Position numbers and translations under genes: made by a program. From Chondrosia reniformis (taxonomy: Eukaryota > Porifera > Demospongiae > Chondrillida > Chondrillidae), in NCBI GenBank assembly GCA_947172415.1, contig OX359192.1:64501-128500 (forward strand): DNA of 64,000 bases, in the 5' to 3' direction. Positions 1 to 64,000 of the stretch are shown piece after piece (within the stretch, counting starts at the first letter, position 1; the number at the start of each line of letters is the position of its first letter). The notes beneath the pieces are model-generated. The model did not search any database, was not told the origin of the DNA, and worked only from the letters and a program-made list of their open reading frames with translations.

Positions 1-43
1 CCATTCTCACTCACACTTCTTCTCAGGACGCCATTTTCTTTAC

Positions 44-427
44 CTGATTTGTAGTTCTGCACCATTTCACTAATCGTTCTAAAACAATTTTTAGACAAGT
101 TATTGTCAAATGTCACATTTACAGTTAAAGAAATTCAAACCTGCGACTTTTCCCTTTCTTTGGTTTCGCTCCAAGTCCAGTCTGGCGGCTGATAGTTGGT
201 AACAGAGCCGTTTGACCTTGAAGCTGCTGCATAGTTTGCTCTGCGTGGTTGCCAAGTTCCCTTTGCGTCCGCTCAATGGCAGTATCTAACGCTCCAGTGT
301 CAACATTTTGTGAAGAAGATGCGTTTTGTATCTCATCACGAAGTCTTTTCAAATCCTTTTGTACTTTAGTAAAGACCGATTCGATCAACTCGGAATGGGT
401 AGCCATCTTTTTATTCAATATGTCCAT
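44..427 (-). CDS. Coiled-coil protein, 3' part cut by window edge
   Basis: The first exon (427 down to 141) encodes a Lys/Glu/Gln-rich, probably coiled-coil segment of about 95 residues that ends in a basic GKSRR stretch. An apparent donor (CGCAG|GTTTGA) at 140 leads through a 62-bp intron to a second short exon (78 down to 44, encoding TISEMVQNYKS). A GTAAAG donor follows at 43, so the gene continues off the left edge. If the splice is wrong, the frame simply stops at 125 after FEFL. Two ATGs lie close together (codons 1 and 8). The start is 58 bp from the AAGAB start on the other strand, so the two probably share a promoter. I do not recognise the family; the seen part contains no catalytic motif. 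Confidence 0.5.
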
Positions 428-485
428 GGCAACCCTTTACCTTTGCGTTTTCGAACTGACGTTTACGTTACTATTCGGTAGGAAG
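428..485. promoter_or_regulatory. Shared divergent promoter, coiled-coil gene / AAGAB
   Basis: Only 58 bp separate the two divergent start codons, so any core promoter must serve both directions or lie inside a 5' UTR or first exon. No TATA box is obvious. Confidence 0.45.
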
Positions 486-1560
486 ATGAACGTTGCTGCT
501 ATAGTTGATGTAGAGAATTACCTTGGAGATGCTTCTCAATGTCATTTAGCAAAACTACTGATAAAAGGTCGGTACAGTAATTAAGTAGAGTGTGGCAGTT
601 GTTGACTGGTTGCCGCTCCCTTAGAGTTGACTGGCGATGCAGATGATTGTCAATGGAGTATCGATAACAAGTATTACGAGGCCAGAGTGTCCTTGGATGT
701 GATAGCTGGCGGAGCCCAACTCTCTGAAAGGCACCAAGCGATAGTAATTGTTGCTTCAGAATTTAAAAAAGAAGATCTATTTGGCGCTGTAGAGGACTTT
801 TGGGTCAAGCATTGCAGTGGCAATGTCGCTCCCGAGATCCAACTCTTGGTCGAAGTAATCAGTCAAGAGGTGGTCTCTCATAACGAGTCAAAGAGGAAAC
901 GAATACTTGAGTGGTGCATTGATAAGGGATTTGAGCTGGTCACTTGGAAGATTGCTGGAAAGTCACATGATCAGTCACGTGACCCAGATGATGTTGATGG
1001 TATAGAGAGGATAAGAGATGCTCTCCAGGCCCACATGTGGCCAGAGATGTCCATGAAATCGGGAGGCACCCAGGAGAGGAAGACGGAGGCCGTCTGCAAA
1101 GAGGCAGTTCAAGTACCTCAGGAGCTCCTTACCAGTGAGTAGTTAACTGATCTCTTATTAATAAGAGCCCATGGGCCAATATACTGTACAGCATGTCAGT
1201 TGTAATACAAGTCATGTCACTCTCCATTAGATCCAATTATTGGTGACGTCCTTGAGAGTGATGTCCTTGAGAGTGATGTGTGTGGATCAGTTTGTCCAAA
1301 GGATGAGGAAGAAAAGGAGTTTGAGTCTTTTGAAAAACTCTTTTCACAATTAGCAAACATGAAAGGTATTTTTGTCACATGACCATCACATGCTCATCAC
1401 ATGACATTCCTGGCATGCAGAGAAGGCAGCCAAGCTTCCTCATGAAGAGAGACTAGAATATGCAGAAAAGGCAATGATGTCTTTTTGGAAGACAATGGGA
1501 GGTGACTTGGAGGAACTTGAAGATGATTCTTCTGACACAATTGACAAAGCAAGCGACTGA
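486..1560 (+). CDS. AAGAB: Alpha- and gamma-adaptin-binding protein p34
   Basis: AAGAB is a cytosolic chaperone-like factor that binds AP-1/AP-2 adaptor subunits during complex assembly. Four exons are inferred: 486 to about 567, 624-1134, 1231-1365 and 1421-1560. The family signature WSIDNKYYEA is followed by a GTPase-like fold region and ILEWCIDKGFELV. The C-terminal helix reads KAAKLPHEERLEYAEKAM then FWKTMGGDLEE, which is strongly diagnostic of AAGAB. The ATG at 486 (MNVAAIVDVENYLG) is the first in frame and sits at the divergent promoter. The exact end of exon 1 is the least certain boundary. Intron 3 (1366-1420, 55 bp) is largely built of TCACATGA motifs, and similar motifs lie in exon 2 near 965-980. 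Confidence 0.9.
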
Positions 1561-1768
1561 TTGTGCACTTTTAAATATTTTCTATTCTACTCAATATCTC
1601 AGTGTGGGGCACTGTGAGTGACATTTTATTTAGCATTCTCAATTATTAGCCATTCACTAGGCTACAGTAGGTCAACTACTTATAGATGCAATTCAAACTA
1701 TGAGTCGTACAACAACTGATCAATTAGTTTAAAAATAATGTACAAAAATTAAAAGGTTAGGACATACG
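1561..1768. other. Short convergent intergenic gap
   Basis: AT-rich sequence between the AAGAB stop and the stop codon of the opposite-strand gene. It should hold both 3' UTRs. No repeat or RNA gene is visible. Confidence 0.5.
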
Positions 1769-2986
1769 TTATGATAGCAGCTTTGGCATCTGCAACTTCT
1801 TGAAACGTTTAAGTAGGAGTGACTTGCTATCTTCCTACATAATGACACAAGTAGATGCATGTGACAAAATGTACAACTGGCAATGGGTGAATGAGCTATA
1901 TGTTTACCTTTGGTGACACTTCTGGGAGCATAGACACGGTTGTGTCAAACTTGGAGATACCTTTTGATCTTCTGAGTGGCACTCGAGGCTCCGTTTTTAC
2001 AAAACTCTTTTTTAGCTTTTTTTTTCCCTTTACGGACTTTCCTTTACTTCTCACTGCCTGGCCCTTCTCCACTGGAGTCACTGGATGGCCCTTCTCCACT
2101 GGAGTCACTGGATGGCCCTTCTCCACTGGAGTCACTGCCTGGCCCTTCTCCACTGGAGTCACTGCCTGGCCCTTCTCCACTGGAGTCACTTCTTGTAAAC
2201 TAGCACTAGTGTCATTTGATTCCAACTTGCAAGGAATTTCTTGTGATTGTGCAACGTCTTCCTTGGTAACCGTTTCCTCGGTAACCATCTCCTCTACCTC
2301 TGATGATGGTGAGGAAACTGTCAGAATGTCTTGGCGCACCTTCTTGAACTGAGAATTGCTGTTTTCCATAAACTGGATACATACATACATATACGTACAT
2401 ACATATCAACTACAGATGTGGTGTGCTCCAATTAGACTCTATCTACATACATCACTGATAGTCAAGCAGAACTTCTTTGTAGGAGAGCTTTTAAGGGAAG
2501 ATCTTTGGTTCGAGTCTTGTTCACTGTCGGAAGATAATTTCGAGTGTTTAGAAGTCACTCTTCCCTTCACCTTCTTCACCTTCTTCCGGAGCAGATACAG
2601 TCGGCCACTTTGCGGGCTTCTCTTTCTATACTTGCTTAGAGATACAGCTGAGTTCCTATGCGCTGACCTTTCCGGGCTGGACACTTCTGCCCTCCTGCGC
2701 GGCTCACTCTGGTCAAAGCGGATGGCAAAGGTTCTACAGTAATGCTGCAATTCCAATGAGTATAATGCCTTACCCGAATTTCCAAGTCTTTCTTCAGATC
2801 AGAATTCTCTTTTTGAAGTTCACTAATCTTTGAACTGAATATTTCGTTCTTTCTCGTCATAAGTTCAATCAGTATCGCATTGTACTCCCTCCTTTTGCTG
2901 CAAATCCATTCCAGTTTCTTGTAGTAAAGCAGCTGAATCGCACTAGAAGGCACGTCTGGTACTAGCGCCTCACTGTCTCCTTCCAT
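1769..2986 (-). CDS. Unrecognised protein: N-terminal coiled coil, basic C-terminus, coding minisatellite
   Basis: Exon 1 (2986 to 2774) encodes an acidic start and a helical, coiled-coil segment (SSKISELQKENSDLKKDL). A 65-bp intron follows, then exon 2 from 2708, rich in Ser, Arg and Lys (SPERSAHRNSAVSLSKYRKR). A further exon (about 2355 to 1909) holds five 9-residue repeats of the VTPVEKGQA type, then a Lys-rich stretch (SVKGKKKLKKS) and FDTTVSMLPEVSPK. A last small exon encodes KSLLLKRFKKLQMPKLLS and stops at 1769. The coiled coil followed by a basic tail is loosely reminiscent of chromosome-associated adaptors such as shugoshin, but I see no decisive motif and make no assignment. The start is 137 bp from the inferred CHD1 start. 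Confidence 0.6.
2053..2190 (-). repeat. 27-bp coding minisatellite (9-residue repeat)
   Basis: Five near-identical tandem copies of a 27-bp unit encode VTPVEKGQA or VTPVEKGHP on the minus strand. The unit is a multiple of three, so copy-number change keeps the reading frame. Confidence 0.9.
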
Positions 2987-3123
2987 GATCGCACAAATAC
3001 AAACGCAATTATCAGGTTTCCAAGTCCATAGATTAGCAAGGCGCCATTTTCACCACAAACATGGCCGTCAATTCCAACATGGCTGTCAACAAGCTCAACT
3101 GAACCCAAAAGTGCTGAGGAAGC
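2987..3123. promoter_or_regulatory. Divergent promoter, unrecognised gene / CHD1
   Basis: A 137-bp gap between divergent start codons. It contains a direct duplication around an ATGGC(C/T)GTCAA(T/C) motif (near 3062 and 3080). The ATGs inside those motifs open only a short frame and are not taken as the CHD1 start. Confidence 0.4.
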
Positions 3124-10524
<7,401 letters not shown>

Positions 10525-10722
10525 TTCCAAACTAATTATCCCTCATTGGTCAAATATATCATCACAAACATGACGTCTCTATCACTAATTGTCACCTTAA
10601 ACTATTATTGTCATGAATTATTTATGATTGACACTGCATTGTAGTTTTTATTGAAGAATCGCATCGTTTGCGTTGTTGTTTCGTTTATTTAAATAAACAG
10701 TACACGACTGACAGTGACGATC
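10525..10722. other. CHD1 3' region and TMC promoter
   Basis: A 198-bp intergenic gap. An AATAAA at 10692-10697 could serve CHD1, although it is only 26 bp before the next ATG. No other gene is visible. Confidence 0.4.
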
Positions 10723-13700
10723 ATGGAAATGGAGCTGACGGACGTAGAACGACCGGACAACGGCTCGTTTACTGGAGGTAATTAGAGAAGAAGGAGGTAG
10801 CGTAACAAATGATATAAGAATAATGTCTGTCTACCAATTAGAGGAACGTGTGCCGGGGGACTTTGTACTAGAGAATATTGAAGCTATAGAGGATGATGAT
10901 GCGTTTGGAGACGATGGTACAGTCACTGTGTACATTATGAAGGACCAACTCTTTGTTTCTTTGTGTCTGATCGCGTGTTGAAGGCTGACGGTTTGTCTGT
11001 TTACAGGGTTCGCGGATCCGAGAGGTTCGGTAGGTGAGCCACGCCCCCGGATCAATACAGCAGAAACAGACAATTCGGAGGCCGCCCTCTTCTCCGATCT
11101 GCCCTCGTACCAGTATGCAGCCAACTCAATCGAGCGAAAGAGCATTGTATTTCGAAATCAGAAGCGGAACAGCGTGGCTCCGGCAGACACGGAGTGGACT
11201 GAGAACGGTGAGGGGAGGGCAACGGAAGGCGAAGGTCGGTCGACGAGAGCCCGCTTCATATCTCGGTCCTTCTCGGATCGACGTAACAGGAACCGCGTAC
11301 GCTTTGCTGAAGCGCCTTTGAGGCGAACGTCATCATTTCCAGAGCAAATAGACTCGCTTGATGTGGAAATTAACATATTTGACAACCTTCACGAGACCGG
11401 CCGAACCTCTACCCTACCCCTGGCCACTAGGATAGACTGCAGGTAAGTGTCACCCCACCCCCCACCCCTCGGGGAATGTTTTGCTCACATGCTCAGAAGA
11501 ATGCATGTTCATGCCTTTATATGTAAGTGAGCTATATCTCTGTTGTTATGAACCTCTCCCTGCCCCACTGTTGCTAGGCGACATGCAGAATTTAAGGTGC
11601 CCCAGCAAGCTAGAGTGCCATGTTGGGGAAACTTTAGAGATATCGTAAGTTTGTTTGACTCAATTAACATTACAAATGCTCTTTGATTAGTGTAAACACA
11701 CTCTGTAGTACTGGCCTAAGGTGACAAGTAGGCTCAAAGGACTGTTGTCATGGCAACTGTGGTCCTATCATCTGAAGGTTGTTGAAGGTAAAATAGCTTT
11801 TTATTTGTAGCCCGGTCCTCTTATGTTGGCTTCTTATATACGTATGACTTCATCCTTAGGTCGCTTTGGAACTGCTGTAGTGTCGTACTTTGTCTTCCTC
11901 AAGTACCTCTTTTTAATGAACCTTCTGATGTTCCTGATATGGACTTGCTTTGTGAGTGTTCCCCACTTTATCTGGCGAGGCTCACCCTCGGGAGTGACAG
12001 CTTATGAGAACAGTACAACCTCACAACTGACATGCCTCCTAGGACTGGACCAGTTGCCAGGCAACACAAGCTGTACCAGTTACTGTGGAGGGATCCATGT
12101 GGTATCTGACTGTCCTCAGAACACGAGCACGTTTCCCTCCTCTGACTGCAGTGTGGTGGATGGTGCAGTCTTCTGGACAAGTGGCACGGCTAAGAGTGTA
12201 CAAGTTGAGAGTGTCACTTGTCTGAACAGCACTGAATACTGTTTGTGTCGCAGTGTGCCAGTCGCAGCCACTGAGTGGTACCAGCACATAATTGATTTTA
12301 TCACTGGACAAGGACTGTTCAATACAACTGTTCTATTTATTGGCCAGTACCACAATGGAAGAATTAATGAGGTTTATGACATGCCCGTGGCATACCTGTT
12401 GACTGCTGGATGGCTGTACGTCCTCAGCATTACGATCATAGTGTGGAGGTACTGTAATCTTGGAGACTGCGTGTGTGGTGTAGTGTTTCAATTCCCAATT
12501 TACATATTTAGAATGGGAGTGGCATTTGGAGACAGCTACACCAGACTAGTGTATGGCTCAAAGATAGACTATTGTAACAAGGTATTCACAGCCTGGGACT
12601 TTAATGTGACTGACAGAAAGGCAAGTAGGCTGAAGCGAGAAGCCATCAAAACTGAGTTGCAGGTAAGACAGCCCTTGACGCACATGGCACATCTTCAACT
12701 TCTGCGCTCTCATTCTAAAGGAAACTTTGATAGACCAACAAAGGAAAGAAGAAAAAAGGTCTTGCAAAGATCTGGCGATTGTCATCCTGATAAGGATATT
12801 CAGCAATATATTTGTTCTGGCTACACTGGCCGGAGGAGGAGCTGCCATCTACTATGCAGTGCAGTACAGCACAGAACAGCGGTTTAATATAGTCAGCTAT
12901 TGACATCACATGACTGTCACATGACTGTCACATGATTCTCTAATCATATTCATGTAGGAGGCAATTAATACAACCATTAATCTGGCTGGTCTGGTATCTC
13001 CTATTGTCATTTCCATATTGAACATTTCACTTCCAAAGATTTACTACCTGCTCGCACACTATGAGCATTACAAGACCAAAAGTGGCATCATCAAAGTGAC
13101 CCTTTTTAGGTACAGTCTCGTTAGTAAGACCTAGGGACACACCCACCCAGCTAGGGACACACCCACCCAGCTAAGGACACACCCACCCAGCTAAGGACAC
13201 ACCCACCCAGCTAGGGACACACCCACCCAGCTAGGGACACACCCACCCAGCTAGGGACACACCCACCCAGCTAGGGACACACCCACCCAACTGAGGACAC
13301 ACCCATCCAATTAGGGACACACCCACCCAGCTAGGGACACACCCACCCAACTGAGGACACACCCATCCAATTAGGGATACACCCACCTGCCTAGTTTATA
13401 TGATCCCTTATTGTCTCTTATTAGAGCTATTGTTGTCCGTTTGGCCTCTCTGATGGTTCTTGTGGCTTCCCTCTTCTCCCAGCTGCGCTGCACTCAGCCA
13501 GCCTCTTCAGGTGACGTCTGCACTGCAGCAGGAGCACTACTGGAGGGCGACATTGACAGTGACCACGTGTGTACTCAGGTGAGACAGCCCATTGCACAAT
13601 AACATGTTTCCATGGCAACTGCAACACATTTTGTGGTAACTACAGCAATTTGTCTAACTTGTGTTTTTTATGCTTAATGTCTGATATTGTTTCCATGGTA

Positions 13701-15042
13701 ACAGTGTTGGGAGACCTTGGTTGGTCAAGAGTTGTACTCTCAAGCAGTCTTCACTCTTGCACTGAATGTACTGAGCACCATAGCGGCAGATAGTGCTAAA
13801 AAGTGAGCATCAAAGTGCCATGGTCATGTGACAGTCACGTGACATCCATTTCATTTAGGTTGTTAAGCTTATTCTTAAACTCCAAGTGTATTGTGAGGCT
13901 TCTGAAAGGAAAGAGATTTGGCGACAAGATCCCACTTGAGTTTGACATTCCCACAAGCATTTTGGATGTCATCTATGCTCAAGCTCTGTTTTGGTAAGCG
14001 ACATGGGCCAGGATATATTGACAGTCACTTGATTGCACCTCATCTCTACAGGTTGGGCTTCTTCTTCTCTCCATTCCTACCCTTCATCACAACTGTTCAT
14101 TTCCTGATACTTTTTTATGTCAAAAGAGTAAGTCCCTGCCATTAGCACCTCCTACCTACATATTATTCCTTGCCCTTGCCCTCTGGCAGTATTCAGTCAC
14201 TATCAACCTCAAGCCTTGGCAGGAGGGACAGTACCGAGCTGCCAGAACCAACTTCACTTACCTCCTCCTGCTCCTGTTGACTCTATTGGCAGCTATGGTA
14301 CCAGTTGGGTTTGCCATTGGACAGTGAGTGTTCTGCTACGCTTGTGTCAAAGCACATTATCAGTCTCTGTAAATCTACTCCACAGGCTAACACCAAGTCA
14401 GACATGTGGTCCCTTTAGGTAAAGAGTTCCTAGCCACACCCACCATCATATGACCACACCCACCATCCGATGACCACACCCACCTTCCTATGACCACACC
14501 CACACTATTACCTTTACTGTAGGAATCAAGCTTTCTTATACTCCATTATTGAGGATCGTATTGATGAACTTGCATGTGAAGCGAGAGCAGCTACTGGCTT
14601 CCTCACTTCACTCGGATTTATTATTCCTCTCATTATGTTCTTTATGTAAGTCACAATCTGTTTTGTCAGACAGCACTTCAGACCAGTCTCTCCTGTCTCC
14701 CCAACTCTCCTCTGTCTATGGTGTAGGATGTCCTCCTTTGGTCTAGCTCTGGTAGCACGTTCAAGAGGCAAGTCAATCAAATTGTTGGAAAAACAGCTTA
14801 GCCTCGTAAGTACATGTCAATACACATGTACACAGATATGCAAGATGATCATGTGACCATCATGTGACACATGTTGTTCACAGGAGAGCAGCAATGCAAA
14901 CTACTTAATGGGCAAGCTGTTTGGGGAGGAGGAGCCACGAGCTACTGATTCTGTATTCACAATTTTGCGAAAAAAGAGTGCAAAATCTGGCATGTCAAAA
15001 GCTAGGCAACATGCTCCACAAAGAAACCATGGCAACCACTAG
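10723..15042 (+). CDS. Transmembrane channel-like (TMC) protein
   Basis: TMC proteins are multi-pass membrane proteins related to anoctamins; some form mechanotransduction pores. The start MEMELTDVERPD is joined over a short intron (GGAG|GTAATT to ATTAG) to acidic and then Arg/Ser-rich cytosolic sequence. Membrane segments begin near 11860 (LKYLFLMNLLMFLIW). A Cys-rich extracellular loop follows, then DLAIVILIRIFSNIF, LVSPIVISILNISLPKIYYL, and the TMC hallmark CWETLVGQELY (13705-13737). The remaining helices include FWLGFFFSPFLPFI and FTYLLLLLLTLLAAMVPVGF. The protein ends HAPQRNHGNH*. Exons join in phase throughout. The acceptor before CWET lies inside a GTTTCCATGGTAAC palindrome. Subfamily (TMC1-3, 4-8) cannot be decided by eye. 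It runs tail-to-tail into the SLC12 gene, 139 bp apart. Confidence 0.9.
13125..13395. repeat. 20-bp minisatellite in TMC intron
   Basis: About 13 copies of a 20-bp unit (AGCTAGGGACACACCCACCC) with a few variants, between the exon ending GIIKVTLFR and the exon starting AIVVRLASL. Confidence 0.9.
14425..14510. repeat. Short 20-bp tandem repeat in TMC intron
   Basis: About four copies of a unit containing CCACACCCACCATCATATGA. It is intronic, just upstream of the exon encoding NQAFLYSIIEDRIDE. Confidence 0.8.
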
Positions 15043-15181
15043 CCACACCCCCTTAGTCAGATCTAACCATGTATTCGTCAAACTTCAACTTACGTAGTGT
15101 ACAGAGAGTGCTATATATGTATACTTTATTATGTACAAAGAGAAGCTTTAACAATAATTTATGAACAAGGAATGTACAGTG

Positions 15182-18100
15182 TTAGGCATAGAAGGTGAGG
15201 ACACTCTGTTGGTTGCCTCTCATCATCATGACTGGAGGTAGGCCGGCCGACATCACATCCAACCAGCTCATGTACTGGTGGGCAGAGCTGGAGGTCTTCT
15301 GTGGAACAGACATTGTACTGCAAGGACAAACAATGGTGAGACAGGAGTGTGGGACAGGTGCAGAGAGGTGGGACAGGAGTGTGGGACAGGTGCAGAGAGG
15401 TGGGACAGGAGTGTGGGACAGGTGCAGAGAGGTGGGACAGGAGTGTGGGACAGGTGCAGAGAGGTGGGACAGGAGTGTGGGACAGGTGCAGAGAGGTGGG
15501 ACAGGAGTGTGGGACAGGTGCAGAGAGGTGGGACAGGAGTGTGGGGCAGGTGGGGCAGGTGGGGAGAGGTGGGGTAGGTGGGGAGAGGTGGGGTAGGTGG
15601 GGCAGGTGGGGCAGGTGGGGAGAGGTGGGGTAGGTGGGGCAGGTGGGGCAGGTGGGGAGAGGTGGGGCAGGTGGGGCAGGTGGGGAGAGGTGGGGAGAGG
15701 TGGGGTAGGTGGGGCAGGTGGGGCAGGTGGGGCAGGTGGGGAGAGGTGGGGCAGGTGGGGCAGGTGGGGAGAGGTGGGGTAGGTGGGGCAGGTGGGGCAG
15801 GTGGGGAGAGGTGGGGTAGGTGGGGCAGGTGGGGCAGGTGGGGCAGGTGGGGAGAGGTGGGGCAGGTGGGGCAGGTGGGAGAGGTGGGGCAGGTGGGGAG
15901 AGGTGGGGCAGGTGGGGCAGGTGGGGCAGGTGGGGAGAGGTGGATTACTCACACAACAATAAGTGTTGCTTCACTACTTCTTTCTCTCAAAATCTCTCCA
16001 AGTCGAATGTGGCGTAATGTCTGGGTATAATATACGTAAAATATGTAAGCAGTAACCATGGCAACCACTTATATACTAGTCTTGTATGCTATACTTTAGG
16101 ATGAAGTTTTCCAGAAATGGTAGCTCCGAGACTCTTCAAGTAAGTACTCTTGTATTTATCAATGTTCTCTTGGGATGGTCTACCTACGTTGTCAATTTCT
16201 TCAACAGTCGAATAATCAATTCTGAATTTGTGCAACATTGATGTCATCCTACATAAAGCAAAAGATGTTGCTAAGCAACAAACTACACATATATACAGTA
16301 TACCAACCTTAGAGTAGCACTGTCAATGTGATTTGGGGAGTTGACAGTGAATATTCTCAATTTACACTTTTTCCACTTTGAGTTTTGCAGAAGAAGATAT
16401 GGCAGCAGCAGGCACAGACCTACGACAGGAAACCAATAGTAGCACCAGGGGTTAGAGTTTAAAGGCTTAATACCTACCTCCATCATCATAGAGCCAGTAG
16501 ACATCAATATGGCCGCTCCCCTGGTTGTGTGAGAACCGTGAAGGCATGGTGACCACTCCAAACTTGTCCACAGAAGCTGTTACTGACTGCGGCCTCTCCT
16601 CAATACTGTCAAACTGCACCTCTCCCTGCTCTATAGCAGCAGCGTAGCTGTCCACAGTCTCAGTGACGTCCATCACATCCAGCACCGGTGGAGGAGGTCG
16701 CTTGTGGAAGACTGACACCTCCATGTCGGGATAGAGCTCAGCTCTTTGGTCCGAGGATCTCTGAAGGGAGGCTCCACTTCCCTGCCGAGGCAGGGATGGA
16801 GGGTTATCCTCAAACACGCTACCCAACAGGGGCTGACTCTCAAAGTGTTTCTGAGAGCTGTTACTAAGGTAACGGGGAGTGAGGGTGACAGGTGAAGAGA
16901 CGTTCTTGGATTTTTCACTTTCAGTGGTGTCAAACCCAGCCCTCAACCTGAAAACGACCACGCCCATTTGGCACTCAAAGGCATCCTGAATAACCTGGAC
17001 GTACTCCTCCACCTCATATATGGGGCAGTCAGCCCAGTCATTCTTGTAACCAATGACAACGGTGTTGGGTGACAGCTTGCCAAGGCCAGTGGTCTGGAAG
17101 AGTGCCCTACATCCAACACTCAGCTGTGAGGAGAGAATGCTCTTGTAGAATGCCTTTATCTTTTGCTGGTGCAGCCATTTTGATTGCAAAGCTTTAATCT
17201 TGCTCTGCTGTTCGCTGCCGATTTCATTCTACAGTTACAAGCAAATGCAAGTAACTTGACACAATGTATTTCTACATCACGGGTAATGCTTTGAGTGGCA
17301 AATATATCGTTTTGTTGCAGAAATGACTTACTTTAAGTACATCTCCAAAAATGAGTACTCCTGCATTTCCAATAACTTGACTACAAAATGTTACTAGATC
17401 AGGACGGGATGATGGTCGCCCTGACAACACCAGGAGGTGTGGCCTGCAGGTCACATGACACTATTCATTCAATACACAAGAACCAGCACAACTGCACAAA
17501 CCTGTAGTTTTTAATGTGCCCAGCAGATGAGTCCAGCTTCTTGAGGCTCAGCATGGCGTGCATGTACCAGAAGGCCTGTCCGCTGGAGCCCCAGTTGATG
17601 TCCGGCTTCTTGTAGGCCACATAGGCATAGAGAGCAAGTATCAAGACAATTGTTATCAGTGCTGTCCACCATTTTATGATAAACATAATGACGAAACACA
17701 ACAGAGATGTGTACAGGGCCACCCATTTGTTGTAAAACTTGAAAGATGGCCGCCATCCTGGAGAGACAATTGGGAGCATTTGACACACTTAATCAATGAT
17801 GGGGTCACTTGGCTTACCCAAGACACGCCCTAATGACACACCCACTTACCTGGAGACTTGGAAAAGGATGCTTGAAAACAGGAGTAGTTGATGAGAGTGT
17901 ACGCAGCCAGGAAGAAGTTTGAGATGATTGGGGCAATATCATTTAGCCTACCTGTAATGCCATACCAACATACTATATACACTGTAACCATGGCAACACA
18001 CAAAGTATACATACCTATTAATACAAAGCCTAAAGCAATGACAAATGTTAAAAAGTATCCTCGAATTGGTTCCCTTCCGGATCGACCTCCTTCTTTAGCA

Positions 18101-20533
18101 AAGAAATGGATCAGTGGAAATATTTTGTCCTGTGCAACTCTCTGAAAGACCTTCGGAGCACTCACTAAACTAGTCAGTGCTGAGGATAGTGTTGCCGCAA
18201 ATATACCTACGAGTGACATCACCAGATGAGTCATCATACAGACACATACACACACATACAGACACATACAGACACATACAGATACAGACACATACACATA
18301 CAGACACATACAGATACAGACACATACACATACAGATACATACACATACAGATACATACACATACCGATACATACCACAATAGATAATTGGTGCATAAAG
18401 AGATATTGCAGCTACAACTTGAAAGTTGTTCAGAAGTCCATTCTGACAGGTAAGTCGTGAAGTGGAGTTGTCAGTTGCTATTGAAGTAAACTCTGAACTC
18501 CTCAAAGTTGAGCAAATCTCCCTCTGAAACACATTGTAAGAGCGACCCAGGTCGTTGAAGAGGCCGTACGTACTGTTACACTCATTGGGGATGGAGGCCG
18601 GGAACAGAACACTTTGGTAAGTCAGATTTGCAGTGTCACAGAGGGGGATCCGGCTCCCCTCCAGGGCGTCCCTCACCACCACCATGCCACACAGAAGGCT
18701 CACCAGCAGATAGGTGACCCCACAGATGACAATGGCCAATAGGGTGCCCTTGGGTATAGCTTTGGATGGGTTCTAGTGGAGGGAAGGCATTGTGCAATCA
18801 AGTGGAGATGTTGCACAACCATACATAGATGCTTATAGTGACTACCTTCAGGTCTCCTGAAATGTTAGCTCCAGCTAGTATGCCTGTAGCAGCGGGAAAG
18901 AATATCCCAAATATTATAAAAAAGGATTCTATATTTCCAAGAATCTCATTTGAATTATTGCTCTTTCCGTCATCACGAAATGAAGGTCCAAAATTCTCCA
19001 CAATAGTCTCACCTAGTCAAAGGAAGCAAGTGTCAAGGGGGCGTGGCTAGGAGTATCAAGGGGGCATGGCTAGGAGTATCAGGGGGCGTGGCAGGCAGTG
19101 TGGGGATAGAGAGTTGTCATACCAGAAAAGTAAGTGAAGCCATCGTAGCGCAGATAGACCCAGTTTGGAATGAGAACTCCAATTATAAAACTAGCAATTG
19201 ACACAACCATAATAATCAACAGTATTATCTGGACCTATAGCAAACCAAGATAGCATGTGACATCATGTGACATCATGTGACACTCATGTGACTCACGATG
19301 GCTTCCCAATCAAGTCCTATTAAGGTAATTATAAGCAGTACTATAAGAATGAGTGTTCCAATTACTCTAACGTCATTTTCCATGTTGCTAGTGAGAACTC
19401 CATTACTGTCCTACTTGTAGGAAATGGTAATCCCCAATGGGTGTGGCAGGTGGGTGGGGCAAGTGGGTGGGGCAGGTGGGTGGGGCATGGTGACTTACTA
19501 TAATCAGTTCATGACAGGTCTCTGCAAACCCTACCACATACAGAGCTACGGCTACAGCGTTGGCTAACGAGAAAATGATTCCAATGGCTCCTCCTACACA
19601 CACAATGAACCACTGCTGACGAGGCAGTCTCGGTTTAAACAAGCATGGACTTACCAAACTCGGGGCCAAGGCTTCGAGATATGAGGTAGTAAGCTCCGCC
19701 CCCTTTTATTTGTCCATTAGTAGCAATGGCTGACATGGACAAAGTGGTCAATATTGTCACTTTTACAGACAAAAGAACAATGACAGCTGCCAAACCTACA
19801 CATGAAACATTCAATAGAGTACATAAAGGTCACATGACTGTCACATGACCAACTCACCAATCCCAGCTTGACCAGTGATCCAACTCAACCGTAGAAACAG
19901 CATCACTCCCCAAATGTTGAGAACACATCGAATCTGCAGACACAGCAAAGCTATTGCTACCACACACCCACAGTGTTCTATAGGACACTCACTAACACTC
20001 CCACGATCCACCCAAACTTCTTGGCCCGTTTTGGCTTGTCCCTCTTATTCCTTTTGCAACATCTCTTCCAAAATGTACTTCCATAACTGGCCTCACTCAC
20101 ATACTCGTCTTCTCCGTCAATACTCTAACACATAGAGAAGGGCTTAACCGCGCCCACTCAGTCAAGCAAGGGCCAGATCGCTTACAGCTACTGTCTCATA
20201 ATTAAGGCTCTTCCCGCCGGCCATGAGGTCCTTTAGTGATGGTCTCTTCTCAGACCCCTCGTCCCCTGTGCTCCTGTAGTGAGCGGTCTGGGGGGCCGCG
20301 TCCAGAGTGTGGTAACCAAAGGTGTGTTCTCTGACAGTCGAGTCCAGGCCCTCCTCCCCGGGCCCATCTCTCGCGTCTCCAGGATCCACTTGATTCTCGT
20401 CAATGTGCTCAATCTCAAAGCGGACTGCCGCTCTACTCTTAGCAGTCTCGCCAGGTAGATCTGGAGACGGACTCTGAGTTGGGAGGGAGTCCTCACTCTT
20501 TATCAAGTAACTCTTTAATTCGGGAGTAGCCAT
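15182..20533 (-). CDS. Na-K-2Cl / Na-Cl cotransporter, SLC12 family (NKCC type)
   Basis: Plasma-membrane electroneutral cation-chloride cotransporter. The N-terminus starts [10 protein letters not shown] (20533); an upstream in-frame ATG lies at 20554. It carries [10 protein letters not shown], an RFx(V/I) motif of the kind bound by SPAK/OSR1 kinases, and [17 protein letters not shown], which aligns with the NKCC regulatory threonine region. Twelve-helix core pieces are visible on successive exons ([39 protein letters not shown]). The cytosolic C-terminus includes [31 protein letters not shown] and the terminal [12 protein letters not shown]. These favour the NKCC/NCC branch over KCC. The glycosylated loop 7-8 contains several N-x-S/T sites (18430-18700). 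About 18 exons; no disruption seen. Several introns hold minisatellites, including G-rich ones near the 3' end. Confidence 0.9.
15345..15545. repeat. 32-bp minisatellite, last intron of SLC12 gene
   Basis: About six copies of a 32-bp unit built from GTGGGACAGG, AGTGTGGGACAGG and TGCAGAGAG. It merges into the next, related array. Confidence 0.9.
15545..15942. repeat. G-rich GTGGGGCAG / GTGGGGAGAG array
   Basis: About 400 bp of mixed 9-10 bp units (GTGGGGCAG, GTGGGGAGAG, GTGGGGTAG). It is probably derived from the adjacent 32-bp array by loss of part of the unit. A related GTGGGTGGGGCAG tract occurs at about 19440-19490 in another intron of the same gene. The plus strand has many GGGG runs and could form G-quadruplexes. 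Confidence 0.9.
18238..18372. repeat. Microsatellite-like ACATACAGATACA array
   Basis: Irregular tandem ACACATACAGATACAG units in an SLC12 intron. Confidence 0.85.
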
Positions 20534-20656
20534 TTTCTCTTCACGTGGACACAAATATAATTAGACGGATAGCTAAGCTACGAAACCTTACCGGTGTATT
20601 ATTATATTTGATTTACAAGTCAATTAAAGTATAAAAAGCAATATTTATATGATCAT

Positions 20657-23367
20657 TTAATACTGTTTCCGTTTCTTCTTTGCGATCAGTTTGAGCAAGC
20701 TATCTCTGTCACTGCAAAATACACAGAATGTAAATTTTTGCATTATATTAGAGTCACTACATATGGATGGATCAACTACATTGGATTATACAGTCTACAT
20801 ACTACATGTATATATGTGTGCAGTCTCACTTTGGCTTTACTGACTGACTGTCATTAGAGATTTGAGAAGGTGGTGGTCTCTTTGCAGTGTGAGGTGAATT
20901 CTTCAGTTGCCATGGTAACTGTGCATCTGTTGGCTGAAGTATACTCAAAAGTCTTGCAAACAAATCTAATCAGTGGGTGTGGTACTACATATATCAGTGG
21001 GTGTGGTACTACATATATCAGTGGGTGTGGTACTACATATATCAGTGGGTGTGGTACTACATATATCAGTGGGTGTGGTACTACATATATCAGTGGGTAC
21101 GTATGAGTTAATACGTTTGCTAGTGTTGTTGACAAATGTGACAGCTGTGCCGCTAGTGCCAAGTCTAGCACATCTCCCAACCTGTGGGAAATACGACATA
21201 TCATAACAGAATGATAGTAATTTAGAAGATGAGACATTACAGAGCGAACCTGATGAACATACTCATCAACAGAACAAGGAAAGTCAAAGACTATAACTTG
21301 CTGACAAGATGGTAGGTCGATGCCACGTCCCAGTACACCGGTGGACACCAATACACTGTACTTGCCATCCTTGAAATCCTCGAGTATCCTAATTCTTATC
21401 TTCTGTTCCATCTCACCATGAAGTGCCATCGCAGATACCTCACAGCTCTAGAGGTCCCAACACATACCATATATGGTATCACTATTAAGGCCCTTGAGTT
21501 GAGAACTTTATGTACAGCTGAGATACGTTGTGACATACCTTGTTTATGGCTTCTGCCAGTAGTAGTGAGGCCATCCTTGAGGATACAAAGACAATTACTG
21601 GAGGCCTACAGTGAACAAAAATATTCAAATCTGATTGGCTGACTGGCTGAGTGGTTGGCTTGCCAACTTGAAATGTTTCTTGTCTTTTAATAATGTGAAA
21701 AGTCTTTTCTTCTTCACATCTTCCTCTTCCCACAGAATTACATGTTGAATGCCCTCAGCTAGTTGTGAGGGCTGGAGAGGGGAGGAGAGGAGGGGAGGGG
21801 AGGGGAGGAGGGAGGGGAGGGGAGGAGATGATGAGAGGAGAGGAGTGGGAGGCTTGACATGGACAACCTCTTCTGAACTCACAGCTCCAACTGTTATGAA
21901 TAATGGATCACTCATTAGCTCATTGGCCAACTCCACCATTTTAAGAGGAATGGTAGCGGAGAACATTAGAGTGTTTCTTTGAGCCGGCACTGCCTCCAAC
22001 ACTTGTCTCATCTACAGAATGAGGTCACTCACACCAGGACAGATAAATCAGGCAGATAATACTCAGTTACTTGAGTCTCAAATCCCATTTGTAGCAAGCT
22101 ATCCACTTCATCCAGCACAACATACTGAACTCCACTCAAGTCAATCTCAGAAGCTACACACAGTCAACCATGTGTGCCAATGATGCGACCATTTTAAAAA
22201 GGGTCACTAACCATGATTATTTATAATGTCCAATAGCCTTGCTGGAGTGGCAAAGATCATCTAAATCAGGGAGCAGACATACTGGTCACATGATGACCAC
22301 CCTAAATGGATGCAGGCTAACTTGTATCTGCTGCCTCAATCTATAGAGTTGGTTGGCCAAGGGAATTCCCCCTACTATTAGAGCAGTTTTCATGTTTGGT
22401 AAACCGGCCATGAGTTGCTTAGCAACCACTTCTGTCTGGATGCATATTTCTCTAACTGGAGCCACCACAAGAACAACGGGAATATTACTGTTCAGCCACC
22501 AGCTCCTCTCCACCAACGGCAACAGGAAGGAGAGAGCTACAAAGGAAGGAGAGCGCTACATGTATACACACACACAGAAGTGAGGCTGAGACTAAAGCTT
22601 GGTACATCAATGTCTTACTCTTTCCTGAGCCTGTGCTGGCACTGACGAGTACATCCCTGTTATTAAGCACAGCTGGAATCACTTGCTTCTGTACAGGAGT
22701 GGGTCCAGTGATGTGTAATGAATCCTTGAGGTTGTGCAATACTATAGCATATGGAATAGCCATCACTGTAATGGTTACCATGGTAATCCACGCAATTACT
22801 ATGGTAACCAACCCTTTTCACTTGATAAGCAATCTTCAAAGCTTAAAACTGGAGTTGGAACTGAAATACCTTTAACTTTAATATTCAACTAGAAAGGTTT
22901 TGGAAACATGGCTTACAAGTTAATTAGCAAAATGGCCACTTTACCTCATCCCAAATTGTAGTAGTCACTTCTTCAGAATGACCTACCGCAGTGTCCCCAC
23001 CGACCTGACCTACTGCAGTGTCCCTACCGACCTGACCTACTGCAGTGTCCCTACCGACCTGACCTACTGCAGTGTCCCTACCGACCTGACCTACTGCAGT
23101 GTCCCTACCGACCTGACCTACTGCAGTGTCCCTACCGACCTGACCTACTGCAGTGTCCCTACCGACCTGACCCACTGCAGTGTCTCTCTTATGAATCGAT
23201 TTCCATTTACACTCTAAACTACAAACGTCTTCATCTGTTTCATCGCAAATGTATTCTCCATATCGTCCGCAAACCACACATTCTGGATCCCCTGGATCGG
23301 GCCACCTCTGGTAGTGTGCAAACCGTACCACTGGCTCCTCGTCGTCTTTACAATGTTCAGCGGCCAT
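20657..23367 (-). CDS. DDX59: DEAD-box RNA helicase with HIT zinc finger
   Basis: DDX59-type helicase. The start [14 protein letters not shown] (23367) leads to [19 protein letters not shown] and a Cys-rich HIT zinc finger ending in [11 protein letters not shown], the distinctive DDX59 N-terminus. A coding 27-bp repeat follows, then an exon with [13 protein letters not shown]. Helicase motifs: [11 protein letters not shown] (Q motif); ASTGSGK joined to [11 protein letters not shown] (Walker A); APVREIC (Ia, variant); [14 protein letters not shown] (motif II is DEVD, not DEAD); FSATIP (III); [12 protein letters not shown] (V); [10 protein letters not shown] (VI). The C-terminus is [15 protein letters not shown]. 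About ten small exons. The start codon lies 144 bp from the divergent UNC93-like gene. The repeat insertion between finger and helicase is unusual. Confidence 0.92.
20968..21108. repeat. 24-bp minisatellite in DDX59 intron
   Basis: Almost six copies of a 24-bp unit containing CAGTGGGTGTGGTACTACAT. It lies downstream (on the minus strand) of the exon encoding motif VI, so it is likely intronic. Confidence 0.85.
21772..21846. repeat. Purine-rich GGGGAGGA tract in DDX59 intron
   Basis: About 75 bp of G/A only on the plus strand, so pyrimidine-rich in the DDX59 transcript. Confidence 0.8.
22982..23180 (-). repeat. 27-bp coding minisatellite in DDX59
   Basis: Seven to eight copies of a 27-bp unit encode VGRDTAVGQ on the minus strand, in frame with the upstream zinc finger and with [11 protein letters not shown] before the next donor. 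There is no stop in the array. Copies are nearly identical, which suggests recent expansion. Confidence 0.9.
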
Positions 23368-23511
23368 TTTGTTAGGTAAGGGAATCCCCCCTTATCACTC
23401 CCACTCAGTTGATTCATACCAGGAGGTGCTTTGACCACACAATCGCAACTATAGTCGGATGGCCCAGATTGGATCCAGTTATAAGGCAGAAGCGTGCATG
23501 GCTAAAGAACA
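23368..23511. promoter_or_regulatory. Divergent promoter, DDX59 / UNC93-like
   Basis: A 144-bp gap between divergent start codons, with no obvious TATA box. Confidence 0.4.
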
Positions 23512-25560
23512 ATGGGGAGATACGAGGAACGAAGCAAAGGAAGTAATTCCACAGGTGAACATCAAGAAAATAGTGACGCCGAATCTTGCAATAACGAGGG
23601 AAATCTGAATGGCAAGGACGGAAAAATGGACCAAGACGATGGTAAAGGGGCCGGGAGTGATGGTAAAGGGGCCGGGAGTGCTGGTAAAGGGCCCGGGGGC
23701 GATGGTAAAGGGGCCCTGACAATTCACTTGAGAGTGGCCGCCCTCTGTTTGGCCACCTTTCTCCTGTACGCTGGCTATTACTTGATCACGTCTGTGATGA
23801 CGTCTCTAAATGGGAACATTGGATTCATTGCAAGTGCCTGCTTGTGGTTGACCTTTGTACCTTCCAGTCTCTTTGTGAGCCCTATGGTTGTCAAAGTGCT
23901 TGAATGGAAGATATCCATTTTGGTTGCTTTCGTTACCTATCTCACGTTCTTTAGTGCCAACTTCTATCCCTCCTGGTATACCCTGGTACCAGCAGCGGCT
24001 GCCACCGGATTTAATGCCAGTTTCTTTTGGATTGGAGCACTGTCATTTCTCACAATTGCATCTCGAAGAATGAAGGACATTAAGGGTGTCTCATTTGAGC
24101 ACACCCTTAGTCACTATCAAGGAGTATTCTTCTTCTCCTTCTATCTCTCAGCTGTGGTTGGCAGTTTGGTCAGCACTCTGTTTCTTCTCTCCGATCAGCT
24201 CCTTACCGATCGCCCTCACAGCAACACGAGCAACACGTCTTGTGACATTGAGACATCTCCATCTGAGGTATCAACCTGGGCCTACTATGGGTTTGTTGCC
24301 ACGGCAACCTGTACAACTATAGGAGCCACCATCATTGTAGCTATTATTCCACCCATGCCGGGAGAGACAAGCGTGTGCATAACAGCGAAGGCTGTGTCCT
24401 GTGCAAGTGTATTCCAAGAGACAAAGCTGTCAGTAAAGACTTTCCTTAGAATGATTATTAAACCCAAAGTGTTTCTCTCACTGCCAATGAATATTTATGC
24501 TGGATTATTGCAAGGTTTCTTTTTAGGGATATTCTCAAAGGTAGTGTGTCATGTATACTGATATCAGATTTTGTACTCTCCCAGGCACCCCCCCACAGGT
24601 AACCAATTGGTATAGGCTACCCCTGGGGGGGTGCCTGGGAGAATTGTGTATTCTTATGTCACATGTATCATTACAACAACGTATGTGTATATGTAATTTA
24701 CTGTATGAATATGGGACGGAAGGTAAGTGATGCCCTACTGCCCAGGGGTAGGGTTGCATTTGGTTGGTGTTTATGTCTTTCATATTCTATAGTACTACGT
24801 GGCCGAGTGTTTGGGAATTGGTTATGTTGGCATGGCAACCATGGTTTGGGGACTGGGAACTGCTGTATCATCTTATGGCACCTCCCACCTGTCTATATAT
24901 GTTACCCGAAGTGTTCTAGTTGGCATGGTAACCGCAGGTGTAACCAGCCTTTTCTTGTTCCTGTTGCTATGGCTACGTGTACCAAGTTTTCCAGTAGTGT
25001 TTACAGCAGCAATAGTGCTGGGACTGTCACAAGGCACCTTCAAGGCACTGCCAACCAGTATGCTAGGTTCACTAGAAAGTATTCAAATATAACTCTATTA
25101 AATTGTTAGTATGTATTTAATTCAATTTTAGGAAGTATTTAATTTAATTTATGAACAAAGCTAGCTTTACTATTAGGAAGTTAGCAAGAATCAATGTATA
25201 CCTTCAGCATAACATGGAGTTTATAATAATAACAATATAATATGTGTACAAAACTATAGTTTTACTGACCATATAAGGTCAATGGTAGCTCGTCTAAGCC
25301 TGTCCCTTTGCTCTGCAGTCTATTTAGGTGTTGTTGGTAAGGAGAACAAGGAAGTGGTGTACGGACTTGGTAAGGCAGCCTACGGATCTGGAGGAGCCTT
25401 CTTCTTCTTCCTAGCAGCCTACATACCTCTCCAAGGCTCTCTGGCCATTTTGCTCTGCGTGGCACTACTCTACCTGCTCTACCTCAGTGCTGAGCTGGTG
25501 TATGGTCGCACCGGAAGACGTCCACCAGACTGCCAGTACGGAGTGTACGAGATGAACTAG
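23512..25560 (+). CDS. UNC93-like membrane protein (MFS superfamily)
   Basis: Polytopic UNC93 family member. Relatives include UNC93A and the Toll-receptor chaperone UNC93B1; the role here is unknown. Three exons: 23512-24540, about 24793 to 25065-25080, and about 25309-25560. The first about 65 residues are hydrophilic, with Gly/Lys/Asp-rich 7-residue repeats. Membrane segments begin at LRVAALCLATFLLYAGYYLI. FYPSWYTLVPAAAATGFNAS, NIYAGLLQGFFLGIFSK, YYVAECLGIGYVGMATMVWG and VVYGLGKAAYGSGGAF align with the UNC93A core. The C-terminus is short (PPDCQYGVYEMN*). Exon 1 contains a perfect GTTGCCACGGCAAC palindrome at 24295-24308. Intron 1 contains a 66-bp inverted repeat. Confidence 0.85.
23640..23718 (+). 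repeat. 21-bp coding repeat in UNC93-like N-terminus
   Basis: Four copies of a 21-bp unit encode (D/A)GKGAGS-type heptads in the cytosolic N-terminal tail. Confidence 0.85.
24577..24642. repeat. Perfect inverted repeat (hairpin) in UNC93-like intron
   Basis: The left arm TCTCCCAGGCACCCCCCC (24577-24594) is mirrored by the right arm GGGGGGGTGCCTGGGAGA (24625-24642). Weaker pairing extends inward. The loop is AT-rich with CCAATTGG. No flanking target-site duplication is obvious. Confidence 0.85.
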
Positions 25561-25859
25561 GGAGACTATATATTTGAACCTTTGCACTAGAATCAATCAT
25601 CTCTCACAACTTGCACTTATAATATTCTATCATTGCACAAACAGTCATTCACTGCTGCACTGGCTCTTAAAAATGTCGATAACTCTTAAATATATAATAT
25701 TACTGTTATTATTATAAAGGTTCATTTCTATTCTTTACTGAGTAATTTCCTTCAGTTAGCATGATTCTTTACTATTTTTTATAACTCACAGACTGAAACA
25801 TTATATTATAAAGACAATTCCAACAAGCTATACTGTTGATAGACTTTACAAATTTCATA
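25561..25859. other. AT-rich intergenic stretch
   Basis: Downstream of the UNC93-like stop. AT-rich with no gene, RNA or clear repeat until the satellite begins. Confidence 0.5.
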
Positions 25860-28800
25860 AATCTACTTAATGTATACATATGGTGAGAGATATTGCAAAT
25901 TTGAGCTGATATCAAAATTTGCAAAACTCATTGGATACCTATCATACATCTCTGGGAATACTGACATAGATCGTTATATATATCTGTTCATTTGGCAGGG
26001 TTACAGCACTTAATGTACTTGAAACTACTGCTATACAAAGTTAATGTATCGTGGGAGATAGGGCAAATTTAAGTATACTCTTTGGAAACCTTTCATACAT
26101 CACTGTGAATACTGAGATAGAGTTTGAGATCCATATCTCTTCATTTGGTAGGGTTACAGCCATAAATGTACTTGCAATTACTGCTATATGAAGTTAATGT
26201 ATGGTGAGAGATAGGGCAAATTTGAGCTGATATCAAAATTTGCAAAACTCTTTGGAAACCTTTCATACATCTCTGTGAATACTGAGCTAGGGTTTTAGAT
26301 ACATATCCCTTCATTTGGAAGAGTTAGAGCTATAAATGTTTTTGAAATTACTGCTATACAAAGTTAATGAATGGTGAGATATAGGGCAAATTTGAGTAAA
26401 AATGAAATTTTGCAAAACTCATTGGAAACCTTTCATACATCTCTGTGAATGCTGACATGGAGTTTGAGATCTATATCCCTTCATTTGACAAAGTTACAGC
26501 CATAAATGTACTTGAAATTACTGCTATACAAAGTTAATATATGGTGAGAAATAGGGCAAATTTGAGTAGATATGAAAAATTGCAAAACTCATTGGAAACC
26601 TTTCATACATCTCTGTGAATACTGAGCTAGGGTTTTAGATACATATCTCTTCATTTGGCAGAGTAAGAGCTATAAATGTACTTGAAATTACTGCCATACA
26701 AAGTAATGTATTGTAAGAGTATAGGGCAAATTTGACTAAATATGAAATTTTGCAAAACTCATTGGAAACCTTTCATACATCTCTGTGAATGCTGACATGG
26801 AGTTTGAGATCTATATCCCTTCATTTGACAAAGTTACAGCCATAAATGTACTTGAAATTACTGCTATACGAAGTTAATGTATCGTGGGAGATAGGGCAAA
26901 TTTAAGTATATATGAAAATTTGCAAAACTCTTTGGAAACCTTTCATACATCACTGTGAATACTGAGATAGAGTTTGAGATCCATATCTCTTCATTTGGTA
27001 AGGTTACAGCCATAAATGTACTTGCAATTACTGCTATATATATGAAGTTAATGTATGGTGAGAGATAGGGCAAATTTGAGCTGATATCGAAATTTGCAAA
27101 ACTCTTTGGAAACCTTTCATACATCTCTGTGAATACTGAGCTAGGGTTTTAGATACATATCCCTTCATTTGGAAGAGTTAGAGCTATAAATGTTTTTGAA
27201 ATTACTGCTATACAAAGTTAATGAATGGTGAGATATAGGGCAAATTTGAGTAAAAATGAAATTTTGCAAAACTCATTGGAAACCTTTCATACATCTCTGT
27301 GAATGCTGACATGGAGTTTGAGATCTATATCCTTTCATTTGACAAAGTTACAGCCATAAATGTACTTGAAATTACTGCTATACAAAGTTAATATATGGTG
27401 AGAAATAGGGCAAATTTGAGTAGATATTAAAAATTGCAAAACTCATTGGAAACCTTTCATACATCTCTGTGAATACTGAGCTAGGGGTTTAGATACATAT
27501 CTCTAGATCTTTATTTGGCAGGGTAAGAGCTATAAATGTACTTGAAATTACTGCCATACAAAGTAATGTATTGTAAGAGTATAGGGCAAATTTGACTAAA
27601 TATGAAATTTTGCAAAACTCATTGGAAACCTTTCATACATCTCTGTGAATGCTGACATGGAGTTTGAGATCTATATCCCTTCATTTGACAAAGTTACAGC
27701 CATAAATGTACTTGAAATTACTGCTATACGAAGTTAATGTATCGTGGGAGATAGGGCAAATTTAAGTATATATGAAAATTTGCAAAACTCTTTGGAAACC
27801 TTTCATACATCACTGTGAATACTGAGATAGAGTTTGAGATCCATATCTCTTCATTTGGTAGGGTTACAGCCATAAATGTACTTGCAATTACTGCTATATG
27901 AAGTTAATGTATAGTGAGAGATATATAGGGCAAATTTGAGCTGATATCGAAATTTGCAAAACTCTTTGGAAACCTTTCATACATCTCTGTGAATACTTAG
28001 CTAGGGTTTTAGATACATATCCCTTCATTTGGAAGAGTTAGAGCTATAAATGTACTTGAAATTACTGCTATACAAAGTTAATGTATGGTGAGAGATAGGG
28101 CAAATTTGAGCTGATATCAAAATTTGCAAAACTCTTTGGAAACCTTTCATACATCTCTGTGAATACTGAGCTAGGGTTTTAGATACATATCTCTTCATTT
28201 GGAAGAGTTAGAGCTAAAAATGTACTTGAAATTACTGCTATACAAAGTAATGTATGGTAAGAGATATAGGGCAAATTTGAGTAAAAATGAAATTTTGAAA
28301 AACTCATTGGAAACCTTTCATACATCTCTGTGAATGCTGACATGGAGTTTGAGATCTATATCCCTTCATTTGACAAAGTTACAGCCATAAATGTACTTGA
28401 AATTACTGCTATACGAAGTTAATGTATCGTGGGAGATAGGGCAAATTTAAGTATATATGAAAATTTGCAAAACTCTTTGGAAACCTTTCATACATCACTG
28501 TGAATACTGAGATAGAGTTTGAGATCCATATCTCTTCATTTGGTAGGGTTACAGCCATAAATGTACTTGCAATTACTGCTATATGAAGTTAATGTATAGT
28601 GAGAGATAGGGCAAATTTGAGCTGATATCGAAATTTGCAAAACTCTTTGGAAACCTTTCATACATCTCTGTGAATACTTAGCTAGGGTTTTAGATACATA
28701 TCCCTTCATTTGGAAGAGTTAGAGCTATAAATGTACTTGAAATTACTGCTATACAAAGTTAATGTATGGTGAGAGATAGGGCAAATTTGAGCTGATATCA

Positions 28801-29619
28801 AAATTTGCAAAACTCTTTGGAAACCTTTCATACATCTCTGTGAATACTGAGCTAGGGTTTTAGATACATATCTCTTCATTTGGAAGAGTTAGAGCTAAAA
28901 ATGTACTTGAAATTACTGCTATACAAAGTAATGTATGGTAAGAGATATAGGGCAAATTTGAGTAAAAATGAAATTTTGAAAAACTCATTGGAAACCTTTC
29001 ATACATCTCTGTGAATGCTGACATGGAGTTTGAGATCTATATCCCTTCATTTGACAAAGTTACAGCCATAAATGTACTTGAAATTACTGCTATACAAAGT
29101 TAATGTATGGTGAGAGATAGGGCAAATTTGAGCTGATATCAAAATTTGCAAAACTCTTTGGAAACCTTTCATACATCTCTGTGAATACTGAGCTAGGGTT
29201 TTAGATACATATCTCTTCATTTGGAAGAGTTAGAGCTAAAAATGTACTTGAAATTACTGCTATACAAAGTTAATGTATGGTGAGAGATAGGGCAAATTTG
29301 AGCTGATATCAAAATTTGCAAAACTCTTTGGAAACCTTTCATACATCTCTGTGAATACTGAGCTAGGGTTTTAGATACATATCTCTTCATTTGGAAGAGT
29401 TAGAGCTAAAAATGTACTTGAAATTACTGCTATACAAAGTAATGTATTGTAAGAGATATAGGGCAAATTTGAGTAAAAATGAAATTTTGCAAAACTCATT
29501 GGAAACATTTCATACACCTCTGTGAATATGTACACAATGTTTCAGCTTCATATCTCTCCATTTGACAGAGCTACAGCGCTCTAATGTACATTAAATTTCT
29601 ACTATACGACCTTAAATGA
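25860..29619. repeat. 170-bp satellite, block 1 (about 22 monomers)
   Basis: Tandem monomers of about 170 bp; successive TAATGTATGG boxes at 29101 and 29271 are exactly 170 bp apart. Conserved pieces include TTTGCAAAACTC, TTGGAAACCTTTCATACATC and ATAAATGTACTTGAAATTAC. Monomers fall into variants: A has ACATGGAGTTTGAGATC, B has GAGCTAGGGTTTTAGATAC, C has GATAGAGTTTGAGATCC. They recur in fixed order (C-B-A-B'-A twice, then C-B-B-A), which is a higher-order repeat. The last monomer before 29620 is diverged. Open frames inside are repeat artefacts; no gene is supported. Confidence 0.95.
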
Positions 29620-30660
29620 TGTAGCATATATATCGTGCGATACTATTATGCAAATTATCGGCATACCAAGTAAAAATGTTTTGACATGAATGGGTCAACT
29701 AGAAACACGCAGGGACAGTCCAGAACGCAGCTGTCAGAAGGCCTTTATATAGAGGCAGGTAGCCATTATGCTATTACAGGAATTGAGATTGAGTGTGGCT
29801 GGTTATACCGGTTTACCTTCATATCGGAACACCTCTCGCTAAAATCGTTTCTACATGGGACCAGAAAAGTTGTTCTCCTCCGCCAATCAAGACACTTACA
29901 GGATTCTATCCATTTTTCCTAGTTTCTAGATGAACCACGAATACTGGATATGCCTTTAAAACGGCTTGGAACGATGCACTCGTCCCGAATTAAATTGATA
30001 TAATTTGACTACATTTTTCTCGCAAATACCCTATTCTTAAGTATGGAATTGCGCCAACCACAATCGTTTCCTTTTGAAATTTTCTTGTTTAAATAGAAGC
30101 GCTAAACCTTATAAAGTAGGCCTACCTGGACACATCTCTATGGTGGTAGCGGTTCCCATAGAGGTTGGTAGCGCTTAGACTCTGAAGCTGTCTCCTAATC
30201 GGTTGGTGCCATAGAGACGTGCTCACCAATAATCCGGATTTCGGGGGGGTTCCACGTAATGTGGGATTGGCATCTGATATCTTAGGATTCATATGAGTCG
30301 GCCATATCGAGAAGAACTGGTTCTTCTCACGCAAGTGACACCCAAAGCTCAACTCGGCAGAGCGTTACCACCGATCCCGGCCTCTGAGCGTCGTGGATGG
30401 TAGCGTTCGGTATGGTCCAACTTTTTTTCTTTGGACTTTCGTTGGCCGTCGATTGACGAAATTTCACTTTACCGACATCCATATAATAAATGTGGATAGA
30501 TACTGTTTCAACAACAATCAAGTACTAGACAGTGCATATCCATGTGTATAAGAAATCTTTCAAAGATTTCTATTTTTTTTTCAGAAATATATACAGTACC
30601 GCATTTTCACTCTTACACCTACTCAAGGTCGGCCATTTATAGTATTACGCAATTAGGGTT
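29620..30660. repeat. 1.04-kb non-satellite insert, copy 1
   Basis: Unique-looking sequence inside the satellite, repeated almost identically 3,099 bp downstream. It contains several hairpins: CTCTATGG/CCATAGAG (30136-30163), GAGAAGAAC/GTTCTTCTC (30309-30328), GTCCAA/TTGGAC (30415-30436), TTTCGT/ACGAAA (30437-30461), and AGAAATCTTT/AAAGATTTCT (30551-30571) followed by a T9 run. Short open frames exist on both strands but lack codon-like character or family similarity. It could be a non-autonomous mobile element, a structured RNA gene or simply part of the higher-order repeat. Confidence 0.75.
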
Positions 30661-32718
30661 AGTTAATGTATCGAGGGAGATAGGGCAAATTTAAGTATAT
30701 ATGAAAATTTGCAAAACTCTTTGGAAACCTTTCATACATCTCTGTGAATACTTAGCTAGAGTTTTAGATACATATCCCTTCATTTGGAAGAGTTAGAGCT
30801 ATAAATGTTTTTGTAATTACTGCTATACAAAGTTAATGAATGGTGAGATATAGGGCAAATTTGAGTAAAAATGAAATTTTGCAAAACTCATTGGAAACCT
30901 TTCATACATCTCTGTGAATGCTGACATGGAGTTTGAGATCTATATCCTTTCATTTGACAAAGTTACAGCCATAAATGTACTTAAAATTACTGCTATACAA
31001 AGTTAATATATGGTGAGAAATAGGGCAAATTTGAGTAGATATGAAAAATTGCAAAACTCATTGGAAACCTTTCATACATCTCTGTGAATACTGAGCTAGG
31101 GTTTTAGATACATATCTCTTCATTTGGCAGAGTAAGAGCTATAAATGTACTTGAAATTACTGCTATACAAAGTAATGTATTGTAAGAGTATAGGGCAAAT
31201 TTGACTAGATATGAAATTTTGCAAAACTCATTGGAAACCTTTCATACATCTCTGTGAATGCTGACATGGAGTTTGAGATCTATATCCCTTCATTTGACAA
31301 AGTTACAGCCATAAATGTACTTGAAATTACTGCTATACGAAGTTAATGTATCGTGGGAGATAGGGCAAATTTAAGTATATATGAAAATTTGCAAAACTCT
31401 TTGGAAACCTTTCATACATCACTGTGAATACTGAGATAGAGTTTGAGATCCATATCTCTTCATTTGGTAAGGTTACAGCCATAAATGTACTTGCAATTAC
31501 TGCTATATATATGAAGTTAATGTATGGTGAGAGATAGAGCAAATTTGAGCTGATATCAAAATTTGCAAAACTCTTTGGAAACCTTTCATACATCTCTGTG
31601 AATACTGAGCTAGGGTTTTAGATACATATCCCTTCATTTGGAAGAGTTAGAGCTATAAATGTTTTTGAAATTACTGCTATACAAAGTTAATGAATGGTGA
31701 GATATAGGGCAAATTTGAGTAAAAATGAAATTTTGCAAAACTCATTGGAAACCTTTCATACATCTCTGTGAATGCTGACATGGAGTTTGAGATCTATATC
31801 CTTTCATTTGACAAAGTTACAGCCATAAATGTACTTGAAATTACTGCTATACAAAGTTAATATATGGTGAGAAATAGGGCAAATTTGAGTAGATATTAAA
31901 AATTGCAAAACTCATTGGAAACCTTTCATACATCTCTGTGAATACTGAGCTAGGGGTTTAGATACATATCTCTTTATTTGGCAGGGTAAGAGCTATAAAT
32001 GTACTTGAAATTACTGCCATACAAAGTAATGTATTGTAAGAGTATAGGGCAAATTTGACTAAATATGAAATTTTGCAAAACTCATTGGAAACCTTTCATA
32101 CATCTCTGTGAATGCTGACATGGAGTTTGAGATCTATATCCCTTCATTTGACAAAGTTACAGCCATAAATGTACTTGAAATTACTGCTATACGAAGTTAA
32201 TGTATCGTGGGAGATAGGGCAAATTTAAGTATATATGAAAATTTGCAAAACTCTTTGGAAACCTTTCATACATCACTGTGAATACTGAGATAGAGTTTGA
32301 GATCCATATCTCTTCATTTGGTAGGGTTACAGCCATAAATGTACTTGCAATTACTGCTATATGAAGTTAATGTATGGTGAGAGATAGGGCAAATTTGAGC
32401 TGATATCAAAATTTGCAAAACTCTTTGGAAACCTTTCATACATCTCTGTGAATACTGAGCTAGGGTTTTAGATACATATCTCTTCATTTGGAAGAGTTAG
32501 AGCTAAAAATGTACTTGAAATTACTGCTATACAAAGTAATGTATGGTAAGAGATATAGGGCAAATTTGAGTAAAAATGAAATTTGCAAAACTCATTGGAA
32601 ACATTTCATACACCTCTGTGAATACGTACACAATGTTTCAGCTTCATATCTCTCCATTTGACAGAGCTACAGCACTCTAATGTACATTAAATTTCTACTA
32701 TACGACCTTTTTAAATGG
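30661..32718. repeat. 170-bp satellite, block 2 (about 12 monomers)
   Basis: Same monomer family. Order B-A-B'-A-C-B-A-B'-A-C-B followed by the same diverged monomer that precedes copy 1 of the insert, so satellite and insert were duplicated together. Confidence 0.95.
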
Positions 32719-33756
32719 TGTAGCATATATATCGTGCGATACTATTATGCAAATTATCGGCATACCAAGTAAAAATGTTTTGACATGAATGGGTCAACTA
32801 GAAACACGCAGGGACAGTCCAGAACGTAGCTGTCAGAAGGTCTTTATATAGAGGCAGGTAGCCATTATGCTATTACAGGAATTGAGATTGAGTGTGGCTG
32901 GTTATACCGGTTTACCTTCATATCGGAACACCTCTCGCTAAAATCGTTTCTACATGGGACCAGAAAAGTTGTTCTCCTCCGCCAATCAAGACACTTACAG
33001 GATTCTATCCATTTTTCCTAGTTTCTAGATGAACCACGAATACTGGATATGCCTTTAAAACGGCTTGGAACGATGCACTCGTCCCGAATTAAATTGATAT
33101 AATTTGACTACATTTTTCTCGCAAATACCCTATTCTTAAGTATGGAATTGCGCCAACCACAATCGTTTCCTTTTGAAATTTTCTTGTTTAAATAGAAGCG
33201 CTAAACCTTATAAAGTAGGCCTACCTGGACACATCTCTATGGTGGTAGCGGTTCCCATAGAGGTTGGTAGCGCTTAGACTCTGAAGCTGTCTCCTAATCG
33301 GTTGGTGCCATAGAGACGTGCTCACCAATAATCCGGATTTCGGGGGGGTTCCACGTAATGTGGGATTGGCATCTGATATCTTAGGATTCATATGAGTCGG
33401 CCATATCGAGAAGAACTGGTTCTTCTCACGCAAGTGACACCCAAAGCTCAACTCGGCAGAGCGTTACCACCGATCCCGGCCTCTGAGCGTCGTGGATGGT
33501 AGCGTTCGGTATGGTCCAACTTTTTTTCTTTGGACTTTCGTTGGCCGTCGATTGACGAAATTTCACTTTACCGACATCCATATAATATATGTGGATAGAT
33601 ACTGTTTCAACAACAATCAAGTACTAGACAGTGCATATCCATGTGTATAAGAAATCTTTCAAAGTTTCTATTTTTTTCAGAAATATATACAGTACCGCAT
33701 TTTCACTCTTACACCTACTCAAGGTCGGCCATTTATAGTATTACGCAATTAGGGTT
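32719..33756. repeat. 1.04-kb non-satellite insert, copy 2
   Basis: Nearly identical to copy 1, with a handful of substitutions and small indels. For example, the last hairpin has lost two bases (AAGTTTCT) and its T-run is shorter. Confidence 0.75.
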
Positions 33757-34262
33757 AGTTAATGTATCGAGGGAGATAGGGCAAATTTAAGTATATATGA
33801 AAATTTGCAAAACTCATTGGAAACCTTTCATACATCTCTGTGAATACTAAGATAGAGTTTGAGATCCATATGCATATCTCTTCATTTGGCAGAGTTACAG
33901 CCATAAATGTACTTGAAATCATTGCTATATGAAGTTAATATATGGTGAAAGATAGGGCAAATTTGAGTAGATATGAAAAATTGCAAAACTCATTGGAAAC
34001 ATTTCATACATCTCTGTGAATATTAAGATAGAGTTTCAGATCCATATCTCTTCATTTGGCAGAGTTACAGCCATAAATGTACTTGAAATTACTGCTATAC
34101 GAAGTTAATGTACATATAGTGAGAGATAGGGCAAATTTGAGTTGATTTTGAAATTTACAAAACTCATTGGAAAAATTTCATACATCTCTGTGAATATTGA
34201 GATAGAGTTTGAGATCCATATCTCTTCATTTGGCAGAGTTACAACCATAAATGTACTTTAAA
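33757..34262. repeat. 170-bp satellite, block 3 (three diverged monomers)
   Basis: Three more diverged monomers (TTTGGCAGAGTTACAGCCAT variants) end the array just before the next gene's stop codon. Confidence 0.9.
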
Positions 34263-34310
34263 TTAGATGTCAACTATTACTGAAATAAAATACTTTTCAC
34301 AATTAGCTAT

Positions 34311-37300
34311 CTAGAAGAGTAACTGCTTAATCTCCATGACAACTTGAGCTTCCTCCCCTGCTAGAGATTTGGTATTCTGAAACTCATTTCTAAATGTTAA
34401 AATGGATCTTAGAACATCCCTGTCAGTCGTGCAACAGATGGCCTTTGTCTGTCCTAAAGGAAAAGCACATTATCAGATACCACTGCAACAGTGGGGTGTG
34501 GTAGTTTACCAGAGGCTGGAGAGAGCCACTCCTTCTTTACAATTACTTCTTGGTCAATCTTAAGTGAAGATATCCGATTGTGCAGTTGTAGTGGATTAAA
34601 AGGAGGGTGTGGTCTTGTACCAAGAACTCTCTCATTAAATGGGCACTGAAGATCCTCTACAGTGTCTTTGTTTCCATGGATACTTGATAAAATAGGAACC
34701 TGTCAAATAAATAAATTGAGTGTGGTCACGTGATGGTCATGTAATTGAAATCATGACTTACCCCGTTGGTTTGAATGAAATTATACAAAGTTAATATTGC
34801 TGACTCTAAGAAAATCAAGTATTGTTACAATACATTGCATCACCTCATTTGAGACTGGGAACTTTACCTTTATTTTCCAGCTCTTCTGCAGCCAACTGAG
34901 CCAGTTGATGGCCTCTTAGACACTCAGTTTGAGTACCATCTCCATTCTCCTCTTCAATTTGCACAAATAAATCAATTTCACTTAACACATCCAAAAACTG
35001 CTCTAAAATATCATTTTTACACACAACTTGACACATTGTGGTTTTGAGAATTTGGTACAAAAGGCCTAACTTCTGGGCAGGTCCTGATTGGTCGGCAGGT
35101 CCTGATTGGTGGGCAGGTCCTGATTGGTGGGCAGGTCCTGATTGGTGGGTGGGTCCTGACTTCTGGTGGGCAGGTCCTGATTGGTGGGCAGGTCCTGATT
35201 GGTGGGTGGGTCCTGATTGGTGGGCAGGTCCTGATTGGTGGGCAGGTCCTGATTGGTGGGTGGGTCCTGATTGGTGGGTAGGTCCTGACTTCGGGCCAGA
35301 TCCTGATTGATGGGTGGGTCCTGATTGGTGGGCAGGTCGTGATTGGTGGGTAGATCCTGATTGGTGGGTAGGTCCTGATTGGTGGGCAGGTCCTGATTGG
35401 TGGGTGGGTCCTGATTGGTGGGCAGGTCCTGATTGGTGGGTGGGTCCTGATTGGTGGGTGGGTCCTGACTTCGGGCCAGATCCTGATTGATGGGTGGGTC
35501 CTGATTGGTGGGCAGGTCCTAATGAATGAGAGATGTAGTCAGTATACAAGTTCATGTGTGTATTAACTGACTTGCTAAAGCTGCAATTAGTTGTTTTATG
35601 GAAGAGGACAGATATGACAATGCTGTCTTAATGTCAATCTGAAAGCAGCCAATCAAATTGGTCAAAGTTTCCTGTCCTCCATGTTCGGCTGCTACCTGCA
35701 TGTATGCTCTTAGTAGGTCCTTCAGGGCGGCCATTTTATTATTCAGCCACTGCTCCACTGACTGTCGACATTTGGGAAGCTGTTCCAAAGAAACTTGTCT
35801 CATGACGGATAAGACAACTTTGGAGAGTAGCTCAGGAGACGGCCAGTGAGAGAGAAGTGATAGAATGGAGCAAATAACAGTCTGTCCATCTTCCAGTGAA
35901 TGCTGAGCTATAATTGATGAAAGTAGTAGAGTAGCGAGGTAGCCATCTTCCTGAGCAAACATGTGGATTAAGAGGGAAGGGTCTTGGCTTGGAGACATGA
36001 CACAGTGCAGCATTGCGTTGAAGAGGGATGGGCGTGGACAGAGGGACGTGTCCAATTCATAGGAGACCTGGTAGAAGGCCAGAGACAACCTGTTGTCACT
36101 AATGAGCTGACCAACTTGCCACGCCCACCAGTAACTTGGTGGCACACCCATCTGAACAGGATCAGTGAGAGCCTCTAGTAGCTGTCTCAGGCCACAGGTC
36201 TGGAGTATCATGATCCGAAAGAGGTGGCTGCAGCAGGCATCGAGCTTGGTAAGGTAAGGGGAGAGGGCGGTGGGCGGGGCAGCAAGAGAACAGAGGTGGG
36301 GGAGGAGACTGGAGACTGTTGCTAGGAGGTACAAAATGTCTCCACTATAGAGAGACTATCAGTAGGTAGATGAGCTCACGCTACGTAATTGAATTACTCA
36401 CCCGAGCTGCTGGCTTCTCTTTGCTGATGGAGCAATTGTGCTATATCTCAACATTAGAAAGTGAACTGTTTCTGACAGAACAGACATGACAACCTTTGAC
36501 CCTAGGGGGCGTGGCATATAGCACTTTGTGTCATGCATTAGTCCTTTGATGTGGTAGGAAAACATTTGAACAGGAAAGGAACACTTTTCACCCTAACAGA
36601 AACGAGAACCACTCTCAGTGGGGGACAAGTAGGGAGATGAATGAGAGAGATATGGTTACCTCAAAGAATGATTTGTGATTCGTCCAGTCATTACTTAGAG
36701 GGTCATGTGACAGGAAGAGAATGTATACTTCCTGTTGTACCTTTTCTATCAGATCAGTTGTGTAATCACAGAGCAGGGATGCAGTGTACATTACTCTAGT
36801 TAGGTCAGTTTTCCTACAATCAAACACATTTCAGTGCTAGTAATATGAGGAGGGCGGGGCCGACCCCAGTGGGGAGGGGAGGGGCTGTATGACCCCAGTG
36901 GGGAGGGGAGGGGCTGTATGACCCCAGGAGGGAGGGGAGGGGCTGTATGACCCCAGTGGGGAGGGAGGGGCTGTATGACCCCAGTGGGGAGGGGAGGGGC
37001 TGTATGACCCCAGGAGGGAGGGGAGGGGCTGTATGACCCCAGTGGGGAGGGAGGGGCTGTATGACCCCAGTGGGGAGGGGAGGGGCTGTGTGACCCCAGT
37101 GGGGAGGGAGGGGCTGTATGACCCCAGTGGGGAGGGGAGGGGCTGTATGACCCCAGTGGGGAGGGAGGGGCTGTATGACCCCAGTGGGGAGGGGAGGGGC
37201 TGTATGACCCCAGTGGGGAGGGGAGGGGTTGTATGACCCCAGTGGGGAGGGGAGGGGCTGTATGACCCCAGTGGGGAGGGGAGGGGCTGTATGACCCCAG

Positions 37301-39309
37301 TGGGGAGGGGAGGGGCTGTATGACCCCAGTGGGGAGGGGAGGGGCTGTATGACCCCAGTGGGGAGGGGAGGGGCTGTATGACCCCAGTGGGGAGGGGAGG
37401 GGTTGTATGACCCCAGGAGGGAGGGGGGCTGTATGACCCCAGTGGGGAGGGGAGGGGCTGTATGACCCCAGTGGGGAGGGGAGGGGCGGGGCTGTATGAC
37501 CCCAGTGGGGAGGGGAGGGGCTGTATGACCCCAGTGGGGAGGGGAGGGGCTGTATGACCCCAGTGGGGAGGGGAGGGGCTGTATGACCCCAGTGGGGAGG
37601 GGAGGGGTTGTATGACCCCAGGAGGGAGGGGGGCTGTATGACCCCAGGAGGGAGGGGGGCTGTATGACCCCAGTGGGGAGGGGAGGGGCTGTATGACCCC
37701 AGTAGGGAGGGGGTGTTGTATGACAATGACTTACATGTCTTTAAAGAGAGGTGACGTTGACTTTAGAGTTGAGTGGAGGAGGTGAACTGCACCTGATATT
37801 GCAAAGTGACTCTGCAATCTATCAACCTTATTCCCTATATCCTTGGCAAACTAGAGAGATTGAAATATCGACTACATGTAGTACAGTCTGGAAAAGGCGT
37901 GTCTATACCTTTGTCATTTCCCCAAGATAGTCGCTGGCTCCTCTCAGCACAGCCAACTTGACATCTCTGTGTGCATTACTAACAGTGGCCAACCACAGCA
38001 CACAAGACAATTGGTGACAACCCTACAAGAGAGGGAAGGAGTTACTAACCCTAGTAGGGAGGGGAGGGGTGTGTGGGACCCAGTGGGGAGGGGAGGGGTG
38101 TGTGGGACCCAGTGGGGAGGGGAGGGGTGTGTGGGACCCAGTGGGGAGGGGAGGGGTGTGTGGGACCCAGTGGGGAGGGGAGGGGTGTGTGGGACCCAGT
38201 GGGGAGGGGAGGGGTGTGTGGGACCCAGTGGGGAGGGGAGGGGTGTGTGGGACCCAGTGGGGAGGGGAGGGGTGTGTGGGACCCAGTGGGGAGGGGAGGG
38301 GTGTGTGGGACCCAGTGGGGAGGGGAGGGCTGTGTGGGACCCAGTGGGGAGGGGAGGGGTGTGTGGGACCCAGTGGGGAGGGGAGGGGTGTGTGGGACCC
38401 AGTGGGGAGGGGAGGGGTGTGTGGGACCCAGTGGGGAGGGGAGGGGTGTGTGGGACCCAGTGGGGAGGGGAGGGGTGTGTGGGACCCAGTGGGGAGGGGA
38501 GGGGTGTGTGGGACCCAGTGGGGAGGGGAGGGGTGTGTGGGACCCAGTAGGGAGGGGAGGGGTGTGTGGGACGCTTACCTTCAGGACATAGCAAGGTTGT
38601 TGTCCATTATCTAAAATAACAAAATATAAAACAAAGTCTACTCAACAGAAGATGTCATGTTCTCCTGAGATGTGATGCTTACTAACGCACCTAGGAGTAG
38701 TGTCATAGCGTCCCTGAGGCCACCTCCTTCTCGAAGGGTGGACTGGTCGGATGCCAGCCATTTCTCACAGGCAGCCCTTGCTACTGCAGGAAGATCTTTT
38801 GAGAGAGAAGGGACTATTACTGGAGGAAGACAATCATTTATCCACGAGACATCAACCAGAGGTGCTTCACACTGCTGCCTAGAACACTGTGTTTCAGGGA
38901 CACTCGCTTCAGGTGAAACTACATCAGTCAACGTCTTTTGGATGCGACTCAGCAGCCATAGCACTGCCAACTTGGCTATGCAAGATTGGAGTAATGCCTC
39001 ATCACTAGAGCGTTGCTGTGGCAACAGCGACTGCAGCAGAGCTGAGAGTTCCGCAGTGAATGTCTGCTTCACTTCTGCCATCGGACTAGACCTCGTAATG
39101 CCCACTCGTTGGTTGAGGGAGCACCGCGTGTAGCAGTTTACAAGCTTGTAACACCACTGCACCGCAAGCTTCGGAAAGTTATCTCGTTCGGACAGCATAC
39201 CGTATGTCTTAAGATATTCGAATGTCTCTAGTTCTCCAGGACTGATTGAGAATAGCGAGTTGTTTTCACTCTCGCCAGATGCGTCCTTGCAGAGTTCCTG
39301 AGAGGCCAT
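34311..39309 (-). CDS. Unrecognised large helical protein with coding hexapeptide array
   Basis: A multi-exon gene of roughly 1,000 codons. Exon 1 (39309 to about 38650) encodes MASQELCKDASGESENN and a Leu-rich helical region (LLQSLLPQQRSSDEALLQS, AVLWLLSRIQKTL). A long exon (36334-35572) is again Leu-rich with HEAT/ARM-like helix pairs (PPSYWWAWQVGQLI, LLSKVVLSVMRQVSLEQL, FQIDIKTALSYLSSSIKQLI). A 53-bp intron (35571-35519) then leads, in phase, into an 18-bp repeat array and LGLLYQILKTTMCQVV. Later exons encode VPILSSIHGNKDTVEDLQC and the C-terminus VVMEIKQLLF*. Two other introns carry 29-bp minisatellites. I do not recognise the family; an alpha-solenoid scaffold is the best structural guess. 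The start is 40 bp from PMVK. Confidence 0.7.
35080..35518 (-). repeat. 18-bp minisatellite, probably translated (SGPxHQ)n
   Basis: About 24 copies of an 18-bp unit, read on the minus strand as SGPAHQ, SGPTHQ and variants. A good acceptor (CTCTCATTCATTAG) at 35520 opens directly into the array. Phase 1 from the previous exon continues without a stop into the next recognisable sequence. The alternative is that the array is intronic and a later AG is used. Confidence 0.75.
36850..37725. repeat. 29-bp minisatellite, array 1, intronic
   Basis: About 30 copies of a 29-bp unit ending CCAGTGGGGAGGGGAGGGG, with the distinctive 5' part CTGTATGACC. It lies in an intron of the minus-strand gene between a donor (GACAT|GTAAGT) and an acceptor near 36825. 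The host transcript reads the C-rich strand. Confidence 0.95.
38045..38572. repeat. 29-bp minisatellite, array 2, intronic
   Basis: About 18 very homogeneous copies of a 29-bp unit. Its last 20 bases match array 1, while its first nine differ (TGTGTGGGA). It is in a different intron of the same gene, upstream of the exon encoding CHQLSCVLWLATVSN. Confidence 0.95.
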
Positions 39310-39349
39310 ATTGGAGTTGCTCGATAAGGGAAAGTCCCCCCTTCCAGTG
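39310..39349. promoter_or_regulatory. 40-bp divergent promoter, helical protein / PMVK
   Basis: Only 40 bp separate the two start codons. Both core promoters must overlap or extend into the 5' exons. Confidence 0.5.
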
Positions 39350-40665
39350 ATGAGCTCGCCAGCAGTTGTATTGCTCTTTTGTGGAAAGAGAAAGTCTGGA
39401 AAGGACTATGTCGTTAATCTTCTTAAACAAGAGTACGTCACGTGATAAACCCTTGGATACAGTAATGCAATAGTCTAGTACTGTCCTGAATTTTTATGTC
39501 TAGAGATGGATGACTTAATCGTGTGTAATAATTGATTGTTTTGATTTCTGAGATATTTCTCCTTTCTATTTAGACTATCAGAAGAGGTTTGTGAAGTTTT
39601 ACGATTATCCGAGCCGTTGAAATCTGATTACGCAAAAGTAATGGCTCACATATATATTATTGTTTGTGTGAGGTGGAGCAGGTGTATGTGTGTGTGTAGG
39701 AGCAGGTGTATGTGTGTGTGTAGGAGCAGGTGTATGTGTGTGTGTAGGAGCAGGTGTATGTGTGTGTGTAGGAGCAGGTGTATGTGTGTGTGTAGGAGCA
39801 GGTGTACGTGTGTGTGTAGGAGCAGGTGTACGTGTGTGTGTAGGAGCAGGTGTATGTGTGTGTGTAGGAGCAGGTGTATGTGTGTGTGTAGGAGCAGGTG
39901 TATGTGTGTGTGTAGGAGCAGGTGTATGTGTGTGTGTAGGAGCAGGTGTATGTGTGTGTGTAGGAGCAGGTGTATGTGTGTGTGTAGGAGCAGGTGTATG
40001 TGTGTGTGTAGGAGCAGGTGTATGTGTGTGTGTAGGAGCAGGTGTATGTGTGTGTGTAGGAGCAGGTGTATGTGTGTGTGTAGGAGCAGGTGTATGTGTG
40101 TGTGTAGGTGCAGGTGTATGTGTGTGTGTAGGAGCAGGTGTATGTGTGTGTGTAGGTGCAGGTGTACGTATGTGTGTAGGAGCAGGTGTATGTGTGTGTG
40201 TAGGAGCAGGTGTATGTGTGTGTGTAGGAGCAGGTGTATGTGTGTGTGTAGGAGCATGGGTTGGATTTGGCAAAACTGTTGGACTCGTCTGATTACAAGG
40301 AACAGTTTCGTTCGGACATGATTAGTTGGGGCGAGGTGGTGCGTGCAGAGGATCCAGGGTACTTCTGCCGGAGGGCTTGTGAGGCAGCCACAAAACCAAT
40401 CTGGATCATCTCTGATGCCAGAAGACTGAGTGATATGGAGTACTTTAAGGAGAGATATACTACGCTCACTGTACGAGTGACAGCTGCTGATGCCATTCGT
40501 AGGGGGAGGGGCTGGGTATTTACCAGTGGGGTGGACAACGCCCCTTCAGAGTGTGCTCTGGATGGATACACTTGTGATATGGAAATAGATAACAATGGAA
40601 ACCCTTTGAAAGCTCCACTGAAAGTGTTGACAGAAAAGGCAATGACATTTGTTAACAAAACATGA
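39350..40665 (+). CDS. PMVK: Phosphomevalonate kinase
   Basis: Phosphorylates mevalonate-5-phosphate to the diphosphate in isoprenoid synthesis. Three exons join exactly in phase: 39350-39432, 39574-39637 and 40252-40665. The P-loop-like GKRKSGKDYVV near the N-terminus matches animal PMVK. EHGLDLAKLLDSSDYKEQF, WGEVVRAEDPGYFCR, PIWIISDARRLSD and GRGWVFTSGVDNAPSECALD follow the family order. Length (about 186 codons) is close to the usual 190. Intron 2 is almost entirely a 24-bp minisatellite that ends at the 3' splice site. The C-terminus lacks a clear peroxisomal SKL-type signal (ends VNKT). Tail-to-tail with PEX11, 159 bp apart. Confidence 0.95.
39673..40251 (+). repeat. 24-bp minisatellite made of copies of the PMVK 3' splice site
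   Basis: About 24 copies of a 24-bp unit ending in TGTGTGTAG then GAGCAG. The true acceptor TGTGTGTAG|GAGCAT follows as the last unit, so the unit includes the splice site and the first bases of exon 3. Read in the PMVK frame, each unit ends in TAG. Confidence 0.95.
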
Positions 40666-40824
40666 TCAATGCATTGTGTGTATTTTTATATTCCTCACCC
40701 TATATGGGGTTGCAAACATTGTTCATTGATATCCAGTAGAAAATTAGTTACTTAAAAGTGACTCAACAAAATTTGAAAAATGATGCATGCAGAACTCAAT
40801 ATGGAGCAGACTAGTGGAAGGACT

Positions 40825-41699
40825 TTATGAGTATTTGAGTTTGGCTTGTTCGTTCCAGTCAGTGTACAGTCCGATGAGGGAGGACATGGTCCCCATCAAC
40901 CCCACCACACCAGAGGGAAGGGACACCAACCCCAGGCGGTCTAGAGGAATAAAGATGTCAGCGCTGTTCTTGGTCACGTCTAGTATGAGCGCTTTGTGGT
41001 TGTACAGGATGCTGGAGAGCGTGCTTGGCACTGTGGGGGCGGAGGAGGACGAGGATGCGAGCGTCTTTGAGTTCGTCTTCAACCGCTGAGACTCAACTCT
41101 GTAGACCAGCACAAGTTCGTAAGCGTCCCTCATCAGCGCCATTATCAAACTAATCAGCCAGAACCGGAAGGCCTGTCTGCTCCAGTATTGCTCGTCCCTG
41201 GCCCATAGACGCATCTTGGCCAGCCAAATGAGGTGGTCGCAGAAGAGGTACAAACTGCTCCCTATTTTGGCGAGCGGAACCACAATCTTTAGAAATCCAT
41301 CTGGAATGCGGAGCGCCCGCTTCGCTGCCTGGATCATTTCTAAACTCTTCCCCATCCTGAACACTATTAGAAGAGAAGCGTACATTTACACCAACTATAG
41401 AACGCTGTAAATATTAAAAACGTACATTTTCTCGCAGTGCTTATGTGTCGTTCCAATTGAATAATTTTTTCAATAAACTCAGTACTTAATCCTTTCTGAT
41501 CGGCAGCCCACGAAACCATTTTGGAAGCGTACTGCACTGTCCTGCAAATAAGGAACCATTTATAAGTCACTCACTCATGTAGACCAATTATGGAAATGAT
41601 TTCATTTGCCGTACAGTACCTGCATAGTCTGTCTCGTCCTGTGGACTTGGAAGCAATGCGAAACACATTTTGCAAGAAATCTCCACTCCCACCTGCCAT
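40825..41699 (-). CDS. Peroxisomal membrane protein PEX11
   Basis: PEX11 proteins elongate peroxisome membranes before fission. Exon 1 (41699 to about 41622) encodes MAGGSGDFLQNVFRIASKS and TGRDRLCR. Exon 2 continues TVQYASKMVSWAADQKGL, then IIQLERHISTARK. Exon 3 (about 41370-40825) holds MIQAAKRALRIPDG, SSLYLFCDHLIWLAKMRLW, RQAFRFWLISLIMALMRDAY and the C-terminal ILDVTKNSADIFIPLDRLGL, matching the PEX11A/B layout and length (about 240 residues). The last hydrophobic segment (VSLPSGVVGLMGTMSSLIGL) is near the end, as in the family. It cannot be split into A or B by eye. The start is 25 bp from RBM8A on the other strand. Confidence 0.92.
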
Positions 41700-41724
41700 G
41701 TTCGCTGTGATCACGTGGTTAAAG
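41700..41724. promoter_or_regulatory. 25-bp gap between PEX11 and RBM8A start codons
   Basis: Contains TGATCACGTG (41709-41718), an E-box (CACGTG). It is too short for separate promoters, so a shared bidirectional core is likely. Confidence 0.55.
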
Positions 41725-42438
41725 ATGGCGGCCATGGATGACGTCCAGGTGGAGGGTGTATACGATGAGTTTAGGGATGATTTTGTCGATGGTGAGTGAC
41801 AGTTGAAGCGAAATACTTTATAAATAAATATTTTAAAATGTTTACTTGTTTCTCATTTAAAGATCCCATTTCGAGGATAAAGCAATCGGCCACAAAGAAG
41901 AAAGGAAGGGGATTTGAAGGTAAGTGCGAAATTTAAGAGAAAAATCGCGCCAATCGTTTGGTAGTTCACTTTTGTTTCATTCCTTTCAGATCGCAATGAT
42001 GCAATGGATACGGAATATGAAAGTGTACCAACAGAGTCGGGACCAGGGCCTCTTAGATGTACGTAGGTGTCACGTGATGTGCTCATTCTCTTATCAGTTG
42101 ACTGAATGTTTGTGCATAAAGTCACGTGATACTGTATGTGTTGTGCAGCGGTAGAGGGATGGATCATAGCAGTTACAGGAGTGCACGAGGAGGCACAGGA
42201 AGACGACATTTATGACAAGTTTGCAGAATATGGAGAGATCAAGAATCTGCATCTGAATTTGGACCGCCGGACGGGGTACCTGAAGGGTTACGCACTGATA
42301 GAGTATGAGACATTGAGGGAAGCACAGGCGGCTATAGATGATCTGAACAATGGAGAGATCCTGGGTCAGAAGGTTGAGGTTGACTGGGCCTTTGTCAAGC
42401 CCCCAGCCAAAGGGAAACGTGAATCTCGACCGAGATAG
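41725..42438 (+). CDS. RBM8A: RNA-binding protein 8A (Y14), exon-junction complex core
   Basis: Y14 pairs with MAGOH in the exon-junction complex deposited upstream of spliced junctions; it is nuclear and shuttling. Four exons join in phase. The N-terminus [19 protein letters not shown] leads to [18 protein letters not shown], then an [42 protein letters not shown] and [20 protein letters not shown] (RNP1/RNP2 positions of the degenerate Y14 RRM), and [18 protein letters not shown]. It ends ESRPR*, a basic RS-like tail. Length about 165, close to the human 174. Introns contain TCACGTGA boxes (about 42070 and 42121). Confidence 0.96.
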
Positions 42439-42725
42439 ACTGTAACCAGACACTGCATAGAATAAATGTTTTTACATTATTCCTGTTTTGTCAATGATTA
42501 TAAGACACGTATTGACGGAGTCACGCGATAATTCGTCATAGTCATTGTATTTGTGGTTGTTTCCTTACAAAATCGCATACTCAATTAGTATTGATACTCG
42601 TTTTCCTGTTACCTGCCACACTTAACCTACATTACCTACACAGTCCTCGGCCGGAGGTACTGTGTACGTGACTGAAGTCTGCCTAATTCGCAATCTAACG
42701 ATCAGCGAACACGAACTAAACTAAA
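42439..42725. other. RBM8A 3' end and DMXL upstream region
   Basis: AATAAA at 42461-42466 is a good RBM8A polyadenylation signal, 23 bp after the stop. The rest of this 287-bp gap is presumably the DMXL promoter. No other gene is seen. Confidence 0.6.
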
Positions 42726-45700
42726 ATGATGAAGACGGCCGCGGGAGGCAGAGACTCCGCCATTTTTAGCCATTTTAATGGGTATCGCCCACTCGGTTTG
42801 GGTCAGGGTTATCCTCATCCTGAGCTGATCAAGGAAGAAATGCAAGCTCTCCCAGGAGCAGCTAACTCGGGAACGTGTACCTATTCAGTTGGATACGTTA
42901 GGAAGAACCCTTTCTTAGTGAGTTCCTTGCCGCCCGTCCTATATAGCGTCATTCTGTTGGCGATTGTGTCTGCGGTAGAACAACTGTAAATATCGCATAT
43001 AGCATTGCGTTATAGCCTCATTAAATACAGGAGGTCGAGGTAGAGTGACTCGAGATTGTTTGTATATCTCGTATGTATCGATCCCTCCTAATTTGAGGGA
43101 TGTCATTGACCAATGTCTCCATTTAAAACCCCTGGCTCTTATATTTTTGATGTCAACTTAAAGCCCCTGGCTCTTATATGATGCTTTCTTATGGTAGGTG
43201 TATGGTTCTGGTTCCAATGTTGTCATTTTAAATTCGGAATTGAACTGGGTTCAGACATTGACTGGATCAGACTGTGGTTACCCGGGGCAACTTGTGTCAT
43301 GTGTTGACTCAGCAGAATATGGTGGTAAAGTGAGTGCATATGTCTGACCATCAGATACACTATATAAATGGACTTTGACCTTTCAGATTGCCGCTACGTG
43401 GGATCAAGCTATTGTGATATTTGATGTTTCTCCAAAAGACAGTTCCAAGGAGAAAGATGATGAGGTTTGTGGTTACCTTATATGGGATTGATGACCATCT
43501 TGTTGGTGGTTACCTTATATGGTATTGACGGCCATCTTGTTGGTGGTTACCTTATATGGGATTGACGTCCATCTTGTTGGTTACCTTATATGGGATTGAC
43601 GTCCATCTTGTTGGTGGTTACCTTATATGGGATTGACGTCCATCTTGTTTGTGGTATAGGAGGAATTCCCATTTGAATGGCGAATGGTGACTGCCCTCAC
43701 TCTCAGCAGTGAAATACATTCTATCCATTGGAGCAGTCAAGGTTAGATACACACCCATAGCTTATGTGTGTGTCTGTGACCAAGATGGCTGTCCATCGTT
43801 ACCTAGGTAACATGCTCCTGACAAGTGGAGAGGACTTGGTCCTCTGGAGTGAGCCTCCCTCCCTCCCATCCATCAATGAGGAGGAGGAGCTGGGGGGCGG
43901 GGACTGGAGGGAGACCAAGTGGATACAGACCTGGAAAGAAGCTCTTCCCCAGCCACCCATCCTCATCAAGTTCTCTGGAGATAGTACAATGTTTGCTACC
44001 TGTGGAAAGGTATTTGCATTTATATCATTTTAGTGCCTTGATCTAATATTGATTTAGTATTGGCATATGTAGAGTTCTGAGGTAGCTCCTACATGTATAA
44101 ATTGTGTGTTTAGTATTGGCATATGTAGAGTTCTGAGGTAGCTCCTACATGTATAAATTGTGTGTATGTAGAATGAGAGACTTGTCAAGATATGGTATCA
44201 GACCAGTCCTGAAGGAAGCGACAGAAGAGAGTTCTCTTTTGTGTACATTGCACACCCCCAGCCAGTCAGAGGAATGGAATGGAGGAAGACAAGTCCTCTA
44301 ATGCCATCGTAAGAATAACCTTTTTAATCTTTATCAGTACTTCTCCTCAACTCCCCCCTCCCTCTCCCTCACCTCTTCCTCTCCCCCTCCCCCTCTCCCC
44401 TCCCCCCTCCCCCTCCCCCTCCCTCTCCCCCTCCCTCACCCTCTCCCCCTCCCCCTCCCTCTCCCCCCTCCCTCTCCCTCCCCCTCTCCCCCTCCCCCTC
44501 TCCCCTCCCCCCTCCCCCTCCCCCTCCCTCTCCCCTTCCCTCACCCTCTTTCCCTCTTCCTCTCCCTCAGTGGGTATGTCCCCAATGTGCTAATGACATC
44601 ATGTGAAGACAGCACTTGTCGTTTTTGGACACACTCCGGTCAACCTGAAGGCAGATCTTACTATGAAAATGTATGCTTTTTCTTAGCTACCACCATAGAC
44701 TCGCAAGCAGACAACATTCTAAGATCCACCTTACCCTTTGGTCAGTCCCCATTCATTGTCCACTGGCTGGATAATAAAGCCATTACATTTATGCAAAAGG
44801 CTGGAAAGGCCTTCAAGGCTCGCTCTCGCCTCCCCAGTCTCTCCTCATCTCGCCAAAGCCTCAACAATGAGTCAGAGATTAGCATCAAGGACACAGACAC
44901 TACCAGTGACCAGCAGAGTGATCACGATGAGGAGGATACACTGGGGGCCATGCCAGAACGATCCCAGACCTCCACCACCATACCCAGGAGGACCTCTCTG
45001 AAAAACTTTTTTACTGGAGGAGATCGGTTCGCCCGCAGACAGCATTCTCTGCCAGTTATATCTACAGATGCATCCGAGTCCTGGTTGTACGTCAAGTCTC
45101 CACGGAAACAGAAAACGGTCAGTGTTGGAAAGCACTCACTCCCAAAGAGGATGTTGGATGACCTTCTCAACACCTGGAGATCCTCTTCAGATCTCGTCTT
45201 TGCCATTCACCCCCTAGCCGGCTCGCTGCTGATCTGGACGGTGGATGGACTAGACTACCCTAAGCACTCTATACGAGTAGCTCATACTAGTTTCACCTCC
45301 TGCATCCCCAACGTCATTCCTCCCGCCATAGCTGAACAGATGCGGACAAAGGTCTGTAAGGTCACCAGAGAGGGGCTCTTTGAAGATCAGAGCTCCTCCG
45401 AAGATGTTGTCTCCTTCACTATTGGTGGACAGAGCACGAAGCAGCCGGAATGTGACCCCAAGAAGGTTTGCAAGACGGAAGCATGGTTCCTGGGGCTACT
45501 GACTTGTAACACTCATGGATCTTTCAATCTCTGGTCAGTTGAGCAAAATACAATTGGAAATCATTCCTCCATCTCTGGATTAATCCATCTAGCTTCTGTC
45601 AGTGGTCACCATGGTAACATAGTTGGAGCTACACCCCACCCACTTTGTCCAATATTGGCAACCTCAGCTGAACAAAGTATCAAGTTGTCAGGGGCAGTGA

Positions 45701-48700
45701 GGGAGGTGGCAGTTTGGAGGTGTGACCGACCGGGTCTGATGCACCCAAAGGACTACCTGATGGAGATGTGCTGGCTGACGGCTGACAGTGGCACTTCATT
45801 GGAGCATGTAATGTGGTTCCCAAGTGTCCTCATGAGCTACGACAGGTCAAATCTACCAAGAGGGTCTTTGCTGGCTACCAATAATGGTGAAGAATTGGTC
45901 ATCTTTGAGCTACAATTGTATGATCGCATTCCCTTACCTTCAGCTGAACCCTCTCCCACTCCCTCTCCTTCCGAGACTATTCATTTGAGCTCAAGATTCG
46001 GCTCAAAGGGGATCAAGCAAGTTGCAACTGCAAAAGGAGTCTTTAAGAAGGAAAGAAAAGTTGTTTTCAGTCACATCTTCAGAGCTCACTCGGTTGAGTC
46101 CACTTCTGCCGTTCTGACAGGTGAAGAGAGCCACTTTTATCTGGTGATTGTGGAGAATGCAGACACAACTGGAAACAAGAAGGCAAAGGAAGTCAAGAGC
46201 TACTTAAAGATGTGGTCTATCATGTTTAGCAGTGAGGCTAGCACTCCAGTTGTTGGGTCAGACAGCAACCTGCCAAACACAGCTCTAAGTCCCCTCCCAC
46301 TGCCAGGCAGCTGGAGCCAGAGCTCCTTTGTCTACCCCAACCGCAGGAAGACAGACAACTGTAGTGTGGCTCTCCAGCTGGTGTCCAATCTAGTCCTTCC
46401 CCTCTCCGAAGGTGTCCATGTTGTTAGCGGACAGGCTGTCTGCGATACCTCCAGCTCCGCCCCCCTCCAGTTCACATGTGGCACTGACAACCACGCCCCC
46501 TACTTGATCAGTATAGTGTGCTCTAATGGAACTGTGATGGGGTGGCAGTGTCTAGCACAGCCACGCCCACCTGCCCCACCCTCTGAGCAGGCAGACCAGG
46601 GATACCCTTGGTACAATTACTCCTGGCGGCCATTTCTGTCAACTGATGATGCTACTATAGACCTTCAAGTCACTGGGCTTACCATCCAGTGTGACACTTT
46701 ACTGCCTGCCCACAAAATTGCTGACACAACTCCAGTTGCTATGACAGTGGCCCATGGGGGACGTATTGCCCTAGCACACCACCTGTCCCCCACCCCGGGG
46801 GACCCCAGACAACCCAGGACCCTCAGACACACGGAGGCTCTTGTTACCATCTGGGAATGTGAGTCTTCAGGCGGTCTTGTGTGGCATATAGAGGGACAGT
46901 GCGTCCTCCAGACCGCCTTCAGTGACAAGCCACAGCCTGTTCACCTGCAGTGGATGCCTCTTCACAATGGGATATATGTGCTGGTCTCCTCCTTCGGAAG
47001 CAAGCTCCATTTACATGTCAGGAAGACACAGACACTCCATGAGGTACAGCAGGGTGGCCATCCCCACTCCCATTTCAGTTCCCATTCTGAAATCAGTCAG
47101 TGGGTCACCCTGATCCAAATCCCGCTCAGTGTGTACTCTGTCTTAGAGAACCTCTCTCTATTAGCACTACCAGGAGAGGACACACTGCTGTACGCTGCCG
47201 GGAATGATGTCCGGGTCCTGCCTCTCTTGTCTCTGAGGGTCCAGCTGGAGGGGAGCCAGACCTGGAGGCACATTGCTGAGGCCATTGAGGAGGTCTCTGG
47301 CGCCCTTCCCCAGTACCACCCAATTGTGCTGGCAGAAATGATGAATGCTGGCAGAGTTACTAGTGTCAAGAGGATCCTCCTCCATTTGATAAAGTGTTTG
47401 TTCAAGTATGATAAAATGGTGGACCAGTTTGATGGAGCACTGACAAGCTTTGATGAGCCAGACACTGATGCTGATAGCAGAGATGCGGCAAGCAGACCTT
47501 CTCTGAAGGAAGTGGGAGATGTGGCCATCCCTCGTCTCTCCCTCACCACACTGGGACTTCTGGGAGGTACTGACTTTGAGGGTCTCTCAAACCAGACAGA
47601 AGATACAGAAGATACAGATTTCTTGTCTTCAATGGATGACTACCAGTTCAGCCCCAGTATTCAAGGTTTTCAGATGGAGGCTGAGGATTTTACTGCGATA
47701 GATGTGATGACTGCCAGCTGGCAAGTCTCATACGCAGAAAAGCTGCAGCGAATCTTGGAGCAGATAAAGTTGCCAAAACTAGACTCAGCCCACCAGCACC
47801 AGCTGATAGCCCTAGCTCACACACTGGCAAGTGCCTCCATGGATATTGGACAGCAGAGCAGGGTCAACAAGGCCAGCGGGATGGAGGGGATGGATGGGTG
47901 TGGCTTCAGGTACCTATCTACACTCATTACACATACCTCTTCTGACAAGCTCATCTCCAAGAGTTCCACTTCCAATTCTCAAAGACCAACTTCCATTTTG
48001 TCCCTTTCATCCCACGACTTCATTTGGGCCTTTCACTCTGATGCAGAGAGTGAATTGGTAGCATCGTTGCCATGCCTACAAACAAAAGGTCTAACTTGGG
48101 AGCAGCTGAGAGAGGTGGGGCTGGGATGGTGGCTGAGAAGTCATGATGTGTTGCGCAACATCATGGAGAGACTGGCAAAGTCCCAGTTCACAGCTAAACA
48201 GGAGCCTCTAGACGCTGCCCTGATCTACCTTGCTATGAAGAAACAGACGCTTTTGAAGGGACTGTTTAAGTGAGTTTTCCTTAACCAAATGGTCACTAGC
48301 TCTATCAGTATGTCTCATCACATTCTTGTACTATGTAGAACTATTGGAAACACTCGTTTGATGCAGTTTTTCAGTAACAACTTTTCAGAAGATCGCTGGC
48401 ACAAGGCTTCTCTGAAGAACGCCTTTGCCTTGCTGACCAAACAGAGGTTTGAGGAATCTGCCGCTTTCTTCCTCTTAGCAGGCAAGCTGTGGGATGCTGT
48501 AGAAGTATGCTTACGTAAGCTGAAGGACCTCCAACTTGCCATGGTCATTACCCGACTGTATGAGGGAGGGGAGGCAGGCGTTGTCTACCACCGCATCCTG
48601 AGGGAGGAGGTGCTGGGGGTACCTTGTGATGGTGCCAGCACCAACAGGCACTTGAGGGCAGACCCGGACCCCTTTCTGAGAAGTATGGCTTTTTGGTTGC

Positions 48701-51700
48701 TAGGCAGCTACTCAGAAGCCCTGGAAACACTTCTCATGCCACCTAATGTTACCATGGTGACCACTTCACTGAGGGACACCATCAAAGCTGCCAAACCTGA
48801 TCCGATTGTGTTTCATTTTTACTTTTACTTGCGTTCTCATCCAGTTCTGTCCAAACGCAAGTACCTTCCTACCAGGCTGACCCCTGGCCCCACCTCAAAC
48901 TGCCACATCAGCAGTGTGGGCAACGAGGCACTGACAGCTCTGGAGAGGTACCTCCTGTTCAGGGCTGCCCATTATTACATCAACAGGGGATCCCCCTTGC
49001 TGGCTCTGGATGTGATTGGCAAGCTGCCAGTGTGCGAGTACCCCAGTGAAAAGGACGTGTACGGAGTCTCCAAATCAGAGGAGGCAGGACCAGTAGTCCA
49101 GGGGAATTCCCCTCCCTTGGCTCCTGAGATGGAGGCCATTAGCAGTGGAATGTTGAAGGAAGAGAAGCCATTTGATTGGAGCAAACCAGTTGCTGCACAG
49201 ACCTCGGTGCCAGGTGCTGGGGAGAGTGAGGTGGACTGGAGCGTCCCTGTGTCCCAGCAGGGCCAGCCGGAGGAGGACATTGACTGGAGCCAGCCAGTTA
49301 CCTCTCAAATTGCTAAGGGGACTAGCTCAGCTGAGGAAGAGTTTGACTGGGGCACTCCAGTATACCTACAAAGGGACAGTGACACATTTTCAGGTGAGTG
49401 TCCTGACCATTACCATATATGGAACAGGCATGCAATACACAGTATAGCTAGTATAAGATGAATGGAGCATTGCTGTGGCATTTGTAGCTCAGTGGTAAAG
49501 CATTGGTGGTTGTAACTGTCCCTGGTTTGATTCACCTATATAAGTATGTACTCCATGACTGTCCCATGAATTGTCACAAATGTTCTAAGTTTATCATATT
49601 GGTGTTATTTATACTGTTTGTATGGAAGTGAAAAGTGTATTATACTCTACAGAGACCCTCTCTATTGACTCAAAGCGAGCTGGAGGAGAAGACACAAGCA
49701 GTGAGAATGTGTCAGAGGAGAAGTCCATTGCGCAGCTCACACAGGAACCTGCCACCAACTTTTCATTTGGAATCCATGGCCTCACCAAGCTGACCAGATG
49801 CAAGTTGGCACTGGCTGTGTGTGGCCTGGAGATCTCCAACATTGCTGAACTGCAAGACATCCATGTCATCAGAGAACACATTTTCAAGTGGATCAAGGAG
49901 GTAGTCAAAGAGTTGGCACTGAGGAGCTGTTGTCATGGAAACAGTAATGAGGCCCCTCCCTCTACAGAGTGTGACACTGTCACCTTATTTGGTGGTGTTC
50001 TGAGGACAGTGATAGACTATTGCCGTCTCTATGCCGTTGTTAACCCAAAGCTGGAGTGCTGCTCGACAGAGCTGGTACTCCACTTTCAGGACACTCTTAT
50101 GGTAACCAAGGATACGCCAACCACTCCGCCCTCTCAAGTGAAGTTGCATGTACCAGTTGCCCAGCACCCTTCTCAGCTACCTCTCCTGACCGCCACCCTT
50201 TTGCCCTTCACCCACCCCTACAGTGTTGCTAAGCAACTGCACAGTCTTGTGCAAGACCTTGTAGAGACAATCAAGTCTGTCCCTTGTCCACTGACTGGTA
50301 CTGACCAATCAGATTGCAGCTTTGTGTCTGTAGTTAAAGACCAGCTGTGGACCAAGTGTGGTATTGTATCAGATGTTCTCATGGTCTGCCTCAGGATCCA
50401 TTCATCGGAAGGAAGCTTCACTCTACCTTCCTGGGCCAGCTTGACTGAGTCAGACAAGATGGGTAACAGCCACTCAAGAGAGACATCTCAACCTAACACT
50501 CCCAAATCACCACGGAAACCAGGAAAGAAGGTCATGTTTAGCCTTGATAACTCTGATAGTGTGGCAGAAGCCATTCCCATTTCAGATCCGAAACCAAATT
50601 CCCAGCCCTCCAAATGGCCGGGTGTGTTAAATTGGCCGAGTCTGTTGCCATCTGAAGGTGGTCAGGACCCTCACAGTCTGTGCACTCTACTAGTGGAGAG
50701 TATTGTTCCAGTGTACCTGGGTCTGCTGGCCTACGCCTGGCTGGGGCAGGACACGTCTCTGGTCCTCTCCCTGATGAAGAACAGGCTCTCCTACGAGCTG
50801 TGGTGTGAGGTGTGCGGGGGCGGGTACCAGAGCAAGGGCGTTGTGAAGGGGGGAAGTTCCTATGGCAGCAGTCTGCAGGAGAGGATCGTGGGAAGGTTGA
50901 CTGGGAGCAAGAAGACCAAGCTCGCAAAGGCTGGGGGAGTTGACATCATCACCGACAGGACCTTGGATGGCTTCTTCATAGCCCCAAAGAGTGGTCTCTT
51001 AAATCGCCTCAGACTAGGAGTAAGTAGATTGTATCACTTTGATTGATGGAAAGTGTTAATTGTGCTCTTGAAATGCTGTTTTGGTAGATGCATCCCGAGA
51101 GAGTTGATGGTGAAATGTCCTTACTTGATGAAGATGATGCCAGTGATGTAATGACGGAGGAAGATGAGATTGTGTCTTATGGATGGGCCCTGATGAACCT
51201 TGCCATCTTGCGTTCAGCCCAGTCTGCCATCAGGAACTTACTGACACTGACAGGCATTGAAATATTGGGTTAGCTCCATGACTTGATGGTTACTAGTTGC
51301 TAAGCAACAGAGAGCATAGTAGCCTTTCCTCTCTCATGTTGTAGAGCTGTCTTCAGTCTCGTCTGTGTTGCACACTTGTTACAAGCTGATGGAACAGTGG
51401 GAAAATGGACTGGTTGAGATTGTAGATGACTTTGGAGACATGTCTCCTGAGAGGTTCTTCAAGAAGAAGGGAATTGAAGAGTCCACTGGAAAGAAGCCAT
51501 CTTTGTTGGTACACAAATCTCTGCTGGATCCCAAAAGCTCACCTTTTTAGTGAGTAGAACACCTTCCTTCAGTGACTGAATGTCTGTGTATGCTTAAGCC
51601 AGGCTTGTATCATTTCTGCCCATTTGCAAACCTTACACTTGTGCATACCATTTGTTGTGTTAGTGATGGTGGGCCTCAACTGGAGTCAGCCAATACACTG

Positions 51701-53836
51701 TGGAGCCTGTTAATGAAAGATGAGAGACTGTGTGAGGAGACATTCATCAAGTACATTTTTAAGGGAAGAGAGGTTAGCAGAATGGAGGGCAGCAAAGAAT
51801 CAGTAAACTCTATTCTCTACAAGACACGAGATAATGACATTTCAATATCATCTCTTTGCCTAAATATGGTAAGTGCCATTGTATAACCAAATATGGTAAT
51901 GCCAATATTGGTTATGGTCGTACGTAGAAACATTTAGTTCTTATTCTTAGGCCAATACCAACTACATTGCAGTGTCCACTGCAAAGGAGGTTCTGGAATT
52001 GGACATCACAGAAGCACTTCATTCATCAGTGGCTACGTACACTGAAGATATAAACGCACTCACAAGATCCGAGTAAGTTCATTGGTGAGGTAAACTGCAT
52101 GTTCGTCTGGTGAGACTTCATTGCTACTATTCTGTAGAGCACCATCTGTTCACACTAAGTCTGATGATGAGTTTGTCCTGATTCATGCCAGTCCACGAGT
52201 GGGCAGTACCACTGCCACGCCCTCCACTTCCTCTCCCTTCCCCTCTATAATGTACACTGACATGGACCAAGGGACACAGGTTGGTTGTCATGGAGACATG
52301 TCCAACTACACTGACAGTTCCACCTTTCTACTTAGATGTTATCCCGGCCATTAAGTGGTGTCCGCAAGTTGTGCTCTCATCCCTACTTTCCCTATTGTGA
52401 GCCAGATCTGTTAGCCATAGACTGAACTACTCATATCACTTTCACCCTCCCTCCAGATCTGACAGGGGACAGTGAAGGAGCTGTGGTGATGTGGGAGTTT
52501 GGAAACACCAAAGCCCTGGTCAATGCTCGCAAGCCTGCTCCAGGTGTTGGCTATGCCATCACAAGACTGAGGTTCACACCACAGGGTAACAAGTTTGCTG
52601 CCTCCGACAGTCGTGGTCGTCTCTTCATGTGGCAAGGCATTCATAGCAACAGGAAGACAGCATTTAATGTGAGCAAGCTTTGCTTGATTCTGTTAGCCCT
52701 TACATAAGAAGACCAACCTCTTAATTGAGGAACTGAGTATATGGGTAACTGATTTTATTAGCTAACTGAACTATCCTTTTAATCTATTATATTGACAGTT
52801 ATATAGGTGCTCTTATTGCATGTGGGCTATTATTTTACTTGTATAGGTGCTCTTATTGCATGTGGGCTATTATTTTACTTGTATAGGTGCTCTTATTGCA
52901 TGTGGGCTATTATTTTACTATAGCATTTTAATTGCCACACCAAAAGTACAAGTGACTTTGCTTTTGTGGCCTCCTCAAGTCTACTGGCAGCAGCAGGCGA
53001 CTCACAGGAAAACAAAAATGTGTCTCTCTTTGACACTTTGTTAGGAGATGGGCGGAGCTCAGTTGTAAGAGGTGTGACAATCATACTAAGATGACTGCTA
53101 TGGTCGCCTCACCTCTCTCTCTCTCTCTCTCCTCTCTCCTCTCTCTCTCTCGCTCTCTCTCTGTTTACAGAATATGTCTGTCATGAAGCTGGAGCAAGTG
53201 CTATTGCATACTCACCAAATAAACAGTGTATCATTTCAGGAGGAAAGAAAGGAGAAATATGTATCCCCACCTCCCCAGTATAGCCCCACCTGACCTCCCC
53301 AGTATAGCCCCACCTGACCTCCCCAGTATAGCCCCACCTGACCTCCCCAGTATAGCCCCACCTGACCTCCCCAGTATAGCCCCACCTGACCTCCCCAGTA
53401 TAGCCCCACCTGACCTCCCCAGTATATAAGCTCTCATGACTTATTTAATGTGTTTCCTTAACCGGATAAAGGTGTGTTTGATGTCCGTCAGCACTCACTT
53501 CTCCGCCTCTTTCCAGCACACAACGGGCAAATTAACAACATTATAATTAATGATTCTTCTGAATACTTTGTGACTGGTTCAGTGGATGGAATTATTAAGG
53601 TAATACTATTAATCAAATTTTATTTCCCTTTCAATTCCAATTTTTGTGTTTAGATTTGGGATCTGGTAACACTGGATAAGCTACACTCGTTCAATCGTGA
53701 AGGTGGACGCAGCCTGAGGTTGTTTAAAGGGGACAGCGGAATATCAGACATGTTTCTTACTCCATCTGAGCTGTTGTACTCGGCTAGTGGAGACGGTCTG
53801 GTCAGGTGTCGCTCAATAGAACAAAACGATGACTGA
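42726..53836 (+). CDS. DmX-like / rabconnectin-3 alpha, WD-repeat RAVE-type protein
   Basis: DMXL proteins, with WDR7, regulate V-ATPase assembly on endomembranes (the animal counterpart of yeast Rav1). The start MMKTAAGGRDSAIFS leads to N-terminal WD repeats on small exons (VYGSGSNVVILNSELNW, IAATWDQAIVIFDVSPK, NMLLTSGEDLVLWS, GMEWRKTSPLMPS). A 3.7-kb exon (44571-48269) encodes YVPNVLMTSCEDSTCRFW and the Rav1-like core. Exon 48339-49393 has FSNNFSEDRWHKASLKNA and FFLLAGKLWDAVEVCLRKL. Four acidic DWSxPV-type motifs lie at about 49176-49370. C-terminal WD repeats include FVTGSVDGIIKIWDLVTL and ELLYSASGDGLVRCRS; the end is EQNDD*. Roughly 2,500 residues, somewhat shorter than human DMXL1 (about 3,000). 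No frame break was noticed. Confidence 0.93.
43455..43660. repeat. 37-bp minisatellite in DMXL intron
   Basis: About five copies of a unit containing GGTTACCTTATATGGGATTG and ACGTCCATCTTGTT. Confidence 0.85.
44038..44166. repeat. Direct duplication in DMXL intron
   Basis: Two tandem near-identical copies of about 60 bp, containing TAGTATTGGCATATGTAGAG and TAGCTCCTACATGTATAAAT, just before the acceptor for NERLVKIWYQTSPEG. Confidence 0.8.
44345..44569 (+). repeat. 225-bp pure pyrimidine tract at a DMXL 3' splice site
   Basis: CCCTCC/CCCTCT repeats run directly into the acceptor CTCAG at 44570 that opens the 3.7-kb exon. The tract is C/T with only a few A residues. Confidence 0.9.
49477..49540 (+). 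other. tRNA-derived fragment in DMXL intron
   Basis: TAGCTCAGTGGT resembles a Pol III A box, and GGTTTGATTC about 28 nt later resembles a B box. Stem pairing and length are too poor for a functional tRNA, so this is a pseudo-tRNA or SINE head. Confidence 0.4.
52798..52920. repeat. 40-bp triplication in DMXL intron
   Basis: Three perfect tandem copies of a 40-bp unit containing GTGCTCTTATTGCATGTGGG. Each copy but the last ends TTGTATAG, an acceptor-like sequence. Confidence 0.9.
53108..53163 (+). repeat. CT microsatellite before a DMXL acceptor
   Basis: About 55 bp of CTCTCT, closely followed by GTTTACAG|AATATGTC, the start of a WD exon. Confidence 0.85.
53262..53424. repeat. 24-bp minisatellite filling a DMXL intron
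   Basis: About seven copies of CCCCACCTGACCTCCCCAGT plus ATAG, starting directly after the donor (AATAT|GTATCC) and followed by the acceptor at about 53473. The WD repeat resumes in phase (I-CVFDV). Confidence 0.9.
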
Positions 53837-54658
53837 AATGTTTCATCTCACTTTCTTTAAAGTTTATAATTATTCATGCTTGCACTGTCAAAATCTTGAA
53901 TTGAATTAAACTTTTTTGCTTTTTCTATATTAAACAATATTTTTAACAAAGCAAGATATTTGTCCATAAATATGACATGATTGCCAAAGACTCACAAAAG
54001 ATCAAGAAGACAAAGATTCCCAGAGTCACTGATGAAGGGTGGAATTCCCTAAAACAGCTGTCTGACCCAATAAAGAGGTAGAAGTAGAAAAGTCTTGTAT
54101 CCTCATTCAAAGCTCTCACTAGGTTTAGTTCCCTATATATAGGCCTTTACTCTAAAGTAGATGTAGTTATTCATGTAATGTTTGCAATAAATTAAATAAC
54201 TTTGACTGATCATCAGTGAGTGGCAGAACTCTAACAGATACATCTGTTTGTGGTTCTTTTGATGATTTTCGCAGTCTTGGATGACTGGTGGGCAATCACT
54301 GGTGGGCAATCACTGGTAGGCAATCACTGGTAGGCAATCACTGGTGGGCAATCACTGGTGGCAATCACTGGTAGGCAATCACTGGTGGGCAGTCACTGGT
54401 AGGCAATCACTGGTAGGCAATCACTGGTTGCCATTTGATAGGGCTTTGGTCACTTGAGGTGGTCAGGTGTATTAAATCCCTGATTACTTTTATCACTAAA
54501 TACACACTCGTATACAAAACGACAAACTAATTTGAAAAACTTTACAATCAACTTCATTTGATAAAAAATAGTTGAAAATATATATAAATAATCACAACTG
54601 CTATATTATAATCATATATATATATCATTATAGTGTTGTAATACATACCTATGACAAA
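53837..54658. other. Convergent intergenic region, DMXL / TTC7
   Basis: 822 bp, AT-rich, with both 3' UTRs expected. It contains one minisatellite (separate entry). The open frames here are short; no gene or RNA is recognised. Confidence 0.5.
54283..54428. repeat. 14-bp minisatellite
   Basis: About ten copies of GGTGGGCAATCACT or GGTAGGCAATCACT, intergenic. Confidence 0.9.
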
Positions 54659-57416
54659 TTAAAGAAATTTGTGACCTGTTGAATGTGAAATATGACTAAG
54701 TGGTAGCAAAATGGACTGTTGTTCCAAGCTGAGAGCTGTGGAAAAACAGTCTATTGATTTGGCAGTCTCTCCATTTGACTGTAAAATGGTTGCTAGGAGA
54801 CCCCAAAGCTTGTGGTTTTTGGGATCGTACTCCATTGCCTGTTTGACGTGTCTCTCAGCCTCTGCCCAGCAGTCCTTACGTACCAGAAGAGAGGCCTACA
54901 GGAGACGGAACACATTGACACAAACATTGAAACATTAGCTGCTAGCTGAATAACTAACAGTCCGCTATACAACTGGTATTTGTTTATGTTATATTAGGTT
55001 ACCATGGCGATTAGTGCTCCTAAGTGTCTTGGTGCCATTGACAGGGCCAAGTGATAGCACATTCTTGCATCTTCCAAGTTACCCTGAACCTCCTTCAGCT
55101 TTCCTCTCTGCAGAAAGTAAACACAACTGGTTAACTGACAGAAGGTAAATGAGGTGTTGATATGTAATCAGCTAAACGCACGAGAATGACAACTTGCAGA
55201 GCATTGGGAGTGAGTTGCTGAGCCTCGTGAAGTGACTCAGTAGCATCAGATAACTGTCCTTGGGAGAGAAATATTTCTGTTGTCTTGCACCAGAGCCATG
55301 ACACACGCGACGTGTGTTTAGTTGATCCAATGCCAGATGAACTACTGACTTGTTCGCTATTCTCAGACGGGGAGCAATCACTGGATCCAACAATGATTTT
55401 AGGGATCTCCCCTTCGCCTTGGTTACTGGATTGCATCATGTTCCTGCACAGTCTGAGTGCCTCTTGAGGTCCTTCCAACAGGAGGACCAACTCAATCTTG
55501 CTCATCATCAACCTAAAGGTGGAGCAGAAGTGATAGTTCCTCCCTTTTATGGTCATGTTATCATAGCAACAGCTAAATGGACCACACTGCTGATAATAAC
55601 AAAATTATTCTGGAACTTTGAAAGACGTATGTATAACAACTTTTTCAAACAAAACTAAAAGGCCATGAAGGGTGGGGAGTGTTCTCAGAGATGTCTTAAT
55701 TAGAGGGGCTTACCCAATGCTCCTTGGCCAGTGGGTAAATACAAAGTTGATCATATCAAGTGCCTCTCTGTACTTCCTCTCGCTGGTCAGCATGGAGGCC
55801 AGGAGATGGACCATTCCCTTGTGGGTGGACTCCATCACTATGCCACGCCTACACAGAGAACGGCACTCCTTCAGTTCTCTCTGATTAGCAAACACAAAAG
55901 CTTTAACAAAGAGTGTTTCTATATTTCTGGGATCCATTTCAGAAGCACTAGAATGGAAATCAGAATCGCAAAATAAAACAAATGCGGTACGTTTAGCATG
56001 GTCAATGAGTGCTCACATTTGTATGTGTTCAGAAGCTCGTTGAAGGTAGCTGTCGGCGGAACTTGGGAACAGCCGATGTAGAGTTAGACAAGCGGTAGCG
56101 ATAGTGTGGTGAACACTAGCTAGTAAGGGGGTTTCCCTCAGGCCAGCAATACATGCCTCACCAATTTCACGGGCAGAAAGAGGCTAATAGAAAGAAATGT
56201 GATTCAATAAGACTTGTGCAGCACATTCAGTTCCCCACTCCCTTACCTTATCTATCTTCAACATTGTGTCTGCTGCTAGCAGATTGATCCAAGGTCTGTC
56301 AGTCACCTCCTTGACAACCTGCTTAGCAACCAGCTCCAACTTGATGGGATCTCTTTGCAGCAGTAAGAGAGACAGCAGATAGTCTGCCCACGGACTCTTG
56401 CTCACGGCTGTGTAAGGCATGGAAGCCTCTGAAGTGCATGCCAGTGCCTTGGTCAGATCAGCGCAAGCGTACTCCAGAAGAGAAAGGTCCCAGACTGCAC
56501 TGTAGGAATGGTAACGCCTCTCCAACTCCTTCAGATGAGTATCTGGAGCAAGATTGTGGTTTGCAATTATTGATAACACTAAAATGGCCTCCTCTTCCAC
56601 ACAACTGGGGGCAACAGGCCGCTGAAAGGTAGGTGGGCGTGGCTCTGCAGTGGGCGGGTCGTACCTGTTACCAGGACACTGGAACACTAGTATATTGGAG
56701 AGACATACAGCAGCTATATCTCTCTGCAGCGAGAACAAGTTGCAGTCATGAAGCCTCATTCCATTGCGACAAAATGAGATAGCTTCTGACACATTTCTCA
56801 ACTTTAGCAGTAACAAACTGCCTCTGGTCAAGCCAAGATTGAGCTCAGGGTAAAACAGGTGTTTTCCATTCACGGCAGACAGACCTCTGGTCTGCTGTTC
56901 AATGTGCAATGATATTTGTGCCAGCCATCTTATCATTAGCTGGTAACAGGAAATGGCACTCTCGGCCTGTCCAGTCTGCTCATAGCACAAACCAAAACAA
57001 GCATACCCTTGGGCCTGCAGCTTGCAATACTGAAGGAGTGGGCGTGGTGAGCCTTCAGACACCTGAGTGGGCGGGGGGCTGCAGGCTTCCTTCAGTAAAG
57101 TGATGGCATGATCCGGATTGTCCAATCTCCAATTGCACGTGGCCAACAAAATGGCGGCTTGCCTCTGTATATTTTTAAAGTTGGGAGTAGTAATGTAGAC
57201 GTCCTGCAGCTTGTCCATTGACCTCTTATCCGGTTTTCCACCTGAGGCCAAGTTGGCATCGATATCCATTTCAGCCTTCGCCAAAGCTTTTAAATGCGAC
57301 GAGAGGGTGGCCTTGTTCTTTAGTCGCTTCTCAATGACGTTTAGATCTTGCCATCCTTTAGTGAAGCGAGCTACATCTACTTCCTCGTCCAATACTCTCT
57401 GATGCTTGGACGCCAT
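54659..57416 (-). CDS. TPR-repeat protein TTC7, PI4K scaffold
   Basis: TTC7 proteins, with EFR3 and FAM126, hold PI4KIII-alpha at the plasma membrane. The start MASKHQRVLDEEVDVARF (57416; another in-frame ATG at 57446) leads to ALAKAEMDIDANL. TPR helices follow: QAAILLATCNWRLDNPDHAI, YACFGLCYEQTGQAESAISC, LNLGLTRGSLLLLKL, SLQRDIAAVCLSNIL. The segment EEEAILVLSIIANHNLA aligns with the TTC7 middle region. Later exons carry NIETLFVKAFVFANQRELKE, SWLWCKTTEIFLSQGQLSDA, and the last TPRs (DCWAEAERHVKQAMEYDP, AKSIDCFSTALSLEQQS). It ends at 54659. It is divergent from human TTC7A/B but the order of blocks agrees. One donor (after LGALIAM) lies inside a CCATGGTAAC box. Head-to-head with SERINC, 116 bp. 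Confidence 0.78.
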
Positions 57417-57532
57417 TTGCAAGGGGTAGCACCCTCTTATTAACATTCTCCAGATTGTCTAAACAGTGTCACGAGATCTTTGAAAAGTGAATTCCGTTTT
57501 TGTTTCTCAGTTTCTCATTCTCTAGCAAAGAG
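57417..57532. promoter_or_regulatory. Divergent promoter, TTC7 / SERINC
   Basis: A 116-bp gap between divergent start codons; no TATA box seen. Confidence 0.45.
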
Positions 57533-60500
57533 ATGTGTCTTCCCTTTCTGGGTTGCCTCTGCGGTCCCTCCTCTTGCTGCTGCTGTGCAGTGTGCCCGAG
57601 CTTTCGTAACTCCATTTTGACAAGAGTAGCTTACGGGATCATCCTTCTGTTGACAGTCATTTCCGCCTCAATCCTCCTCTCTCCTCATATATTTCAGGCC
57701 ATTAATGAGGTTGGTAAATAATAAATAAACCTTATTCACTCTCTCTATTGGAAAGAAAGAGATTTAAATGCGCCATCACTAGTACATGACATTCATTCGC
57801 CGCATAAATTTGTATCCACTCGAATTGTGACTTTCTTCTACAGAGCTTTCTGTGCAACCGCTTTGTGGTGAACATTCAAGGGGCCACGCTGGTGAACCTC
57901 AGCAACCCGGCCAAGGAGACCATTTGTGGGAACCTGTTTGGCTACATCACTGTGTATCGCATCATGTTCGCCTTGGCCATCTTCTTTGCTGTCATGGCTC
58001 TTCTGATGATCTGCGTAAGGAGTACTAAAGACCCGAGATCTTACATTCAGAACGGATTCTGGTTCTTCAAGGGATTGTTCATTTTCGGCATTACTATCGG
58101 GTTCTTCTTCATTCCCACCACACAGAACCTTGTGTTCAGTAGAGGTACTTGAGTGAGAGTGTGATAGTGTACTGCTGCTCCATCAGTACGAGCTGGTTCT
58201 ACTGCAGTCTGCCGTTCCCATTCTGTAGTTGTGATGGGGATAGGGATGGCTGGTGCTATAGTGCTCATTGTCCTGCAGGTCATTCTACTGGTGGACTTTG
58301 CGCACTCCTGGAACGAGTCTTGGTAAGTGCTTTGCAGACGAGTGACAGCTGGTGATGATACTATTTGTGCTGCTACTGCTACAGGGTTAAGAAGGTTGAA
58401 GACAATGACAATAAGGCGTGGTATGTCGGTAAGTGCCATCCAGCAGTACTGCATACGTAGATATATGTATGTAGACCTCTTCCCTTCCACCTCTCCCATC
58501 TCTACCCTCTGTCTCTTGTATCTCACAGGTCTCCTTATATTTTCCTGCCTATTCTATTTCATTGCAATTATTGGAATTATCCTGATGTACGTCTTCTTCA
58601 TTCGAGTGAGTTCACAAGTGTCTTCACTAGTTGTGCCTCGCATTGCTCAATCTATGAATTTCCTCTTTTAGCAGGAGGGTTGCCATGCCAACAAGACATT
58701 TATTAGTGTCAATTTGATACTCAATATAATTGTGTCAATTCTCTCTGTCCTTCCATGCATCAGAAAGAGTAAGTGGTCATGTGACTTGCATGTGACCTTT
58801 TAACTCGAAAGTATTCTGTGAATTTAGAGCAACCTCAATCTGGCCTCCTTCAATCAAGTATTGTCTCACTATATACAACTTATCTGCTGTGGTCAGCACT
58901 TTCCAATGAACCATATGGTCAGTTAACATCCATCCATCCATCCATCCATCCATCCATCCATCCATCCATTCTGTAGGTAAAGATCAAGATTGTAACCTAG
59001 GCCATTCCACAGTTGCGGGGGTGTTCTCTGCCGGTGGTAACCAGGTGGCCGTCTCTGTGGTTGGAATAATTCTGATATTCCTCACTGTCACTTACATGTG
59101 GTATGTGCTCATGTCACATGTACAGGACCCACTACTGTTTTATATTGATACTATAGGCATACTAAATGTACAATTTGTATGCAGTTTCAGGGCTTCCTCG
59201 AGATCAGAGATACACAAACTATCGGGTGGTAATGCAGATGAAACGGTCGATGAGGTACGTCCATGTTTATATACTCTTGTTTAACAATCACACTGTCCTC
59301 TTCCGTCTCCTCCCACTCATCCAATGTGGCAGACTACGATACTCACAGGTGAGTTGCTCTCTCTCTCTCTCTGGTGTGCCTAGGATTCTGGTGCAAGTGG
59401 CCCATGTGGTTGTTTCTGTGCAGATGGTGACGATGGTGAGTCTGACGGTGACAAGAAGACCAGTAATGTGGATGACGAGAAGGAGAAGGTCACATACAGC
59501 TACACTTTCTTCCACCTCCTCATGTTCCTGGCCACGCTCTACATTATGGTACAACTGACCAACTGGTACAAGTACGTATCTACATTACCTACCGAATGGG
59601 GGCGTGTTCCATCTCATATACCCTCTGCTTCCTACTGAATGGGGACGTGTTCCATCTCATATACCCTCTGCTTCCTACTGAATGGGGACGTGTTCCATCT
59701 CATATACCCTCTGCTTCCTACTGAATGGGGACGTGTTCCATCTCATATACCCTCTGCTTCCTACTGAATGGGGACGTGTTCCATCTCATATACCCTCTGC
59801 TTCCTACTTAATAGGGACGTGTTCCATCTCATATACCCTCTGCTTCCTACTGAATGGGGACGTGTTCCATCTCATATACCCTCTGCTTCCTACTTAATGG
59901 GGGCATGTTCCATCTCATATACCCTCTGCTTCCTACTTAATGGGGACGTGTTCCATCTCATATACCCTCTGCTTCCTACTGAATGGGGACGTGTTCCATC
60001 TCATATACCCTCTGCTTCCTACTGAATGGGGACGTGTTCCATCTCATATACCCTCTGCTTCCTACTTAATGGGGGCGTGTTCCATCTCATATACCCTCTG
60101 CTTCCTACTGAATGGGGACGTGTTCCATCTCATATACCCTCTGCTTCCTACTGAATGGGGACGTGTTCCATCTCATATACCCTCTGCTTCCTACTTAATG
60201 GGGGCGTGTTCCATCTCATATACCCTCTGCTTCCTACTGAATGGGGGCGTGTTCCATCTCATATACCCTCTGCTTCCTACTTAATGGGGGCGTGTTCCAT
60301 CTCATATACCTTCTTTAGTACAGTAAGACCTTTATAATCTGTCCCTTGATTTTCTGTCAAACTGCGATGCCATATATAGAGATGTCACTGTTTGTATTTC
60401 TGTGTAAATGTGTCAAGTTTTGTAATTTTGTGGTTCCTTTTCTTGTAATGTCCAGTGTTGCAGTTATAACTCATCTCATGTTACTCAACTCTGGTAGCCA

Positions 60501-60766
60501 GTGTATTCTTCTCCACCCATGAATATTATTACAGTATTCCTCCACTATAATTATACATAGATATTTAGGTCAAATCTCAACGATTGGTTCTTCCTTGTTC
60601 CTTCTCCTCCAGCCCTGTTATAGCCAGCAGTGAGAGCTTTGGGAACACTTGGGCCTCTGTAGCAGTGAAGATGGGCAGTGCTTATCTCTGCTATGCTGTC
60701 TACATTTGGACAATGATCGCCCCACTCGTACTGGTCTGCAGAGACTTTGGCTACACTGACGAGTAA
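57533..60766 (+). CDS. Serine incorporator (SERINC/TDE1 family)
   Basis: Ten- to eleven-helix membrane protein of the SERINC family, reported in lipid scrambling and serine-derived lipid supply. The Cys-rich N-terminus [20 protein letters not shown] matches the family, followed by [20 protein letters not shown]. Exon 2 has [17 protein letters not shown] and [20 protein letters not shown], then [20 protein letters not shown]. Further exons carry [19 protein letters not shown], the acidic loop ([18 protein letters not shown]), [19 protein letters not shown] and [20 protein letters not shown]. The C-terminus is [15 protein letters not shown], close to the family ending. The intron before the last exon is filled by a 43-bp minisatellite. 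About nine exons; no break seen. Confidence 0.93.
58928..58971. repeat. ATCC tetranucleotide microsatellite
   Basis: About ten CATC/CATCCATC units in a SERINC intron, just upstream of an acceptor (ctgtag). Confidence 0.9.
59585..60310. repeat. 43-bp minisatellite in SERINC intron
   Basis: About 16-17 copies of a 43-bp unit containing GAATGGGGACGTGTTCCATC and ATACCCTCTGCTTCCTAC, with GAATGG/TAATGG and GGGGAC/GGGGGC variants. It starts within about 20 bp of the donor after LTNWYK. Confidence 0.95.
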
Positions 60767-61019
60767 CAGTGCTGGATTGAAACTTGTACCCGCCCCCGCT
60801 AATAATTATATTACTCGACTTAAATCGAACTGCTTATTAATTGATAGTGTATATACACAATATTTTTTGATATACGCATGTAGTACCTTAGGTAGTACAG
60901 TCCAAGTACACCGGAAATAATTATTGATTATTGAAGCCTGTAGGTGGATATGACGTCACAGTGTTGTATAATTTTTGATCAAGTGATACAAATCTATTTT
61001 TTAGAAGAGAAATGAGATT
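60767..61019. other. SERINC 3' region and convertase promoter
   Basis: 253 bp, AT-rich. Nothing beyond a probable 3' UTR and upstream region of the next gene. Confidence 0.45.
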
Positions 61020-64000
61020 ATGTTACTAGCGAGGCTGTTTATAGTTGTTTTTATATCATTTCGTTGCGCTGGGCACGATACTGAAGGTTCCTACCACACG
61101 AACGTGTGGGTTGTAGAGGTCCCCGCAGGAGAAGAGAGAGCCAACGAGATTGCCCAAAGACTTGGTTTTATTAATCACGGAAAGGTAAAAGAGAAACTAT
61201 ATGTAATTGTAGTAGTTCTGACTGTCTTTCCTAAATAATTCAGACTTTGTGTATAGAAATTTGTTCGTTATTCATTTCCTACAGTCCTCGGATTGAGAGG
61301 ATGAATACTTGTAATGTTGATCTTTAGTTGTACATTATTTGTCACTTGCGCATTTCTGTAGGTTTTAGGAGATGACACTTTATTTGAATTTGAACACAAA
61401 CATTCTCGCAAGAGATCGGATGGTCCCCAGGAGGACGTTCATGGACACCTGACCCGAGAGCCCGGGGTCTCTGGTGCGCACCAGCAAGTGGCCAAGAGGC
61501 GAGCCAAGCGCGACACGTTCATCCTTCCACTTGATCCCAGCTACAGGAAGCAGTGGTATTTGGTGAGTGGGGATGGAGGGATAAGGGCGTGATGAGACCC
61601 TTGGGTGTGATGAGACCCTTGGGCGTGATGAGACCCTTGGGCGTGATGAGACCCTTGGGCGTGATGAGACCCTTGGGTGTGATGAGACCCTTGGGTGTGA
61701 TGAGACCCTTGGGTGTGATGAGACCCTTGGGTGTGATCTGTTTGGGTGGGATAAGTGCCAGACAAAAGTGGTTCTGTGGGCGTGGTTCACTGGCTACATG
61801 TACGTATACACATGTGATGTCTGACAAAGCCAAACTTCCACAACATCGTTTGCTATCTCATCAGCTGTCAAATTGATTTGCAGCTGGTCCGTGTACTGTG
61901 AACTGGACTTGTACAAGAGCCAGCTGGAACACACTACATCCAACAGTCACATCTTGTACTTGCCTCTTTATCTGAATGTGGATCTGGTAGCTCTAGTTTG
62001 ATTAGCAATTGAATTTTATACATTTTTTGCTAAATTATTCAAAACATTTCTATGAGTTCTAATTGTTGCCCTCCTGAATACACAGACTAGACCAAGCACT
62101 CCCAACCTGAATGCAAAGGAGGCGTGGAGAATGGGCTATACTGGACTGGGATCAGTAGTGACTATAGTGGACGATGGTGAGCGTAGTAACTGGTACAGCT
62201 GGTGAAATGGTTTTGAAACTGATTTCCTTTTCCTAGGTTTGGAATGGAAACATGAAGATTTGAAAAGGAATTATGTACGTAAGGAAAAATTACATTTTAT
62301 ATAGAAAATGAAACTTTCAATGTGTTTAATGTAGTTAAAAGGGAATTAATTAAATATCAATCATAAAGCCATAGATGTTTTTGGGAAACATATCATTACA
62401 TTTGTAATGTTAACTGCTGTAACTTGGGGTTGGCCATTTGGTGCCAGTGTAATCGTGTTCCATTCTAATATGTCTGCTTGTGTTAGGATCCGGAGGCATG
62501 TTACGACTTTAACAGTCATGACAGTGATCCCACCCCCCGCTACGATCCAACCAATGAGAACAAGCATGGGACCAGGTGTGCCGGCGAGGTGGCCGCACTG
62601 AAGAATGACATTTGTACAGTTGGGATTGCCTACAATGCCAGTATTGGAGGTACATGGGGCCCCTGGCTACTTGTACATTGGGCCTGTATGACCTTTGGTA
62701 CTTTGACCTTTGACTTCTAGGGATACGTATGTTGGATGGAGATGTCACTGATGCAGTAGAGGGGAATTCCCTTGGGTTCCGTCAGGACCATATTGACATA
62801 TATAGCTCCTCCTGGGGACCAGATGACGATGGCCAGACTGTTGATGGACCAGGATTGCTTGCCAAAAAGGCCTTCCAAAATGGAGTTGGGAATGTAAGCA
62901 CTTTATACTATGGCAATGCCATACAAACATGTACTAATGTTCAGTTCTAATACCTTAAAAGTGTAGGTCATTTCAAATTGAATAATTAACCAAACTGGTT
63001 TCAATTATCTCTCCTGTAGGGTAGGGACGGGAAGGGAAGTATATTTGTATGGGCTTCTGGGAATGGTGGATCGGCAGGAGACAGTTGCAGCTGCGATGGC
63101 TATGTAGTGTCGCCATTCACAATAGCCATCGGAGCTGTGCAACAAAATGGTGCAATGCCTTGGTATGCTGAGGAGTGCCCCGCCCTCATGGCAGTCACAC
63201 CCAGCAGTGGAGGTGGATCACAGGGCTCCATAGTGAGTACATCTTTAATAATCACAGTTTGCAAGCAGTGTCTCCAAATATGGCTGCCTGTCATTTGTAG
63301 AGTACAACTGACATTCGACACAAGTGCACTGATTATCACACTGGTACGAGCGCTGCTGCTCCTCTGGCTGCCGGCGTCATAGCCCTAGCCCTGCAGGCCA
63401 AGTGAGTGCCACCTGTTACCATGACAACCTTACCATACTGCCATAGCAACCTGAACATGTTATCATTGTGATAATGTTACCGTAGAAACCTGTAACAGCC
63501 TATGACAGTACATTAGCGTAGCAATCGGATAGTGATACAAGGAAACCCAATTGTGTTACCATAGCAATGTACTATTAAGGTAGCATTTGACTTTGTTCAT
63601 GTAGACCTGACTTGACTTGGAGAGATGTTCAGTACATTCTGGCTCTGACTTCAAAACTAGATTCACTTCACTCTCAATCCATTCTGACTAACGGAGCTGG
63701 TTTGAAATACAGTCATCAATTTGGGTTTGGGCTCATAGATGCTGGTGCAGTGGTCAACAGAGCTCTCCATTGGACCACAGTACCTGAACAGATGACTTGC
63801 ACTTTGACCTCCTCAGATACTCCAAAGTACGTACATACATATGTCAGTTACCCCTTCTGTGTGTGCTGAGTTTGAAAGGTTCACCATTGCATCAATTAGT
63901 TTATAGTGGTGTGCTGATGTTTGTTAGATGAAGTTGTGATAGAATGTGTGGTCACAAAGTGACTCTTCTCTTCCTCTTAGGGAAGTGGTTGATAGCGAAG
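61020..64000 (+). CDS. Furin/kexin-like proprotein convertase, 3' end cut by window
   Basis: Calcium-dependent secretory-pathway serine protease that cleaves precursors after basic residues. The signal peptide [18 protein letters not shown] is followed by a prodomain ([19 protein letters not shown]) with a candidate internal site KHSRKR and a terminal site [11 protein letters not shown]. The S8 domain shows all key residues: Asp in [15 protein letters not shown], His in [13 protein letters not shown], the oxyanion Asn in FVWASGNGG (so not PC2-like, which has Asp), and Ser in [32 protein letters not shown] is typical of the family. The P domain begins near 63700 ([19 protein letters not shown]). 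The window ends before any Cys-rich or transmembrane tail, so furin, PC5 and PC7 types cannot be separated. Confidence 0.93.
61584..61740. repeat. 19-bp minisatellite in convertase intron
   Basis: About eight copies of GTGATGAGACCCTTGGG plus GC/TG. It begins shortly after the donor following KQWYL. Confidence 0.9.

Follow-up and report, generated by a model that had tools for sequence, protein, structure and literature searches.

In homotypic transcription factor binding site clusters, one site is repeated several times over some tens of bases. Periodic An/Tn clusters (PATCs) recur at about one turn of the helix and are biased to chromosome arms. In C. elegans, PATC-rich introns act on host-gene expression (PMC7725773). 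MiT/TFE factors bind TCATGTGA and TCACGTGA, known as the M-box/CLEAR-box (PMC6355916), and MITF ChIP in GIST cells gave GTCATGTGAC as its leading motif (PMC12575911). For introners, a published screen requires that likeness between introns extend to near both splice sites (PMC9860276). Among the matches listed from the open-licence literature, no title or abstract start describes arrays such as those reported here, and the six ten-letter forms of the motif gave matches only on mammalian MiT/TFE targets.

Motif arrays in the window

We analysed 64 kb of the genome of the sponge Chondrosia reniformis (the window). It holds 43 TCA(CA/TG/CG/TA)TGA eight-mers, compared with a mean of 7.35 and a maximum of 13 in 100 dinucleotide shuffles. 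As in a homotypic cluster, 18 pairs of neighbours lie within 40 bp of each other (none in any of the 100 shuffles), with spacings of 11 bp (13 pairs), 12 bp (two) and 10, 20 and 22 bp (one each). The features are as follows.

625..1134, plus strand: predicted AAGAB-like coding exon, with TCACATGA (963) and TCACGTGA (975), 12 bp apart, at 963..982
1366..1420, plus strand: 55-bp intron, TCACATGA at 1375 and 1397, TCACATGC at 1386
3769..3826, plus strand: 58-bp intron of a CHD1-like gene (presumably CHD1), TCATGTGA at 3782 and TCACATGA at 3793, an inverted pair at 11 bp
5024..5087, plus strand: 64-bp GT-AG intron, acceptor alone predicted, TCACATGA at 5029, 5049 and 5060
5344..5407, plus strand: 64-bp intron, TCACATGA at 5376, TCATGTGA at 5387
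6349..6409, plus strand: 61-bp intron in an SNF2 ATPase region, TCATGTGA at 6366, 6378 and 6389
7271..7332, plus strand: 62-bp intron, TCATGTGA at 7301 and 7312
8697..8758, plus strand: 62-bp intron, TCACATGA at 8718, TCATATGA at 8729 and TCATGTGA at 8740, three centre types in 11-bp register
12882..12957, plus strand: 76-bp intron, TCACATGA at 12906, 12917 and 12928
13803..13858, plus strand: 56-bp GT-AG stretch, read from the sequence and not predicted, TCATGTGA at 13824, TCACGTGA at 13835
14848..14868, no strand: array, TCATGTGA at 14849 and 14860
17444..17501, minus strand: 58-bp intron, single copy, TCACATGA at 17451 on the plus strand
19252..19298, minus strand: array in a predicted long intron of an SLC12-like gene, TCATGTGA at 19263, 19273 and 19284, GCATGTGA at 19253
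19796..19857, minus strand: 62-bp intron, two copies, at 19830 and 19841
22261..22321, minus strand: 61-bp intron, one copy at 22286
34725..34745, no strand: pair, GTCACGTGAT (eight-mer TCACGTGA) and, 11 bp on, the decayed GTCATGTAAT (eight-mer TCATGTAA)
36702..36711, no strand: isolated site, GTCATGTGAC
39437..39446, no strand: isolated site, GTCACGTGAT
42070..42129, no strand: two copies, TCACGTGA only, at 42070 and 42122
44599..44606, no strand: isolated site, TCATGTGA, 3' flank A and not Y
58776..58796, no strand: pair, GTCATGTGAC and, 11 bp on, TGCATGTGAC

The exon at 625-1134 has a weak likeness to Pfam Adaptin_binding (28.2 bits; curated cut-off 32) that is consistent with AAGAB, and the exon downstream of the intron at 6349..6409 matches SNF2-rel_dom. 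The SLC12-like label is a reading of the predicted protein rather than the result of a family search. A tRNA scan of the window found none.

Introns were called from sequence by a motif-masked gene finder, with settings tuned by inspection of the CHD1-like gene and with neighbouring genes left merged. The original prediction named seven short introns built from motif clusters. All seven read GT...AG, and five were recovered exactly (1366-1420, 5344-5407, 6349-6409, 7271-7332 and 12882-12957); for 5024-5087 only the acceptor was called, and 13803-13858 was not called. The motif or its CG form is present at the places where clusters had been noticed. Predicted introns, most of them about 60 bp long, hold 30 of the 43 copies, and the motif density is 4.75 copies/kb in short introns compared with 0.09/kb in coding exons of the predicted genes. 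The clustering of the motif in short introns is confirmed.

The "many introns" of the original prediction amount to 10 with at least one copy, eight of them with at least two, among 68 short introns predicted in the window. The intronic motif is also patchy: it occurs in none of the 47 predicted short introns of 20 other 10-kb samples; these samples hold seven TCACATGA/TCATGTGA copies in total. Given its absence from 47 of 47 sample introns and 58 of 68 window introns, introns do not in general require the motif. It does not go with greater intron length, as the medians are 62 bp with and 63 bp without it.

Abundance, register and distribution in the genome

RTCACATGAY occurs 8,108 times in the genome, compared with 1,621 for the reversed control. 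With the opposite flanks (YTCACATGAR) the count is at background (1,293; control 1,427), so it is the ten-letter palindromic context that is enriched. The form with a free centre, RTCANNTGAY, is found at 19,102 places (control 10,385). In a hand count of the first 100 of these, less 16 from one 20-bp minisatellite, the centres of the 84 sites were CA/TG (49), CG (7), TA (6) and the other 12 dinucleotides (22 together). The unit is a 10-bp dyad-like RTCAYRTGAY with CA/TG as favoured centre, an E-box of the M-box/CLEAR-box type.

Arrays hold from two to about five copies, set 11 bp apart, so that one base separates each 10-bp site from the next. Pairs of TCAYRTGA at exactly 11 bp number 1,205 (control 9) and those at 10 bp number 81 (control 26). 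Generic helical phasing was rejected, as 10-bp pairs are 15 times rarer. Direct pairs number 814 and inverted CA..TG pairs 150 (control 0); TG..CA inverted pairs and all pairs with a CG or TA centre can together make up no more than the remaining 241 places. The CA..TG inverted pairs share the 11-bp register, as they should if the site is recognized as a dyad. Lone RTCA(CA/TG)TGAY sites (no other RTCAYRTGAY within 60 bp) were counted by hand in C1:0-327 kb, where there are 17, or 52/Mb, compared with 13.8/Mb for the genome-wide control.

Orientation and placement were compared in 20 motif introns, ten from the window and ten from loci picked for motif matches. Orientation to the gene is even (18 and 21 copies), and distances to the two splice sites are free (5-48 and 6-49 nt), which argues for action at the DNA level rather than the RNA level and for recognition of double-stranded DNA.

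Arrays favour the chromosome arms on C1 and C2, the chromosomes examined. C1 has 60 direct pairs, of which 34 fall within its first 1.5 Mb and 12 within its last 1.5 Mb, with none at 2.92-7.31 Mb; the flank control YTCACATGAR is flat on this chromosome, with 15 copies in its first 1.5 Mb and 45 at 2.92-7.31 Mb. The 40 direct pairs listed for C2, which reach to 9.18 Mb, include 35 in its first 1.65 Mb; the stretch at 1.65-7.69 Mb has none of those listed. Some pair counts are inflated by recent gene or repeat copies (six at C2:426-455 kb, seven at C2:992-1,297 kb). Interior arrays occur elsewhere (e.g., C4:5977684, C6:4841241). The bias may follow genes, as the arms are also gene-denser in a few samples. 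Protein kinases were dropped as a proxy for gene density along chromosomes because the best matches were intron-poor tandem families.

A candidate cognate factor

A search of the genome with the human MITF bHLH-zipper identified one MiT/TFE-like bHLH locus, at C10:425966-426554. Its two exons are 62% and 55% identical to the query. Among solved structures, the first exon is closest to MITF (9e-12) and TFEB (5e-10), with USF (8e-5) next. The Ile before ERRRR, presumably I212, is kept. I212 contacts the flanking T (PMC6355916). The core, TCATGTGA or TCACGTGA with R and Y flanks, is that of an M-box/CLEAR-box site. Its reading as an E-box variant of the MiT/TFE type is supported by the flank preference, the order of centres (CA/TG, then CG and TA), the M-box/CLEAR-box match and the presence of an MiT/TFE-like gene.

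Origin and possible function of the arrays

The reading that we favour starts from what was observed: the motif is enriched, specific in its flanks and centre, held in 11-bp register, biased to introns in the window and to the arms of C1 and C2, and used in both orientations, and no likeness between introns spans them. We suggest, at somewhat under even confidence, that 11-bp units of an MiT/TFE-type site multiplied within introns and were retained there as arrays for binding inside genes. The MiT/TFE-like bHLH-zipper dimer of this genome would bind the site. New sites would arise mainly by duplication of the 11-bp unit inside existing introns, where this is harmless to coding, and arrays would be kept because side-by-side dimers act as intragenic transcriptional or chromatin elements. 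A genome-wide intronic regulatory code, as originally proposed, is possible. In its fuller form, in which modules lodged in introns multiplied in the short introns of arm genes, pack dimers at 11 bp, mark expression or chromatin and turn over between paralogs, such a code is conceivable, though we think it doubtful.

Rapid turnover, which speaks against this reading, is suggested by a tandem pair of kinase-like paralogs (L028). One intron has four perfect copies, each of which carries one substitution in the other paralog, and the intron is otherwise unchanged except for one adjacent base. Thus, an array can be lost or gained quickly. Arrays are intact in six (L037-L042) and seven (L043-L049) copies on C2, and some array copies are changed at five places on C1 (L050-L054); all these places were picked for matching the motif, so the comparison proves no conservation. 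Among near copies at 11 bp to either side, 4 of 14 have a tolerated centre change, compared with about 1.75 expected under 2:1 transition weighting with the L028 paralog intron left out, a difference that is not significant.

The main rival to retained binding arrays is neutral repeat growth, an explanation that we consider somewhat unlikely, in which RTCACATGAY would seed slippage or unequal exchange in a genome rich in repeats and give functionless 11-bp mini-arrays and longer minisatellites. Direct pairs dominate and spacers within one array are often identical, both of which unit duplication alone would give. Further, seven of the 44 tandem repeats of period 9-60 that TRF identified in the window contain the motif, all at period 10-11, and TCACATGA recurs within several unrelated longer minisatellites (units of 19-38 bp, in a search conditioned on the motif). 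However, the C1 stretch has about four times as many lone sites as the control, enrichment needs the R..Y flanks, inverted pairs keep the 11-bp register and motif introns are not longer than others. In addition, none of the 114 tandem repeats of this period range in the 20 other samples contains the motif.

The arm bias on C1 and C2, together with the flat flank control on C1, would also fit docking sites on the arms for a protein of meiosis or of chromatin domains, without gene-by-gene regulation. Worm pairing centres and PATC introns follow a comparable logic. We regard this explanation as improbable, as the bias may follow the gene-denser arms, interior arrays occur on other chromosomes and several of the C2 pairs are copies of one another.

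Present-day TCACATGA and TCATGTGA could be products of an ancestral palindromic TCACGTGA array that was methylated and deaminated. In keeping with this, CA, TG, CG and TA centres are each commoner than the other dinucleotides are on average in the 100 places tallied, and CpG o/e of the window is 0.36. Independent decay predicts direct and inverted neighbours in equal number, and the ratio found (814 direct, 150 CA..TG inverted) disfavours pure CpG decay as sole cause. It may explain some orientation flips, but as a full account it is quite improbable.

We give still less weight to an RNA-level element, in which hairpins of inverted copies, or UGAY as branch point, would aid splicing of very short introns. 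Pairing of inverted copies had been proposed originally. Motif introns do fold slightly better than others (mean z of -0.55 for the 20, +0.12 for 80 of the 134 others, P 0.003), but none of the seven with inverted pairs reaches a z of -2, and with direct pairs in such excess over CA..TG inverted pairs hairpins have at most a minor part. The last copy lies anywhere from 6 to 49 nt from the 3' splice site, orientations are about equal and the motif is missing from 58 of the 68 introns of the window. A branch-point or hairpin role was rejected for lack of positional constraint and weak folding.

The original proposal of a spreading, introner-like family, in which a mobile element that carries the arrays would have given rise to the introns as its copies, has hardly any likelihood left: arrays are alike between introns of different genes, and a place on C8 matches the intron at 12882-12957 from the array to the 3' end (45 of 52 columns), but this match consists of 30 identical array bases plus 15 of 22 columns with the 5' part of the intron unmatched, nine of the ten non-self matches of this intron in the genome lie within query positions 31-73 (array 37-66), the L028 intron gave one paralog and 36 matches within positions 77-145 (array 87-128, intron 62-153), motif-masked all-against-all comparison of the 20 motif introns matched only one paralogous pair, and motif introns are of ordinary length.

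Should the arrays prove to be bound and to have a function, introns of 60 bp, generally taken for spacers, would carry many sites for an ancient regulator of the MITF/TFEB line, and would do so in an animal that branched off early. The 11-bp register, together with the paralogs that differ by one base in each of four copies, would then offer a natural system for the birth, upkeep and loss of homotypic clusters. If they are neutral, a word resembling a binding site has reached thousands of copies with no evident transposon to spread it, which calls for care in studies of motif enrichment.

Comparison with known systems

Short introns of different genes share sequence here, as in introners (PMC9860276). 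However, the likeness does not reach both splice sites in unrelated genes: the match on C8 reaches the 3' end only, and no end-to-end copies were found. Minisatellites share with the sponge arrays the repetition of a tandem unit, head to tail in the seven window arrays of period 10-11, and repeated spacers. They differ in that the sponge arrays have a flank-specific binding-site consensus, inverted copies in register and enriched lone copies, so that arrays alone do not explain the abundance (lone sites at 52/Mb in C1:0-327 kb, compared with 13.8/Mb for the genome-wide control). PATCs are A/T runs that make up 6-10% of the genome (PMC7725773), whereas the sponge arrays are 20-50 bp long and repeat a specific E-box at exactly 11 bp (1,205 pairs, compared with 81 at 10 bp) rather than A/T runs in helix phase. 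From homotypic clusters they differ in rigid 11-bp register, lodging in introns and arm bias. In Amphimedon, as here, an E-box is over-represented in a compact sponge genome, but that G-box-like E-box is enriched at promoters, around transcription start sites, and introns or 11-bp arrays are not mentioned with it where the paper describes it (PMC4773876).

The M-box/CLEAR-box sites of MITF, TFEB and TFE3 have the same 8-bp core, TCATGTGA or TCACGTGA, and, in the top ChIP motif GTCATGTGAC, the same R/Y flanks. In the passages that describe them, the known sites lie in promoters or ChIP peaks (PMC6355916, PMC5691037, PMC12575911). Unlike them, the sponge sites form exact 11-bp arrays, lie in the window mostly in introns of about 60 bp and number thousands of copies per genome.

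The E-box-type motif in the window and genome

The feature is genuine, pronounced and specific. The original prediction described short introns built from clustered E-box motifs, and inspection of the sequence found the motif, or its CG form, at the cluster positions it cited. The window, C4:64501-128500, lies near one end of an 8.95-Mb contig in a genome of 117,379,552 bases and 15 contigs (the published Chondrosia reniformis assembly comprises 117.37 Mb, with 14 chromosomes and a mitochondrion; PMC12181767). It contains 43 TCA(CA/TG/CG/TA)TGA eight-mers, compared with a mean of 7.35 and a maximum of 13 in 100 dinucleotide shuffles. Eighteen pairs of neighbors lie no more than 40 bp apart, vs. 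none in any of the 100 shuffles, and 13 of the 18 are separated by exactly 11 bp. Genes were modeled using our own finder with motifs masked in the coding score; the models are predictions in which adjacent genes are fused. As anticipated, motif density is above that of shuffled sequence, and short introns are enriched relative to the remainder of the window. At least one copy occurs in 10 of the 68 predicted short introns and at least two copies in eight.

Motif copies by predicted sequence class in the window
Short introns (up to 120 bp): 21 copies in 4,425 bp
Longer introns: 9 copies in 9,235 bp (including 3 copies of 5024-5087, where the finder missed the donor)
Coding sequence: 2 copies in 23,160 bp
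Remainder: 11 copies in 27,180 bp (including 13803-13858)

Genome-wide, RTCACATGAY occurs 4,057 + 4,051 times (reversed control, 786 + 835). YTCACATGAR, which keeps the core with opposite flanks, occurs 661 + 632 times (control, 654 + 773), and RTCANNTGAY occurs at 19,102 places (control, 10,385). Among the first 100 RTCANNTGAY matches listed (C1:0-327 kb, hand count), the centers are TG in 46 (16 of these from one 20-bp minisatellite), CA in 19, CG in 7 and TA in 6; the other 12 dinucleotides jointly account for 22. Based on the genome-wide and center counts, we define the site as RTCAYRTGAY, with CA/TG favored. In the same interval, 17 RTCA(CA/TG)TGAY sites stand alone (hand count), the nearest other RTCAYRTGAY being more than 60 bp away. 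This is 52 per Mb, vs. 13.8 per Mb for the genome-wide RTCACATGAY reversed control, and thus arrays alone do not explain the abundance on that chromosome arm.

Spacing and tandem repeats

Pairs of TCAYRTGA at 11 bp were identified at 1,205 places (control, 9), and at 10 bp at 81 (control, 26). The former comprise direct TCACATGA pairs (432 + 382; control, 0 + 1), inverted TCACATGA..TCATGTGA pairs (150 places; control, 0) and 241 others (the TG..CA arrangement, or any pair that has CG or TA at a center). Direct pairs at 12-38 bp number 757 + 812 summed over 27 spacings (control, 333 + 80), a count that takes in 22-bp steps and minisatellites. Around the 37 perfect ten-mers of the window, the best consensus match at offsets up to 45 is at ±11. 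Plain helical phasing is insufficient as the cause, because 11 bp is the ten-letter site plus one and 10-bp pairs are much rarer. Either the duplicated unit is 11 bp, or adjacent dimers need one base between them.

The main rival explanation, which we consider less likely, is that a common site seeded an 11-bp repeat that then grew neutrally. Tandem repeats of period 9-60 include the motif in 7 of 44 cases in the window, all seven at period 10-11. It occurs in 4 of 16 such repeats in four loci picked for the motif, and in none of 114 in twenty 10-kb comparison samples, taken at round coordinates mostly distant from chromosome ends. In a search conditioned on the motif, TCACATGA was found as one component of several tandem repeats that are otherwise unrelated and have 19- to 38-bp units, as if the motif had helped to found them.

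Longer minisatellites containing TCACATGA
C1:230348-230674
C1:685242-685509
C1:1190634-1190845
C1:5966195-5966290
C1:9038592-9038858

The motif-bearing repeats leave room for a site that may also promote duplication. Other repeats were noted in the window. A minisatellite with units like TGTGTGCACGCATGTATTATGA lies inside the CHD1-like gene (7917-8120), and a long CCCTCT-type low-complexity stretch separates exons of this gene (4657-4875). In several cases, the predicted protein runs across tandem repeats as a long repetitive stretch (e.g., 36837-41385), so gene models there are doubtful.

Motif-bearing introns

Likeness between introns had suggested an introner-like family, but it does not span whole introns in genome searches or masked all-against-all comparison. 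A search with 12870-12970 returned 10 non-self matches, nine confined to query positions 31-73 (array, 37-66). The match on C8 continues as far as the end of the intron (30 identical bases in the array and 15 matches over a further 22 columns), and the 5' part of the intron has no match there. A query with intron L028:3521-3612 and flanks (array, 87-128; intron, 62-153) recovered one paralog and 36 matches confined to 77-145. Among 20 motif introns (10 from the window and 10 from loci picked for the motif) compared with motifs masked, the single match is the paralog pair. Median intron length is 62 with the motif vs. 63 without (P 0.72 for introns with at least two copies). A published introner screen requires similarity that extends nearly to both splice sites (PMC9860276); the partial, array-bound matches and similar intron length speak strongly against introners.

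Copies in the 20 introns are oriented 18 vs. 21 relative to the gene, starting 5-48 nt from the donor and ending 6-49 nt from the acceptor. Hairpin pairing of inverted copies, also proposed, would play at most a small part: motif introns fold slightly better (mean z -0.55 vs. +0.12 for 80 of 134 others; P 0.003), but none of seven inverted-pair introns reaches z -2. Orientation, placement and folding fit a protein reading double-stranded DNA.

Tandem kinase-like paralogs at locus L028 differ, gaps apart, at 29 positions in a 1,688-column alignment.

Paralogous introns
L028:3521-3612 (C5:7594521 region)
about L028:7923-8014 (C5:7598923 region)

Four of the 29 differences hit the four perfect ten-mers (40 bp) that one intron contains, exactly one per copy. 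A fifth change is the base directly before the first copy, and the remainder of that intron is identical. A second shared array (two copies, another intron) is unchanged, the locus having been picked since both paralogs match there. This single case suggests that whole arrays may be lost or gained together. Elsewhere, six near-identical gene-segment copies about 5-6 kb apart (C2:426001-455350) each retain an intact 11-bp pair. Protein kinase domains form dense tandem families, with unbroken reading frames, at C14:595401-1137371 and C9:5040239-5296498.

Distribution along chromosomes

Direct 11-bp pairs on C1 (10.41 Mb) number 60 by hand count.

Direct 11-bp pairs along C1
First 1.5 Mb: 34
1.5-2.92 Mb: 8
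2.92-7.31 Mb: 0
7.31-8.9 Mb: 6
Last 1.5 Mb: 12

YTCACATGAR is spread evenly along C1, with hand counts of 15 for the first 1.5 Mb and 45 for 2.92-7.31 Mb. The C2 matches listed (to 9.18 Mb) include 40 direct pairs. The first 1.65 Mb accounts for 35, several of them copies of one another, and 1.65-7.69 Mb is without any. Interior arrays occur on other chromosomes (e.g., C4:5977684 and C6:4841241). The twenty comparison samples contain seven TCACATGA/TCATGTGA in 200 kb, and none of their 47 predicted short introns has the motif, vs. 10 of 68 in the window (one-sided probability ~0.004, the window having been picked for its motifs). Loci L025-L028 have 10 motif-bearing short introns of 64, a figure biased because these loci were chosen by motif matches. 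Predicted genes are denser in arm samples, and thus part of the arm bias may follow genes.

A candidate factor

Searching with a human MITF bHLH-zipper sequence identified one locus, C10:425966-426554, with two exons (62% and 55% identical). The best solved relatives of the first exon are MITF (9.1e-12) and TFEB (5.3e-10), then USF (7.7e-5) and Cbf1 (8.1e-5). This exon matches Pfam HLH (2.6e-12); the second has no Pfam match. From this search, limited to the MITF query, we infer that a MiT/TFE-like protein may be the cognate factor of the sponge sites.

We tentatively read the arrays, at a little under an even chance and from sequence patterns, as amplified putative binding sites of MiT/TFE-type dimers that sit within introns in the window and are arm-biased where mapped. 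No description of such arrays was found in the open-licence literature searched. Sites bound by MiT/TFE factors include the M-box, TCATGTGA, and the CLEAR-box, TCACGTGA (PMC6355916). GTCATGTGAC is the top MITF ChIP motif in GIST cells (PMC12575911) and one of four CLEAR motifs in the promoter of a TFEB target (PMC5691037). The resemblance to MiT/TFE-type E-boxes originally proposed finds support: the sponge motif is of the M-box type, and the genome has a MITF/TFEB-like locus.
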